Positions 1 to 49,664 of a stretch of 49,664 bases of DNA are shown piece by piece. The stretch comes from a virus. The DNA lies in IMG/VR virus record IMGVR_UViG_3300009285_001796, positions 1 to 49,664 of that record, one strand, 5' to 3'. How positions within the stretch are numbered: position 1 is the stretch's first letter; every line of letters begins with the position of its first letter. The notes under the pieces were generated by a model. That model was given only the letters and a program-made list of their open reading frames with translations, did no database searches and was not told the DNA's origin. The position numbers and the translations under genes are program-made.

Positions 1-1
1 G

Positions 2-424
2 GCGGTATCTCCTGATATCGTGATAGGCGTGGGAGGCTATGCGTCTGTAGGCCCAATGCTTGCGGCATCCATAATGTCAATGCCCACAATGATAGTAGAG
101 CAGAATTCTGTGCCGGGGCTTGCAAATAAACTCCTTGGAAAATTTGTCGGCGCCGTAGGAGTAACGTATCAGGAAAGTATATCGTTTTTCCCGAGGGCAA
201 AGACATTTTTCACAGGGAATCCTATCAGGACTCGCATTCTGACAGGAAACAGGGACGCCGCCTATGACATCTTTTCGCTTGACAGGAATAAGTTTACGCT
301 ATTCGTCTTTGGCGGCAGTTCCGGCGCAAGTGCTGTTTGCGACTTTGCCTTGCGGCGTCCTCTTCCAGGGGAAACGTCAGTGAAACTCACGTCGATTGCT
401 TCTTGGATTTCGCCTTCAGCATAG
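2..424 (+). pseudogene. murG: Partial MurG (undecaprenyl-PP-MurNAc-pentapeptide GlcNAc transferase), truncated at both ends
   Basis: The open frame enters from the left edge. It reads PDIVIGVGGYAS, then an EQN..PGL.NK segment, VTYQES..FFP, TGNPIR and finally FVFGGSSGA. These are the MurG N-domain glycine loop, the EQN motif, the inter-domain GNP linker and the start of the C-terminal Rossmann domain, in the right order. MurG adds GlcNAc to lipid I at the inner membrane. Similarity stops abruptly after GGSSGA, near 325-335. From there to the TAG/TAA at 422-424 the frame is simply the antisense of the phage recT gene. The UDP-GlcNAc-binding half is therefore missing. Family identity is confident. 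Whether this is a real host flank, a captured fragment or an assembly chimera cannot be told from the window. Confidence 0.85.
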
Positions 425-960
425 GCCGTGCCGATTATGTCGGGGAACAGGCGCCGAGCGAGCCGAGACATGGCACGAGCGAACAGCATATCATCCGGGG
501 TCTTGATCCAGGCCCCGCCGTCCTTCACCAATCCCATTCTCTGTGCCATCTCGATGGTAAACGTGACTCGGTGTTCTTCACCGCTATCCTTGCGCTTGCC
601 AAAGATGGTGCATTTCTCATGCGTCGATTCCTCGATCTTCAGGATGTGTCCACTCTGTCGGATGCGTATATTCATCATCCTCGCGGACATCTCGATTTTG
701 CCCTGGATATTGTGGAATCCACCTGAAATTGCGGTCATTGGGGGACAGCCCAATTCACGGGCATAGAGCATGATAGCCATGACTCCATCAAGACCACCAA
801 GACTCAGAAAGAATTTGCTACCTTGGGCTGTACTTGCCAGCACCTTCAGCACTTCCAACTCTTCTTTCGATGGGAGAATCGGGAGGTACTGCCCCCCGCG
901 ATCTACCACCATCCCCATTTCTTGCGCATCCTCTCGTGTCATTACTGCTGTATCAGCCAT
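262..960 (-). CDS. recT: RecT-family single-strand annealing protein, C-terminus altered by the murG junction
   Basis: 232 residues from ATG at 960. An in-frame TTG at 1002 lacks a ribosome site, whereas GGAGGA lies at 973-978 ahead of the ATG, at a rather long 12-nt spacing. The segment DDMLFARAMSRLARR followed by LFPDIIGTAYAEGE is typical of phage RecT proteins. These anneal complementary single strands during phage replication and recombination. The last residues (about from LPPKTNS) are antisense to the murG fragment, so the native C-terminal tail is probably replaced. It is the last gene of the leftward early operon, and genes normally downstream (exonuclease, SSB, replication) are absent because of the junction. 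Family call good; native 3' end uncertain. Confidence 0.8.
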   Translation of the reverse strand: MADTAVMTREDAQEMGMVVDRGGQYLPILPSKEELEVLKVLASTAQGSKFFLSLGGLDGVMAIMLYARELGCPPMTAISGGFHNIQGKIEMSARMMNIRIRQSGHILKIEESTHEKCTIFGKRKDSGEEHRVTFTIEMAQRMGLVKDGGAWIKTPDDMLFARAMSRLARRLFPDIIGTAYAEGEIQEAIDVSFTDVSPGRGRRKAKSQTALAPELPPKTNSVNLFLSSEKMS

Positions 961-980
961 CCTCTTTTTTATTCCTCCTT

Positions 981-1223
981 TTATATCGGCATTTCGCAAC
1001 AAAGCGGTCTGGCAGATGGTTTACGTTTCTTCTCCCACGGTCGTTGGGGAGCCCCTGCATGTTGCACGTTGTATTCCTCATCACTCAGCCAGTATGGGCA
1101 GAGTGTCGGGCGAATGCAGCACGCGAACATGACGTTTATGTTGCCCGCTCTGGTCCATCGCCATGCTTTCAGTTGCCGCGCGTGGCAATGTTTCAGTTCG
1201 GTAAGATGCAGACGGCAATTCAT
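981..1223 (-). CDS. Small Cys/His-rich protein of unknown function
   Basis: 80 residues. The ATG overlaps the upstream stop in an ATGA arrangement (1220-1223) and the frame exactly fills the gap before recT, which supports translation. It is rich in Cys, His, Trp and Arg (for example ACCIRPTLCPYW and a C-terminal CCEMPI) but has no clear paired CxxC zinc ribbon. The recT ribosome site lies just downstream of its stop. I do not recognise a family. The composition could also fit a non-coding filler, so confidence is moderate. Confidence 0.45.
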   Translation of the reverse strand: MNCRLHLTELKHCHARQLKAWRWTRAGNINVMFACCIRPTLCPYWLSDEEYNVQHAGAPQRPWEKKRKPSARPLCCEMPI

Positions 1224-1414
1224 GATCTATCCTTGTCCGTTTGGACCTTCGCCGATGCTGAACCTTGACCCCGCTGTGTCTCTTCGATCTCGCTCCACTC
1301 TTCGAGCCGTTTCATCGACTTGGTGGATACACGTCTGGAATCACAGGAAGGGCAACGGTCAAGGCTGTTCGCACGTTGTGCGCCGCATGAGGCGCAGAGA
1401 ACAAATGTTTCCAT
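1220..1414 (-). CDS. Small zinc-ribbon protein
   Basis: 64 residues with CASC (8-11) and CPSC (21-24), a two-knuckle zinc ribbon at the N-terminus followed by a charged tail. The start codon overlaps the preceding gene's TGA (TGATG at 1412-1416), so translation is probably coupled to the DUF2303-like gene. Such tiny ribbon proteins are common in phage early operons and usually have no assigned role. It could bind nucleic acid or stabilise a partner protein; neither is shown here. Confidence 0.65.
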   Translation of the reverse strand: METFVLCASCGAQRANSLDRCPSCDSRRVSTKSMKRLEEWSEIEETQRGQGSASAKVQTDKDRS

Positions 1415-2196
1415 CAGACTCCCTCGATAACGAGATCGTCAGGCAGGCCCGTGGAAAGCTTTTCCATCGCCTGCTCGATCAGGGCCTCCCAGGAGCCGTC
1501 ATTCTCGACTTTGATCAAGTGAAACGACGCGGAACGGTTATCAATATTGATCCGGAACAAAAACCGATTTGCGATCTCGAATTCCCTGGTCCCCGTTGGC
1601 ATAAGGATTTCGATCTCCTTGGGGAACACAACTCGGCTGCCCTCTACATTCTTGCTCTGCTTCACTTCAACGGCGATAAACGCTCCGCGGTCTTCCATCT
1701 TGATCTCTTCGGAACTGATGGTGTTGAAGTTGCGGAGCAGAACCCGAAGGTCATCTTCATTCGTGACCTTCCCTGCATACTGGTCCAGGAAGGTGAGGAA
1801 GCCCTGGTATGTGAACTGATAGGTTTTTTCCGGGTGTTTGAATGGGACTCGAACAAAATCCATGACCGCGGATATGTCAGAACGGCGGATTTGGTCACCG
1901 ATGGTGTTTAAATACGCGACGACCCCGCTCTTGTTGATGACCACTCGGATAGATTCTTGCCAGGTGTCCCTTACCGGGGAAGAATTGAGGAACGCGAGCA
2001 AGGCATCGCAGGTTCCCAGTTTCAATGCCTCCCCGTGTTCACTGAATGTTCCGGCTGTGACAAAGGGGTTATTTTCGATCTCCCGATAGCCCTCATCCAC
2101 AAATTCCTTGCCTCCGGCCGCTGTCGTATCAGGTCGAAAATGACCCGCAATCCAGGCCAGGGCGTCTTTGATGATGCTCGGATCTCCATCACACAT
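1414..2196 (-). CDS. DUF2303-like (YfdQ-like) phage protein, tentative
   Basis: 260 residues, ATG coupled to the upstream gene by TAATG at 2194-2198. The overall pattern resembles DUF2303 phage proteins: an N-terminal region, a helical middle with a VVAYLN..GD segment, a run of charged strands, then PKEIEILMPTGTREFEI..RFLFRI and a final acidic segment. These usually sit near RecT/exonuclease genes in early operons, and the context here fits. Function is unknown in the family. The assignment is by pattern only and would need a profile search. Confidence 0.5.
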   Translation of the reverse strand: MCDGDPSIIKDALAWIAGHFRPDTTAAGGKEFVDEGYREIENNPFVTAGTFSEHGEALKLGTCDALLAFLNSSPVRDTWQESIRVVINKSGVVAYLNTIGDQIRRSDISAVMDFVRVPFKHPEKTYQFTYQGFLTFLDQYAGKVTNEDDLRVLLRNFNTISSEEIKMEDRGAFIAVEVKQSKNVEGSRVVFPKEIEILMPTGTREFEIANRFLFRINIDNRSASFHLIKVENDGSWEALIEQAMEKLSTGLPDDLVIEGV

Positions 2197-2534
2197 TAGT
2201 CACCTCCCTCTCTTCTGATCGACCGGACCTTTTCCTCGTCCGGGAACAATGATTGGTCTTCCATGACTTCATCGAGGAGCATTTGACCTTGGCGGATGAC
2301 GGCCTTGATGGATTTGGACTTGCGAGGTGGAACCTTGATCTTCTTGCTCAGGAGTACCCGCATCAGCGTGGGATCATCGGTCTCCGGAAGAAACTCCGCT
2401 TCGATGATCAATTTCCGGGGCGCGTTATCCTGGAACCGTTTATCCCCCAGGTTTTCGGTGATTTCCTCAATGCCCTCCTCCCACAGTTCGTTCAACTGTT
2501 GGAGATGTTCTGCTGTGAACGGTAATCGTGGCAT
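2196..2534 (-). CDS. Conserved phage early protein, unknown function
   Basis: 112 residues starting at ATG 2534 behind an excellent AAGGAGGCAAG site. The sequence is a charged alpha/beta protein: an N-terminal helix (AEHLQQLNELWEEG), a strand pair around KLIIEAEFLPE, a Pro/Lys turn (KVPPRKSKSIKAV) and an acidic C-terminus. No motif is recognised. It is sandwiched and translationally coupled between the HTH protein and the DUF2303-like protein, so it probably belongs to the same recombination/replication module. Confidence 0.6.
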   Translation of the reverse strand: MPRLPFTAEHLQQLNELWEEGIEEITENLGDKRFQDNAPRKLIIEAEFLPETDDPTLMRVLLSKKIKVPPRKSKSIKAVIRQGQMLLDEVMEDQSLFPDEEKVRSIRREGGD

Positions 2535-2543
2535 CTTGCCTCC

Positions 2544-2786
2544 TTATGCTCTCTTCTCCAATTTCAGAAGTGTCGGTCGCCCAACTCTCCTCGGCGCGGC
2601 CCTCTGGACTGTTGACTCTTCGATGAATCGGTTAAAATCCGCTCTGAGAATCAACCATGTGCTGCGCTTCTTGCCAGGGATCTTGAGATGCTCAATCCTG
2701 CCCTCTTTTAGCCATGCGTAAATAGCCTGCGGTGTCACTGGCAGAGTTTCGAGAACTTCCTTGATGCTCATGTATTTTGATTGCAT
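2544..2786 (-). CDS. Small helix-turn-helix protein (HTH_17 / excisionase or AlpA type)
   Basis: 80 residues from ATG at 2786. Longer upstream frames lack a ribosome site, and the one here (AGAGAAAT) is weak. MSIKEVLETLPVTPQAIYAW starts a winged HTH of the MerR/excisionase kind, followed by the wing ..KIPGKKRSTWLILRADFNRFIEE, the usual ending of HTH_17 domains. Such proteins either direct excision with a tyrosine integrase or act as transcription factors. The basic tail (RRVGRPTLLKLEKR) adds DNA contacts. It is co-transcribed away from the integrase, so an excisionase role is possible but unproven. Confidence 0.65.
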   Translation of the reverse strand: MQSKYMSIKEVLETLPVTPQAIYAWLKEGRIEHLKIPGKKRSTWLILRADFNRFIEESTVQRAAPRRVGRPTLLKLEKRA

Positions 2787-2951
2787 GGCTGATTTCTCTT
2801 TGTTGGGGTCTGTGGTTTGAGGACCATCCCTTTGTTCCTCGCATTGTGAATGGATGGCCCTCCTCCGCCGGCGCACGGGAAACCGCGTTGTCGAGGAGCC
2901 GACTCACTTTGCCCTGAGACTGACGTTACCTGCATCAGTGCTCCGGGACTT

Positions 2952-3233
2952 CTACCTTGCGCCGTTTACCGCGTCTTTCAGGCTCTTGGTTGCGGTAAAA
3001 CGGACCTTATTGCGGGCAGCAATGGTGATGTTGATCTTTCTGAAGGGATCGCGGCCCACGCGTTCCTTGTAGTGATGGACGCCGAACGTTCCGAGCTTTT
3101 CGAGCTTCACATGCCTGCCTGCCTGGAGGTTCGATGTCACGATCTTGATGAGCTTGTCGAAGTACTCGTTTGCCATTGCTCTGTTAATGCCGCACGATTC
3201 CGCGAACTCAGCGATCAATTCTGATTTCTTCAA
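2952..3233 (-). CDS. HU-family nucleoid protein (TTG start)
   Basis: 93 residues. An upstream in-frame start would add 17 residues unlike HU. The TTG at 3231-3233 has GGAGG at 3241-3245, 7 nt away, and places KKSELIAEFAE exactly where HU proteins begin. It ends with LEKLGTFGVHHY, the arm GRDPFRKINITIAARNK and VRFTATKSLKDAVN, all canonical. HU bends DNA as a dimer and assists recombination, replication and packaging. The arm-tip proline (RDP) is present. It lies next to a second, diverged HU/IHF-like gene, so a heterodimer is possible. Confidence 0.85.
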   Translation of the reverse strand: MKKSELIAEFAESCGINRAMANEYFDKLIKIVTSNLQAGRHVKLEKLGTFGVHHYKERVGRDPFRKINITIAARNKVRFTATKSLKDAVNGAR

Positions 3234-3316
3234 TTTCTGCCCTCCTTTTTTTGATGCCGGTTTTTGCCAAGCACCCACCGGCAAGGGGAAAGGGGAAGTT
3301 TGACCATGCCAGCGAA

Positions 3317-3610
3317 TTATTCGATATCTTCGGGTAAGCCCGGTCGGAATCTAGCGCAGGGGCGAAACTCTATTTTTCTTGCGCCCAACTTACGCACGCG
3401 CTTTCCGGTCTTGCGGGAGCGATAGACTCGGCCAGGAACGCGGATGGGATACCAGCCGCCAAACGTATTGATGTGAACATTGTCCCCGGATTCCAATGCT
3501 GTCCGGATGACCTTGAGCACGAGACTTAACGCCTTTGAAGCCTTGCGCTCAGTTAATCCCATGACGCGACGCAACTCACCAACGATTTCAGCCCGGCCGA
3601 GTGTGCTCAT
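3317..3610 (-). CDS. Diverged HU/IHF-like DNA-binding protein
   Basis: 97 residues; ATG overlaps the upstream BRO gene's stop (ATGA, 3607-3610). The N-terminal helices (GRAEIVGELRRVMGLTERKA..ALSLVLKVIRTALESGD) and VHINTFGGWYPIRVPGRVYR followed by KTGKRVRKLG and KIEFRPC follow the HU/IHF plan. The arm differs: RVYRSRKTG replaces the usual RNPxTG, so the intercalating proline is missing. It may bind DNA without strong bending or pair with the neighbouring HU. Confidence 0.75.
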   Translation of the reverse strand: MSTLGRAEIVGELRRVMGLTERKASKALSLVLKVIRTALESGDNVHINTFGGWYPIRVPGRVYRSRKTGKRVRKLGARKIEFRPCARFRPGLPEDIE

Positions 3611-4449
3611 GTCAGGGGTGCTCCGTGGGCCACCCCACTCCTATTGCTGATCAGGAGTTTCAATTTTGCTTGTTTCGGGTATTCGCTTACTAGCCAAACT
3701 TCGAGTGCCTCACGGAGGAACTGATCGTTTTCCGGGCATGGCTGAATCACATAGTCCGGCATCTTTCCGCGGGACCGGCGATTCCGTTGCGAAAGAAGGC
3801 CCCCCCGGGTCTGTGCATGTCGCAGCGCACAGTAAACGTCGAAAGACCCACCACGATTGAAATATGCCGGTAATCGTTGAAGTGATGGGATAATGGCCTT
3901 GAGGCGTTCGGTCGGTGTGGGCCAGTAGGAATTATCGGCCTGCGCGGGGATGAAGGTCTGGGCTCGCCATTCCCTCATTTCATTGACTTCGGCCGCGAGG
4001 TTCTGAACCATCTTCCCCTGGAGCAAGAGCGTTTCATTCATCTGGTTGAGGATTTGGGTTAGGACTTCTGGATTGAATTGCTCTTGGATTTTCGGATCAA
4101 CGTAGTAGCCTTTCATGACCTCATAAAGGACTGTCTCTGCCCAGTCGCGGAACGGGATAGCACCTCTTGCGTCGCTCCGCATACACACTCGGATAATTCC
4201 ACGATGTGACAATACGAGGAGTTTTTGATAACCTCCTCCTGTTGGTAAAGGGAGGTATTTGAAATGCACCCCTTCAGAAAGCTCGCCACTGTTACGCATT
4301 TGTGACACGAGTTGTTTAAGTGAGCGAGGTTTGTCGTATTGGAGAGCCTCGCTAATATGATTAGCGACGGCCCATTTGTCGCCATCGGGTCCAAAGACCT
4401 CGATGTCGGAATTGGCGAACCTGACAAGCTCTCTGCGCAGTTCAGGCAT
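3607..4449 (-). CDS. BRO-N domain protein (antirepressor-like)
   Basis: 280 residues. The N-terminal ~120 residues form a BRO-N domain: KWAVANHISEALQY, KPRSLKQLV, a VLSHRGIIRVCMRS strand-helix unit, and FRDWAETVLYEVMKGYYV. BRO-N proteins bind DNA and in phages often act as antirepressors or regulators. The middle (about 125-165) looks coiled-coil. The C-terminal ~110 residues are basic and unassigned. It overlaps the GIY-YIG-like gene by 8 nt. Its place directly behind the repressor supports a regulatory role. Confidence 0.8.
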   Translation of the reverse strand: MPELRRELVRFANSDIEVFGPDGDKWAVANHISEALQYDKPRSLKQLVSQMRNSGELSEGVHFKYLPLPTGGGYQKLLVLSHRGIIRVCMRSDARGAIPFRDWAETVLYEVMKGYYVDPKIQEQFNPEVLTQILNQMNETLLLQGKMVQNLAAEVNEMREWRAQTFIPAQADNSYWPTPTERLKAIIPSLQRLPAYFNRGGSFDVYCALRHAQTRGGLLSQRNRRSRGKMPDYVIQPCPENDQFLREALEVWLVSEYPKQAKLKLLISNRSGVAHGAPLT

Positions 4450-4933
4450 TGACAGTCCCCTTTTTTGCTACCTTTTGTTTCGATGCGGCCTGCAATCGGA
4501 TAAAGTTGGTAAGTTGTGGATGCGGCTTGAACCATTCACCGTGTAGACGACAGAACGCAAATCTCTTGTGAAATTCCTTCTCCGTCTCTAGCGTTCCGTG
4601 AATTGCTAATAACAGTTTCAACTCAGTAGCATTTGATAGTTGCAGGGCCGATAGACGCCCATGTAAGTTCCGGGAAAAACCTATCTTGATCGGGCCACCC
4701 TCCACCTGAGCCACAAAATAGACGCGTCCCAGAGGTTGCTCCGCAAAATGATATTGGGTGCGGACCTCCTTCAGGCTATCCCATATATACGCTTTCCGAG
4801 CCGCTACGCACTTTTCACACATGGTGGCTAGTTCAGCTTCAAGTTGACTGACGAGCCCTTTCATCAATTCGTGGTTTTCCGTGAACTGGATCGTCAAGTC
4901 TTCGAAATGCTTGACTATGAGATCACCTGACAT
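4442..4933 (-). CDS. T5orf172 / MUG113-type GIY-YIG-like protein
   Basis: 163 residues from ATG at 4933, chosen because GGGGGGAAG sits directly upstream; a longer frame starts without one. Residues 1-60 are helical, probably coiled coil with a CEKC pair. Residues ~71-140 carry VYFVAQVEGGPIKIGFS, R..ALQ, E.E.HKRF and HGEWFK, the strand/KIG, Arg, His and GEWF signatures of T5orf172 domains. This is a GIY-YIG-related nuclease fold found in many phage regulators next to BRO/KilA proteins. Its start overlaps the repressor gene by 19 nt. Nuclease activity is not certain. Confidence 0.8.
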   Translation of the reverse strand: MSGDLIVKHFEDLTIQFTENHELMKGLVSQLEAELATMCEKCVAARKAYIWDSLKEVRTQYHFAEQPLGRVYFVAQVEGGPIKIGFSRNLHGRLSALQLSNATELKLLLAIHGTLETEKEFHKRFAFCRLHGEWFKPHPQLTNFIRLQAASKQKVAKKGTVNA

Positions 4934-5214
4934 TCTGCTTCCCCCCTGTGTATGCGGTGTTTCTGACAGATTACTTCCGCCTTCTTTCGACACATCGCAC
5001 CACTGCCGTCATAAAGCCACATGACATGGATCCCCAGCTTTTCAGCCAGCCGCACAAACGTATCCAAGTCCGGTCGATTGCCTTTGTTCAACCAACCCCG
5101 GACCGTCTCAGTCGGCTCGTCTACGGCCTTGGCAATTGCGACTACGGTTTTGCAGTTCGGCAATCTTGACTTGAGGCGTTCCGGAAAGAATTCCTTACCT
5201 TTAGAGATAGACAT
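4915..5214 (-). CDS. Phage repressor-like XRE/CI-type HTH protein
   Basis: 99 residues. The ATG at 5214 is preceded by GGAGGAATTGCGC; the upstream in-frame extension has no such site. Residues 20-65 (VVAIAKAVDEPTETVRGWLNKG...DTFVRLAEKLGIHVMWLYDG) are a HTH of the CI type, with the usual LAEKLG..V.WL ending. There is no LexA/S24 autoprotease domain, so induction would need an antirepressor, and the BRO protein two genes downstream is a candidate. It is the first gene of the leftward operon and faces the Cro-like gene across a 137-bp control region. Confidence 0.75.
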   Translation of the reverse strand: MSISKGKEFFPERLKSRLPNCKTVVAIAKAVDEPTETVRGWLNKGNRPDLDTFVRLAEKLGIHVMWLYDGSGAMCRKKAEVICQKHRIHRGEAECQVIS

Positions 5215-5303
5215 GCGCAATTCCTCCAAATAATCCTTGACAAACCACAAGCGTCCGTGTTTACGGTATTGCCTGACCAATCGTTAACGGTGTGTCGTGT
5301 GGT

Positions 5304-5319
5304 CTGAAGTATCCTTCAG
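5304..5319. promoter_or_regulatory. Operator candidate: inverted repeat CTGAAG-tatc-CTTCAG
   Basis: A perfect 6-bp inverted repeat with a 4-bp spacer lies over the -10 box of the leftward promoter. Binding here would block that promoter. The same intergenic region has two further short dyads, CGTTAACG (5282-5289) and CCGT-gttt-ACGG near 5255, which could be additional operators. Which protein binds is inferred from position only. Confidence 0.45.
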
Positions 5320-5336
5320 GGTTCAGGACTTGTCAA
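5308..5336 (-). promoter_or_regulatory. Leftward sigma70-type promoter for the repressor/early operon
   Basis: On the minus strand TTGACA (5336-5331) is followed after exactly 17 bp by GATACT (5313-5308). The -35 is perfect and the -10 matches four of six. Predicted transcription would start near 5300, giving a leader of about 85 nt before the repressor ATG at 5214. On the plus strand a second TTGACA (5237-5242) has only a poor -10 (TTTACG), a possible weak rightward promoter. Confidence 0.65.
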
Positions 5337-5351
5337 GGGATTTTTCCGCTC

Positions 5352-5675
5352 ATGCCAAAGAAAATAGAAAACAACTTTTATGATAGGTTTATGGCCCTAA
5401 AACCTAAAGGTCTTTCTGATACTAAGTGGTTTGCTAAATTCGGTTGGACAGGCAACAAGATGCACAAAAAATGCAGTGACTGGCCTCGCATTGAGTTCCC
5501 AGGGCCTAAAACCGTTCAGAAAATTCACGAACATTTTCCGTTGACAGCTGAACAGATGGTCACTCTCATATTAGGAACGGTGGTTAATCCGATCAAGACT
5601 TTGCCTGCCGGTGGGGGGGCGGAGCCGGCGACAGTGGCCGGTGGGTCCACCGGTGATAAAAGAGGGAGTGATTAG
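5352..5675 (+). CDS. Cro-like candidate / small phage regulator
   Basis: 107 residues from ATG at 5352, preceded by AAGGGA at about 12 nt. The stretch LSDTKWFAKFGWTGNKMHKK and PGPKTVQKIHEHFPLTAEQM looks like a short helical HTH protein, and its divergent position opposite the repressor is that of Cro. The C-terminus is low-complexity (Gly/Ala/Thr) and the DNA there has a CCGGTGG-gt-CCACCGG dyad. No family is securely recognised; the Cro role is positional inference. The integrase follows 87 bp downstream on the same strand. Confidence 0.5.
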   Translation: MPKKIENNFYDRFMALKPKGLSDTKWFAKFGWTGNKMHKKCSDWPRIEFPGPKTVQKIHEHFPLTAEQMVTLILGTVVNPIKTLPAGGGAEPATVAGGSTGDKRGSD

Positions 5676-5762
5676 CTTCAATACAGAGCGTTGCTGTCCG
5701 TGGCATTTGTCCATGCTGTTCTTCAGGAGCCGATTCTCGAATCATTAAGACAAGGGAAGTCC

Positions 5763-6911
5763 ATGCCGATAATTCAGCGCTGCCCCGAATGCAGGAATTT
5801 CGCAGCCGCCCGCGTCCAGGTTTGTTCATGTGGGAAACGGCTGCCAACAGGGAAAGGACGCCGGTTCTATCTCAAGAAGGATATCAACCGCGAGAGGCAT
5901 TTCCGTAGCCTTCCCTCCGGAACCACATTGATGGAAGCCGAGAGCCTGTATCACGAATGGATCACTTCTCTCGGGGTACGTTCAACAAAAACCGAAAAGG
6001 CCCCCCTGAGTATCCGCACCGTGGCTGATATCTACTTGAATCGCCTCCAAGTGGAGGGCCGGTCATATTTCCCCAATTCCAAACTGTTTCTGGGGCGATT
6101 ATGCGCCGCATTGGGAGGGGATACTCCGGCTAACGACGTGACGGTTCCCTTGGCGCGCGATATTCAAACGCGGTTGCGAAACGGAGGCGCGAGTCCCGCC
6201 TATGTGGACAGACACCTAGCGATCTACAAGGCCGCTTGGAATTACGTTATCCCTGAGCAACAAAACCCTTGGAACGCTGTGAAATTCTTCCGACCGGATA
6301 ATAATTTGGTGCGCTGGCTCTCAGAAAAAGAAATCGCGGATTTGCTCCTGGCCGCGACCGTCACACATCATAACTCGCCCCCCTATTTCAGGGAGATCAT
6401 TCTCATAGCCATTCACACCGGGATGCGAGAAGAAAATGTTCTCGGCCTTCACACTGATCAGACGGATTTCGATGCGCGACTCATACGCGTTACGCAAAAA
6501 AGAGGTCGCCAGCATACGGTTCCCATGAACACGATTATCTATGAGGCCCTTTGTCGGATTTGCCCACACGATGGAGGTTATTACTTCCCGAATCTGAAGA
6601 CGGGGGAACCCTACACCGCGATTCGTAAAACCTTTGCAACCTGCAAAAAACTGGCTGGCATCGACCGGCCCTTCAGGTTCCATGATCTTCGGCATCACGC
6701 GGCCACGACCCTCCTCAGAAAGACAAAGAATCTTCCGCTTGTCGGGAAGATCCTCGGGCACAGGTCGATTGTGACAACGATGCGTTATGCTCATGTTCTC
6801 GATGATGACATGCGCGAGGCCGTGGAGTCCCTGGTATTGGTAGACAACAACCACGACAACAACCATGCCGAAAGCGCAACCCGTAACATCCTGCCATTTC
6901 GGAGGAATTGA
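5763..6911 (+). CDS. int: Tyrosine integrase with N-terminal zinc ribbon
   Basis: 382 residues from ATG at 5763 behind GGGAAG; a TTG-start extension upstream is less likely. Residues 7-23 hold CPEC...CSC, a small zinc ribbon in place of a classical arm-binding N-domain. A SAM-like core-binding domain spans ~80-165. The catalytic domain has R222 (HTGMREEN), K247, H307 and R310 (HDLRHH), H333 (LGHRS) and nucleophile Y342 (MRYAH), so it is complete. It integrates and excises the phage at the att core 11 bp downstream of its stop codon. The Asn/His-rich tail (residues ~361-369) is encoded by DNA that doubles as an arm-type repeat. Confidence 0.92.
   Translation: MPIIQRCPECRNFAAARVQVCSCGKRLPTGKGRRFYLKKDINRERHFRSLPSGTTLMEAESLYHEWITSLGVRSTKTEKAPLSIRTVADIYLNRLQVEGRSYFPNSKLFLGRLCAALGGDTPANDVTVPLARDIQTRLRNGGASPAYVDRHLAIYKAAWNYVIPEQQNPWNAVKFFRPDNNLVRWLSEKEIADLLLAATVTHHNSPPYFREIILIAIHTGMREENVLGLHTDQTDFDARLIRVTQKRGRQHTVPMNTIIYEALCRICPHDGGYYFPNLKTGEPYTAIRKTFATCKKLAGIDRPFRFHDLRHHAATTLLRKTKNLPLVGKILGHRSIVTTMRYAHVLDDDMREAVESLVLVDNNHDNNHAESATRNILPFRRN
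6842..6864 (+). repeat. Putative P-arm integrase sites
   Basis: Two adjacent copies of a GACAACAACC unit (6843-6852 and 6855-6864) lie inside the 3' end of int. The second, with flanking bases ACGACAACAACC, is identical over 12 bp to a copy on the other side of the att core (7096-7107). Direct repeats flanking a core are the usual arrangement of arm-type integrase sites. Confidence 0.5.
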
Positions 6912-6921
6912 GGCTAGAATT

Positions 6922-6971
6922 AAGGACTGAAAATCCTTGTGTCGATGGTTCGATTCCGTCCCTCGGCACCA
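6922..6971 (+). other. attP: att core: 3' portion of tRNA-Phe(GAA)
   Basis: The 50 bp reproduce a tRNA from the anticodon stem to CCA. The anticodon stem is AAGGA/TCCTT with loop CTGAAAA (anticodon GAA at 6929-6931). There is a 5-nt variable loop, a T arm GATGG-TTCGATT-CCGTC, a 7-nt acceptor strand CCTCGGC, discriminator A and CCA (6969-6971). The D arm and 5' acceptor strand are absent upstream, so this is not a functional tRNA gene. It is the phage-borne copy that restores the host tRNA-Phe 3' end on integration. It starts 11 bp after the integrase stop. Confidence 0.85.
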
Positions 6972-6982
6972 TGAAAAAACTA

Positions 6983-7016
6983 AAGGATTCAAGACGTTTC
7001 TTGAGTCCTTTTTCTT
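6983..7016. terminator. Intrinsic, probably bidirectional terminator after int/att
   Basis: A 12-bp stem (6983-6994 with 6999-7010, one G-T pair) closed by a CGTT loop is followed by TTTTCTTT on the plus strand. On the minus strand it is followed by a T run from 6979-6974. It would stop rightward transcription from the integrase before the late region, and leftward read-through into int. Confidence 0.8.
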
Positions 7017-7095
7017 TGTCTGAGCCCTTTTCCCACAATCTCCTTCCTTAGCCCCACTTCAATATATCCAATAGCTTCCAAAACTTCACATGTCA

Positions 7096-7122
7096 ACGAC
7101 AACAACCAGAACGACAACCAAG
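7096..7122 (+). repeat. Putative P'-arm integrase sites
   Basis: ACGACAACAACC at 7096-7107 and ACGACAACC at 7111-7119 are direct repeats. The first is a perfect 12-bp match to the P-arm copy at 6853-6864. Their position about 125-150 bp beyond the core, on the opposite side from int, fits a P' arm. Binding by the integrase is inferred. Confidence 0.5.
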
Positions 7123-7442
7123 AGGTATTCTCCTCAGCCCCCACTCGTACACCTCATTGCGCGTTAATGGGGTCGTCCATCCACATCTACTGTGCATTTT
7201 TTTCTTGACAATGTTTTAGCATCGTGAAAAAGGGGGGCGCATATTGCAAGGAGCAAGAACTTATTGCTGCGGGTGCTCAACCTTATAACACAATACACGC
7301 ACGACCGCAGCGGAAGGCCACTCCTTAGATAGATGAAAGACATAATTAAGCTGGCGGTGGGTTCCTCCGCCGCTCCCTCCCTCCCCCCCGAGGGAGAGGT
7401 ACGCCCACCGTCTTTTTTCCATTTCCCCAAGGAGACAAGTCA
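7123..7442. other. Non-coding leader ahead of the late genes
   Basis: No convincing gene is seen here. The region contains a perfect -35-like TTGACA (7205-7210) without a good -10 at 16-18 bp, a TATAAC at 7284-7289 without a matching -35, and a large terminator-like structure (listed separately) directly before the first late gene. A promoter, a short leader and a terminator would resemble the leader used for late antitermination in lambdoid phages, but no antiterminator gene is recognised. Confidence 0.35.
7355..7418 (+). terminator. Branched terminator / possible antitermination site upstream of late operon
   Basis: CGGTGGG (7355-7361) pairs with CCCACCG (7404-7410), immediately followed by TCTTTTTT. 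Inside, GAGGGAG (7390-7396) can pair with either of two overlapping CTCCCTC tracts (7373-7379, 7377-7383). An alternative GGCGG/CCGCC hairpin would compete with the outer stem. It ends 25 nt before the first late gene, so late expression must start inside, read through or be regulated here. Confidence 0.55.
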
Positions 7443-7736
7443 ATGAGTTTCATAGTCTCGATAGGTCTGTGGATAGTCAAGATTATTACCGGCCCGCTCG
7501 TGCAAGGGGCTCTCAAGTCCCTCATTGCGGACCTTGCACAGCAGGGGAAGGACTACCTGCCGGTAGTTCTTGAGGCCGTAAAAACGGCAAACGACCGGAT
7601 GGACCTGGATAGCACAGGCAAATTTGAACTGGCCCTGGAACTGGCAAAAGCGAAGTTCCCCTATGCACCAAAGAGCGTCTTGGACACCGCGATTCAGGTT
7701 GCCTATCGAATGTTGAAGAACGCTGGGTCAGCGTAA
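7443..7736 (+). CDS. Small membrane protein, holin-like (LL-H family tentative)
   Basis: 97 residues, ATG 7443 behind AAGGAGACAAGTCA. The N-terminal ~22 residues are hydrophobic (FIVSIGLWIVKIITGPLV), then an amphipathic charged region and a helical C-terminus (KFELALELAKAKFPYA..SVLDTAIQVAYRMLKN). This layout resembles LL-H-type phage holins, though the membrane segment is short. It is the first gene of the late operon, directly before the terminase. An alternative is an unrelated small structural protein. Confidence 0.45.
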   Translation: MSFIVSIGLWIVKIITGPLVQGALKSLIADLAQQGKDYLPVVLEAVKTANDRMDLDSTGKFELALELAKAKFPYAPKSVLDTAIQVAYRMLKNAGSA

Positions 7737-7747
7737 GGGGAGTGAGC

Positions 7748-8338
7748 TTGGCTGGCGGAACAGTACTCAGAAAAAACGAGGATGGCACCCCGCTTAAGAC
7801 CGTAGCGAGTATGAATGGTCTGCCCGAAGCGCTGATAAAGGAACTTCGACAATGGTGGGTGAATCAGGGTCCGTCATACCGCGCTCAGGAAGTCCTCGAA
7901 TCGTGGGGCTATCTAATCAGCCATGCCAAGTTGATGCGATGGTGCGAACACGCATGGCCTGAACTAGATATTAAGGACGAAGAATGTCTCGAAGATCCGG
8001 ACGCGTCCAATGAAGAGAATACGCGGCGTCTCCTCGCTCGAAAGGGATTGATGATCGCGCGCCAAATCAATGTGGACGACAAGAGGTACGCGACAGAAAA
8101 CCTCAAAGCCGCTGCTCAGGCACTCAAAGAAATAACCGCGGCGGCACTCCAGATTGAAAAGGCCGAGGCCGAGAGGGTCAGGACCGAGGAATACCGCCGG
8201 CAGGTCCGGGAAGAGGAACGCGAAAAATTGGTTCAGCAACTCCACCTGGAAATCCATGGACGCCCGGACATCGTTGAATACCTGGGCAATCAACTCGAAA
8301 AGCCAATGCGAACAGAAACCGGGGAGCCTTTGCAGTAA
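7748..8338 (+). CDS. Terminase small subunit-like protein
   Basis: 196 residues from TTG 7748, which has AAGGGGA at proper spacing; a GTG at 7742 is too close to that site. The N-terminal part (ALIKELRQWWVNQGPSYRAQ..LESWGYLISHAKLMRWCE) looks like a DNA-binding HTH. The remainder is a long charged helix/coiled coil (AQALKEITAAALQIEKAEAERVR..). Small terminases recognise packaging sites through such HTHs and oligomerise through coils. It ends in TAATG overlapping the large terminase start. The call rests on position and architecture. Confidence 0.65.
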   Translation: MAGGTVLRKNEDGTPLKTVASMNGLPEALIKELRQWWVNQGPSYRAQEVLESWGYLISHAKLMRWCEHAWPELDIKDEECLEDPDASNEENTRRLLARKGLMIARQINVDDKRYATENLKAAAQALKEITAAALQIEKAEAERVRTEEYRRQVREEEREKLVQQLHLEIHGRPDIVEYLGNQLEKPMRTETGEPLQ

Positions 8339-10053
8339 TGCAACTTATAACCCCTGAAATATTGAAACCGCCCATAGGACTTGAAGCGCAGCCCCCTGCC
8401 AACTTCGTGCCGATCAAGAAGCGTATGCCGATATGGGGCTGGATCAAACAATGTGAGATCAAGGTTAAAGGCGGCATACCCTATACGACGAAAGGCTGTG
8501 AATACCTCGATCAGATCATACTCGATGATGACCCGGACCAAACTTGGGAGAAAGCCGCACAGGTCAAAATTTCAACATGGGTTTTGGCCAAGAGCCTTTA
8601 TGTCTGCGAACACCTCGGGTTGAAGGCTCTGTATTTCTTCCAGGACGATGCCGCGGTTAGTGACTTTTCTAATGATCGTTGTCTTGGGATGCTCCAGGGC
8701 TCTCCTTACCTGATGAAGCAGGTCCGGGACATCAACAACGTCGGTCTGAAACGCATCGGAAACGGCTCACTCTATTTTCGAGGTCTGTTCACCAAAGGCA
8801 AGGCCAAATCGGTCGATGGGGACTTTGTTATTTTCGATGAAGTCTCCGAGATGAATGAGAAGCACAGACAGCTTGCCAAAGATCGAGTCATGGCCTCGAA
8901 CCTGCAATGGATACATGCGTTAAGCCAACCCGACCTTCCCGGGCATGACATCGACTTCGAGTTTCAGAGCACGGACCAACATTACTGGCATCTTGTCTGC
9001 CCATCCTGCGGATACAAAGATAACGTTCTCGAGATGGACTTCGTGGCCGGGAAGAACTTCTTGCCTGTGCCTGAGAAACTAAGAGCCGGGTCGAGCTTCC
9101 CCGAGGGAGCCACACATTATCGCGGCTGTTCAAAGTGCGGCGCTCGCCTCGACCCGGCCAAAGGGATCTGGGTAGCGCATCAGCCTTCCAGGAATCGCCG
9201 CGGTTACCATCTTTCACAGCTCTATACCAGCATCAAACCGCCGAAGTTCGCTAATTACGCCTCTCATATCATGAATGAGTATGCGGAAAGCAAACGATCA
9301 CAGGACCGTCTCTCCAGGTTCTTTATCAGCATCTTGGGCTATCCCTACGCTGGTGGTGCGGCTCGCGTCACGGACGACCTGCTCAATAGCTGTGAGGGTC
9401 CGGAGTCGGAACATTACCCGTGGTCCTATCAGGAAGTTGGAGCCTTTATGGGCGTGGATCAGGGCGACAACCTCACCGTCTCCATCGGAATCCGCGGCGG
9501 ACTAAACTTCTACTTCAGCTATTTCGAGGAAACAAGGGATTGGGATCGTCTTGACGCGCTCATGGCGCAATTTGGTGTGCATTACTGTGTTTGTGACGCG
9601 CAACCCAACAAATATCCTGCGAAAGAGTTCGCTGCACGCTGGCCCGGTCGCGTATCAATTCAATATTTCGCTGGCAAAGACCTCAAAATGGGAGAGGAAC
9701 CGCACAAAGACGAGAAGACGATGATTCCGTATGTGACCGTGGACCGCACGGAAAGTATCGACAATTTTATCGACAAGATGGAGGCCGGTTTGATCCGCTA
9801 CCCAGCAAGACGGTTGTGTGAAAGTCTGCCTCTGAGCCGTCTTGAAGACGTTCGGCGCCATTTGAAAGAGTTGATCGTCCGGTATGACACGGACAAGAGC
9901 GGCCGCACCCAGAAAACATATGCTCGCGGCCCGAACATTGAGAACCACTATGGCATGTCGTGTAACTCCGCGACTCTTGCAGCCTACACGTTTGGCAGCC
10001 AGGCCGCTACGACGGTTCTTCCGGTATTTCGGAGGATCAACAACACAGCATGA
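8338..10053 (+). CDS. terL: Terminase large subunit (GpA-like ATPase/nuclease)
   Basis: 571 residues. The ATPase half has a deviant Walker A around residues 74-80 (AQVKIST, no GKS/T) and a Walker B FVIFDE at 163-168. A zinc ribbon is formed by CPSC (221-224) and CSKC (264-267), as in lambda GpA-type terminases. The nuclease half begins near GAFMGVDQG (D374), with a second acidic strand CVCDAQPN (D420). It cuts concatemers and powers DNA entry through the portal. It is coupled on both sides (TAATG upstream, ATGA to the portal). Confidence 0.88.
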   Translation: MQLITPEILKPPIGLEAQPPANFVPIKKRMPIWGWIKQCEIKVKGGIPYTTKGCEYLDQIILDDDPDQTWEKAAQVKISTWVLAKSLYVCEHLGLKALYFFQDDAAVSDFSNDRCLGMLQGSPYLMKQVRDINNVGLKRIGNGSLYFRGLFTKGKAKSVDGDFVIFDEVSEMNEKHRQLAKDRVMASNLQWIHALSQPDLPGHDIDFEFQSTDQHYWHLVCPSCGYKDNVLEMDFVAGKNFLPVPEKLRAGSSFPEGATHYRGCSKCGARLDPAKGIWVAHQPSRNRRGYHLSQLYTSIKPPKFANYASHIMNEYAESKRSQDRLSRFFISILGYPYAGGAARVTDDLLNSCEGPESEHYPWSYQEVGAFMGVDQGDNLTVSIGIRGGLNFYFSYFEETRDWDRLDALMAQFGVHYCVCDAQPNKYPAKEFAARWPGRVSIQYFAGKDLKMGEEPHKDEKTMIPYVTVDRTESIDNFIDKMEAGLIRYPARRLCESLPLSRLEDVRRHLKELIVRYDTDKSGRTQKTYARGPNIENHYGMSCNSATLAAYTFGSQAATTVLPVFRRINNTA

Positions 10054-11480
10054 GCATTATCAATAAAATAACTGGGTATCTCGGACGATTGCGAACCAAG
10101 GCACCAAAAGGCTATCCGACAGTTGTAGCCAGGACGGGGCGGGACGCGGAATCATCATCGTACATGAGCCCCAAACTTCGGCCCTATCAAACCATCCCGG
10201 CATCCTACCCATTTCAGTTGCACGACATCATTGACGTAGTTTCAGTCCTGGACCCTTACGTTTCTCGGTTTGTACATCAAACCGTCGCTCTCGGCAATCC
10301 CGGCCATAAGCTCTATCTCAAAGCATCCAGTGAAGCACGTGCGAATGAAGCACTAAAAATATGCAACGAATTCGCAGCCCGATGCTTCCCACTGGCAGGC
10401 GGCATGGACGGCATTACGAATGGGATGCTGCACCAACTAGCCAGAGCCGGGGCCTGTTGCGTCGAATGGGTCCCTGACAAGACATTTACCAGGATCGAGC
10501 GGGGCTATTTGCTACCTATTAAGAGTCTCCGCTTCCGCTATGCCGACGACAAGGGCACGCTTGAATTGATTCAGCAATGGAACGGGAAAGACATAGTTCT
10601 CCAGCCCTTGCAGACGATGTACCACGGCCTGGTCCTTCGCGACACTAATCCTTATCCGATTCCGCCCATTGCGTCAGCCCTGGAAGCATGTTCGACGCAT
10701 CGTAGCATCCTGGCGCAAATCAAGACGTGGGTCGAGAAGGTCAGCGCATTGGGGATAATGACCGCTACGGCGACGCCTCCCCCGAGAGTGCCCGGACAAG
10801 ACCAAGCGGCCTATGACGCCACGGCTCAAGGATTCCTCAACGCACTTGCCGATACCGTTGCGAATAATATGCAAGACGGTCTAGCGGTCGGATACGACAA
10901 CGTAAAATTCACCTTTAATTCCACCCAAGCAGGCGCACAGGGCGCGAAGGATCTCCTGCAAATCGTAGTTCAAGGCATGTTTGCCGCCCTCCAGCGGGAC
11001 CCGATATTTTTTGGCTGGAATATGGGCAGCACGGAGACCCTTGCCAAGATCGTCTATCAGGAAATGCTTCAGAGCCTCAAAGTTTATCAGACAGGCCCAA
11101 AACGATTACTCGAAGGCGGGCACAGGCTGAATCTAGCCTTGAACGGCGTGGCCGATGTGTCGGTATCAGTCAGTTTCAAAGCAGATCAGACGGTTGACAC
11201 GTTCAAAGAGGCCGAGGCCGACATGATGCACACACAGGCCATAATTCAGCAGTACGAGTGGGGAATTATCACCGTTGACGAAGCCCGCAAATTACTTGGC
11301 CATGAGGATAAGGGTGTCGAGGCCGGGGCTTACGTGGCGGCGTTCAATCGTGAAAACGGCAATGTCTATGAACTTGAGCGCTACAAGCGCGTCAAATGGT
11401 CCGGTGCGGATTTAGAGGTTGACGCAACACCGGAGAAAACCGGGGGCACGGATGAAGAAGAAGATCAAAACGCAGCTTGA
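10050..11480 (+). CDS. Portal protein
   Basis: 476 residues, ATGA-coupled to the terminase. It shows LHDIIDVVSVLDPYVSRFV near the start, then YPIPPIASALEACSTHRSI and a wing/stem region QIKTWVEKVSALGIM, typical of portal cores. A C-terminal crown helix region has WGIITVDEARKLLGHED, followed by an acidic, disordered tail (GGTDEEEDQ). The portal forms the dodecameric DNA gate at one capsid vertex. Length and position between TerL and the protease are standard. Confidence 0.85.
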   Translation: MSIINKITGYLGRLRTKAPKGYPTVVARTGRDAESSSYMSPKLRPYQTIPASYPFQLHDIIDVVSVLDPYVSRFVHQTVALGNPGHKLYLKASSEARANEALKICNEFAARCFPLAGGMDGITNGMLHQLARAGACCVEWVPDKTFTRIERGYLLPIKSLRFRYADDKGTLELIQQWNGKDIVLQPLQTMYHGLVLRDTNPYPIPPIASALEACSTHRSILAQIKTWVEKVSALGIMTATATPPPRVPGQDQAAYDATAQGFLNALADTVANNMQDGLAVGYDNVKFTFNSTQAGAQGAKDLLQIVVQGMFAALQRDPIFFGWNMGSTETLAKIVYQEMLQSLKVYQTGPKRLLEGGHRLNLALNGVADVSVSVSFKADQTVDTFKEAEADMMHTQAIIQQYEWGIITVDEARKLLGHEDKGVEAGAYVAAFNRENGNVYELERYKRVKWSGADLEVDATPEKTGGTDEEEDQNAA

Positions 11481-12843
11481 TAACGTCCCGAGCCGAATGC
11501 TCAACGGTCGGAAGCTCTTTACCCTGGAGAATTTCGTCAATGCACAACGCAGGGTAGAACCCGTGCCAGAACAGAAACCGCAGGGCGACTTGTTCAGCGG
11601 GGAAGAAAAGACCGAGGAAAACCCCGACGTGCAATTAGAAAATGCCGGTGCGGGATCTGGCACGCCTGCCGAAGACGGCATGACGCGTCAGCGTTGGCGT
11701 CTGATATCCGCTGACATGCTGTGGCCGACGAGTGATTGGGGCCTGCGGTTGCTGGTGGATTATGGGACTCATGACAACGGTAAAGCGCTGAAGGCGGGCG
11801 TCGGCATCATAAATTCCAAAAATCCGGATCTGATGAAAGACCATAGCCAGAGCATCAAGGACGTTTTTGGACAATTAGAAAACAGCAAATGGGAAGCCTC
11901 GACAGACATCAAGCCCGGCATAAATGCCGATCTCACGGTTGATCCTGAACTTTTCGCAGACGAATCCAAACGGCTCGAAAAAGGGATCTACCGTTCCGGC
12001 TCAATCGGGATCACGACCGAACTCGCGAAATCGCATCCAGATATGGACGATTGGGATTTCATCGAAAAGCAGGGCCAGAAGGTCAAAGGGGAAATCGTAA
12101 GGCTTCTGCTCGTGAAGGTCACTGACATCAGACATATGGCGGTAGTGCCCGCTGGCAGCGGTGCGGACAAGAACGCAGGTCTTAGAAATGTGGCGTCAAC
12201 CGACACACAGAATAACAGCTCCGTAGGAGGTTTACACATGGAAAAATGGTTGTGGGACCTGATTAACGAGGCGTGTGGCCTCCTGAAATATCAGGCTCTA
12301 ACTGAAGGTGTCACCGAACCCCCGGAAGGGTTCGAGGCAGGCTTCAAGAAACAAATCACGGCCCTTTTGGCAGAGCGAGCGGCAATCAATGACTTGAATG
12401 CCAAGCTCACCGATTTGGGCGAAAAGTTCAGTCTGAAGGACGCGGAAGGCAAGATCGAACCTGTGGCCGTGCTGGCTGCACTGCCCGAGCGTTTGAAAAA
12501 GGCTGAATGGGGCGACGTGTTCCTGACACGGCTGCGTGAGGAAACCACAAAAGCGTTCGATGCGGCCAAGGCCGATCCCGAGCAGAAGGAATTGAGCGAA
12601 CTGGATCAGAAACTCCGCAAACGAATCGGGGAGTCATCGGACCCGGAATACCTCACCGAGATGTTGGAGCACTATGGTGAGCTTGCAAAAGGTCGCTTTG
12701 CGCTCAATCGATCCAGCCGCGCACAGGAACTTCCGAATGTGGGTGGAGCGAATAAGGACGTCCGCACAGGACAAGCAGCGCTCATTTCCGAAGGCGTCAA
12801 TGCCCTGTTTAGGCGGCGCAATAAGGAAGGGGGTGCGAAATGA
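11452..12843 (+). CDS. Capsid maturation protease fused to scaffold domain
   Basis: 463 residues from ATG 11452, overlapping the portal 3' end by 29 nt. Residues ~75-225 (from QRWRLISADML) include INADLTVDPELFADESKR, IYRSGSIGITTEL and LLLVKVTDIRHMAVVPAGS, similar in layout to U35-like prohead proteases, which end in a V..V..PA segment. Catalytic residues are not assigned. Residues 263-463 are helical and charged (coiled coil) as in scaffolds. An internal ribosome site allows this half to be made alone (separate entry). Confidence 0.7.
   Translation: MKKKIKTQLDNVPSRMLNGRKLFTLENFVNAQRRVEPVPEQKPQGDLFSGEEKTEENPDVQLENAGAGSGTPAEDGMTRQRWRLISADMLWPTSDWGLRLLVDYGTHDNGKALKAGVGIINSKNPDLMKDHSQSIKDVFGQLENSKWEASTDIKPGINADLTVDPELFADESKRLEKGIYRSGSIGITTELAKSHPDMDDWDFIEKQGQKVKGEIVRLLLVKVTDIRHMAVVPAGSGADKNAGLRNVASTDTQNNSSVGGLHMEKWLWDLINEACGLLKYQALTEGVTEPPEGFEAGFKKQITALLAERAAINDLNAKLTDLGEKFSLKDAEGKIEPVAVLAALPERLKKAEWGDVFLTRLREETTKAFDAAKADPEQKELSELDQKLRKRIGESSDPEYLTEMLEHYGELAKGRFALNRSSRAQELPNVGGANKDVRTGQAALISEGVNALFRRRNKEGGAK
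12238..12843 (+). CDS. Scaffold protein from internal in-frame start
   Basis: 201 residues co-terminal with the protease gene. GTAGGAGG followed 7 nt later by ATG at 12238 is one of the best ribosome sites in the region, yet it lies inside a long gene. The product begins MEKWLWDLINEA and consists of helical, charged segments (LAERAAINDLNAKLTDLGEKF.., LDQKLRKRIGESSDPEY). This repeats the nested protease/scaffold plan of lambda C/Nu3. Inference from the site and domain break; no direct proof of expression. Confidence 0.7.
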   Translation: MEKWLWDLINEACGLLKYQALTEGVTEPPEGFEAGFKKQITALLAERAAINDLNAKLTDLGEKFSLKDAEGKIEPVAVLAALPERLKKAEWGDVFLTRLREETTKAFDAAKADPEQKELSELDQKLRKRIGESSDPEYLTEMLEHYGELAKGRFALNRSSRAQELPNVGGANKDVRTGQAALISEGVNALFRRRNKEGGAK

Positions 12844-13211
12844 TCCAGAAGCTTTCTGACGTAATTGCAGTGGAAATGATTTGTCCCGCGGATATCGAAA
12901 TCGGGGACGTTACGACGATATCAGCCGCAAAAACGGTCATCAAGCTCGCAGAAGCGGGCTCACTCAAAATCGTCGGGACGGTCTGCGTACACCAGGGCAC
13001 CGACTTGTTCTGCACCATCGAGACCAGATTCCGTGAACGCAGGGATGACCGAGTATCCGGTGCATCGCTGGCGGTCGGACCCTATGTGTACGACGCCTCC
13101 GGGAAAGTCATCAACTACGACGCAGCCACCCACGATCCTGCGGCAATAGCAGGTTTGGCCATCACAACGGCCGGTCAGGCCAATGTGGTCGTTGAAACGC
13201 TCGAACTATAA
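12840..13211 (+). CDS. Capsid decoration protein, short paralog
   Basis: 123 residues, ATGA-coupled to the scaffold and preceded by AAGGGGG. Features are ICPADIEIGDV, VCVHQGTDLFCTI, TRFRERRDDR, YVYDASGKV and DPAAIAGLAIT. It is a small beta protein in the classic position of decoration/stabilisation proteins (between scaffold and major capsid protein; DUF2190-like in style). It is clearly homologous to both ends of the next protein, which carries inserted repeat modules. This copy is the undecorated version. Confidence 0.65.
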   Translation: MIQKLSDVIAVEMICPADIEIGDVTTISAAKTVIKLAEAGSLKIVGTVCVHQGTDLFCTIETRFRERRDDRVSGASLAVGPYVYDASGKVINYDAATHDPAAIAGLAITTAGQANVVVETLEL

Positions 13212-13222
13212 GCGAGGTAGCC

Positions 13223-15142
13223 ATGATTCAGAGAAAAGAAAACTGCCTCGCCATCAACTTTGCCTGCCCTTCGGATGTGGTAGTGGGTCAGCCGATGCTC
13301 CTTGATTCCAGCGCGAACCTGACCGTCAAGGCGATAGATGCAGACGCATCCATTCTCCTTGTCGGGTCGGTTGACGTGCATCAGGGAAGTGATCTGTTTG
13401 CCACTATCGCGACGAGGTTCCGGGAAAGGCGAGACGACCGGGAGGCAGCGGAAGCGGTGTCACTCGGCGCCTACGTCTATGATGCGTCAGGCAAGGCAGT
13501 TGCATACACAAAGGACGAATTTGTCGGCGTTACTGGCACCGGCACCGGGCCTTTCTTAGTCACGGTCGCGGCCGCGGGGTCTTGCACCGGGACGGAAGCC
13601 GGGCCGGTTTCCATTGCCGACGCGATCAACAACCTACTGAAAGTCAAAGTCGGGAGCGCGGACCCTCAGACCATAGCCCTGACACCGGGAGCGGCCCGCA
13701 CGATAGCCGAGATCCAAAACGACATCAATGACGTGGCAGTCGGGTTTACCGCTGGCGTTGATGGAAGCGGTTATCTGGTCCTGACTTCGGACGCTGTTAC
13801 GGATGCTCTCGAAGTCCAGGCCGTGACCGGAGATTGCTATACCACTGTCGGTCTGACCGCCGCGGTCTATGCGATCACGGTTGCCGCGGGCGGGACAGTT
13901 ACCTGCACAAACCACGGCGCTTTGACGTTTGCCGCTGGCACCAAGGTACTGAAACTGCATGTCGGCTCCGGTGCCAGTCAAACGGTGACTTTCGCTGAGG
14001 AGGAGTTAGCTGCAAGTGCCATAGCCACAGCGATCAACGATGCAACCGACAATATCCTCGCGGAAGTTGTTGATACCGATTACGTCAAAATCTCGGCCTA
14101 TGCGACATACGACAGCCTGACCATAGAGACTAGTGGAAGCACCGCTTTGACCGTCTTGGGACTGACAGGCGGTGTTACTCACGCGATTACAGCCGCGGCC
14201 GGTGGGACGCACACCGGAACTGAGGATGCGGCGCAGTTCATCGCTGACGCGGTGAATAACAAACTAAAGCTCCTCGTCACCGGGGGGAGTTCCGAGACGG
14301 TCACGCTGACAGTCGGGGCGGCTCGCACCATCGACCAGATATTCGCTGAGATCAATAGCGGCACGACTGGACTCACGGCCTCAAAACAGGCTGTCACCGG
14401 ATACCTGGTGCTGGCCGCTGACGCCATTGATAGCGATCTCACCGTCGAGGCCATTGTGAATGATGCCCATGCCGCACTCGGGCTCGTGGCCGATGAATAT
14501 GCCCACACCGAGCAGCACAACCAGGTCAAGGTCACGGTTGGTTCTGGCGACCCTCAGACTTTCACTCTCACGTCCGGATCGAGGACTATCACTCAAATCG
14601 TGACGGATTTTTCGGCAGCGACGGGCTTTTCGGCTTCGGCCTCGACGGGACATCTACGATTGGCAACCGATGACCTTGCAGACGCCTTGATCATTGGGAC
14701 TGTTTCGGGAGATGCCTATGATCTCCTCGGGCTTACGGCCGGAACCTATGACGAGATTTGGAGCCACAATCCGGCATCCATCGCCGGTCTGATTATCAAG
14801 TTACCGGACCCATGTGCAGTCATCGGCACGGTGAGCGGTCTTTTCGATATCGCAAACGGTGTGAACGATGCACTCAGCATCGTGATAGGGGCTGGCGAAA
14901 GTCAGGTCTTCGACCTTACGACCGCGGACGGCCAGACCGCCAATGACATCTGCGACAAGATCAATGACACAGCCACGGATTTCACGGCAGTCCGAGCCCC
15001 AGGTGGATACGTGAAGTTGTTGGTGGATGCTCCGTTCAACGATATCGAGATCGAAGAAGTCGCTAACAGCGCTTATGCAACGCTCGGCTTCACGCCCGCG
15101 GTCACAGCAGCGCCGATGATCATCAACACGCTCGAAAAATAA
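13223..15142 (+). CDS. Capsid decoration protein with five inserted IN-like beta modules
   Basis: 639 residues. Residues 1-~97 (VHQGSDLFATI, TRFRERRDDR, YVYDASGK) and ~514-524 (SHNPASIAGLII), plus the last residues (INTLEK), match the 123-residue neighbour. Between them sit four ~80-residue modules (~136-216, 240-315, 345-426, 432-509). A fifth (~546-625) is inserted near the C-terminus. Each has a VGSG..QT..LT hairpin, a helix ending in IN, a GYL.L strand and a DAY..LGLT close, resembling flagellin hook IN motifs. It probably displays the modules on the head surface. Confidence 0.7.
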   Translation: MIQRKENCLAINFACPSDVVVGQPMLLDSSANLTVKAIDADASILLVGSVDVHQGSDLFATIATRFRERRDDREAAEAVSLGAYVYDASGKAVAYTKDEFVGVTGTGTGPFLVTVAAAGSCTGTEAGPVSIADAINNLLKVKVGSADPQTIALTPGAARTIAEIQNDINDVAVGFTAGVDGSGYLVLTSDAVTDALEVQAVTGDCYTTVGLTAAVYAITVAAGGTVTCTNHGALTFAAGTKVLKLHVGSGASQTVTFAEEELAASAIATAINDATDNILAEVVDTDYVKISAYATYDSLTIETSGSTALTVLGLTGGVTHAITAAAGGTHTGTEDAAQFIADAVNNKLKLLVTGGSSETVTLTVGAARTIDQIFAEINSGTTGLTASKQAVTGYLVLAADAIDSDLTVEAIVNDAHAALGLVADEYAHTEQHNQVKVTVGSGDPQTFTLTSGSRTITQIVTDFSAATGFSASASTGHLRLATDDLADALIIGTVSGDAYDLLGLTAGTYDEIWSHNPASIAGLIIKLPDPCAVIGTVSGLFDIANGVNDALSIVIGAGESQVFDLTTADGQTANDICDKINDTATDFTAVRAPGGYVKLLVDAPFNDIEIEEVANSAYATLGFTPAVTAAPMIINTLEK

Positions 15143-15165
15143 ACCTGTGAAGGGAGATATAGGAA

Positions 15166-16290
15166 ATGAGCGGAGAACTTGGACTGTTTGACAATTTCAG
15201 AGAAGTGGTATTCGACCCGCTGCAAGCTTTCCTTATTGGAAGCGAAACGCGGCCGGGTCGTGAAGCCGATCTTGAGACCTTTTTACAGAAATATGCGCCG
15301 AACCCGTTGAAGAAAGGCACATGTGGTCTGACCAATGCCGCAGGTAACGCCCCTTTGACGCTGAACGATCTCTTTCAGGATCTTGGGCAGGACCCTCGCC
15401 ACATGACCCTGAACAACCTCGTTTCAATCAGCGGCGACGTTCGTTATCTGGCTCCCGCGCTCGTCAGGGACTTCATCGTTGAGGGTCTGGAAAGCAACGC
15501 CAGATACCGCGATCTCATCAATGCGTCCTTGCCGAGTACTTTAACGGTGACGAGCCCCTGGATTCAGTATCTCGACGCAAACCCGCAGCCCATTGGTGAA
15601 GCCGAGCGTGTCCCCATGTCCAAGATCACCTGGGGCGAAAAGACGGTAAGGATAACCAAAAAGGCTATTGGGCTGGAGACCACTGACGAAATCGTCATGG
15701 CCTGCCCGCTCAATCTCTTGGGTCAGTACCTGGCAGAAGTGGGCATCGAGCTTTCTGACACGTTGTTTACTAATGGCGTGACTTGTCTGATCAACGGCGA
15801 CCAGGCAGGCGGCGCGGACACCGCTGCCATTATAGGCGTCACCACTCAGAATGCTCTCGTCTACAAGGACCTTCTGCGTGTATTTTCCCGCGGTGCGCGA
15901 ATCAACGTCAATTACGTCAACATGCTCACCAACGAAGAGGAATCCAACAACATCCTGGATATGGATGTGTTCAAGACACAGCAGGGCCTGGGTGGAACAA
16001 TGATCAATGTCGATACCAAAAGGGTCGTTCCTTCCAACCTGCGCCATCGCATATCCGAGCAGTTCACCGACGATCAGGTCATGTTTTTCGACACTCGGGC
16101 CATGAACGAACTCGTTGGAAGACCTGTGATGATCGAGAACGAGCGGATCATCATGCGACAGATCAACGGAACTGCCGTTTCGATCATTCAAGGCTTTACC
16201 ACCATGAAGAGAGCCCATCGGGTCATCATCGACAAGTCCTTGGCGTGGTCTGGCAATAAGTTCCCGAGCTGGATGACTCCGCGCACGTAG
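15166..16290 (+). CDS. Major capsid protein (HK97 fold)
   Basis: 374 residues, ATG behind AAGGGAGATATAGGAA. The order is: an N-terminal arm region, LSTVTSP-like strand material (LPSTLTVTSPWIQYL), the E-loop-like WGEKTVRITKKAIGLETTDE, a spine helix around LLGQYLAEVGIELSDTL, a P-domain segment (YKDLLRVFSRGARINV), and a C-terminal A-domain with VGRPVMIENERIIMRQING. It is the main shell subunit, and position after the decoration pair is standard. A lysine for HK97-style crosslinking cannot be assigned. Confidence 0.82.
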   Translation: MSGELGLFDNFREVVFDPLQAFLIGSETRPGREADLETFLQKYAPNPLKKGTCGLTNAAGNAPLTLNDLFQDLGQDPRHMTLNNLVSISGDVRYLAPALVRDFIVEGLESNARYRDLINASLPSTLTVTSPWIQYLDANPQPIGEAERVPMSKITWGEKTVRITKKAIGLETTDEIVMACPLNLLGQYLAEVGIELSDTLFTNGVTCLINGDQAGGADTAAIIGVTTQNALVYKDLLRVFSRGARINVNYVNMLTNEEESNNILDMDVFKTQQGLGGTMINVDTKRVVPSNLRHRISEQFTDDQVMFFDTRAMNELVGRPVMIENERIIMRQINGTAVSIIQGFTTMKRAHRVIIDKSLAWSGNKFPSWMTPRT

Positions 16291-16304
16291 TAAGGAGGGC
16301 TCTC

Positions 16305-16685
16305 TTGAAACGGATAAAGCTTAAAGACCCGTCCGGGATGTTCCGAGATCCCGCGACGGGTCAAACAGTCATCAAGGGCGAAGAGGCAGACTTGATTGAG
16401 CCTGTTGGTAGGCTCACTCAGGATTGGTTGAATGCCGGTGGGTTGCTCCTCGTGAACCCAGACAAAAAACCACTGGCACCCAAGCTGCCTCCAGCGGAGG
16501 ACGGAAACGTGACAGACGAGGGTTCTGCTCTCCTTGACTCGGATGTCACGGCTTCCCCTCCGCCTCCACAAGCACCAGAGGCAAAGTCGGAAGAGAAGAA
16601 ACCGGGAAGGTTAAGCGGGATGCTGAGAAGGAAGAAAGCCCCGGCGAAGAAAGCCCCGGCGAAGAAATCCGCGGCGAAGAAATGA
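16305..16685 (+). CDS. Head protein with lysine/alanine/proline-rich histone-like tail
   Basis: 126 residues from TTG 16305, with AAGGAGG 7 nt upstream. Residues 1-~65 form a small folded domain (KLKDPSGMFRDPATGQTVIKG..). Residues ~75-98 are a Pro/Glu linker. The last ~25 residues repeat KKAPAKKAPAKK-type units as in histone H1-like tails. Such a tail would bind DNA or the negatively charged head interior. It sits between the capsid protein and the connector genes, so a head-completion or DNA-contacting role is plausible but inferred. Confidence 0.6.
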   Translation: MKRIKLKDPSGMFRDPATGQTVIKGEEADLIEPVGRLTQDWLNAGGLLLVNPDKKPLAPKLPPAEDGNVTDEGSALLDSDVTASPPPPQAPEAKSEEKKPGRLSGMLRRKKAPAKKAPAKKSAAKK

Positions 16686-16694
16686 CGGTGAAGC

Positions 16695-17105
16695 ATGGCT
16701 GTTGACATTCTCGTTCTGGTGAAAGTGCATATCAAGCTTCCGTTGGAACTCGATTCAACGCTGGAAGCGGACTTGCCAATATTCATCAACAGCCAAATGG
16801 CTCAACAGGGCTATGACGAGGATACGATGGATGACAAGGAGCGCAACTATGTTGCCGCTCTGACACTTGAATCTTTGATCCCTCGCATACTCGGCGTTTT
16901 CAGTATGGAAGTCCAGGAGGTCCGGGAAGGGCCGCAGAACACGCGGATGCCAAACCGGACTGAGTTCATGCGGGTACTGCAAAAGGCAATCGACAACTTG
17001 AAACAGTCAGCAGGGAAAGGTTCCGGCCTCATCGCTGATGCGGATGCGACTAGCGGCGCTGCTTGGCCTGGGGTCGGTCTAGCCAAGTGGGGCAGCCCAT
17101 TATGA
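16695..17105 (+). CDS. Head-tail connector-region protein, unknown family
   Basis: 136 residues. It is mostly helical with acidic N-terminal segment (LEADLPIFINSQMAQQGYDEDTM), a middle helix (LTLESLIPRILGVFSMEVQEV) and a Gly/Ala-rich end. No motif is recognised. It lies first in an ATGA-coupled run of connector genes, where adaptor proteins that bind the portal are normally encoded. It overlaps the next gene by 4 nt. Confidence 0.55.
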   Translation: MAVDILVLVKVHIKLPLELDSTLEADLPIFINSQMAQQGYDEDTMDDKERNYVAALTLESLIPRILGVFSMEVQEVREGPQNTRMPNRTEFMRVLQKAIDNLKQSAGKGSGLIADADATSGAAWPGVGLAKWGSPL

Positions 17106-17530
17106 ATGATAGCGTGAAAGCTAGTAGGAATCGGGTTGTGGCGACAGGTTACGAGTTCATGAAATCCGGCGACATCTGGATCTATGTTGCCCCTGACGGC
17201 ACGGAATACAGCATTTGCACCGTGGATTGGTCGAATGCTCAAGCAAGAGCCGAGGGGTTGGAGATTTTTGGAGCCGGCGTTGCAGACCAGGAAGAACGGA
17301 TACTCGTTTTCCTCAAGTCTTATTTGGAAGCGGCTGGCGTTACGAAGTTCGATCCTGCAGGGGGATATTTCAAGTGCGCTGGTGTGCGTTACGACTTCCA
17401 GGCGGACAGGCCGATCATTGTTCATGCAGGTCCATCAGACGATACCAGCAATTTGATTTGGTTCACGGTGCGGAAGGCCGTCGAGTTGGAACACACTGTT
17501 TCCGGTTCAATAGGATTCGATCTGACATGA
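17102..17530 (+). CDS. Connector/neck protein, unknown family
   Basis: 142 residues from ATG 17102 (ATGA overlap with the upstream stop; an earlier start would overlap further without a ribosome site). It starts with a helix-rich segment, then DIWIYVAPDGTEYSICTVDW and AGVRYDFQADRPIIVHAG, a mixed alpha/beta layout. Position between the adaptor and the gp10-like gene suggests a stopper or neck component. I see no diagnostic motif. Confidence 0.5.
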   Translation: MNDSVKASRNRVVATGYEFMKSGDIWIYVAPDGTEYSICTVDWSNAQARAEGLEIFGAGVADQEERILVFLKSYLEAAGVTKFDPAGGYFKCAGVRYDFQADRPIIVHAGPSDDTSNLIWFTVRKAVELEHTVSGSIGFDLT

Positions 17531-18156
17531 AGATGATGATTGAAATAGATCCTACGTTTAAGGACTTCATTAAACGCCTCCAGGGGTTCGAGCGCACGTT
17601 TATGGGCAATCTCAACGTGGCATCCAAGCAGGCAGGAAAACTCATTAAAGACACGATACCCAATGTCATGGCGGATACTGCTTGGTCTCCAAATGAGAAG
17701 GAATATCGCGACTGGAAGATATCGCACGGATTCGACAGCGAGCCGCTATTTCGCACGCACTTATTGGCAAACTCAATCTCTTTTCAACGCACGGCATTCG
17801 GGCCGCAAATGATTCGGGGCGAAGTCGGATGGTATCGGGGTATGCGTTACCCCGGAATACTCCAGGAACGCATGTATAGCGGTCGGGTGCCTCACCGCCG
17901 CAAGTCGGGCTTTCCAAAGTTGACCAAACGGCAACGAGAGTTCACCCGTATGCAGCTTCCACCGCCTAAATCGCTGTTCGATGTGAAGTACTTGGGTGAT
18001 GTTGCCCTTTGGAATGAATACGGCTCCAAAGGCAGGCCAGGCCGTGCATTCGTAAAAGCGACATTAGAGACAATAGCAAAGCCGGTTACGGAACTCTTCA
18101 GGACGGCTCTCGATAAATCGCTGCCTGTGAGCGGGATGGAAGAGGCACCTTTCTGA
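17527..18156 (+). CDS. HK97 gp10-like / tail completion (virion morphogenesis) protein
   Basis: 209 residues; ATG 17527 in ATGA overlap with the upstream stop. The N-terminal helix (FKDFIKRLQGFERTFM..VASKQAGKLIKDTI) and the C-terminal signature WNEYGSKGRPGRAFVKATLE followed by a helix are characteristic of the gp10-like tail-joining family. The usual ending is E.G....RPF....A. It joins the neck to the tail. The next gene starts in a TGATG overlap. Confidence 0.7.
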   Translation: MKMMIEIDPTFKDFIKRLQGFERTFMGNLNVASKQAGKLIKDTIPNVMADTAWSPNEKEYRDWKISHGFDSEPLFRTHLLANSISFQRTAFGPQMIRGEVGWYRGMRYPGILQERMYSGRVPHRRKSGFPKLTKRQREFTRMQLPPPKSLFDVKYLGDVALWNEYGSKGRPGRAFVKATLETIAKPVTELFRTALDKSLPVSGMEEAPF

Positions 18157-18755
18157 TGTTGGCATTGGTGGATACACATATCGCCACGCGACTTGGAAAG
18201 ATCACGCTGGCTAACGTTTCAATGAAACACTATGACTACGAGCCCGACCGCGAGAAGGGCACGACGCAATATCCGCATACGTGGTTCTCGCGCCTCTATT
18301 TTAAGGAGGATCTTTCCCGTGCCCGACCAAATCACGAGCAGTTTACGCCCAACGAGGAAACCGAAACGCTGATTTTTACTCCGGTGCAGGCGATGGGAGG
18401 ACCAACAGAGTTGACCGGACCTGTCAGTTGGACCCGGAAGCCCTATCCGACACCGATACAGGTCGTCTATGAGATCGGGGCCTCGGCTACCAACAAAACG
18501 CATTGGAATCAGTTGGAGCCGATGGTCATTCAAGCCTTTCCAGTAGGCTATCAGCCGAATATAAACAGTCAATATCCGCTGTTCATCAAGACGAGTCCAC
18601 ATAACTTGGATGAGCGAGACAAGCCGCTTTTCAGTATTTCGTTTCTCATGTGGGTCCACGACGTGTGGATAGACCGCTTCGAAGAATACACAAGTCCGTC
18701 AATCGTCGAGCCCCTGCTTGAATGGGGCACGTTCAATGAAGGTGACACTCATTAG
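18156..18755 (+). CDS. Tail terminator-like protein, tentative
   Basis: 199 residues, coupled to the gp10-like gene by TGATG. Contains strand-rich segments (ETETLIFTPVQAMG, PTPIQVVYEIGAS, FIKTSPHNLDERDKPLFSISFLMWVHDVWI). The place between the gp10-like protein and the sheath is where tail terminators that cap the tube lie in myoviruses. No specific family motif is seen, so the role is positional. Confidence 0.5.
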   Translation: MLALVDTHIATRLGKITLANVSMKHYDYEPDREKGTTQYPHTWFSRLYFKEDLSRARPNHEQFTPNEETETLIFTPVQAMGGPTELTGPVSWTRKPYPTPIQVVYEIGASATNKTHWNQLEPMVIQAFPVGYQPNINSQYPLFIKTSPHNLDERDKPLFSISFLMWVHDVWIDRFEEYTSPSIVEPLLEWGTFNEGDTH

Positions 18756-18772
18756 TAACGGGAGATCACAAC

Positions 18773-19078
18773 ATGGCTAGAAAACAATCTGACGAGACAA
18801 ATTACGAGGACATGGAGCCTGCTGTGGCTCCCGTGGTTACGGAATCAGCTTCGCCTCCTGTCCCCAGCGGGCCGGTGCCCGGAACGGTCTATGTCGAAAA
18901 CCTGATTGCAACGCCCTTCGGGACCACTCTCCTCGATGGGACCCACTTATCGGCGGGTCCCAAGGCCGGGGGACAAAACCGAAGCCGAGCCATTCCGAAG
19001 AAACTCCTGCCTCCCCATGTGCGGAGGCTCGAAAAGGCAGGCGTCATCAAAATAGTCGATGCTGCCGCGGGGAGGTAA
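18773..19078 (+). CDS. Small protein preceding the sheath, unknown function
   Basis: 101 residues with ATG behind GGGAG. N-terminal ~40 residues are Pro/Val/Ser-rich and likely disordered. A folded part GTVYVENLIATPFGTTLLDG follows, then a basic stretch (RSRAIPKKLLPPHVRRLEKAGVIKIVD). Small proteins of this kind are frequent immediately upstream of sheath genes in P2/Mu-type tails. Function not known. Confidence 0.55.
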   Translation: MARKQSDETNYEDMEPAVAPVVTESASPPVPSGPVPGTVYVENLIATPFGTTLLDGTHLSAGPKAGGQNRSRAIPKKLLPPHVRRLEKAGVIKIVDAAAGR

Positions 19079-19081
19079 CAA

Positions 19082-21349
19082 ATGACACTAGGAGCCGCAA
19101 GAGCAATCTTCACGATCAACGACCTTTCTCAGTTCGTGGACGAGCTGGTGAAGGGTTATGTTTTCATGGTCATTCAGGCCGAACGCGGACCCATAGGCGA
19201 GCCGCGGGTCATCTCCACCTTGGAGGAATACCGCAGGATCTACGGTGGCAAGGTTCCCTGGACCACAGACCCGCTTGTCTGCGAAATGGCACTACGCCAA
19301 GGCGGTCGCCTCATTCTGTGCAGGGCCGCTCACTACGACGACATTCACGATATCTCCACCATCACGGCACTGAAGTCGAATGTCTCCCTCGATGACAGAG
19401 GGGCCATTCCCTTGGCCGCTATGGTGACAGGTGCGGTCGGGCCGTTCACGCTCAGTCCTGCCAAGGCTGGAGCTGTGACGGGCGGCGAGGTCGGGCCGTT
19501 CCTTATCGTAACAGGCGCTAATGATGCTTTCAAGATCAAGGTGGGCACCCACGACGCGGAGACTGTAACTTTGACGCAGGGTTCGGCGCGAACTGCCCAG
19601 CAGATCGTTGACGACATAAATGCCGGGACGACCAATCTTACAGCCTCTATTTCGGACAACAAGGTCAAGATTACGGCCAATACCGTGACAGACGATCTGG
19701 AAATTCAGACCGTGGCGAATGACAGTTATTCCTCGCTGGGCTTTGTCGAGGGGACATTCGCGGCAGATGCAGGCACGGATGCTCTGGCTATCTCGGTGAA
19801 CGGAGGAGCCGACCAACCCTTCACATTGACCCCACTCTTGGGCGAAACCGGGAATTTCACCCTGACCGCTTCCCAAGTTGCCACACAGCTTGCCGCCCTG
19901 ACCGGAGCGAGGGCGAGCGTAGTTAACGGCGCAGTCCGTTTGACGACCACGGCAACCGGGGAGACAGCAACCATCCAGGTGAAAAGCACCGGGACGGCTC
20001 AGACTACGCTCGGTTTTGTAACTACGGAGCAGACAGGGGCCACAGGTTCATCTTTGCCTACCTTGAAATTCGAGGCTAAAGACCCCGGATTATGGGGCGA
20101 TTCTCTGAAGATTCAGATTTCGGATTCAAACCTCTTTCCGGGCATAGCTTTCAACGTGAAAGTCATCTACGAAAGGGACGGCACGCTCACTGAGGACTAT
20201 GCCGACCTGGTGATGGACTCTACGAGCCTGCGATATGCGCCGACTTACATCAGCGAGCGTTCCAGGCTCGTGGTGGTGACAGACCTCGATTCGGCCAATA
20301 CTGATCCTGCCAATATGCCCCTTGTGAATCTTTATGGCACTCCGCTGACCGGCGGAGATGACGGCGGGGACATGGAAGAAGCAGATTGGATCGGGGATGC
20401 AACGGCGCAGACGGGCATGTATTCGGCTGATCGCAATTTTTACATGTCTATGGATTTGATGATTCCAGGGACCACTTCGGTCACGGTTTACCAAGCCATG
20501 ATTGCCTACTGTGAGTCCCGCGGCGACATGATCAGTTATGGTCAGGTGCCTTTCGGCATGGAACCGGAGGAAGTGGTTGATTGGCGGCTTGGAAACGCGC
20601 CGTGGAGTCATCCGGCCTTTAACAGTCACCGATTTTCGATCTTCTTCGGTTTCCCAAAGGTCTATGACGACATGGACGATTCCAGGAAGTTCGTTTCATG
20701 TCTCGGGCACCTGGCCTCTTGTCTGGCAAAGACGGACAACAACTATGGGTATCACTACTCGCCGGTCGGTCCTCGACGGGGCAAAGTCACTCTCATGGAG
20801 GACATCGACTTTAACATTCAGGCATACAGGAGCACAGGGTACGCGGACCTGTTTGCGGAGAATGGCATCAATTACCTGTTCATTAGCCACATGCCTGGCA
20901 TCGAGGGCGGGATGTTTTGGGAGCAGCGCACTAGTTGGCGACCGGCTTCCGCGCTCCGGGAGTTGAATGTCGTCCGGTTCATAACTGCGATGAACAGGAT
21001 GCTGATGCCGGTGCTCAGAACCTTCATTTTTGAACCCAACCATCCGGTCACATGGCGTGAAATCTGGCGGGTCCTGAAGCCTGCTTTTGACGATTGGAAA
21101 AGCCGCTATGCGATCTATGACTACGCTCTTCAGTGTGACGAGGATGCCTATTTCGACGGCGGGGTTCTCAAGAACGCCAAACTCAACAGCGGCCTGGATA
21201 TTGACAGGGGCATCTACCATTGTCGGGCGCTCATCCAGCCGACCAGGACAATCTACTATCTCGAATTTGAGCTCGGCCTGATCAGAACAGGCGAGGCATT
21301 CGAGAATTACCTCGAGCTTAAAGAACTTCCCGGATGGATCGTGACATAA
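19082..21349 (+). CDS. Contractile tail sheath protein with two inserted IN-like modules
   Basis: 755 residues, longer than a simple P2-type sheath (about 400). The N-terminus is sheath-like (MVIQAERGPIGEPRVIST..EEYRRIYGG). The C-terminal ~420 residues carry the usual sheath core, including LRELNVVRFITAMNRMLM, FIFEPNHPVTWREIWRV and GLDIDRGIYHCRALIQPT. Residues ~146-222 and ~232-312 are two modules of the type found in the decoration protein (VGTHDAETVTLTQGSARTAQQIVDDIN, then NDSYSSLGF). They lie in the variable outer domain of the sheath, so would be exposed on the tail surface. Confidence 0.85.
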   Translation: MTLGAARAIFTINDLSQFVDELVKGYVFMVIQAERGPIGEPRVISTLEEYRRIYGGKVPWTTDPLVCEMALRQGGRLILCRAAHYDDIHDISTITALKSNVSLDDRGAIPLAAMVTGAVGPFTLSPAKAGAVTGGEVGPFLIVTGANDAFKIKVGTHDAETVTLTQGSARTAQQIVDDINAGTTNLTASISDNKVKITANTVTDDLEIQTVANDSYSSLGFVEGTFAADAGTDALAISVNGGADQPFTLTPLLGETGNFTLTASQVATQLAALTGARASVVNGAVRLTTTATGETATIQVKSTGTAQTTLGFVTTEQTGATGSSLPTLKFEAKDPGLWGDSLKIQISDSNLFPGIAFNVKVIYERDGTLTEDYADLVMDSTSLRYAPTYISERSRLVVVTDLDSANTDPANMPLVNLYGTPLTGGDDGGDMEEADWIGDATAQTGMYSADRNFYMSMDLMIPGTTSVTVYQAMIAYCESRGDMISYGQVPFGMEPEEVVDWRLGNAPWSHPAFNSHRFSIFFGFPKVYDDMDDSRKFVSCLGHLASCLAKTDNNYGYHYSPVGPRRGKVTLMEDIDFNIQAYRSTGYADLFAENGINYLFISHMPGIEGGMFWEQRTSWRPASALRELNVVRFITAMNRMLMPVLRTFIFEPNHPVTWREIWRVLKPAFDDWKSRYAIYDYALQCDEDAYFDGGVLKNAKLNSGLDIDRGIYHCRALIQPTRTIYYLEFELGLIRTGEAFENYLELKELPGWIVT

Positions 21350-21362
21350 GGAGGCTTAAACG

Positions 21363-21836
21363 ATGACCATTGAAGCCAGTAGTATAAATCGACTCAAGGA
21401 ATTCAAATTCCGGGTCGAGATCAACGGGGTTCCTTCGGCGTTGGTCCAGGAATTTGACCCTGGCAAAAGGAGTCACGGCGTTACTGAACATGCGGGAGCG
21501 GGCCAGAACCACGCCTCCAAAGAAGCCGGGATGATCAAATACGGGAACGCACGAATCAAAAACGTAGTCCCCATTGATGGTCCGGGGCAGGATATGTGGG
21601 TAAAGTTCCTGAATTCTGCACAAAACCCCTTGACTGGCAATGGCGGAAACAAGGCCGATTACACCTTCGTCCTGAGTTTCTTTGAGTTGCTTCCCGCTGG
21701 CAATCCTGTCCGCACTTGGCATTACTACAATGCTTGGGTAGTGGACTATAGCCCTGGGAATCGATCGGGCCTGAGTGAAAACAAGGACGTGATCGAGGAA
21801 GTCGAGATAGCTTTCGACCGACGCGATCCCGCATAG
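21363..21836 (+). CDS. Tail tube protein (T4 gp19-like)
   Basis: 157 residues behind TAAGGAGGCTTAAACG. The pattern KFRVEINGVPSALVQEFDPG, then HASKEAGMIKYGNARIKNVV, WVKFLNSAQ and RTWHYYNAWVVDYSPGNRS ending in EVEIAFDRRDP is that of gp19-like tube proteins. These form the inner tube of contractile tails. Immediately downstream of the sheath, as usual. Confidence 0.85.
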   Translation: MTIEASSINRLKEFKFRVEINGVPSALVQEFDPGKRSHGVTEHAGAGQNHASKEAGMIKYGNARIKNVVPIDGPGQDMWVKFLNSAQNPLTGNGGNKADYTFVLSFFELLPAGNPVRTWHYYNAWVVDYSPGNRSGLSENKDVIEEVEIAFDRRDPA

Positions 21837-21843
21837 GTGATTT

Positions 21844-22560
21844 ATGACCCAATCTCTGCAATCTACTGTAATTTTGCCGATCTCTCATAAGGAGGTCGTT
21901 ATTCAGGAGGGCGACGGATATCTGGACCGCATACTCCTCAAGAAGAACAAGCGAGTCTTTGAGGTTATGCCGGAATACCTCGCCGCGCATGTGGTTTCCA
22001 TCGACGGTCGGGGCGAGATCAAGGAGAAGGACATCCTGGACCTCCTAGTACCTGACCAGGAATGGCTGGCGGTCGAGCTTTACAAACTGAAATACGATCA
22101 AATCATGGAACTCACCTTCGGCTGTCCCCACTGTGGCCATGTCGATACTGACAAGGGCCTGGATCTGGGGAAGCTCGAAGTGATCCCGGTCCCTGAAGGA
22201 GCTGTCGGTCCGGACCCGACCTTTGAGGTAGTGCTTCCTCGATCCGGCAAGAAGGCCCGCATAGGCTTTCTGGACGGCCATAAGGAGCGTTTCCTGATGG
22301 AGTTGGAAGCCAGCACGGGCGGGGACATTGATTTGAATCAGGCGGATTTCAAGGCATTGCGTGAACTCGACGGCGTTTCCGTGTTCAGTTACGAGGATGT
22401 TGCGATGCTTCCACCGAAGGATCATGCCGTGATCCGCCGCGCCAGAAAGAAGCTGATATGCGGATACGACACCAATGTCATCGTTGAGTGCGATTCCTGC
22501 GGGCGAAAGACCGTAATCAACATCCTGACCCATCGCGATTTTTTACTGCCCGGGGGATAA
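21844..22560 (+). CDS. Tail assembly chaperone G-like, zinc-ribbon (frame-0 product)
   Basis: 238 residues. CPHC (94-97) and CDSC (216-219) form a split zinc ribbon, as in T4-type baseplate hub chaperone proteins. The region between them is acidic (LMELEASTGGDIDLNQADF). Between tube and tape measure this is the position of the G/GT tail chaperones. The last codons contain a slippery T TTT TTA (22539-22545), so a fraction of ribosomes should enter the -1 frame and make a longer fusion. The frame-0 product ends LLPGG. Confidence 0.75.
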   Translation: MTQSLQSTVILPISHKEVVIQEGDGYLDRILLKKNKRVFEVMPEYLAAHVVSIDGRGEIKEKDILDLLVPDQEWLAVELYKLKYDQIMELTFGCPHCGHVDTDKGLDLGKLEVIPVPEGAVGPDPTFEVVLPRSGKKARIGFLDGHKERFLMELEASTGGDIDLNQADFKALRELDGVSVFSYEDVAMLPPKDHAVIRRARKKLICGYDTNVIVECDSCGRKTVINILTHRDFLLPGG

Positions 22561-22581
22561 CCAGAGAGTTGGGCGTCCCCC
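22539..22581 (+). promoter_or_regulatory. Programmed -1 ribosomal frameshift signal
   Basis: The heptamer T TTT TTA (22539-22545) is in register with frame 0: codons TTT at 22540 and TTA at 22543. Six nucleotides later GGGGGA (22552-22557) can pair with TCCCCC (22576-22581) around an 18-nt loop that has its own small AAC/GTT stem. This is the textbook X XXY YYZ, spacer and stem-loop plan. The -1 frame is open from here to 22796. Confidence 0.8.
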
Positions 22582-22796
22582 TGATTCAATGGGGATTCAA
22601 GGATCCTTCGGCGTTGTATCCGTTGAACAGATACACCGTCGAAGCCTTTGAACAGGAAATCTTCAACATCCAATACCATATGAAGATGCCGCGTAGCGAG
22701 GTTCTTTCTTGGCCTCTCACGGAACGACGGCGCAATTGGGCAATGCTGGTTGAGCAACGGAAGTTTGAGAAGAATCAAACAGAGCGACCGGAGTAG
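22542..22796 (+). CDS. Tail assembly chaperone GT extension (-1 frame)
   Basis: About 84 codons read after a -1 slip at 22539-22545, giving a fusion of about 317 residues with the upstream gene. The segment TRELGVPLIQWGFKDPSAL..PLNRYTVEAFEQEIFNIQYHM and a charged helical end (LTERRRNWAMLVEQRKFEKNQ) is a coherent protein. It has no credible start codon of its own: the only in-frame candidate, GTG at 22488, has no ribosome site. In lambda, GT recruits tape measure to tube subunits; the tape measure gene follows at 22799. Confidence 0.75.
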   Translation, partial: FTARGITRELGVPLIQWGFKDPSALYPLNRYTVEAFEQEIFNIQYHMKMPRSEVLSWPLTERRRNWAMLVEQRKFEKNQTERPE

Positions 22797-22798
22797 TA

Positions 22799-25252
22799 AT
22801 GGACCAGAATATAGGGATTGCATACCAGGTCAGCGGCCATAAGGACCTGGTCGATGCAAGCCAGCAAGTCGCAAAAGAACTGCTCCAAGTGGATATCGCC
22901 ATCAAGAGAGTATCCACTTCTATGGCTCAGTCGGCCTCGGTCTTGACGAACTGGACCGCTGCGCTTTCCGGAACCTCACGCGCTACCCGCATGCTCAGGC
23001 TCCTCGTGCAATCGGGGGATAAGCTCAACTCCTTTGCCAATACCAGTTATTCTCTCGCCACTGCGGCAAGACGCACAGAACATTTTGCTCAACAACTTGA
23101 AAGTGTCACCGGTCGAGCGGTCAAGGCCGCTGCGGGGATTGATGTCCTTACAGCCTCAGTCACTCGGTATAGCGCCGCGGTGGGAAGCACAGGGAATTTG
23201 ACTATTCGGGCTCCGAGGGCGGGAGCAGCGGGCAGCGGGGCCATCCTTTCGCCAGGAGCAGGCGCCACCAAGAAGGGTTCCGGCCCCGCGTCAGTCAATG
23301 ACATTCTCGGAGCAGCGCCCTGGTTCCTCCTGCGCTATCGGGCATGGACCGCGGCAATGGAGGGCGGAAGCTACATGCTCCGTGATGTCATGATGGGCCG
23401 TTCCCGCAAGGAAATAGCGGCGGCTCTTGGTGAACTCTCTGCTGTGTCGTTTGACCCCATAAACAAGGCAAAGACGGAAGCTGCGGCCCGGACCTTCTCA
23501 ACGAAATTCTGGACTGTGACCGCGGAGCAATACACGCAGGCCATGAGTCAGACGGCATCGGCCTTTGACGTGAATGAAGTCGGGTTTGAGAATCTTCGCA
23601 AGATGAATGAGGCAGTCCTTCAATTTTCCATGCTCTCGAAAATGAAGGGCGAGGGCGCTGCCCAAATGATGTCGCAGTGGACCAAGACGCTCCTTACGTA
23701 CCAAACCAAGGACGTGCGGGAGGCTATCCAAAGCGGCGGACGGGCCGATGTTCCCGGTTATGGCAACGTGGATCTTGGCGACTTCTCGACCAAGATCGTT
23801 GCACAGATGACCACGGCTATCGAGAAATCGAACATTTGGGGCCCAGGCATATCGGCCGCGGCAAGACATTCCTTGCCGGTATTGCTCAACCAAGGGTGGG
23901 ACGTTCCTTCGGCCCTGTCTTTCTATGGCGCTCTGGTCGATATGGGCTTTCAGCCCGGTCAGGCCGGTCGAGGCACCAAGGATGTTTTTACCCGGTTCCC
24001 GACCGATGCGTCGCGCGCCCTGCTTATGGGTATGGGCAAATGGCAAGACCCGATTGCGGTGAAGGCCGCTGGCGGCGATGCGTCACAGGCCCGGCTCCAA
24101 AATGAGATGAATCTGAAAGCCCTCTCGCCTATGGTCGGTCAAATCATGTCGAACCCAGAGCTTATGGCTCAGTTCCTGCCGATGCTCGGTCGGCAGGTCA
24201 AGACGGCACAGGACAAGGGGATGAGGCTCACTGAAGACATGAAGTTCTCGAAATATTTCCTCCCGATCATACAGTCGATCATGAAGGAAGGCTTCCAGGA
24301 GAGTTTCTTGAAGCTGCGACAGGACATTACTACCAAGGGCATTCCTGAAGATATGGCGAACAAGGCACTCGCAACGCTCGATGATGCTGGGACGGCATGG
24401 GAGCGGATATCAACAGGAATGTCGAATTTCTTTCAAACCATAGCAGACACGAAATGGGCGCATCGCATCGCATCGGGACTCAGTGCGCCCTTTAATATCA
24501 ATACCGCTGCCATGCAGATGGATAAATTGATCCGCATGGAGAAATTAAGCCCTGACGAGGCAGCGAAGCGCATTGACGACAACAAAGGATTCTTTGAATC
24601 AATTTATGGTGTCCAGAATACCTTTGCGCTCCGCGAACGGGCCAAAATATCCGCCAGCGGCGATTTTGGATGGACAAAATGGCTTCAGTGGATTGAGGCA
24701 ACCTCTATGGAAGGAATTAGCCCGTCTATCGGCGGTCTGGCGAACTGGCTCGGTCCGAAAGTGGAGGGCTGGACTTCTGGCAATGGTCCATCGGAGCTTA
24801 TGAATTCAGCCAGCGGCCAACTTCAAGGAGCACTGACAACTCTCGGTGAAATCTTCTCCTGGCTTAATGAGAAGGCCGGGAGCCTCAACCAGACCCTTGG
24901 CTCCATGATGCCCTGGAATTGGTTCGGAGAGGGTGGCGACGCTCGAATTGGCCGTTTGGCTGGCGATGCAATAGCCGCGGGCGTGGACTTTGGCGGTCCT
25001 TCCGTCAGTTTCAACGGCCCGGAGCCCCTGACTCAACCCATCATGCCGGGGCAGACTGCGCCAATGGATCCGGCGCTCATGGCTGGAGCAATGACAGAGC
25101 CCCCACCGATCGTACTTCAGAATCAACTCCATATCGACGGACGCATGATCTACGAGTGGATCAGCGAGGCTATCGAATGGAATCGCACCACCGGATATCA
25201 AGGTTTTGGCGGTGATCCGATGGGTTTTAATTCAGGAGTGGCGGGACCATGA
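22799..25252 (+). CDS. Tail tape measure protein
   Basis: 817 residues, longest gene between chaperones and hub. Its N-terminal ~110 residues are helical (LVDASQQVAKELLQVDIAIKR..), the centre has hydrophobic helices (SALSFYGALVDMGFQ, WERISTGMSNFFQTIADT), and the C-terminus is Gly/Pro-rich. By the usual proportionality, a protein of this length implies a tail of roughly 120 nm (inference). No muramidase domain is visible. It is ATGA-coupled to the next gene. Confidence 0.8.
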   Translation: MDQNIGIAYQVSGHKDLVDASQQVAKELLQVDIAIKRVSTSMAQSASVLTNWTAALSGTSRATRMLRLLVQSGDKLNSFANTSYSLATAARRTEHFAQQLESVTGRAVKAAAGIDVLTASVTRYSAAVGSTGNLTIRAPRAGAAGSGAILSPGAGATKKGSGPASVNDILGAAPWFLLRYRAWTAAMEGGSYMLRDVMMGRSRKEIAAALGELSAVSFDPINKAKTEAAARTFSTKFWTVTAEQYTQAMSQTASAFDVNEVGFENLRKMNEAVLQFSMLSKMKGEGAAQMMSQWTKTLLTYQTKDVREAIQSGGRADVPGYGNVDLGDFSTKIVAQMTTAIEKSNIWGPGISAAARHSLPVLLNQGWDVPSALSFYGALVDMGFQPGQAGRGTKDVFTRFPTDASRALLMGMGKWQDPIAVKAAGGDASQARLQNEMNLKALSPMVGQIMSNPELMAQFLPMLGRQVKTAQDKGMRLTEDMKFSKYFLPIIQSIMKEGFQESFLKLRQDITTKGIPEDMANKALATLDDAGTAWERISTGMSNFFQTIADTKWAHRIASGLSAPFNINTAAMQMDKLIRMEKLSPDEAAKRIDDNKGFFESIYGVQNTFALRERAKISASGDFGWTKWLQWIEATSMEGISPSIGGLANWLGPKVEGWTSGNGPSELMNSASGQLQGALTTLGEIFSWLNEKAGSLNQTLGSMMPWNWFGEGGDARIGRLAGDAIAAGVDFGGPSVSFNGPEPLTQPIMPGQTAPMDPALMAGAMTEPPPIVLQNQLHIDGRMIYEWISEAIEWNRTTGYQGFGGDPMGFNSGVAGP

Positions 25253-25689
25253 CCGACGCTGACATTCCGGTTCAGAGCGGATATTTGATCCCGGAAACCG
25301 GGGGCATGTTCGGTTTTCAGTGGAATCCCCATAAGACTGTAGGGGACAAAAGAATCCCGTGGAACAAACTCAAGGTCGCCGGCAGGGAACAGCCCATCTT
25401 GCAATATGGATGTGCAGAGCCTCGCTTGTTTCATATCAAGTTTGCTCTTTCCAGGGCAGACCGCGGCCCTGACTATGTCAAGGGAGCCATTGAGCAATTG
25501 TACGGCATGTGCGCCTGCACAGCGGGCGGTAGTGTGAAACGGCCCCCGCGGGTGCGCTTCATCATGGGCGATACCATTAATGTCAACTGCGTCATATCGA
25601 ACCTGAAGATCGATTATGGCCCCTTGTGGACACCAGGACTTGTGCCCTGCGAGGCATATATCGATATGGTTCTGACGGAATACAAGTAA
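25249..25689 (+). CDS. CIS-tube-like / LysM-linked baseplate protein
   Basis: 146 residues. GFQWNPHKT..KRIPWNKLKVAGREQPILQYG, the strand LFHIKFALSRAD, PPRVRFIMGDTINVNCVISNLKIDYG and a terminal EAYIDMVLTEYK match the layout of contractile-injection-system tube/collar proteins (PVC7-like) and gp53-like partners. These sit at the tube-baseplate junction. TAATG couples it to the hub gene. Confidence 0.6.
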   Translation: MTDADIPVQSGYLIPETGGMFGFQWNPHKTVGDKRIPWNKLKVAGREQPILQYGCAEPRLFHIKFALSRADRGPDYVKGAIEQLYGMCACTAGGSVKRPPRVRFIMGDTINVNCVISNLKIDYGPLWTPGLVPCEAYIDMVLTEYK

Positions 25690-26870
25690 TGCTGCTTCCA
25701 GGCAACCAAAAAACTTATGACCCTGACTTCGTGGTTACAATCGGAGGTCGCGACGTGACCAAGATCACGAAGCGATGGAGCCTGGAGGACGTGGAGGACG
25801 GCATTTCTTCTCTGACCGTCACCCTCGCAAATCCTGACGGCAAGTATTCCGGCGTGTTCAAGACCGAGCAGGAGATCAGCCTCAATTTTGGCTACCACAA
25901 GGGTGAAGTGTCTCCAACGATTCGAATGAAGATCAAAGACAAGAGGGAAGATTTTCCAACCAAGCAGGGGCCGACTATCAGGCTCGTGGCTTTGGATTGC
26001 ACAGAGCGCCTGGTCGGAGTGACCGCGGCCGGTAATTCCGACATTAACGACGTCAAAGAAATTCTAAAATCCATCATCGAGGGCCACAAGATGACCCCTG
26101 ATGTGAATGTCAAACAGCCTGAGAAAATGCCCCCGGTAGTGAGTGTTCACAATCAGACGGGATATGCGGCCATCCGCTGGCTGATGGGTATGACCGAGTG
26201 TGGAGAGAAGCAAAAGAGCGACGGGGAGGATCCCATAAAGGGGCAACCGGAGTTTAATTTCGGGAAGCACTTCCCAAATGCGGAGATCGTGAACGGCGAC
26301 CGTGCGATCATGTCGATGATTGACGCTGGACTAAAGTCCATCGGGGACATTCGTATCAACAATCGACGCAACCGGGCCGGGACAACTACCATAGTCGGAT
26401 TTCTTGAAGTAGTCGGCCAGCCGATGCTTCAGGCGAAGAAATGCCTCACCGTCCAAAACGTCGGCCCGGAAGCATCCGGGAAATGGTACGTCAAGCGGCT
26501 CGTCCAGGAATGGGATGTGGGGCATGGATACCGGACTATCTCCAATCTTCTGCGGCCGACATTGGGGCAGGATGGCAAGGCTATTGATCAGCCGGTTGTC
26601 CTTTATGCGGACATCTACAAGAAGGACACGGTTTACGTGGGATGCCGCAAGATCAATTCCGAATCTCAAGCCACCTTCACCTATGGCACAGGGGAGAACG
26701 TCATGCACTTCTGGTGGGGAATAAAACTCCAACGAGGCAGGGGCGGCGGCGAAATCGCCAAGGCAAAGGGATGGGCAATCAATAATTGGGGCCAGATTCA
26801 GAAGTCTGAGGCAAAGAAAGACGGTTCTTACAATTCGTATCCGCCCTCGATGTCGGGGATCATGGATTAG
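25689..26870 (+). CDS. Baseplate hub protein (gpD / gp27-like)
   Basis: 393 residues from ATG 25689 (TAATG). It begins PDFVVTIGGRDVTKITKRWS and contains DGISSLTVTLANPDGKYSG, which is the start of phage late-control D / gp27-like domains. The middle has a DVKEILKSIIEGHKM..TGYAAIRWLMGM helix pair, and KWYVKRLVQEWDVGHGYRTISNLL closes the beta domain. The trimeric hub connects the tube to the spike. Confidence 0.75.
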   Translation: MLLPGNQKTYDPDFVVTIGGRDVTKITKRWSLEDVEDGISSLTVTLANPDGKYSGVFKTEQEISLNFGYHKGEVSPTIRMKIKDKREDFPTKQGPTIRLVALDCTERLVGVTAAGNSDINDVKEILKSIIEGHKMTPDVNVKQPEKMPPVVSVHNQTGYAAIRWLMGMTECGEKQKSDGEDPIKGQPEFNFGKHFPNAEIVNGDRAIMSMIDAGLKSIGDIRINNRRNRAGTTTIVGFLEVVGQPMLQAKKCLTVQNVGPEASGKWYVKRLVQEWDVGHGYRTISNLLRPTLGQDGKAIDQPVVLYADIYKKDTVYVGCRKINSESQATFTYGTGENVMHFWWGIKLQRGRGGGEIAKAKGWAINNWGQIQKSEAKKDGSYNSYPPSMSGIMD

Positions 26871-26875
26871 GCAAT

Positions 26876-27907
26876 ATGGCAGGTGTGGATTCAAAAGTTA
26901 CGATTCCGGCAGAGATGCAGCACCAGCAGCAAGCGGCGACGCTGCACCTTGGCGTGGTCCGCGATGTGAAAGATCCGGAAGGCCGTAACCGCGTGAAGGT
27001 GGAATGTCCCTCAATCAACCATACTGGTACTGGCAACTGGCTAAACTGGTGTGAAGTGGTGGGCCTGCCAGTCGGCTGCGGCCCCAATAGCGGCGACTTC
27101 GGATTCTGGTGGCCTATGGTCCCAGGTCAGGCCGTGGCCGTGAGTTTTTGGGATAGTGACTACATTGAGCCACAATGCTGGCCCGGACCTGCTCCGGCGG
27201 CGAAGCCTGAACCGAAAAACGCCCTGATACCGTGTGAAGCCAAAACCATTGGAGATCAGGACGTGAGGAAAGGCACACGCATACGGGAACTCAAGACCGA
27301 GGCAGGCGCTACCATCTTCTTCGACGACAACGGCAAACAGGAATGCCAGTTCATCGTTGATTGGGTCGGCAGCGGTTGGTTCTCGATTTGCCCGGGCAAA
27401 AAAGAAGACGCACAGGAGAAACAGGGGGAGGGGAGTCAATACCGCCAGGGAGAGACACGCGGATCCAAAACCATCATGGCTCAGACCGCCAAACTCCCGG
27501 AAGAGATACTCAAAGACGACATGCAAATTACGGGCCACATGGACTTGAACAGCCAGGGCTTCGCCCAGGTCGCACAGAGCAAGGGCGGCGTGGTCGTCTA
27601 TTGGTCCGGTAAGAAGGAAAAAGGCGAGATCAAGATCGGTCCTTACTTGATTCTCGATGCTCCCAGCGCCCTCGCTCTCCTTGGTGTCGGAGAAACGCAG
27701 ATATGGGCTGACGGTAAGAAGGGCGCAATCTACACGACCCGACAGATCATTCAAGAGCAACCCCCGATTGATGTGCTTCCTCTCTTTAAGTCTATTCTGG
27801 AAACGGTGCAGGGCAATTTCGGAAAATATAGCAGCGGCGGTTCGTCTCCGAAAGTCTCTCATGGAACGCAAGAATCCAGCAGCGAGGGGAATGGCGAGCA
27901 AGCATGA
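26876..27907 (+). CDS. Baseplate spike, gpV/gp5 OB-fold type
   Basis: 343 residues. LHLGVVRDVKDPEGRNRVKVECP, followed by NWCEVVGLPVGCG and FWWPMVPGQAVAVSFWDSDYIEPQCWPG, is a clear phage_base_V OB-fold. The remainder has a strand/repeat region (TRIRELKTEAGATIFFDDNG) typical of spike needles. The C-terminus is Ser/Gly-rich. No lysozyme domain. It pierces the envelope after sheath contraction. Confidence 0.82.
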   Translation: MAGVDSKVTIPAEMQHQQQAATLHLGVVRDVKDPEGRNRVKVECPSINHTGTGNWLNWCEVVGLPVGCGPNSGDFGFWWPMVPGQAVAVSFWDSDYIEPQCWPGPAPAAKPEPKNALIPCEAKTIGDQDVRKGTRIRELKTEAGATIFFDDNGKQECQFIVDWVGSGWFSICPGKKEDAQEKQGEGSQYRQGETRGSKTIMAQTAKLPEEILKDDMQITGHMDLNSQGFAQVAQSKGGVVVYWSGKKEKGEIKIGPYLILDAPSALALLGVGETQIWADGKKGAIYTTRQIIQEQPPIDVLPLFKSILETVQGNFGKYSSGGSSPKVSHGTQESSSEGNGEQA

Positions 27908-28767
27908 GAACCTACCCCATATACGGCAGAGGCACAGCCTTTCCTTTTCGGGCAAACCCCGCTACGGGCGGCGTGCAGGTCACGGAGGGCCTTCGAGATC
28001 CCCGGTCGGTGTCCCTGCAATACCTCAACGAGTCCTGGACCATTCGGGAGAATACCGATTTCCCCGCGAACCACATCGCAGAAGCCATTGCTCACATTCT
28101 TCTGACCCATCAAGGAGAACACGACACTCTCCCGGAATTTGGATCTCGCATACAGGAAATCCTGTTCGAGCCCAACTCAAGCGAAACGTGGCCGGTCCTG
28201 AAGCATTTCTTTTTTGAATCAACTATCCGGTGGGAAAAGCGGGCGCGGTTCCCTGAAAACGGCGGGATGGAGTTCAAACCTTCCGGGTATGGCATCGACC
28301 AGGGCCAATTACCGGCTCTAGCCTATGTCGAGTTTATCCTCGCTCAAATCGTCGGGAACCTCGTCGCTCCATTCGTGGAACCTCGCCAAGCCAGAGCACA
28401 GGAATATCCTGTGGCCGCGGTCGACGCGAGCAGACACGACTATCAGAGCCGTTATTTCAATATTCGACAATCGGAATATCAAGGCATCACGCATGATCGG
28501 TTCCGCCGGTCAACCTATCTGCCGCCGAACTATGACGACAAGTTTTACGAGATCAATCACGGCGATACCTGGCTTCTGATTTCCTGGAAACTCTATGGCG
28601 ACATTCGATACTGGCCTTATCTGGCGCAAATGTGGGTCCAGGATGCCGCGGAAGCGGGCATGAGCCGACACAACGCGGACCCTTCGGAGGAGCCTCCGGT
28701 CGGCACGCTGATACGAGTGCCTTCGCAGGCCCGGCTCCTGACGGAAGTGGCAACCCTACGGAATTAA
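27904..28767 (+). CDS. Baseplate wedge gp25/W domain fused to LysM-like domain
   Basis: 287 residues; ATGA-coupled. Residues ~30-115 (NESWTIRENTDFPANHIAEAIAHILLTHQGEHDTLPEFGSRIQEILFEP) are a GPW/gp25 domain, with the typical LLT..GE....P.FGS. Residues ~215-280 (KFYEINHGDTWLLISWKLYGDIRYWPYLAQ.. PVGTLIRVPS) form a LysM/gp53-like domain. The two functions are separate proteins in T4 (gp25, gp53); here they are one chain. Confidence 0.78.
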   Translation: MRTYPIYGRGTAFPFRANPATGGVQVTEGLRDPRSVSLQYLNESWTIRENTDFPANHIAEAIAHILLTHQGEHDTLPEFGSRIQEILFEPNSSETWPVLKHFFFESTIRWEKRARFPENGGMEFKPSGYGIDQGQLPALAYVEFILAQIVGNLVAPFVEPRQARAQEYPVAAVDASRHDYQSRYFNIRQSEYQGITHDRFRRSTYLPPNYDDKFYEINHGDTWLLISWKLYGDIRYWPYLAQMWVQDAAEAGMSRHNADPSEEPPVGTLIRVPSQARLLTEVATLRN

Positions 28768-28768
28768 G

Positions 28769-30190
28769 ATGAGCGAACTTGACTACAACTTTTCAGGACG
28801 TGACTACACGGCAAGATTTGAGGCGCTTATTACACGACTCAGAGAGGAAGTGCCCCAACTCACAGACCTGAACCATTCGGATGCAGGAATAAGCATTCTG
28901 CGGCTTCTCGCGCGTGAGTCCGACCAACTGGCTTTCTATATTGACGAGGCTTTTCGTGAGGGCTATGTTGAATTGGCTCGCTTTATGCAGAGTCTCATTG
29001 ATATTGCCAAAACCGTTGATATTCTGCCCAAGATCACAAGTTCAGCGCAAAACACCTTGACGCTGACTCGCAAGCCGAATTTTAGCGATCAGCTTCTCAT
29101 TCCCAGGTTTTCCAGTTTCACCAGGCCCGATGGGGTGACTTATTTGGTCGATCAGGACGTGACTTTGCCTGTTGATGAGGAAAGCATTGACGCAGAGGTG
29201 ACACAGGGCACGCTCGTCACCCTATCTCTCGAACCGGGAGATTTCGAAATATCCGAGATCACGGGGAGGGCTCAATACAATCTCGGTGCCAACGTCGCGG
29301 CCGGCACGGTCGCGATATGGCATGGAGAGACCCCGACATATTGGACTGAAATTGATAGCTTCTGGAGAAGCCTTTCGACTGATTACCATTTCCGCCTGGA
29401 ATTGTTCGCGGAACCTGTGAACAACGAGTTTAACACCGTCTATTTGGTCCTGGGAGACGGAGTTGAGGGGAAACAGCTTCCTCCTTCAACCCTTTCGGTC
29501 CAGTTCCTCAGGACGGCAGCGGAAAACGGCAATGCTGGTTACGGAATGATTACCGGCGTGCCTTCAGACCTGATCGAGAAAATTACAGCGACCAATGGGG
29601 ACCCTGCTACCGGAGGGGGTCCGGTCGAATCCATCTCCGATTTCCGACGCAGGATCCCGAGAGTGGTTCAGACCCAGCGCAGGGGTTTGACCACGACAGA
29701 CTATGAAGCTCTGATCGAGAGCATTGCCGGCGTGAAGCACTGTCAGGCACTTGATCGTAATTACGGCAGCCAGTATCCGCACCTTTACATGAAACTCTTT
29801 ATCGTTTCAGAGGGCGGTGGCCCCATGTCCGATCAGTTGGAAATTTTGATAACAGCCAAGTGCTGTGATTGGGGCCACCTGGGAGCATGGACGGGAAGGT
29901 ATATCATTTCGGATGCGGTCGAGGTTCCCGTCAATATTACGTGCAGAATAGGAATTGTGGCCGGTTATTCCTCACAGGCGGTGATTTCAGCGGTCCAGGC
30001 TGCATTGACAAGTCTTCTCTCCACTAACAGTCAGATTATCGCCGGGACCCTCTCCTATTCGGATATCCATTCGACGGCCCTTTCCGTTGCAGGCGTTTCC
30101 TGGGCCGATATTGATCTCCCCTTGGCCGATGTTTCAGCCGGCAATGGGGAAATACTCACGGCGGGGACCATGACCGTCACGGCAGCATAA
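28769..30190 (+). CDS. Baseplate J-like wedge protein (gp6-like)
   Basis: 473 residues. DYTARFEALITRLREEVPQLTDLNHSDAGISILRLLARESDQLAFYIDEAFREGY is the hallmark N-terminus of J/gp6 proteins. FRRRIPRVVQTQRRGLTTTDYEALIESIAGV also matches the conserved baseplate-J core. C-terminal strands (VEVPVNITCRIGIVAGYSS) complete it. J forms the wedge ring around the hub. Two bases separate it from the upstream stop. Confidence 0.85.
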   Translation: MSELDYNFSGRDYTARFEALITRLREEVPQLTDLNHSDAGISILRLLARESDQLAFYIDEAFREGYVELARFMQSLIDIAKTVDILPKITSSAQNTLTLTRKPNFSDQLLIPRFSSFTRPDGVTYLVDQDVTLPVDEESIDAEVTQGTLVTLSLEPGDFEISEITGRAQYNLGANVAAGTVAIWHGETPTYWTEIDSFWRSLSTDYHFRLELFAEPVNNEFNTVYLVLGDGVEGKQLPPSTLSVQFLRTAAENGNAGYGMITGVPSDLIEKITATNGDPATGGGPVESISDFRRRIPRVVQTQRRGLTTTDYEALIESIAGVKHCQALDRNYGSQYPHLYMKLFIVSEGGGPMSDQLEILITAKCCDWGHLGAWTGRYIISDAVEVPVNITCRIGIVAGYSSQAVISAVQAALTSLLSTNSQIIAGTLSYSDIHSTALSVAGVSWADIDLPLADVSAGNGEILTAGTMTVTAA

Positions 30191-30192
30191 CT

Positions 30193-31416
30193 ATGCCGAG
30201 AAAAGCACTCGTAGAGAGAGTTCCGAAGATTTGGCAACGCCTCGATACCGATGGCGTGCTCGATGGTTTTCTCGGCGTGGTCGATTCGGAGTTCCTTTAC
30301 ATCCATGACAAGGCCGGCGAAGTATTCGACCTCCGGAACGTGGACACGGTGCCGGACAGATATCTTTCTCTCCTGGCCCCCCTGGTCGGCCACACTTGGC
30401 GCGGTACAAAAGATCGACCCTGGAATCGCCGACGCATCAGGAACGCAATCAGGAGGCATTCCTATAAGGGCACAGCGGTCAGGCTTGCGGATACGGTTGC
30501 GGATAATGGCACGAGCCCTCATGAGGTCACGGATCAGGCATCAAAGCTCCTGGTGTGGGGAGTGCAGGGCCGATGGGGCTGCGATGACGCGGCGCTTCAG
30601 GCCGCGGACTACTGGCATGATGGGGCATTTGTGCTTGAGGTCCGGGATGCGCTTGAAGACATTGCCGGCTTGAAAGAGGATCTGAGGGAGACCACGGCGG
30701 GCGGTGAGTGCTGGTATCTGAGGCTCGTCTCCGACATTGAACTGTTTGCCGAAATGGCCGATTTGCTGACTATGGACAATGCCGGGATTACGTGGGACCG
30801 CGACGATATCACGGTCGGCTATCCGCCTTTCCCGCCGGGAACGCTCGCTCGAATGGCCGGCTGGCTGACTATGGACAATGCCGGGATTACGTGGGACCGC
30901 GACGATATCACGGTCGGCTATCCGTTCATCAGTGCGGGGCCGTATTGGATCGGGCTTGGCAAAAGCTCGGCATGGGAGGATGAGGAGAACCCACCGGAAC
31001 CGGCGCCAGCGGATGAAACGCTGACCGAGCCGTTTCTTTATTTGCGTGCGGACAGGGCCTCGCTGTGTGAACCGGTTGATGAGATCCCGCCCGAGGAGGA
31101 TGGGATCATCATCGGGGACCAGGCTTACCAGTTTGTCAGTGACGAGGCGGGCATCGCGGACCCGGCCCGTTATCTGTATCTGGAAGTGAAATACGACACA
31201 TGGATAGGCCAGCCCGTGGGCGGTTTCCGGCAGATCGCGGCATTGTGGGGACTCCAGGCCATAGCGGGCTATACCCATTGGGATTGGTTGAGTCCCGCGA
31301 GAGTGGCAGATCCCGGATATGTCATGGGACTGGCAAACATGGCGGTGAAAGAGACGATTCTCGGGGAGCAACGAATACTACGGATTCTGGGCAAGATCGG
31401 ACAAGACACGATATAG
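30193..31416 (+). CDS. Tail protein I-like baseplate component with internal duplication
   Basis: 407 residues. VERVPKIWQRLDTDGVLDGFLGVVDSEF, LLAPLVGHTWRG and RNAIRRHSYKGTAVRL are typical of P2 I-like tail proteins that follow J. The centre carries two copies of a 33-residue unit (MADLLTMDN.. and MAGWLTMDN.., about residues 188-242) that are nearly identical in DNA. The C-terminus (YLEVKYDTWIGQPVGGFRQIAAL...) is unassigned. Confidence 0.72.
   Translation: MPRKALVERVPKIWQRLDTDGVLDGFLGVVDSEFLYIHDKAGEVFDLRNVDTVPDRYLSLLAPLVGHTWRGTKDRPWNRRRIRNAIRRHSYKGTAVRLADTVADNGTSPHEVTDQASKLLVWGVQGRWGCDDAALQAADYWHDGAFVLEVRDALEDIAGLKEDLRETTAGGECWYLRLVSDIELFAEMADLLTMDNAGITWDRDDITVGYPPFPPGTLARMAGWLTMDNAGITWDRDDITVGYPFISAGPYWIGLGKSSAWEDEENPPEPAPADETLTEPFLYLRADRASLCEPVDEIPPEEDGIIIGDQAYQFVSDEAGIADPARYLYLEVKYDTWIGQPVGGFRQIAALWGLQAIAGYTHWDWLSPARVADPGYVMGLANMAVKETILGEQRILRILGKIGQDTI
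30753..30924 (+). repeat. 99-bp-period direct repeat inside the I-like gene
   Basis: Two copies spaced by 99 bp. AATGGCCG begins each (30753, 30852), 4 bp differ, and then 61 bp are identical (30765-30825 and 30864-30924). The duplication is in frame and adds 33 residues. The DNA identity suggests a recent event. Confidence 0.9.
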
Positions 31417-31425
31417 GAGCGACGT

Positions 31426-34400
31426 ATGGGCAATTTGGTTGTTGAAGCACTACATAATTACAATGTCCGGGCTTTTGATAACCTGAATCCTCCGATTCTC
31501 CAAACACCGGAGATTGTGGGTGCTCCTGGAAGCGCCTCTTATTCCTACGTCGCGACTTTCACGACCATCGGCGGCGAGACCACGGCATCTGACGAAGTGG
31601 CAACAACCACGGCCGCTGAAGTGCTGAACGGCACCAATAAGGTCAAAGTCCAGCCGCAGACCATACCGACCGGCGCGAAGAAAATCCGGTTCTTCAAGAA
31701 GATCGGCCTCGTTTGGAATTTCATAGGTGAAGTGACTGTCGCGGTCGGGTACATCTACGACACTGGCCAAGCCGCAGACTCTCAGATTCATCCTCCCAGC
31801 GAGAACACGTCCGGCCGGCCGTACTGGTATGCTCTCCTCGTGCAACCGGGGCGCTACGCTCAACGCATGGAGATGTCCGACATGACGGCCATGATCCATC
31901 GTGCAATTCAGGACATCGCGGACACGATTCACAAGGACGGCGACGTTATCGAGGGCGGCAGCCCGGTGCATGTTTCGGGGACCACATGGTCATTCACAGC
32001 CGCAAAAATCTATGCAGACGGTTGCTATTTGAGAGTGCCCGCAGGCCAAGTGACTCTCGCCGGAACCGGGACGGAACGAGTGGGCGTGACGATTACGCCA
32101 GGGATCCTCACCTATGAGGATGACCCGATCATTCGGAACATTGATGAAGGGGTTTTTAATAGTCCCGCGTATAACGCACCAGGCGCGGACAGACTCACGT
32201 TTGACGTGGTGTGGGTAGTCGATGACCCGAACATGATCCCCATCCAAGATTTCGTTGATGGACAGCCCAAGACGAAGCAGTTCCTACCGGAACGCTCCAT
32301 GCAAGACATTGCCGCTGCGCGGAGACTCTATGACCTGGCTGGGTCCTATGTGACACGGAACTTCCCAATGGAAGTCGTGGCACACACAACAGATGCGACA
32401 AAATTGCTCCTGAAAGTCAACCCTGGAAAAGCCTACCCTATGGGGTTTGAAGTTGAGACCCTGGCCACGCAGTCGATACCGTTCAACAAAGCCCGCGATG
32501 TGATGTTCGTGAATAACTCGGGCGTGGATGGATTCAGCATTCCGGGCGGGTACGTGATTACCTCGAACCCGGAGAATTATGACGTTGACGGCCTGAAGGT
32601 CAGCCTCACAGTTGGTTCCGGGAATGCCCATGTGGTGACGCTCTCTGGTAGTGGCCAGACGGCCGCGCAGGTGGGCGCACAGATCGAGGCGTCGGTCAAT
32701 GCCTATCCCACAAATGGAACACTTGTGGAATGCACCGCGGCCGGCGGCATACTGAAAATCCAGGCAGTTGATGGCAAGAATCTGACCGTGAATAGCGTCT
32801 CCGATGACGCTTATACCATCCTCGGGATCTCAACAGGGGGCCATACTCCGGTCGGGACGCGGATCTATCCCATCAACGATGCCTACGTGAAGGACGTGTC
32901 AGACCTGAGTTACCGCACAGAGACGGTTGTGACGCTGACGCACAACGGCTCGACGCATATCGATGACCTTGGAGTCGAGAATGCGCTCGATATCCTTGGG
33001 GCCTCGACGCTGGCCGCGGACTGCCATGACGAGAAGTGGGATTTCCTGGACGGTGTGGATTTTGTGAGGGTGGGGAATACGATCTCTTTTGCGGGCATGG
33101 GCGGTGACGAGCCGAACGCGGGAGCGACCTATCGGGTGAAATGCGCTTATAACCGCAATGCCACAAAGGGTGCTCGCATTCTGGTAAGGGTCACAGACGC
33201 ACAGGTTGTCAAGGGCACGGTTGGCGGCACGGATAATCTCGTCTTTACCGGCGCCACGGTGACGAAAGTGCTGGACGGCAGCCCGGTTACGGGACTTTCC
33301 GGCTCGATCAGCGATGCAGTGAGCATTCTTCGTGTCAATGACACGCCCGGGCAAGGCGCGACCGAGTATTCGAGGTACGCTTTCCTGAAAAACTCCACTG
33401 CCCTCGCGCATGCCACTTCTCAAATAGACTGGTCCGGCGCAGGTGCGCCCAATACCGGAATAACCGGGCAACCACAAAATGCCGCGACTTACTATATCAC
33501 CTTGGAAGCGTGGTATCACGCGACAGAAGGAGATTATGTCGGCCCTGACTCCTTCGATATGTACGAGAGCATCGAGACCTTCGGGACCGACAACCTCCGC
33601 GACTGCACAGATTTCCGCACTACGGGTGTTTGGCCGGTTCCTGATGAGTCCCCGACGTTCGACTATAACTATTATTTGAGCCGGGTGGACAAGCTCGTCT
33701 TGACCGACACCGGCGATTTCCGCCTTGTGACCGGCTCGCCCGCCAGGGTGCCACCGGTTCCGTCAGAGCAAACAGGACTCCTATCACTGGCCATTGTCCG
33801 GATTGCGCCATACACCTACGGTCCTGGTGAAGCGCGGGTGACATCGCTGGAACCTTTGCGAATCACTCAGCAGGGGCTCCGTAATTTCGGGGACAGGATA
33901 GCCAGGCTCGAATACTGGAATGTGGTCAATACCCTCGAAAAGGAGGTTGAAGGGCATCAGGCAGCGGCTACGGCCAAGGGTTTATTCACTGACGCACTGA
34001 CCGGGTTCAACAGGATCGACACTGCCTTCGACAAGAACGGCGTGAAGCATACCGCCGCGGTGGATCGAATGTCAGGGACACTCCTCTTGCCGGCTACACG
34101 ACAGCCCAAATTACTCTCCGTGGACCTGGTGAACTCAACTCACGTCCGCAGGAATGGGAACATTTTGTGCCTGGACTATCAACCGGAAGTCTTTGACCAG
34201 CAATTGCAGGCGAGCATATGGGTGAGTTGCGCTCCAGATTTTGTTTATGAAAACTTCGTAGGTGATATGAACATCACTCCGTTTTCGTTAGCTTTTCTCG
34301 ACGAGACACAATTACCAGCTATAAATGTGGATTATGACAACAACCTCACTGGAGCCGCTACCGATGGGTCTGACCTAAACTCCACTATTTGGGGTGCGTG

Positions 34401-36306
34401 GGGGCTTAATGGAATAGTGAATGGTGGCATTGACCCGTTTATGAGTCTAGGAGGGGATCCTCATAATCAACAGTGGGCAGTTGGATGGCGGGAGAGAACC
34501 GGAATACAGCTTACGCAGATTCCTGGCACCATCAATCTCGATCTGGGTAGCCGTGTAGTTGATATGTCTATGGTGCCGATGCTAAGAACCACTGATCCAG
34601 GCGGTAACCCCATAGAGATTACGGTTCGCATCACGGGTTTAGTTCCGAATCAGGACCATGCAATTAGTATAAATGGCAAAGTCGTTGACTTCACCTACGA
34701 TTCAGGTGCCCAAGATCCAAAAGGGTCCGTGGGAACTCACACATACCAGGGGGCCACGACCATTGAGACTGACAATTCAGGCCGCATAACCGGCACGTTT
34801 CTAATGCCGCAGGGCATTCCGACAGGGACCGTTCCTGTCAAGGTGTTTCATTGGAGTCAACCGGCTTACTCCTGGGCGCAGACCAATTTCTTTGGTGCGG
34901 GTTTTGCTGTCCAAAAACAAAACACTGTAATAGGACTACCTAATCCCACCTATCGACTGGAATCGGTATCTCAAGTGGAGATTACGGACTTTGCATGGGG
35001 AGATCCTATAGCACAAACTTTTATGATAGGCAGCGAGATTACATACATTTCTGCTGTAGGAGTTTTTTTCCATAGGAAATCCAGTGTCCAGCCTATCACC
35101 ATGCAGATCCGTAATACCATTAATGGGCAACCCGGTCAGGTCGTGTATTCTTCCTGCACGCTTGAACCTAACGAGGTAGGGGTGTCTGAGGATTCCTCGG
35201 TAGAGACAGTGTTTACGTTCGATTCTGTGATGGGGTTCGCTCCCAATACGGAGTTTTGTTTTGTGACCGTTCCTGGTGCTTCGACTACCGACTATGAGGT
35301 GTGGGTCGCGGAGCTTGGCGATATTGACGTGCAGAGCGGGAACGTCATCGGGCCGCCGCTTGCTGACGGGGTGTTTTTTCACTCGCCCAATGGTCGGACT
35401 TGGGAGCCGTGGACTAAGCGGGATGTGAAATACAAGCTCTATAAGAGCAATTTTGAAAACGATTGCCAAATCGTATTCGACAGCATCACCGGCATCGACG
35501 CGTCAAGGATCGCGTTAGCAATCCAGGAGTTTATTGCACCAGGCACGCATGTCGTTTGGAGCTATACTCTCGATACCGTTGATCCCACGTGGATTCCGTT
35601 CGATCCGTTCACTGATGTGGTACTCGAGCAGATCATCAACGAGGTGCAACTCCGTGTGGATGTGACGAGCCTTGGCGGGTCATACCAGATAGTTGAACAG
35701 ATCGCGGGAGTACTCTTCCTGCTCCATGTGGAATCGGCGGACTACATCTCGACCAATCAGACATTTGAGGATCCTCTCAACTATCCGAACAAAATAGTTG
35801 CAACGATGCTCCTGGACGCGGACGGGACGAATGGCGCCGGGGTAACGAGTGCCGCGCCCATGTATTCCGATGATAACGGAGACCATTGGGTCCAGATCAT
35901 GTCTTCACCAGGTTTCGTCCCTGTCGGACAGCACGAGAACTACTATACACAGCAATTCGAGACGCCTGACGAGGCCACGGTCACGGATGCGAGCAACACG
36001 ACGCCCATAGTGTTGGAATCCGTAGCCCATCCATACCAGGAGGACCAGATCATCGTTGTTGCCAGCGTTACAGGTAACACCGCGGCGAACGGCACATGGC
36101 GAGCGGTGAGTGTGACTGATGACCTGATTACCCTGGTCGATCCTGACACCGGCGCGAATTCTGCGGGCAATGGGGCTTATGCTGGGGGTGGGACGATCAA
36201 TCTGGCTCCGTTGACTCAGGTGCGTTACCGCATCCAACTTACCACGACCAATCAGGCACGGACCCCGAAAGTGCAGAAAATCGGCGTCATTTGCAGCGAG
36301 GTTTGA
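31426..36306 (+). CDS. Large tail/baseplate structural protein (DUF4815-like), with one IN-like module
   Basis: 1626 residues, the largest gene here. The N-terminal ~120 residues look like an Ig-like beta domain. ITPGILTYEDDPIIRN and PGADRLTFDVVWVV match DUF4815-type phage structural proteins. Residues ~388-470 contain a single IN-like module (LTVGSGNAHVVTLSG..., closing DDAYTILGI). A later section has DPIAQTFMIGSEITYISAVGVFF and EVWVAELGD, seen in large myovirus structural proteins. DNA from about 34230 to 35200 is visibly more AT-rich than its flanks. Probably wedge/tail-tip scaffold for the fibres. Confidence 0.6.
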   Translation: MGNLVVEALHNYNVRAFDNLNPPILQTPEIVGAPGSASYSYVATFTTIGGETTASDEVATTTAAEVLNGTNKVKVQPQTIPTGAKKIRFFKKIGLVWNFIGEVTVAVGYIYDTGQAADSQIHPPSENTSGRPYWYALLVQPGRYAQRMEMSDMTAMIHRAIQDIADTIHKDGDVIEGGSPVHVSGTTWSFTAAKIYADGCYLRVPAGQVTLAGTGTERVGVTITPGILTYEDDPIIRNIDEGVFNSPAYNAPGADRLTFDVVWVVDDPNMIPIQDFVDGQPKTKQFLPERSMQDIAAARRLYDLAGSYVTRNFPMEVVAHTTDATKLLLKVNPGKAYPMGFEVETLATQSIPFNKARDVMFVNNSGVDGFSIPGGYVITSNPENYDVDGLKVSLTVGSGNAHVVTLSGSGQTAAQVGAQIEASVNAYPTNGTLVECTAAGGILKIQAVDGKNLTVNSVSDDAYTILGISTGGHTPVGTRIYPINDAYVKDVSDLSYRTETVVTLTHNGSTHIDDLGVENALDILGASTLAADCHDEKWDFLDGVDFVRVGNTISFAGMGGDEPNAGATYRVKCAYNRNATKGARILVRVTDAQVVKGTVGGTDNLVFTGATVTKVLDGSPVTGLSGSISDAVSILRVNDTPGQGATEYSRYAFLKNSTALAHATSQIDWSGAGAPNTGITGQPQNAATYYITLEAWYHATEGDYVGPDSFDMYESIETFGTDNLRDCTDFRTTGVWPVPDESPTFDYNYYLSRVDKLVLTDTGDFRLVTGSPARVPPVPSEQTGLLSLAIVRIAPYTYGPGEARVTSLEPLRITQQGLRNFGDRIARLEYWNVVNTLEKEVEGHQAAATAKGLFTDALTGFNRIDTAFDKNGVKHTAAVDRMSGTLLLPATRQPKLLSVDLVNSTHVRRNGNILCLDYQPEVFDQQLQASIWVSCAPDFVYENFVGDMNITPFSLAFLDETQLPAINVDYDNNLTGAATDGSDLNSTIWGAWGLNGIVNGGIDPFMSLGGDPHNQQWAVGWRERTGIQLTQIPGTINLDLGSRVVDMSMVPMLRTTDPGGNPIEITVRITGLVPNQDHAISINGKVVDFTYDSGAQDPKGSVGTHTYQGATTIETDNSGRITGTFLMPQGIPTGTVPVKVFHWSQPAYSWAQTNFFGAGFAVQKQNTVIGLPNPTYRLESVSQVEITDFAWGDPIAQTFMIGSEITYISAVGVFFHRKSSVQPITMQIRNTINGQPGQVVYSSCTLEPNEVGVSEDSSVETVFTFDSVMGFAPNTEFCFVTVPGASTTDYEVWVAELGDIDVQSGNVIGPPLADGVFFHSPNGRTWEPWTKRDVKYKLYKSNFENDCQIVFDSITGIDASRIALAIQEFIAPGTHVVWSYTLDTVDPTWIPFDPFTDVVLEQIINEVQLRVDVTSLGGSYQIVEQIAGVLFLLHVESADYISTNQTFEDPLNYPNKIVATMLLDADGTNGAGVTSAAPMYSDDNGDHWVQIMSSPGFVPVGQHENYYTQQFETPDEATVTDASNTTPIVLESVAHPYQEDQIIVVASVTGNTAANGTWRAVSVTDDLITLVDPDTGANSAGNGAYAGGGTINLAPLTQVRYRIQLTTTNQARTPKVQKIGVICSEV

Positions 36307-36307
36307 A

Positions 36308-36505
36308 ATGGCTGATGTATTCGATACCCCTCCGCAGGAATTCAAGCGCAAGCCCAACGGCTGGCTCGTAAAGCGGACGCACCCCCACGCGGCAAAGATC
36401 CGGGAACTCAAGGAAGAGAACGCGGCGCTACAGGAGCGTCTAGCCAGAGTGGAAGCGGCTATGCAAACGATACTTAGCAGAGACGAAACAGAGAAAGAAG
36501 GCTGA
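36308..36505 (+). CDS. Small coiled-coil protein
   Basis: 65 residues. The first ~25 are basic/Pro-rich, and the rest (IRELKEENAALQERLARVEAAMQTIL) is a clear heptad coiled coil. Two bases follow the upstream stop and three precede the next start, so it is part of the tail operon. It could be a trimerising linker or chaperone for fibre proteins; no family recognised. Confidence 0.6.
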   Translation: MADVFDTPPQEFKRKPNGWLVKRTHPHAAKIRELKEENAALQERLARVEAAMQTILSRDETEKEG

Positions 36506-36507
36506 CA

Positions 36508-37389
36508 ATGGATTTTACCCCTGTTCTAATAGTCATAGCAGGCGATCCCGACACGTTGCCGGGGGCCGCGACGAAGATCAACACGAATTTGGGGACCCTT
36601 GCCCAACTGTTGGCCGCGATGGATCACGACACGGACCTTTTGCACGCGGGAACAAACACCCATGAGGCCATAGACGCGTTCATAGCATCCAAGGCCGCGG
36701 CGAGTGGCCTGTGCGATCTGGACGCGAATCTGCTCGTCCCGACGAATAGATTGCCTGCTCTGGCCATCAACGAAACCTTTGTTGTGGCGTCGGAAGTGGC
36801 AATGCTCGCGCTCGATTGCCAGAAGGGCGATGTCGCGCTGCGAAGCGATGAGGACACAGTTTTTATTCTCGCCGATGATGACCCCTCCATTCTGGCGAAC
36901 TGGAAGGAGTGGCTTTATCCAACTGGTGTGGTGGTAGCAATAACCGAATCCGGCGGGCAGGCTCTCACCATCGGCGCAATAGCCGACGGGCAGCGAACAA
37001 GACGGACCGGCACCACATTCGTCGGTGAGACGGTTTACAAATATCGAACCTACACCATCGACAACGGGGCCGTGGCTATTTCGACCGGCAGCAAGGGCAT
37101 GTGGGTTATCCCCGACACCGGGAACATTGTTGAATGGACCCTCCTGGCTGACGTGGCCGGTGCTATCCAGTTGGATTTGAAGAAATGCAACTACGCCGGT
37201 TATCCTACGACGGCTTCAATCGTGGCATCAGCCCCGCCTCTCATTGCCGCGAGCGCACAGAAGGCTCAAAGCAGCACCCTGACCGGCTGGACCGTAGGTG
37301 TCGCTGGGGGGGACATAATAGAGGTCAACGTGGATTCCTGCACCACGATAAGTCGCGTGATCGTGGTGCTCAAGATCCAACTGAACTGA
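36508..37389 (+). CDS. Tail fibre-like protein
   Basis: 293 residues. N-terminal ~60 residues include an INTNLGTLAQLLAAM helix. LVPTNRLPALAINETFVV and MLALDCQKGDVALRSDEDTVFIL form the bead-like repeat typical of phage fibres. The C-terminal ~85 residues (LDLKKCNYAGYPTTASI..TLTGWTVGVAGGDIIEVNVDSCTTISRVIVVLKI) form a terminal beta domain widely found on fibre tips. Likely receptor contact. Identified by pattern. Confidence 0.62.
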   Translation: MDFTPVLIVIAGDPDTLPGAATKINTNLGTLAQLLAAMDHDTDLLHAGTNTHEAIDAFIASKAAASGLCDLDANLLVPTNRLPALAINETFVVASEVAMLALDCQKGDVALRSDEDTVFILADDDPSILANWKEWLYPTGVVVAITESGGQALTIGAIADGQRTRRTGTTFVGETVYKYRTYTIDNGAVAISTGSKGMWVIPDTGNIVEWTLLADVAGAIQLDLKKCNYAGYPTTASIVASAPPLIAASAQKAQSSTLTGWTVGVAGGDIIEVNVDSCTTISRVIVVLKIQLN

Positions 37390-37400
37390 GAAGGTGAATC

Positions 37401-38699
37401 GTGACTCTAACCATTGATGCTGATTTCGTGGATGCCGGTGATTTCTCGCAGCGCAACCTGAAAAATGGTAATTGGGTCCAGGATTCTGGTACAGCGGGGC
37501 ATCTCTCGGTCGCTAATGCGGATGTGATTCCCGGAGTTCTGATCACATTTGCAGATGCGAGCACAGCGACGGTTGTTTCAAAAAGCGGCGATGGGACTGG
37601 CGCGTCCAGTGTTGTGCTCTCCGTGGCCCATGCCTCGGATTCAAATCTTACTAGCATTACGGGAATTATTGTTTCTGGCGCAAATATCACCCTTAATTCT
37701 GATAGCACGGCGTTAGTCAGCCACAGCTACGCCGTGACGTCACACCTGAACTTTCCCACTAGTAGTAGCGTTCGACAAGTGCTGCCGGTAGGAAATTATA
37801 TTGGAACCCAAATTCGTGTGACATTCAAGGCTGGGGATGATGGGGGTTTAACTGTCGCCAATGCTGCCGTTGGGATTAGTAATGGAGGTGGGGACTGTAC
37901 CGCGACCCCAATAGAGCTGCTTTTCTCTGCCGGGCATGGGTTTTCGTTAAGCGCTGGTGCTACAGTCACATCTGACTGGGCTACCCTTCTGGTTGATGGT
38001 TCAGCAGGGCCTGTTGTTATTATTGATTGTACGGCGAGTGTCGGGCATACTGCATATTTAGATTCTACAGGTACGATATACCACAAAACCACGACCAGTT
38101 ATAATACTCAAAATATCACCGAAGGAGATTGGACGGAGTATATCTCCTATGTAAGCTTTGTCCAGACAATTGAGGTTCGTTACGGTGTCCCAAGTAACCT
38201 CTACGTAGCTAAAACAACGGTAGACCATACACAAATTATTTCTTCCGGCTGGGCTGACCTGAACTCTGTGGCCGTGACTCAGAATGGTGTGGGGGTCAAA
38301 TACGCCGCCATCTGTTTCGATGAGGCGACGACCTGGTATGCTTACGTTGCTGGGCAACGACCCGTGGTCCAGTACTCGGGCGATCATTGGCAGTATAACG
38401 ATTCGGGGGGGAGTTGGCAAAATGCTACGGTGGACAGTGAATTAGGTGCTCTTGAACAGGCGATGGGCATCGCCCAGAATCAGATGACTGCGACACAGTT
38501 TGCCGCCCTGAGCGAAGCGAATCTTGATACGCTGGGATATTCTCCCGGCATAACCCCAATTGATCTTGCGATAGGGCTGAAGGTGTCGGGGTCGGACATC
38601 CCGACTTTGGATAAGGTCACATTCACATACACGCCGGGAGAGGGATACGCTCTCGCTGGGCCGGGATGGTGTTCTAGAGCTTCATCGTTTGGAGGGTAA
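37401..38699 (+). CDS. Tail-associated protein, unknown family
   Basis: 432 residues from GTG 37401 (AGAAGGTGAATC upstream). Strand-rich and Ser/Thr/Gly-rich throughout, as fibre shafts are. The C-terminal ~75 residues are different: helical (ELGALEQAMGIAQNQMTATQFAALSEANLDTLGYSPG) and then a beta end. DNA from about 37640 to 38250 is more AT-rich than its neighbours. Position among fibre genes suggests an adhesin or fibre component. Confidence 0.5.
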   Translation: MTLTIDADFVDAGDFSQRNLKNGNWVQDSGTAGHLSVANADVIPGVLITFADASTATVVSKSGDGTGASSVVLSVAHASDSNLTSITGIIVSGANITLNSDSTALVSHSYAVTSHLNFPTSSSVRQVLPVGNYIGTQIRVTFKAGDDGGLTVANAAVGISNGGGDCTATPIELLFSAGHGFSLSAGATVTSDWATLLVDGSAGPVVIIDCTASVGHTAYLDSTGTIYHKTTTSYNTQNITEGDWTEYISYVSFVQTIEVRYGVPSNLYVAKTTVDHTQIISSGWADLNSVAVTQNGVGVKYAAICFDEATTWYAYVAGQRPVVQYSGDHWQYNDSGGSWQNATVDSELGALEQAMGIAQNQMTATQFAALSEANLDTLGYSPGITPIDLAIGLKVSGSDIPTLDKVTFTYTPGEGYALAGPGWCSRASSFGG

Positions 38700-38702
38700 C
38701 GC

Positions 38703-39107
38703 ATGGCCCTGAACCTACAACCCAATGAATCGCCCACGGGCGGGACACAAGCCGAGGACCACGGCGTCCAGCATGTGACTGGGTATGGCTTTCTACCGGT
38801 GGGTGACGACAAGGACACGTGCAAAAAAAAGGCCGAATCGGGCGGCGGGTATGCCTGGGATGAACACGCGCAAGCCTGTTGGATGATATTCGGGAAAGCG
38901 GTCCACATCTGGGAGACCGAGCATTCGATTCAGGAGGGCTTCGAGGTTGTGAACTTTAACTTTAGGGCAAATGGCAGTCAGCCTCCAGTCCCGACGCAGC
39001 TTGATCTCCCTGGCTCCTCCGATACCGCGGTGCAAAGTCCGAATCAGGGCGGCATTGGAAGTCCCGGCTGGAATAGCGACACGCCTCAAACAGGGGTGGG
39101 AGCATGA
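38703..39107 (+). CDS. Small tail-region protein, unknown function
   Basis: 134 residues, ATG behind GGAGGGTAACGC. Middle segment GYGFLPVGDDKDTCKKKAESGGGYAWDEHAQACWMIFGK has two Cys that could pair. The C-terminal ~45 residues are Gly/Ser/Pro/Gln-rich and probably disordered. No family recognised. It lies between two fibre genes and may be an accessory of the adhesin that follows. Confidence 0.5.
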   Translation: MALNLQPNESPTGGTQAEDHGVQHVTGYGFLPVGDDKDTCKKKAESGGGYAWDEHAQACWMIFGKAVHIWETEHSIQEGFEVVNFNFRANGSQPPVPTQLDLPGSSDTAVQSPNQGGIGSPGWNSDTPQTGVGA

Positions 39108-39164
39108 AATCGGGGGAGCCCTTTCCGGTAAGGGCAACGAAGAGCATGGGCAGAGCAACGGCAA

Positions 39165-39184
39165 GGCAGGCTGGAAAGCCTGCC
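39165..39184. repeat. Hairpin GGCAGGCT-ggaa-AGCCTGCC (REP-like)
   Basis: A perfect 8-bp inverted repeat with a GGAA loop in the 99-bp gap before the large adhesin gene. No T-tract follows on the plus strand, so it is unlikely to be an intrinsic terminator. Its form is that of REP-type palindromes found in many genomes. Confidence 0.55.
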
Positions 39185-39206
39185 CCACAATCTAATAAGG
39201 ACTGCA

Positions 39207-42200
39207 ATGACGTGGCCTGATTATCCATCAACAGACAGCTCGTATTTCGGGGACGGCACGACTTACGGCTCCGAATTGGGCCGGATCTCCCCCGAAGGGA
39301 ACACTTACGGCGCGATCCGCTTCGTGCGTGAGTGGAGGCATTTAAAATGGTGGGATGGGGCGCAGTGGCTCGATGTGGAGGTGTCTGGACAGGCCGATTC
39401 TTTCAGCGCATTGCCGAATACCCCGCGGCCATTCGGTGAAATTTGGCGCGTCCCTGAGCCTGATCTCAGGCGCAGCGGCATGACATGGGTGGGCTACTTT
39501 TGGGATTCCGAGCACTCCGTATGGAAGCCGCTCAAATGGCGATGGAATGTAGATGGTATCTCGAACTTGCCCATTCCCGGACGCCAAATTGGAGAGGCTC
39601 ACGTCGTCCTGGAAGCCGGGGTTCCTACATACTGGAACGGCTTTCAGTGGTGCCGGTTACGACATGGCGCACTAGAAGACGATGAGGCAGATCGACATCT
39701 CCCCGAGGGATTTCTCCAGGTCATTGCCCCCGACGTGCGCGTGGTGTTTGTGAACTACCGCGAACTCGGCCTCGAAGCAGTCCAAGGAGGAGCCGGTCAG
39801 ATTTGGGTGGGTGGTGAGTATATCAAGGCGCAGCGAACATCGAGCGTCCTATCAAACCTCGCCAGCATTGAATGGAACAACCAGACAGACAGCCTTGTGT
39901 TCGCCCATGTCGAGCCTGATACTGAGTATTGGGTTTATTTGTCGAACACGCTGGATTTGGCATTCATTTGTCCGGGCCTTCCCCTTGATCCAACCCATAA
40001 TGCGGCCCCGGCATGGGATTTTCGAGGGAAGCTGTTTCTGTCTCGATCTGCTGATGTAAATGCTTACCTATCCGACACAGGTTCCGGGAAGAACGCCCGT
40101 CTTGTGGGCAAGATCCAGACCGATGCAACTGCGGCAAGTACAGGTGGTCCGTTTTTCATCCGTGAACTGGACATTTCCCTGGTCTCACGCACGACGAATT
40201 TCCCGGAGACCTATCGAGAATACAGCGATTTTGTGATTGAATTCGTGGATGAACAGACGCTCAGCTTGGCCCTTCTCGATGGAGCATGGGGCCAAATCTA
40301 TGTCGGTGGTGGCCTCTGGTATCTGGGAGCGGATTACGACATTGCTCTGGATGCCGCATGGATAGACTGGAATATCTCATATCCCGAGATGGTGGATCGT
40401 AAAGCAACTGCCCTGAGTGCAGATAGCCAGTATTATATTTACCTGGCCGGCGTCGTCGATCCGTTCAACTTTAATGCGGTGAATCCCGATACCGGCTCGC
40501 CGTGGACCACGGAGGACCAGGGAGCGGAAACTCATTACGACGCGACGTTGGATTTCAGATTGCGCCCATTCATCTCTCGGAAGGCGCCGGAACACGGCAA
40601 AATGGCCGAATCCTGGCCGGGTTACTATGTACGACACGTGGGTCAGGTCCGAACGGATGGGAATGGCCACTTCATTAATGCCCGCGACCTCTCGGCTGTC
40701 CGGCAACCCACCTTGAATCCCACGTATTTCGATGGAATGGCTGAGTTTGGCATTGTGAGAGTGTCTAATGATGAGTTCCGAATAGTAAAGAAATCTGGTT
40801 CCAGTGGAATCATTAATGTCGGTGGCTCGGCAGTCCAGACTTATGGATACTCTGATTCATGTGTGCACAAAATCAACGTACAGTCCATCGTCCAGATCTA
40901 TGTGGAGGGAAATTTAGAAGCCCCTTTAATTTCCCTGGATATGGTGTTATCCCACACAGGCCAAAAACTATATCTTTACCTGGCTAATGATCGTTCTTTT
41001 TGGGGCAGTTTCCAGAGTAAGGTTTTTCTGTCTCAGGTTCCTCCAACGGGGGGATATTTGAGCCTCAATTGGCCGGGGAATAATGCACGGTATCTCGCCT
41101 CTATAGGCGTGGATGCCAACGGACAGTTTACTGGCAGTTTCATCACTGACGCCATTGCGCCCGATGCCGTGTATTTGGATGACTCCATCGCTACGGTGAA
41201 CGCCTCTTGGAGTTCAGCAAAAATACAAGCTGAGTTAATGCGGTTGTGGTATGCTTTGTCTTCCGGAAATCTTTGGACTGAAGAGCAGAGCGCAGGCATC
41301 GCGGTTGCTCTTTCCATGAAAGACCAGACACATCTTCAATTATTGCCGGTCAATGATCAAGACTTGTTGGTAGTGTTCCCCGATTTATCTAATACAACCA
41401 TTCCCGCGGCCGGTTTTCAAATTGCCCTCCCTGCTATCAGTGAGTACTCTCCAGATATTAGCCCGATGACGAGCAATACTGCACCATCTCCGCAACGGGT
41501 GGAGTCTACCCCTGATGATTCGTATTATAAAGCATGGAAAGCGTTCCAGGGTTTTGTATCACAGGCTACCTTATTTGGCCAAAATGGAAGTGGCACTACA
41601 CTTACCACGTCTAACCCAGCAATAGTTTCTATCAGGCTTGCACAGGCGCAGTGGTTCTCCGCATATAGGATATGGGCCATTTCTGATTATACCTATTACC
41701 CGTGCAATTTTGAACTCTCCGTATCGAACCTGTTTAATCCTGATATTTTCAATGACAATCATTGGGAAACGGTCGATTCACAGACAGGCATCTCAAGCCC
41801 TGGCGCAACACCTCCTTGGTATTTGTTGCCAGACGTTGACAGGTCATGGCTGCATTGGAGATTGAAAGTCACTCAGGCTAACTCATCAAATACTATGACC
41901 AGGATTGGCCGCATACAGTTTTGGGATCGGACCTGGGGGCCGATAGTTCCAATGTCAAGTGACAGTGTTCCGAGTCCTCAAGCAACAAGAGCCACGTCGG
42001 TTGCTTACAACGACATGACTGATTATGGGGCGTGGAGAGCCTTAGATGGTGGTATAACCTCTGCGAGCAGATGGGTCTCTTTAGTTGCCCCAACTGTGGA
42101 AACTCCACAAGTGTGGTCCGTAAAATTGGCCGTGGCAGCAGCGTTTAAGGGAGTTAGATTCATGGCGCCAGCTTATGCTGTTTCTCAGGTCAATCTTTTA

Positions 42201-43055
42201 GGGTCCAATTTATCAAATCCCTCGCTGACCAGTATAGGAGACTGGACTGTCCTTGGTGAATTCACTAATATTGTGTATGTCATGTATGGCGGTATTCGTA
42301 GGTCGGCTCCTTTGATGTGCGCCAATACTACGGAATTCCTTCATTACGCCCTTTGGTTCCCCTGGACATCTAACAATTCCCAAGCAGAGCTTTGGCAAGT
42401 CCAGTTTATTCCCGCTGGTAAGGTACTTCCAGACCTGACGGACAATGATTGTGGACCGTTTCATGCCTCTGCCACGAGTGTAGATCTAAATGACCCCGGA
42501 TGCCAACCGTTTAACGCCTTCCAGGACAATTATTACTACACAAGCGACGCTTATCGTGTGTGGGGCGCGGGAGTGAAACCCACCAACGATTCTCCGTCTT
42601 CTATAGCCCTGGATCTATCTAGTGATTTTGCCATAGCACTACAGGCATACCGTATCCGCGCAACGAATTGGGGTACCGTGGATTTGAGGGCATATCCTAA
42701 AAATGTGGAGTTATCAGGGTCCAATGAAGCATTCCCCAATATATCAAACGCTGGGGATTGGGTAATATTGCAGCCCCAAGTAGCACTGGTTGAACCAGGC
42801 AGTTTTGGAAAGTCTGAATGGATAACAGTCCCAAGAGGTCCTGCCTACAGACATTATCGGTGGACGTTCCGTGATAGTTACTCTTCAGGGAATGCACTTC
42901 GGATTCAACATATAGAGATGCTTCCCATGCACGGCCAGGAGGTTTACCTGAAGGCCGATGGGCTGCATCTTTCGACCGACTTTCCTGACGGCATATATCC
43001 AGCACTGAAGACGTTAGGACAGGATGCGATTTGGGTGGCAGCGACGACGGGATAG
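39207..43055 (+). CDS. Large repetitive adhesin / tail fibre with discoidin-like modules
   Basis: 1282 residues. The N-terminus (~1-165) is Trp-rich (LKWWDGAQWLDVEV, GYFWDSEHSVWKPLKW). Three repeats start at about 171, 339 and 507, exactly 168 residues apart. Each has a G.I.VGG motif, a Y.YLA/Y.YLS strand, an F.SR/F.SQ element and a final VGQV.TD.NG.F-type segment. Residues ~750-905, 910-1075 and 1080-1250 are three discoidin/F5-8C-like modules (PSPQ...AW.A, YRI......P.N.ELS.SN, W....R..). It likely binds host surface glycans. DNA beyond ~40720 is AT-richer. Confidence 0.65.
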   Translation: MTWPDYPSTDSSYFGDGTTYGSELGRISPEGNTYGAIRFVREWRHLKWWDGAQWLDVEVSGQADSFSALPNTPRPFGEIWRVPEPDLRRSGMTWVGYFWDSEHSVWKPLKWRWNVDGISNLPIPGRQIGEAHVVLEAGVPTYWNGFQWCRLRHGALEDDEADRHLPEGFLQVIAPDVRVVFVNYRELGLEAVQGGAGQIWVGGEYIKAQRTSSVLSNLASIEWNNQTDSLVFAHVEPDTEYWVYLSNTLDLAFICPGLPLDPTHNAAPAWDFRGKLFLSRSADVNAYLSDTGSGKNARLVGKIQTDATAASTGGPFFIRELDISLVSRTTNFPETYREYSDFVIEFVDEQTLSLALLDGAWGQIYVGGGLWYLGADYDIALDAAWIDWNISYPEMVDRKATALSADSQYYIYLAGVVDPFNFNAVNPDTGSPWTTEDQGAETHYDATLDFRLRPFISRKAPEHGKMAESWPGYYVRHVGQVRTDGNGHFINARDLSAVRQPTLNPTYFDGMAEFGIVRVSNDEFRIVKKSGSSGIINVGGSAVQTYGYSDSCVHKINVQSIVQIYVEGNLEAPLISLDMVLSHTGQKLYLYLANDRSFWGSFQSKVFLSQVPPTGGYLSLNWPGNNARYLASIGVDANGQFTGSFITDAIAPDAVYLDDSIATVNASWSSAKIQAELMRLWYALSSGNLWTEEQSAGIAVALSMKDQTHLQLLPVNDQDLLVVFPDLSNTTIPAAGFQIALPAISEYSPDISPMTSNTAPSPQRVESTPDDSYYKAWKAFQGFVSQATLFGQNGSGTTLTTSNPAIVSIRLAQAQWFSAYRIWAISDYTYYPCNFELSVSNLFNPDIFNDNHWETVDSQTGISSPGATPPWYLLPDVDRSWLHWRLKVTQANSSNTMTRIGRIQFWDRTWGPIVPMSSDSVPSPQATRATSVAYNDMTDYGAWRALDGGITSASRWVSLVAPTVETPQVWSVKLAVAAAFKGVRFMAPAYAVSQVNLLGSNLSNPSLTSIGDWTVLGEFTNIVYVMYGGIRRSAPLMCANTTEFLHYALWFPWTSNNSQAELWQVQFIPAGKVLPDLTDNDCGPFHASATSVDLNDPGCQPFNAFQDNYYYTSDAYRVWGAGVKPTNDSPSSIALDLSSDFAIALQAYRIRATNWGTVDLRAYPKNVELSGSNEAFPNISNAGDWVILQPQVALVEPGSFGKSEWITVPRGPAYRHYRWTFRDSYSSGNALRIQHIEMLPMHGQEVYLKADGLHLSTDFPDGIYPALKTLGQDAIWVAATTG

Positions 43056-43068
43056 GAGCAAGGAAATA

Positions 43069-43428
43069 ATGGAAGAAGAGAATAGAATTCTGAATTCCAT
43101 CAACACGGCGATCACTTCAATCAACGAGAAGCTTGCCAATATTTCGAGCCGACAGGAAGAGGACCGCGAGGATAGAAAAGCCTGTCGGATTCATTGTGAC
43201 GTTGAGATGCCGAAGGTCTATGGGCGTATAAATACTGACAAAACGGAAATGATTTGCTCGATTAGCGACGTCAAGGCAGACGTCGATCAAATCAAAGGCG
43301 CGCGGGGGGAAGAGAAACATCATAAGGACCATAGGCCACATGACGAGACAGCGAAGTGGACAAAATATCTTGCACTGGCAAGTTTCCTTATGGTCGCTGT
43401 GATGGTGTTGATCAGGCTTACCGAGTAA
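43069..43428 (+). CDS. Coiled-coil plus C-terminal membrane protein (XhlA/holin-like)
   Basis: 119 residues from ATG 43069, with AAGGA 6 nt upstream. Coiled-coil N-terminus (ILNSINTAITSINEKLANISSRQEEDRED), Cys/Lys middle, and a single C-terminal membrane helix (YLALASFLMVAVMVLIRL). This matches the XhlA-like layout found in lysis cassettes and it precedes two more lysis candidates. Could alternatively be a spanin-like or superinfection protein. Confidence 0.6.
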   Translation: MEEENRILNSINTAITSINEKLANISSRQEEDREDRKACRIHCDVEMPKVYGRINTDKTEMICSISDVKADVDQIKGARGEEKHHKDHRPHDETAKWTKYLALASFLMVAVMVLIRLTE

Positions 43429-43461
43429 TTCATCCCGTTTTGGGGCATTGAGGAAGTTCAC

Positions 43462-43773
43462 ATGGTTTGGGGCAAGAGCGAAAAAAAGCAGACTTGGAGA
43501 TACACCCTGGCCTCCGGAATCGGCATCGGCATCCTGGCCGTCATGTCTTTTGTGAGTCCTTGGATTTACGGCGCCGACGATCCTCTCGGTTTTTTTCGGC
43601 AACTATTTCCCAAGAGCGGCCCCATGCTCATCAGGGGCTTCATGGCCGCTGGGATTGTCCTATATTTCGACTTCATTTCAACTACGGACTGGATGGATCA
43701 GATAGGAAATGTCGAGTATGGCCCGACTATTTTCCTTAGCACTATTGTCTACTCTGTCCTTTGTGGCGGTTGA
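43462..43773 (+). CDS. Holin candidate (two or three membrane segments)
   Basis: 103 residues. After a charged N-terminus come TLASGIGIGILAVMSFVSPWIYG, a loop FFRQLFPKSGP, MLIRGFMAAGIVLYFDFI and TIFLSTIVYSVLCGG, giving up to three membrane spans. The end overlaps the endolysin gene by 65 nt. The pairing with a cell-wall hydrolase makes a holin role likely, but sequence similarity to a named holin family is not evident. Confidence 0.55.
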   Translation: MVWGKSEKKQTWRYTLASGIGIGILAVMSFVSPWIYGADDPLGFFRQLFPKSGPMLIRGFMAAGIVLYFDFISTTDWMDQIGNVEYGPTIFLSTIVYSVLCGG

Positions 43774-44254
43774 CTGTCTGGCACTCTCGAAAGCTTATGA
43801 AACGGCATTCCAGCGGGCCTTGATCGACAACTATTACGAAGGGTATGAGTACTGTCTCGGCGGACGTCGTAGGACATTGAAGAAGAAGCATTGCCTCGAT
43901 TGCTCCGGCTTCATCGGCAAATCCGCGGTCGATGCTGGAATCCCAGGAGTAGAAGAAGATACGCAAGCGTTTATGATTTTTGCTGGCCGCCACGGTTACA
44001 AAAATCGGGCGGTGAGAGTGAATGAGGAATGGAAACCTGGTGATATTTTCTGCCTTGCCGTTCCTGGTAGCCTTGACCGTGACTACAACGTAAACCATGT
44101 CGGCGCTGGAATCCGTAGGAGCGGTCAATGGAAGGTCATCGACTGCGCCGGAGGCAAGGTGAACGGTGTCAGGATTGGAGATTACGAGGGTATCTGGCAG
44201 AAATATCTCGCGCCCAATGGACACTTACGATGGATCCACGGGGAAAAGAAATAA
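43709..44254 (+). CDS. NlpC/P60-type cell-wall hydrolase with signal sequence (endolysin)
   Basis: 181 residues. An N-terminal hydrophobic signal (ARLFSLALLSTLSFVAVDC) precedes the catalytic domain. HCLDCSGFIG gives nucleophile C65, WKPGDIFCLA is the usual PGD strand, and NHVGAGI gives H130, the NlpC/P60 dyad. It cleaves peptidoglycan peptides. The signal sequence suggests Sec-dependent (signal-arrest or exported) endolysin. It is the last rightward late gene; the converging secreted-protein gene ends 15 bp further on. Confidence 0.75.
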   Translation: MSSMARLFSLALLSTLSFVAVDCLALSKAYETAFQRALIDNYYEGYEYCLGGRRRTLKKKHCLDCSGFIGKSAVDAGIPGVEEDTQAFMIFAGRHGYKNRAVRVNEEWKPGDIFCLAVPGSLDRDYNVNHVGAGIRRSGQWKVIDCAGGKVNGVRIGDYEGIWQKYLAPNGHLRWIHGEKK

Positions 44255-44268
44255 GACCGTAAAACCTT

Positions 44269-44802
44269 TCAGGGCGTCAAACCCACCTGATAGAATTGTT
44301 TATTCTCATCCACAATTCCGACCGCTTCAAGGATTACTCCATTTATAGGCGCACCCAAGACCGTCGTGCCGTGCAGCAGGGACTTGATCTTTCCGATTAC
44401 AACGACGGCACTTTGCGCGCGCGGCACATAGTCCCGTATCCGATCATAACGAAAACCCCACTTGCATTGGTACGCATTGTAATCGTCACAACCGCGGCCT
44501 TGGCAAACAACAATCCCGTTTTGCACGCTTTCTACACGGCCTGCAATATACAAGTATCGTTTCTCCTGGGGATCCCGGAGTGGGGGTCGAATCACATATG
44601 AATCGCCATCCACTGGTTGCAGAACTTTCCACATCTCCGTGACAGAAGGATATTTCTTGCCCTCCTTGTCCAAGGCATCCAGCGCCTCCCCCAAGGCAGG
44701 AAGATCCTTTTTGAGTTTGTCAATCTGAGTATCTGCTAAGGTAGCTTGCCAACTGCCGAGACCAAACAGCAACAACACGCTAACAACGATGATCTTCCTC
44801 AT
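44269..44802 (-). CDS. Secreted protein of unknown function (lysogenic-conversion candidate)
   Basis: 177 residues from ATG 44802, behind AAGGAGGAGGGGTT; the longer frame is discarded. A signal peptide (KIIVVSVLLLFGLGSWQ) is followed by a likely TLA|DTQ cleavage site. The mature part has a helix (KLKKDLPALGEALDALDK), then a YLYIAGRVESVQNGIVVCQGRGCDDYNAYQC strand/Cys region and a beta end. Three Cys suggest a periplasmic fold. It may alter the envelope or block superinfection, which is inference. It converges on the endolysin. Confidence 0.6.
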   Translation of the reverse strand: MRKIIVVSVLLLFGLGSWQATLADTQIDKLKKDLPALGEALDALDKEGKKYPSVTEMWKVLQPVDGDSYVIRPPLRDPQEKRYLYIAGRVESVQNGIVVCQGRGCDDYNAYQCKWGFRYDRIRDYVPRAQSAVVVIGKIKSLLHGTTVLGAPINGVILEAVGIVDENKQFYQVGLTP

Positions 44803-44948
44803 AACCCCTCCTCCTTTCTTGACCTCATTCAGCGAATGGCTGACGAAGGGGGCATTCATTTCCCCAAACCAGCCGAAACATATTCATCAGACTATTCATG
44901 AATTCTTTTTTTCTCTTTTAGTCCAGCGGGCTTACCACCCCTCAGTGT

Positions 44949-45362
44949 TCACTTGTCCTCCACCTTCAGCATGAAGTTGCTTGAGAATGTTATTTCTGCC
45001 TTAACCACGATGCACTCGCCTCTATTGAAGACCCAACGCCAATGATATCCACCATCGCCTAACATTTCGACATAAGAGCCTGACCTCACCCACGGCGCGA
45101 TGGCTTGGAAGATTTTCAAGTCATCACCAGCCTTTCCCCACTCCCAAGAAATGCCCACGATGTTTTCTTCGTCATCGGCTTTTACCCTCCAACCGCAGGC
45201 CAAGAGTGCCGTCGCAAGGCTTCGGGCGGAACGAATTTGCTGCTGGTTAACCCACCTGAGGGATTCCCGCTCTGCGAGTGCTTTCAGTGCCCCACTTGCG
45301 GGCCTTCGATCCTGTCGAGCAATGAAAAAGGATGCGTCCCGTTGTTCCATGTCGTAGCCCAT
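44949..45362 (-). CDS. Accessory protein, unknown function
   Basis: 137 residues from ATG 45362, with AGGGGGGAATCG upstream. After a variable start, WVNQQQIRSARSLATALLACGWRVKADDEENIVGISWEWGKAGDDLKIFQAI has an alpha/beta look and DGGYHWRWVFNRGEC is distinctive. It is common in appearance to small phage/plasmid proteins with no known role. It closes the leftward accessory operon before the secreted protein, with 146 bp between them. Confidence 0.5.
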   Translation of the reverse strand: MGYDMEQRDASFFIARQDRRPASGALKALAERESLRWVNQQQIRSARSLATALLACGWRVKADDEENIVGISWEWGKAGDDLKIFQAIAPWVRSGSYVEMLGDGGYHWRWVFNRGECIVVKAEITFSSNFMLKVEDK

Positions 45363-45372
45363 CGATTCCCCC

Positions 45373-45633
45373 CTATTCCAAGTAATCATCGTAGATGGTG
45401 AGCCAGCCTTCAGCGTCAGGAGGCTTCCTTGAAGTTTCAGTATAACCAATCAGCTTATTCCCCGGCATGGTCACGAGTATAGCAAAGCCGCTCTTTCTGG
45501 CCAGATCAACGATGTCCTCTAATGTGGAGACTTCGACCGCATACACCGGCTCACCAAACGAGTTCTTTCCGGCAACCTCTACCGGGAAGGGGAAGCCGTC
45601 AGATTTGCTTGCTCGGTCAATTCTGAATTTCAT
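45373..45633 (-). CDS. Small accessory protein, unknown function
   Basis: 86 residues from ATG 45633, which overlaps the serine-recombinase stop (ATGA) and has GGAGGCGAGGC upstream. The longer upstream frame is within the recombinase gene and is rejected. Contains VYAVEVSTLEDIVDLARKSGFAILVTM, a strand-helix-strand unit, and an acidic end. No family recognised. Confidence 0.55.
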   Translation of the reverse strand: MKFRIDRASKSDGFPFPVEVAGKNSFGEPVYAVEVSTLEDIVDLARKSGFAILVTMPGNKLIGYTETSRKPPDAEGWLTIYDDYLE

Positions 45634-46307
45634 GCCCTCGCCTCCAACATCACCTTGATGCAACCTGGCGCGAATCCATTCCCGTTGCGGTTCTTGAATC
45701 CCGCGTTTGCGAGGCTCCGCCCCAAATCCCTCAGACTCCATGACGGATGAATCTCCCGAAGGTTCTGCAGCACAACGAGGCATTCTTGCTCCCGATCGTT
45801 CTCAACCACTTGGTTCCCCTCATGCCGGTATCCATAAGGGGCTTGAGAGGATGTTTTTTGACCCTTCGCCTTCAAGTAATTCATGGCAGCCTGGGTGCGC
45901 TCGACTATGAGCGCTCGTTCAAATTCAGCCAGGGCAGCTTGCATGGTGAAGAACAGTCGCCCGATTGCACTTTTTGTGTCGATCTTATCCGTGATGGAAT
46001 GCAGGGCCACTCCAATCTTATCCCAGGCCTCGGCAATTTTCAATGTGTCGAGGGCCTTCCTCGCAAGCCGGTCAAGTTTCCAGACAATGACATGCTGGAT
46101 CCGGTGTCGTTCGGCCATCCACATGACGGCCTGGAAGCCCGGGCGAATCTCGATGGCCTTTCCGGAGATCGCATCCCCGTAGATGCCGGCCAGTTCAATT
46201 TCATGCAGCTTGCAATACTCTTTGATCTTTTTGACCTGCATTTCCAGGCTGACGCCATTCTCTGCCTGATCATCAGTGGAAACTCGGATGTATCCTATGG
46301 CTTTCAT
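45630..46307 (-). CDS. Serine recombinase (resolvase/invertase family)
   Basis: 225 residues from ATG 46307, behind AGAAGGGGAAATC. The catalytic domain is complete: GYIRVSTDDQ (S10), ISGKAIEIRPGFQAVMWMAE, IVWKLDRLARKALD (R.DRL.R) and the MQAALAEFERALIVERT E-helix. A short C-terminal recombinase segment (APYGYR...LRDLGRSLANAGFKNRNG) replaces the small HTH of invertases. It could invert or resolve DNA, or act in integration with a partner, although a tyrosine integrase with attP is already present. Confidence 0.88.
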   Translation of the reverse strand: MKAIGYIRVSTDDQAENGVSLEMQVKKIKEYCKLHEIELAGIYGDAISGKAIEIRPGFQAVMWMAERHRIQHVIVWKLDRLARKALDTLKIAEAWDKIGVALHSITDKIDTKSAIGRLFFTMQAALAEFERALIVERTQAAMNYLKAKGQKTSSQAPYGYRHEGNQVVENDREQECLVVLQNLREIHPSWSLRDLGRSLANAGFKNRNGNGFAPGCIKVMLEARA

Positions 46308-46699
46308 GATTTCCCCTTCTCCATTAGTTGACGGCATCTCTCCACGACCTGTTGAGTCCCCTTCCCTTTCAACACCTCCAACATCTCCTGTGCCAATCCC
46401 ATGTCATCCTCGATCCTGTGCCTCAACTCCCAACAGCGGTCGCATTCCCTAGATCCTCTCCTGCCGTCAGGAGAGCCGCACCACTTACATTTCGCGCGGT
46501 CTCGCTTGTCCAGTTGATAGACTCTGAGTTTGAAGGTTTTCTTGGAGACGGCTACCACTATGATCTTGCGACCCAGCAGCTTCTCCCATGAATCACAAAC
46601 CTCACCCCCATCTTCATAGTGCGCCAAATGATGCCACCCGTGCTTTTTTAGGGCACTCTCGACATATCCAACCTTGAAAAGTTTGGTTAGAAGACTCAT
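46304..46699 (-). CDS. Zinc-finger accessory protein
   Basis: 131 residues; ATGA-coupled to both neighbours. A first half with beta structure (KIIVVAVSKKTFKLRVYQLDK), then CKWC...CDRC (a two-knuckle zinc ribbon, about residues 71-90) and a helical tail (DMGLAQEMLEVLKGKGTQQ). Not recognised as a known family. Co-translated with the serine recombinase. Confidence 0.6.
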   Translation of the reverse strand: MSLLTKLFKVGYVESALKKHGWHHLAHYEDGGEVCDSWEKLLGRKIIVVAVSKKTFKLRVYQLDKRDRAKCKWCGSPDGRRGSRECDRCWELRHRIEDDMGLAQEMLEVLKGKGTQQVVERCRQLMEKGKS

Positions 46700-47094
46700 A
46701 GCTCAATCCTGTTGTAGATTTCCTGGAGCTTCGCCCATACAGCCTCATCCCCACCGGAAATCAGAGCCTCGAGGACTTTCTGTTCTTCCTCGTGCATGAG
46801 ACTGCTCCATCTCCCAAAGCACGGAGCATTGAGAATCGTGCAGGGTTGCCCCTCCTCATCGTCCATGCTGTTTGCATCCCGGTGGTAGTAGGTGTGGAAA
46901 ATCACGGGTCCCATAATGGGCCCTTGCCAGCCGATTTCTTTCTCTTGCATCTCCGGAGGATACCAGCCGGTGTAAATGACGGCTTCCACTGCCCCTCTCT
47001 GGCCTTTCAGAATGAGCGACATATCCATGCCGTGCCTAGATCCACCTGTGGCGCGGTTGTCATAAGCGGCTCTGAATCTGACTTCTTTGGTCAT
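46696..47094 (-). CDS. Accessory protein, unknown function
   Basis: 132 residues. MTKEVRFRAAYDNRATGG, then MSLILKGQRGAVEAVIYTGWYPP, IGWQGPIMGPVIFHTYYHRD and an acidic helical end. It overlaps the upstream zinc-ribbon gene by 35 nt and the next gene by 4 nt. A beta-rich N-domain with conserved-looking Trp/Gly/His residues is visible but no family is assigned. Confidence 0.55.
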   Translation of the reverse strand: MTKEVRFRAAYDNRATGGSRHGMDMSLILKGQRGAVEAVIYTGWYPPEMQEKEIGWQGPIMGPVIFHTYYHRDANSMDDEEGQPCTILNAPCFGRWSSLMHEEEQKVLEALISGGDEAVWAKLQEIYNRIEL

Positions 47095-47266
47095 TGGTTT
47101 TCCTTTTCCGCATATCCCCTAGATTCTTCCAAAACAGTCTTTCGGGTTCTCCCCTGCATTCCTCACAGATCATTACAGCCAGGATACTGCTTCGGCTCTG
47201 CGGTCGAGGACTTTCAACAGGGATGTCGGTCAACTTGTCACAGATCATGCAACGCGTTTTATTCAT
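47060..47266 (-). CDS. Small zinc-ribbon accessory protein
   Basis: 68 residues with CMIC (6-9) and CEEC (34-37), a compact treble-clef-like pair, and a basic C-terminus (RKRKTNDQRSQIQSRL). GGACGACCG precedes the ATG. It overlaps the next gene by 35 nt. One of several zinc-ribbon miniproteins in this cluster; function unknown. Confidence 0.55.
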   Translation of the reverse strand: MNKTRCMICDKLTDIPVESPRPQSRSSILAVMICEECRGEPERLFWKNLGDMRKRKTNDQRSQIQSRL

Positions 47267-47301
47267 CGGTCGTCCTTTCCTTGTCTCATTCCCCCGTCAT
47301 C

Positions 47302-47331
47302 CCCGCCCGTGCCCCGCGGGGCACGGGCGGG
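47302..47331. repeat. 30-bp perfect GC-rich palindrome
   Basis: Every base from 47302 to 47331 pairs with its mirror (centre between 47316 and 47317). The half-site begins CCCGCCCGTGCCCC. It lies in the short gap between two accessory genes and lacks a T-tract on either strand. A degenerate relative with CGTGCC/GGCACG arms is at 48478-48497. Confidence 0.85.
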
Positions 47332-47338
47332 TGGGTTA

Positions 47339-47503
47339 TTACTCCCAATCGTCGGGGTCATGGTCTTCCTCATGATCCCGAGAGAGGATGAATAGGGAGT
47401 CGTCGTATTCCTGGTGAGTCTCCTCCTTAACCAGTGCGTTATAAATCTCCGTCTCTTCGTCGCTCATTGGCCGTTCGCAAAATGGAATGTGTTTGGTTTT
47501 CAT
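47339..47503 (-). CDS. Acidic miniprotein, unknown function
   Basis: 54 residues from ATG 47503, preceded by GAGGGGGATT. MKTKHIPFCERPMSDEETEIY, then a very acidic Asp/His/Glu end (SRDHEEDHDPDDWE). Highly acidic miniproteins in phage accessory cassettes include DNA mimics and anti-defence factors, but nothing here identifies such a role. Confidence 0.5.
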   Translation of the reverse strand: MKTKHIPFCERPMSDEETEIYNALVKEETHQEYDDSLFILSRDHEEDHDPDDWE

Positions 47504-47537
47504 AATCCCCCTCACTTTCTTATGGGCATGATATGGG

Positions 47538-47915
47538 TTAATCACGATATTTTTTCGGGCACAAATCGGGAAACTCCTCTGCGAACGTGCCGAGATTGCC
47601 CCAGGGTTTTCCGTCCCAGGCGTGCTGTGATACCCCAAAACGATAAATTACACTATCGGGTGATAAGTCGCGATGAGGGCCAACCAACATATAATAGTTC
47701 CCGTCGGGATTGTCCCTGCATTGATCAGGAGGCCCCTCACACGTATACTGATCATATTTTAGCCGTCCCTCGTTTTCTAATCGTTCGAGTTTGTCCAATG
47801 TCCCATGTGGAAATTCTTCTAGCCACACGGGGATGAAAAACGCCCAGCATTTTCGTTTACTCATCGTCTGAACCTCGATTTCATTCTCGTGGTGGGGTAG
47901 ATTCGGTGTGTTCAT
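47538..47915 (-). CDS. Accessory protein with MNTPNLP N-terminus
   Basis: 125 residues. The ATG at 47915 overlaps the upstream stop (ATGA), which favours this start, although an internal ATG (MSKRKCWAFF) has a GAGG site 8 nt before it. It has Trp/Tyr/Pro-rich content (FFIPVWLEEFPHG, NYYMLVGPHRDLSPDS) and two Cys. The first seven residues and their DNA are shared with the next gene upstream. Function unknown. Confidence 0.5.
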   Translation of the reverse strand: MNTPNLPHHENEIEVQTMSKRKCWAFFIPVWLEEFPHGTLDKLERLENEGRLKYDQYTCEGPPDQCRDNPDGNYYMLVGPHRDLSPDSVIYRFGVSQHAWDGKPWGNLGTFAEEFPDLCPKKYRD

Positions 47916-47916
47916 G
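47895..47916 (-). repeat. 22-bp repeat encoding the start of an accessory gene, copy 1
   Basis: The 22 bp containing the ATG and six following codons (MNTPNLP) are identical to 48122-48143, the start of the adjacent upstream gene. The two proteins differ immediately after. The flanking G run varies by one base. Confidence 0.85.
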
Positions 47917-48142
47917 CTTCACCCCCATAAAGCACGTTTGCCGCAACTGTCCACTCTTCCCCGCACTCGTTACAGATGACCTTGCCGGTATCATCCTCAT
48001 CGTCGGTGTGATCAATGCACCAACCGTCGGCGGAGCCCCATCTGAACATTCTGTAGCATGCGATTTCCCCGCTCAAGTTTTGCGAGCCGCATTTAGGGCA
48101 CTTGACTTTTGCCCCTTCGGTGGGTAGATTCGGTGTGTTCAT
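47912..48142 (-). CDS. Zinc-ribbon accessory protein with MNTPNLP N-terminus
   Basis: 76 residues. CPKC (15-18) and CNEC (57-60) form a classic zinc ribbon with a central acidic DHTDDEDDTG loop. AGGAGCTGACC precedes the ATG at 48142. It couples by ATGA to the following gene. It could be a nucleic-acid-binding or RNA-polymerase-binding miniprotein. Confidence 0.6.
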   Translation of the reverse strand: MNTPNLPTEGAKVKCPKCGSQNLSGEIACYRMFRWGSADGWCIDHTDDEDDTGKVICNECGEEWTVAANVLYGGEA

Positions 48143-48143
48143 G
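48122..48143 (-). repeat. 22-bp repeat encoding the start of an accessory gene, copy 2
   Basis: Identical to 47895-47916. It covers the start codon and six following codons of the zinc-ribbon gene, so the two neighbouring genes share an N-terminal coding tag but not the rest. Confidence 0.85.
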
Positions 48144-48198
48144 GTCAGCTCCTATCTGAGGTTGTGCCCCATTGCTTGCGGCTTTGGGGCTCTGCGGG

Positions 48199-48450
48199 CT
48201 AGTCTTCCAGCGACATGTCGTGAATCAACAAGTGCTCCTGATCGAGCACAGAATGAGCCCTTAGGCCAGAGCCGCACAAACAGTCACTCATCCCGCACAT
48301 GCGCTTGTTTACGCGATCGTACTCATCCACGTGCATGCTCCAGAGTTTTTCGGGTGGTCCCCAACTCGTTACTAGATCAGTCGGTTCGACTTCCACATCA
48401 AACGAGGGGACATCGTGGAATCCGCCAGCGGGAAATGTTTTTTTCATCAT
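48199..48450 (-). CDS. Small Cys-containing accessory protein
   Basis: 83 residues from ATG 48450, behind AGTGAGGAGACG. FDVEVEPTDLVTSWGPPEKLWSMHVDEYDRVNK is followed by a Cys cluster CGMSDCLCGSG that could hold metal, then a helix. No family recognised. First half looks alpha/beta. Confidence 0.5.
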   Translation of the reverse strand: MMKKTFPAGGFHDVPSFDVEVEPTDLVTSWGPPEKLWSMHVDEYDRVNKRMCGMSDCLCGSGLRAHSVLDQEHLLIHDMSLED

Positions 48451-48477
48451 CGTCTCCTCACTTTCTCATGGTTGCCC

Positions 48478-48497
48478 GTGCCCCGCGGGAGGCACGA
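48478..48497. repeat. Degenerate GC-rich palindrome related to 47302-47331
   Basis: CGTGCC (48478-48483) and GGCACG (48492-48497... approximate) flank a CCGCGG core. The 5' flank GTTGCCCGTGC recurs at about 48982. It suggests a dispersed element present in decayed copies within the accessory cluster. Confidence 0.5.
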
Positions 48498-48503
48498 GAT
48501 AGG

Positions 48504-48908
48504 CTATGACTCGTTTACCTCTTTGGGCGGTATGTATGGCCATGATTCCGGTAACTTCCAATGAACAACGGCATTGTTGATTACATTTCTTGATTCTTTC
48601 CATTCAACGCCATCCTGAGTAATGAAATCTCTTAGAACTATTCCGCATCCCGGCTTGTCGCGTGGCTCTCCGTTAGCCTTGAGTCGTAATGCGTAGTAGG
48701 TCATTTCCAGTGTGGCCCGGAACTCCCGCTGTTGAGGGTCAAAATCGTCATGGGCCAGGGCCGAACCCACAGCATAGATTTGAACCTTTCGGGCTTTTTT
48801 CCATGCTCCACCCCAGTTTGTGAGCACGATATCGCCCGGCATGACAATGGCGTTAGCTCGGGCAAACTCTAGTGCGGCTACTTTTATAATATTATGGAAA
48901 TCATTCAT
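48504..48908 (-). CDS. First gene of the leftward accessory operon, unknown function
   Basis: 134 residues from ATG 48908, with AAGGAAAAAAA before it; the longer frame lacks support. NIIKVAALEFARANAIVMPGDIVLTNWGGAWKKARKVQIYAVG and LEMTYYALRLKANGEPRDKPG suggest a compact beta-rich domain (SH3/KOW-like in feel), followed by EWKESRNVINNAVVHWKLPE. A promoter lies about 100 bp upstream. Family not identified. Confidence 0.55.
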   Translation of the reverse strand: MNDFHNIIKVAALEFARANAIVMPGDIVLTNWGGAWKKARKVQIYAVGSALAHDDFDPQQREFRATLEMTYYALRLKANGEPRDKPGCGIVLRDFITQDGVEWKESRNVINNAVVHWKLPESWPYIPPKEVNES

Positions 48909-49003
48909 TTTTTTTCCTTTCTGCCTGAGGCCGAGGGAGCTGATTTTTATCATTGTTCGACCCTCCTGTGGTCTGATTCAAGTTGCCCGTGCTTTTTAAA
49001 CCC

Positions 49004-49032
49004 ATCTTACGACCCCACAAAACAAATGTCAA
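49004..49032 (-). promoter_or_regulatory. Leftward promoter of the accessory operon
   Basis: On the minus strand TTGACA (49032-49027), a 17-bp spacer and TAAGAT (49009-49004). Perfect -35 and four of six in the -10. Predicted start near 48996, giving a leader of about 90 nt to the ATG at 48908. Confidence 0.65.
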
Positions 49033-49050
49033 GTAAAAAATCACTTGACA
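49027..49050. promoter_or_regulatory. Operator-like inverted repeat TGTCAAGT-n8-ACTTGACA
   Basis: Perfect 8-bp arms around an 8-bp spacer (49027-49034, 49043-49050). Each arm contains a TTGACA -35 box facing outward. The rightward one (49045-49050) has CATAAT 19 bp on, at 49070-49075. A dimeric regulator here would control both directions. The ribbon-helix-helix protein encoded just to the right is the obvious candidate. Confidence 0.6.
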
Positions 49051-49063
49051 ATCAAAATATTCT

Positions 49064-49297
49064 ATGATTCATAATGGGGTCATGACCTCCGCAGCCAAAC
49101 CAAAAAAGCCGATGCCCTTGTCCCGAATCAAAATCCAGTTCGAGCCTCGGGAGCTTCGACAGATCAAACTCTTGGCGAACCATTCGATGCTCTCCGTCTC
49201 CGCATGGATCCGGGCTTTGATCCTGCGAGAAATTGAACAATCCCCCATCCCTGAGAAACTGCCCAAGCCCCCACGAGCGCGGGCTCCGATGGAGTAA
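49064..49297 (+). CDS. Ribbon-helix-helix (Arc/CopG-like) regulator
   Basis: 77 residues if started at ATG 49064; ATG 49082 is an alternative, and neither has a good ribosome site. After a basic N-terminus, LSRIKIQFEPRELRQIKLLANHSMLSVSAWIRALILREIEQ is a typical ribbon (R.K..F), helix 1 and helix 2. The tail is Pro/Arg-rich. Such proteins bind operators as dimers and usually autoregulate, and a matching dyad lies directly upstream. Divergent to the accessory operon. Confidence 0.65.
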   Translation: MIHNGVMTSAAKPKKPMPLSRIKIQFEPRELRQIKLLANHSMLSVSAWIRALILREIEQSPIPEKLPKPPRARAPME

Positions 49298-49300
49298 GAG

Positions 49301-49618
49301 TTGGAAATACCAGAAGCGCGAATAATAGGACCAGAGGGCGCAGTCGGTTGTGTGGTCCGAATGGAAATAACTGAGGGTACTGATAAAATTGTTCTGGGTT
49401 TTGGCGAGTGGTTAGAATTGCCACCCGGTAGGTACTCCGTTGTTGGGGTTGGGAATGACGTAGGCGCTGGATTATTGACTGTTGAACGCTGCACACGACT
49501 CGATGGTATAGACGTAGTGTTGAATCCGGGCCTTGGACCACATTACGTTATAGTTGGAGCAAGATTTAGGCTGAAGCCGTTCCCCATCCCCTTCCACACA
49601 AGAGAACCAATCCCATGA
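49301..49618 (+). CDS. Small beta-rich protein, unknown function
   Basis: 105 residues from TTG 49301, with GGAG at 49291-49294. It has strand-rich content (AVGCVVRMEITEGTDKIVLGFGEWLELPPGRYSVVGVG..) and a Pro-rich end. It follows the ribbon-helix-helix gene by 3 nt and couples to a further gene by ATGA, so belongs to a rightward operon continuing past the window. No family recognised. Confidence 0.5.
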   Translation: MEIPEARIIGPEGAVGCVVRMEITEGTDKIVLGFGEWLELPPGRYSVVGVGNDVGAGLLTVERCTRLDGIDVVLNPGLGPHYVIVGARFRLKPFPIPFHTREPIP

Positions 49619-49664
49619 AACACCCCTGTAGAAGCAAAAGGCAGCGCAAGAAACTCGAAACCCA
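49615..49664 (+). CDS. Start of a further gene, cut by the window edge
   Basis: ATG at 49615 overlaps the upstream TGA (ATGA) and opens a basic frame beginning MKHPCRSKRQRKK that runs off the right end. Nothing more can be said; coupling and the charged start support it being real. Confidence 0.45.
   Translation, partial: MKHPCRSKRQRKKLET

Follow-up and report, generated by a model that had tools for sequence, protein, structure and literature searches.

A FliD D3-like domain inserted into the predicted capsid decoration, tail sheath and DUF4815 baseplate-region proteins of a contractile-tailed phage

The virion genes of the window and their module copies

The stretch of DNA analyzed here (the window), an IMG/VR virus record of 49.7 kb, contains the genes for head, neck, tail and baseplate of a phage with a contractile tail. 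The original prediction singled out three of its open reading frames, encoding proteins of 639, 755 and 1626 aa, and all three are present as stated. The genes relevant to this work are as follows.

12840..13211 (about), + strand: module-free decoration/cement paralogue, 123 aa, directly upstream of the 639-aa protein
13223..15142, + strand: module-bearing predicted decoration protein, 639 aa, between the gene in the scaffold/protease position and the major head protein
15166..16290, + strand: major head protein, without module (phrog_3922, 4.6e-24)
19082..21349, + strand: tail sheath protein, 755 aa (phrog_23, 5.9e-39)
31426..36306, + strand: DUF4815 baseplate-region protein, 1626 aa (PF16075, 6.6e-73; phrog_877, 1.6e-142)

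The 1626-aa protein also matches the DUF4815 protein of PDB entry 9euf (2.9e-48). A repeated module had been described five times in the decoration protein, twice in the sheath and once in the baseplate protein, and we find the same counts, with boundaries that agree to within a few residues. The unit is somewhat longer than the ~80 residues described: at most insertion sites, the leading module follows an entry segment of ~20 residues, (T/S)G(T/S)E.GPF.I. The same segment is found ahead of the adaptor and head-protein copies of related phages.

13607..13867, + strand: module D1, decoration insertion site 1, residues about 131-213
13922..14173, + strand: module D2, decoration insertion site 1, residues about 236-316
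14234..14497, + strand: module D3, decoration insertion site 1, residues about 340-423
14498..14746, + strand: module D4, decoration insertion site 1, residues about 426-506
14747..14827, + strand: decoration core strand SHNPASIAGLII, separating insertion sites 1 and 2, from the alignment with module-free paralogues
14843..15100, + strand: module D5, decoration insertion site 2, residues about 543-625
19499..19756, + strand: module S1, sheath residues about 142-223, AlphaFold2 model with pLDDT 96.9
19754..20026, + strand: module S2, sheath residues about 227-314
32569..32838, + strand: module B1, residues about 383-470 of the 1626-aa protein, inserted relative to herellevirus DUF4815 homologues

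In a blind test, an HMM trained on the five decoration units alone was run on the open reading frames of the window. It recovered S1 (8e-23), S2 (1e-5) and B1 (1.9e-7), and gave no further significant match in any of these frames. The scores of S1, S2 and B1 (81.7, 27.1 and 33.3 bits) lie far above the best of 1000 composition-preserving shuffles per unit (11.4, 8.1 and 9.1 bits, respectively), which excludes a chance or low-complexity resemblance. In blastp, the decoration protein matches the sheath at 1e-25 and the 1626-aa protein at 2e-6, and pairwise identity among the window modules is 22-46%. The HMM and the shuffles bear out the proposal of one module family common to the three proteins; at the level of sequence, the eight units are shown to be homologous copies of one domain.

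A separate, second domain links residues 1515-1582 of the 1626-aa protein with two loci of relatives (L007:7722-8468 and L035:7902-8612). It is common to the C-terminus of the DUF4815 protein and a neck-region protein of the relatives (44-47% identity), and the window holds a single copy of it, with no other found.

The modules interrupt host proteins

The decoration protein has a cement-like core of ~123 residues, which the modules interrupt at two sites. The 123-aa paralogue is 67% identical to the decoration protein of a related locus, L007, and ~46% identical to the core of the 639-aa protein. In the alignment, the core shared by module-free and module-bearing proteins ends in ...(H)(D/N)PAAIAGL.I ... 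ETLE. In the window, four modules stand ahead of the HNPASIAGLII strand (site 1) and one behind it (site 2). Across relatives the number of modules in decoration proteins varies from 0 to 5: L031, L036 and L048 have a single module, located at site 1, the one module of L034 is at site 2, and in five genomes a module-free cement paralogue accompanies the loaded one. We considered whether L007 holds an empty orthologue of the 639-aa protein and rejected this, since in the core tree its protein groups with the module-free paralogue encoded in the window (89/97); L007 therefore lacks the loaded paralogue and does not represent its empty version.

The assignment of the core as a capsid decoration protein comes from gene order and from weak matches in Pfam and Foldseek. 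PF09956 (Phage_cement_2) is found in the L007 orthologue only, with an E-value of 0.002 that is below the cut-off, and most Foldseek matches of the AlphaFold2 model of the 123-aa paralogue (pLDDT 71.7) are decoration, cement or head-fibre proteins, all at E >= 0.4. As a query on its own, the decoration protein found no relatives among viral contigs or phages.

Module-carrying sheaths occur in about thirteen distinct relatives, and the alignment-based sheath search found no relative in 84,980 bacterial and archaeal genomes. The sheaths of L050-L052, at 31% identity, have no recognisable module, and a shorter, unrelated-looking stretch fills the site. The profile finds no module in the DUF4815 homologues of three cultured phages (two herelleviruses and one Vibrio phage), and both herellevirus proteins are gapped at the module position. 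Every close relative found has the sheath pair and the DUF4815 module. The search of relatives for presence or absence of the insertions, suggested with the original prediction, thus turned up module-free homologues of both the decoration and the DUF4815 protein. Because these and the 31%-identity sheaths exist, the module regions are shown by alignment to be insertions into host proteins. The sheath gene of L043 (9986-12108) consists of two overlapping frames (323 + 450 aa) that break within the second module, as a result of either an assembly error or a frameshift.

Further carriers and nested modules

In related phages the module is found in additional virion proteins. L027 and L029 (from the same phages as L039 and L047) carry it in the head-tail adaptor (phrog_477, 6.8e-13) and have a third sheath module at a new site, near window residue 430. 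In L036 it lies within the homologue of the neck/tail gene at 18156 of the window, and in L054 within a head protein that matches phrog_1623 (1.2e-38) in two stretches, the best of which ends just ahead of the module. The module is also present in L008, a different phage, within a protein that phrog_2839 identifies as a sheath. Decoration, sheath and DUF4815-type proteins all bear modules in the window and in G004, G006 and G012 (the 1637-aa carrier of G012 being placed as DUF4815-type by size and position), and adaptor, sheath and DUF4815 proteins do so in G003 and G005. Hence, the three-compartment spread, which had been called unusual, is so among sequenced phages, but is typical within this clade, where at least six genomes have it.

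Three other loci gave observations of a similar kind. L011 has tandem DUF4815 paralogues of ~1690 aa each (4669-9756 and 10001-15070), both with the module. The 1693-aa sheath of L008 (9485-14563) probably contains another module, around residues 954-1170, which is split by a His-rich helical repeat, YHN..NATDLA. Upstream of its sheath gene, L055 encodes a 289-aa protein (4698-5564) with an N-terminal module and a weak second match.

The decoration arrays of L033 and L043 have the following order: two N-terminal halves, one full module and two C-terminal halves. In L045, and likewise in the sheath of L034, a complete second module interrupts another near its last helix. When the halves are joined in nested order, they score 66-90 bits, close to intact modules, against a model trained without these four loci; the joining order was the analyst's choice, and a single pairing was scored. 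Judged from sequence, modules thus appear to be nested within modules in four relatives. Alternatively, the pattern may reflect partial duplication of module halves.

History of the insertions

The module tree, built on 84 columns, is poorly resolved. The baseplate modules, the second sheath units, the modules of the third sheath site and the adaptor modules nevertheless each form one group (95-98%), and the adaptor modules lie inside those of the first sheath unit. Several decoration units of the window pair with the L035 unit at the matching position, and the location labels require 11 changes on the tree as opposed to a mean of 41 for shuffled labels. The module DNA contains no repeats beyond short chance matches and its G+C content is ordinary, which speaks against recent duplication or current mobility. 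The module had been described as mobile; this is supported over evolution, by extra carriers, variable copy number and nesting, but not for the present, given the missing DNA repeats and the clustering of positional orthologues.

These patterns fit a model in which insertion is old and happened repeatedly. The domain would have entered proteins of the virion exterior long ago and several times independently, the recipients being the cement protein (at two sites), the sheath and the DUF4815 protein, as well as the adaptor, neck/tail and head proteins of relatives. Afterwards the modules would mostly have been inherited where they stood.

Family and fold of the module

PF07196 (Flagellin_IN) matches the 639-aa protein with 24.5 bits (cut-off 22.7), best over residues 352-400; the sheath and the 1626-aa protein on their own have no match to it. 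When 34 units were scanned singly, PF07196 matched nine at E <= 0.5 (best 1.4e-6). A profile of the 34 units, run against PDB sequences, found the tail sheath of Vibrio phage XM1 first (7kh1, residues 123-202, 9e-7) and flagellins next (2.3e-5 and weaker).

An AlphaFold2 model computed from 67 aligned units (pLDDT 96.9, pTM 0.87) has the predicted order strand-strand-helix-strand-strand-strand-helix. Its Foldseek matches in the PDB are led by Vibrio flagellins, FliD and the XM1 and E217 sheaths, for example 9n8a FlaD (probability 1.00, query TM-score (TMq) 0.61) and 5h5v FliD (TMq 0.67). Overall, probabilities reach 1.00 and TMq spans 0.5-0.67, with E-values of 0.008-0.4 and none <= 0.001. In BFVD, the model is also similar to portions of 'putative minor capsid proteins' from the giant viruses Hokovirus and Klosneuvirus (A0A1V0SGP4 and A0A1V0SJI8; TMq 0.73 and 0.69, E about 0.01).

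The eight units belong to the Flagellin_IN/FliD-D3-like family. The originally proposed kinship with the flagellin IN motif is therefore upheld by the above-cut-off PF07196 match, the flagellin profile matches and the flagellin and FliD structure matches. The Ig-like display domains named alongside it are not supported as relatives: no Ig, BIG or FN3 family matched any of the 34 units at E <= 0.5, and the predicted fold differs. We also rejected a carbohydrate-binding module, as the only match to such families among the 34 units was CBM_15 at chance level (E 0.087), and aromatic residues make up 5% of the module with none conserved.

A proposed display layer and its alternatives

We propose the following explanation. 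The unit would be a domain of ~80-100 residues with a beta-beta-alpha-beta-beta-beta-alpha fold, usable as a loop plug-in because its ends must be close together. As its locations suggest, such close-set ends would let it enter loops, its own included, while sparing the fold of the host protein. The modules would form an outward-facing, acidic display or spacer layer that alters the surface properties of the particle, either by weak, diverse contacts with the host or the medium or by shielding, rather than driving assembly or contraction. By analogy with solved relatives, the modules are probably surface exposed. The XM1 insertion domain interrupts the sheath NTD at a distance from the C-terminal domain, which is conserved (PMC10457771), and the lateral sheath domain of Pseudomonas phage Adele is reported to have no direct part in contraction (PMC12846349). 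Net charge is negative in 63 of the 67 modules (median -6). We regard an outward display or spacer role as the most likely one, and hold the explanation as a whole (a homologous FliD-D3-like plug-in domain, old insertions and an outward layer) with moderate confidence.

The main rival is a cement function, in which the modules clamp neighbouring capsid, sheath or baseplate subunits and lend mechanical or chemical stability. The FliD-like domain of the crAss001 auxiliary capsid protein gp36 does contact the MCP A-domain around each capsomer (PMC10172136), and a review of sheath proteins suggests that extra domains may stabilise the tail (PMC9230969). Furthermore, retention of the sheath pair and the DUF4815 module by all close relatives suggests more than a dispensable decoration. 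However, the best conserved positions, classified by residue type, are mostly glycines and hydrophobic core or helix-cap residues, and neither a conserved interface patch nor an aromatic or polar pocket was seen across the 67 modules. We favor display over pure cement because relatives differ in the number of decoration modules and a cement paralogue free of modules occurs alongside the loaded one; cement is possible, but rather unlikely.

The same conserved positions argue against one conserved ligand pocket, and hence bear on the idea that the modules act as adhesins of low affinity, all for the same surface ligand, such as a glycan, mucin or exopolymer. The modules would be multivalent over the whole particle, and extra sheath domains have been proposed to be adhesive (PMC9230969). 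Yet a single ligand, as originally suggested, sits poorly with modules that are only 22-46% identical within one virion, acidic and poor in aromatics, and with carbohydrate-binding families that do not rise above chance. We consider such adhesins improbable. The presence of the modules in all close sheath and DUF4815 relatives could also mean that they are ordinary integral domains of each family, alike through a convergent beta-hairpin pattern. This is hardly credible in view of the cross-protein profile scores, the known module-free homologues, the shared entry motif and the independent carriers.

More tentatively than the display layer itself, we suggest that one promiscuous domain, able to insert into nearly any exposed virion protein and into itself, builds the outer layer of this clade from capsid to baseplate.

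Relation to known systems

The fold has already been published for individual phage proteins, whereas its spread within one virion and its self-nesting look new; in the open-access literature searched, we found no earlier report directly on point for the module family or the nesting. That phages shuffle domains is well established (PMC10684548). Prior reports concern fold likeness protein by protein; here, sequence homologues occur in the head, neck, tail and baseplate of one phage group, in which loaded paralogues stand beside module-free ones. The natural series of 0 to 5 copies at several sites offers a means of probing the roles of accessory virion domains and the spread of domains among unrelated host folds. 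In addition, it identifies loops of cement and sheath proteins in which insertions have been tolerated during evolution.

Phage Ig-like display domains (Fraser et al. 2006, as cited in PMC10684548 and PMC9230969) are likewise described as promiscuous accessory domains on virion surface proteins, but their fold differs from that of the module. Flagellin_IN, FliD D2-D3 and the outer domains of flagellins share its fold class. The flagellin and FliD outer domains belong to a self-assembling filament, whereas the module carriers are phage virion proteins, and the PF07196 model covers 55 residues as compared to the 80-100 of the module, which ends in a conserved DAY..LGL helix.

The insertion domain of the XM1 sheath gp6 (7kh1) likewise lies in the N-terminal part of its sheath, and its authors considered it restricted to XM1 and, from a Dali search, similar to FliD D3 (PMC10457771). 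Contrary to the XM1-only description, a tblastn search finds similar stretches in 49 phage records. The module profile matches gp6 in the XM1 record at 4.9e-10. The modules of the XM1 and window sheaths are both in the N-terminal half, with flanking cores that align poorly, and by eye the XM1 module aligns best with S2. A scan of the whole XM1 record gives one copy, in the sheath only, as opposed to eight copies in three proteins of the window. The FD domain of crAss001 gp36 (PMC10172136) and the lateral sheath domain of Adele (PMC12846349) are further cases of a FliD/flagellin-like fold inserted into a capsid or sheath protein, and the Adele paper lists the fold in sheaths, nozzles, auxiliary capsid proteins, FliD and flagellin (PMC12846349). 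The crAss001 and Adele examples are single domains of separate phages related at the level of fold, whereas the modules of the window are related in sequence and are found in the head, tail and baseplate proteins of one genome.

Follow-up and report, generated by a model that had tools for sequence, protein, structure and literature searches.

Two tail assembly chaperones predicted from one gene of an uncultivated contractile-tailed phage by −1 frameshifting at T_TTT_TTA

Gene context of the chaperone locus

IMGVR_UViG_3300009285_001796 is a viral record in IMG/VR. The whole stretch of 49,664 nt (positions 1–49,664) was analysed and is termed the window; the features of the chaperone region described below are on the + strand. 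The gene order in the region of interest is sheath, tube, chaperone, tape measure. The tail sheath protein is encoded at positions 19082–21349 (phrog_23, E-value = 6e-39), and a gp19-like tail tube protein (PF06841, E-value = 3e-11) at positions 21363–21836, directly 5′ of the chaperone gene. The chaperone open reading frame, termed here frame 0, has a length of 238 aa and spans positions 21844–22560. An open reading frame of 817 aa at positions 22799–25252 displays no informative family match of its own and is assigned as the tape measure protein by synteny, i.e. by its position; a tape measure is annotated at the equivalent place in Listeria phage LIS04 and Flavobacterium phage immuto. The location of the chaperone between tail tube and tape measure is common to the window, Bacillus phage SP-15, LIS04 and immuto.

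Repeats are present in virion genes of the window. A module of ~75 residues with an end motif similar to DAYxxLGL is found in an open reading frame upstream of the capsid gene (13223–15142), where it matches Flagellin_IN, internally in the tail sheath (19082–21349), and in a large DUF4815 tail protein (31426–36306). A Tail_P2_I-like protein (30193–31416) has an internal exact duplication of LTMDNAGITWDRDDITVGYP, as well as a BW3TFN domain.

Identity of the frame-0 protein

The window protein alone scores 15.3 bits against PF12322 (T4_baseplate), which is under the cut-off of 24.5 bits; thus its assignment rests on relatives and on profile and fold comparison. Its two closest relatives are encoded by viral contigs (L001, 53% and L007, 51% protein identity) and both pass the cut-off, with 35.3 and 33.4 bits, respectively. 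A profile made from these three sequences matches a thornevirus gp26 profile across residues 62–236 (E-value = 3.5e-20). The best fold matches in BFVD are a T4-like baseplate hub assembly protein (1.4e-16) and the SP-15 hub subunit (1.6e-14); Aeromonas phage 25 gp26 is also matched (3.5e-5). By these comparisons the frame-0 protein is a member of the T4 gp26 family (PF12322/phrog_150), and it represents the short form (TAC-N) of a gp26-type chaperone. No lambda G sequence-family match was found for the window protein in Pfam or PHROGs.

The structural model (pLDDT 82) consists of two halves that resemble each other, and a CxxC knuckle closes each of them. The first knuckle is at residues 94–97 (positions 22123–22134) and the second at residues 216–219 (positions 22489–22500), both located by family-wide alignment, and a weak zinc-finger structural match covers both of them (Z = 3.0). 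The sequence likeness between the two halves is equalled by 1.2% of shuffles. Of the solved structures, the highest ranking is 2ob9, the HK97 tail assembly chaperone, which aligns with 77 residues of repeat 1 at 2.6 Å with Z = 7.0, where a Z under 8 is not proof of a shared chaperone fold; it is followed by 5ir0 (5.1) and others at 3.3 or less. A sequence search of solved structures with the gp26 profile gave no match. The protein appears to consist of an HK97-chaperone-like fold duplicated in tandem, each repeat having one CxxC.

A sequence-only reading of the window had noted a split zinc ribbon in this protein and had suggested that it may be a distinct chaperone family using the HIV-like slippery sequence. 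The two separated CxxC knuckles are present. Since each half of the model ends in a knuckle, the “split ribbon” probably represents two predicted knuckles, one contributed by each copy of a chaperone domain that was duplicated. The distinct family is not borne out, as the profiles, the relatives that exceed the Pfam cut-off and the fold search all lead to T4 gp26; gp26 and gp51 have already been named as T4-like tail chaperones with a poly-T −1 signal, and thus the family is not new.

The slippery site and the −1 extension

The frame-0 codons starting at position 22537 read GAT TTT TTA CTG CCC GGG GGA TAA. This places the heptamer T_TTT_TTA (22539–22545) in exact frame-0 register near the 3′ end of the open reading frame, whose TAA stop is at positions 22558–22560. 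The −1 frame is open for 85 codons from position 22539 to a TAG at 22794–22796, and the ATG of the tape measure gene follows 2 nt further on at 22799; the Shine-Dalgarno-like GGAG of that gene falls within the −1 open reading frame. The extension proper (positions 22545–22796) consists of 83 codons and the TAG. The fusion computed from the sequence has 234 + 83 = 317 residues with the junction HRDFL-TARGITR. In these points (register, end of the −1 frame 2 bp ahead of the tape measure, and a fusion of ~317 residues) the analysis reproduces the sequence-only reading, as it does for the 6-nt spacer between heptamer and stem (CTGCCC, 22546–22551).

Heptamers of this type are rare in the window. 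In 7,078 codons from 16 genes there are just two in-frame T_TTT_TTN sequences, the chaperone heptamer and a TTTTTTC at position 35064, and TTA makes up 3.1% of Leu codons in the structural genes. A −1 frame of equal length arises in 1.3% of base-shuffled trials.

The spacer is followed by a predicted hairpin at positions 22552–22581, which overlaps the frame-0 stop. It has a 7-bp stem (GGGGGAT, 22552–22558, paired with GTCCCCC, 22575–22581) that encloses an inner 4-bp stem. The 40 nt 3′ of the heptamer fold at −19.0 kcal/mol; of 2,269 coding 40-mers in the window, this places them among the lowest 0.2%. Measured against dinucleotide shuffles, the region does not stand out (z about −1). In L001 and L007 the hairpin is kept neither in sequence nor in place, and a conserved stem was dropped from consideration. 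Of heptamer and stem, which the sequence-only reading had suggested looking for in homologous phages, these two relatives keep the heptamer. The hairpin is a plausible, not a demonstrated, frameshift stimulator.

The extension encodes the C-terminal domain of the putative long form (TAC-NC). Its core has three predicted helices (pLDDT about 86–88 over residues 41–80). Comparison with a profile of gp51-like extensions is at shuffle level (HMM E-value = 50) and hhalign gives a probability of 15%; with no match to that profile, homology of this domain to gp51 is not shown. A match to DUF6760 is weak and under the family cut-off (E-value = 0.05). The weak fold matches include tail chaperones as well as a gp51 protein, and none is below E = 0.1; the model gave no useful match with solved structures. 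No second locus resembling the frame-0 protein is present in the record, which may be incomplete, and within it coding for the putative long form was seen solely as the −1 extension and not as a gene of its own.

Conservation in close relatives

Both L001 and L007 retain T_TTT_TTA in register. The window extension is homologous to the −1 open reading frames of L001 (blastp E-value = 6e-12) and L007 (7e-5). When all frames are compared, the similarity is carried by the −1/−1 pair (z = 17.5, compared with 4.1 or less for other frame pairs). The −1 open reading frame of L001 contains no ATG, GTG or TTG, and a TAG lies one codon 5′ of the heptamer. Thus standard initiation cannot reach this sequence, and only a shift can. 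No other single observation speaks as strongly for frameshifting in the window's own family as this start-less open reading frame.

Among bacterial and archaeal genomes the three-member profile detected no relative, and a further scan of viral sequences with L007 recovered only L007 itself; thus the close family has three members here.

The −1 class in the gp26 family

In viral contigs, 104 of 104 gp26 loci surveyed (100 of them distinct) have an in-frame T_TTT_TTC or T_TTT_TTT followed by a −1 extension; these loci are related to each other and 104 is not a number of independent events. TTTTTTC is the dominant heptamer, and TTTTTTA is a local variant of it. A T always precedes the Phe-Phe pair in the −1 class, although the amino acid it belongs to varies (S, N, D, T, A, H or R). 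At other Phe-Phe pairs within the same loci, T precedes TTT in 21 of 231. Among isolated phages, xxT_TTT_TTC or TTT, continued by a −1 extension, forms the end of the gp26-type gene in jumbo phages, cyanophage S-CAM9, Melnitz and others. In S-CAM9 a gene within the extension is annotated as baseplate hub assembly catalyst, gp51.

Two loci were set aside: L005, which has a tape-measure match, and L014, which shows tandem gp26-like genes and no clear extension. In L014 the two genes lie head to tail at positions 4700–6200, a possible further route to two chaperone forms. In the public records of SP-15, LIS04, RaK2 and Melnitz (L004, 6530–6770; L009, 6640–6895; L024, 2190–2410; L028, 2193–2396) the gp51-like extension is either unannotated or annotated from a late ATG, with conserved sequence dropped.

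The −1 open reading frame could instead be a separate small gene with its own start coupled to the frame-0 stop, the T-run being conserved merely as Phe-Leu codons. Potential starts do occur. The window has TTG at codons 11, 26 and 29 of the −1 open reading frame (the first of them 8 nt past the frame-0 stop) and a GTG at position 22488, upstream of the heptamer. In some relatives an ATG overlaps the frame-0 stop, and in 54 of the 100 distinct −1 loci the first ATG is the sixth codon of the −1 open reading frame. Phe-Phe/Leu is also conserved at the protein level. Against this, L001 lacks any standard start codon that could be used, the conserved −1 sequence beside the site contains no start in many relatives, and the preceding wobble T and the choice of TTT far exceed what is seen in Phe-Phe codon usage. 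A separate gene is judged very improbable, and the absence of a credible start, as originally claimed, is a fair description of the window and absolute in L001.

The +1 class and the direction of the shift

SP-15, LIS04, Streptococcus phage GXN1, immuto and Microcystis phage Mel-JY01 have the same Phe-Phe site with an extension that lies in the +1 (or −2) frame, and so do about 90 of 96 additional loci from viral contigs. The sites in this class are of two types, GAR-TTY-TTT-CGT and TTT-TTT-TGG/TAY. Among 83 scored +1 loci, a single one has T before the Phe-Phe pair. Sites of the TTT-CGT type are similar to UCC_UUU_CGU, a +1 site that is named in the title of PMC3498833. The TTT-TTT-TGG/TAY type keeps its seventh T whether the codon specifies Trp or Tyr; for sites of this type, +1 slippage in the P site is thereby favoured over −2.

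Six loci of the +1 survey were first scored as −1, by the longer frame; five of these have a +1-type site and an open +1 frame. The sixth, L242, is the only one that truly appears to be −1. It has A_AAT_TTC near the gp26 stop (positions ~3247–3260); its extension lies in the −1 frame and its +1 frame is closed, and it may represent a recent switch of direction within the +1 group. Outside the viral contigs, L250 (positions ~1940–2200), from a bacterial contig (Erysipelotrichaceae MAG), shows GAA TTT TTT CGT with a +1 extension; this contig probably carries phage DNA.

Transcriptional slippage, in which mRNAs with an extra U would encode the long form, is considered still less probable than a separate gene. 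The window has a run of six Ts and many +1 relatives have seven. Six Ts, however, is short for polymerase slippage, the register of the tandem codons is invariant throughout the −1 class, and several +1 members break the run as TTC TTT CGT, which is unfavourable to polymerase slippage. Least probable of all are the decay of a once-fused gene, with the extension as its remnant, and an assembly error as the cause of the shift; the L001 extension does lack a start of its own, but two independent contigs of about 50% identity share the heptamer and a homologous open −1 frame, and the arrangement recurs across the gp26 family.

When the −1/+1 label is placed on a tree of 96 gp26 proteins, two changes are needed, compared with 31 for shuffled labels; the tree has long deep branches and the window and its two relatives are on one of the longest, so that their exact placement is unsure. 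A tentative, rather doubtful, proposal is that the Phe-Phe hinge acts as a lineage-locked switch in the gp26 family. Here xxT_TTT_TTC (TTA in the window) would give a −1 shift, TTT-CGN or TTT-TTT-T with no preceding T would give a +1 shift, and T4 would use gene duplication instead.

Comparison with known systems

T4 gp26/gp51 resembles the window system in having a gp26-family protein with two CxxC knuckles, and a short form plus a C-terminally extended long form. In T4, however, the long form gp51 is encoded by a separate, divergently transcribed gene, and gene 26 has no heptamer (it ends in AAA GAG TTC TTT GAG TTA CTA TAA), whereas the window has a −1 extension. T4 gp51 displays a weak match to the −1 extension profile (E-value = 0.002). 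The PRFect paper (PMC10885494) and PMC12846349 both cite Vladimirov, Gautam and Davidson (2022), the former for T4-like phages in which a short gene exists beside a separate gene for the fused long form, the latter for poly-T −1 signals in T4-like TAC-N genes. The window differs from the T4-like chaperones in having T_TTT_TTA in place of T_TTT_TTC, and in a C-terminal domain that matches no gp51-like profile.

A conserved GTTTTT −1 site has been described in tail chaperones of Vandenendeviridae and Andersonviridae (phage Adele, PMC12846349). There, as predicted for the window, TAC-N and TAC-NC arise by slipping back one base on a T-run that precedes the tape measure, and the downstream open reading frame usually carries an annotation as a separate gene; the phage group is a different one. 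The gp26-type chaperones of SP-15, LIS04, GXN1, immuto and Mel-JY01 share with the window a gp26-family frame-0 protein and an overlapping extension before the tape measure, at the same Phe-Phe site; they differ in the frame of the extension. Slippage by −1 at a T-run is already known across the T4 gp26 chaperone family, and the window is a further example.

The genetic logic is also shared with lambda G/GT and HK97 gp13 (Xu, Hendrix and Duda, 2004; PMC5009743), and the HK97 chaperone 2ob9 is the best structural match of the N-terminal repeat, at a Z short of proof. Compared with lambda G, the window protein appears tandemly duplicated and carries zinc-knuckle elements, and the putative shift site is a T-run, whereas that of lambda is GGGAAAG.

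Proposed mechanism

The frame anatomy, the conservation of the heptamer and of the −1 extension, and the family of the frame-0 protein are observed. We infer the slippage itself, its rate, the role of the hairpin and the functions of the two forms, as follows. Most ribosomes would stop at the frame-0 TAA and produce the 238-residue short form. In a minority, the tRNAs on TTT TTA would slip one base back to TTT TTT, probably aided by the GC-rich hairpin 6 nt downstream, and translation would continue to give a 317-residue long form with the helical C-terminal domain.

In the lambda G/GT model the short form is plentiful and attaches to the tape measure, which the scarce long form connects to the tube protein (PMC5009743). 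The gene order, the two-form anatomy and the putative chaperone fold of the window fit this model. By analogy, the short form would coat the tape measure encoded by the neighbouring gene, the long form would recruit the tube protein, and neither would be part of the finished virion.

The original proposal that the tail-chaperone pair immediately 5′ of the tape measure involves a −1 programmed frameshift is supported, with conservation in homologues. On the sequence evidence it is very probable that the window gene encodes two tail assembly chaperones by −1 programmed frameshifting on T_TTT_TTA. The phage, which is uncultivated and has a contractile tail, almost certainly produces both chaperone versions in this way.

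Significance

The C-terminal half of these chaperones often goes unannotated, or is entered as a gene of its own whose late start codon leaves out conserved sequence. Once the shift is recognised, gene models can be corrected in jumbo phages, cyanophages and thorneviruses. Within the gp26 family there are also many related genes that apparently do one job by −1 shifting, by +1 shifting or by gene duplication, and thus the evolution of frameshift direction becomes a testable question. If the proposed Phe-Phe switch is correct, the family would represent a natural experiment in which the direction of frameshifting flips while the product is unchanged.
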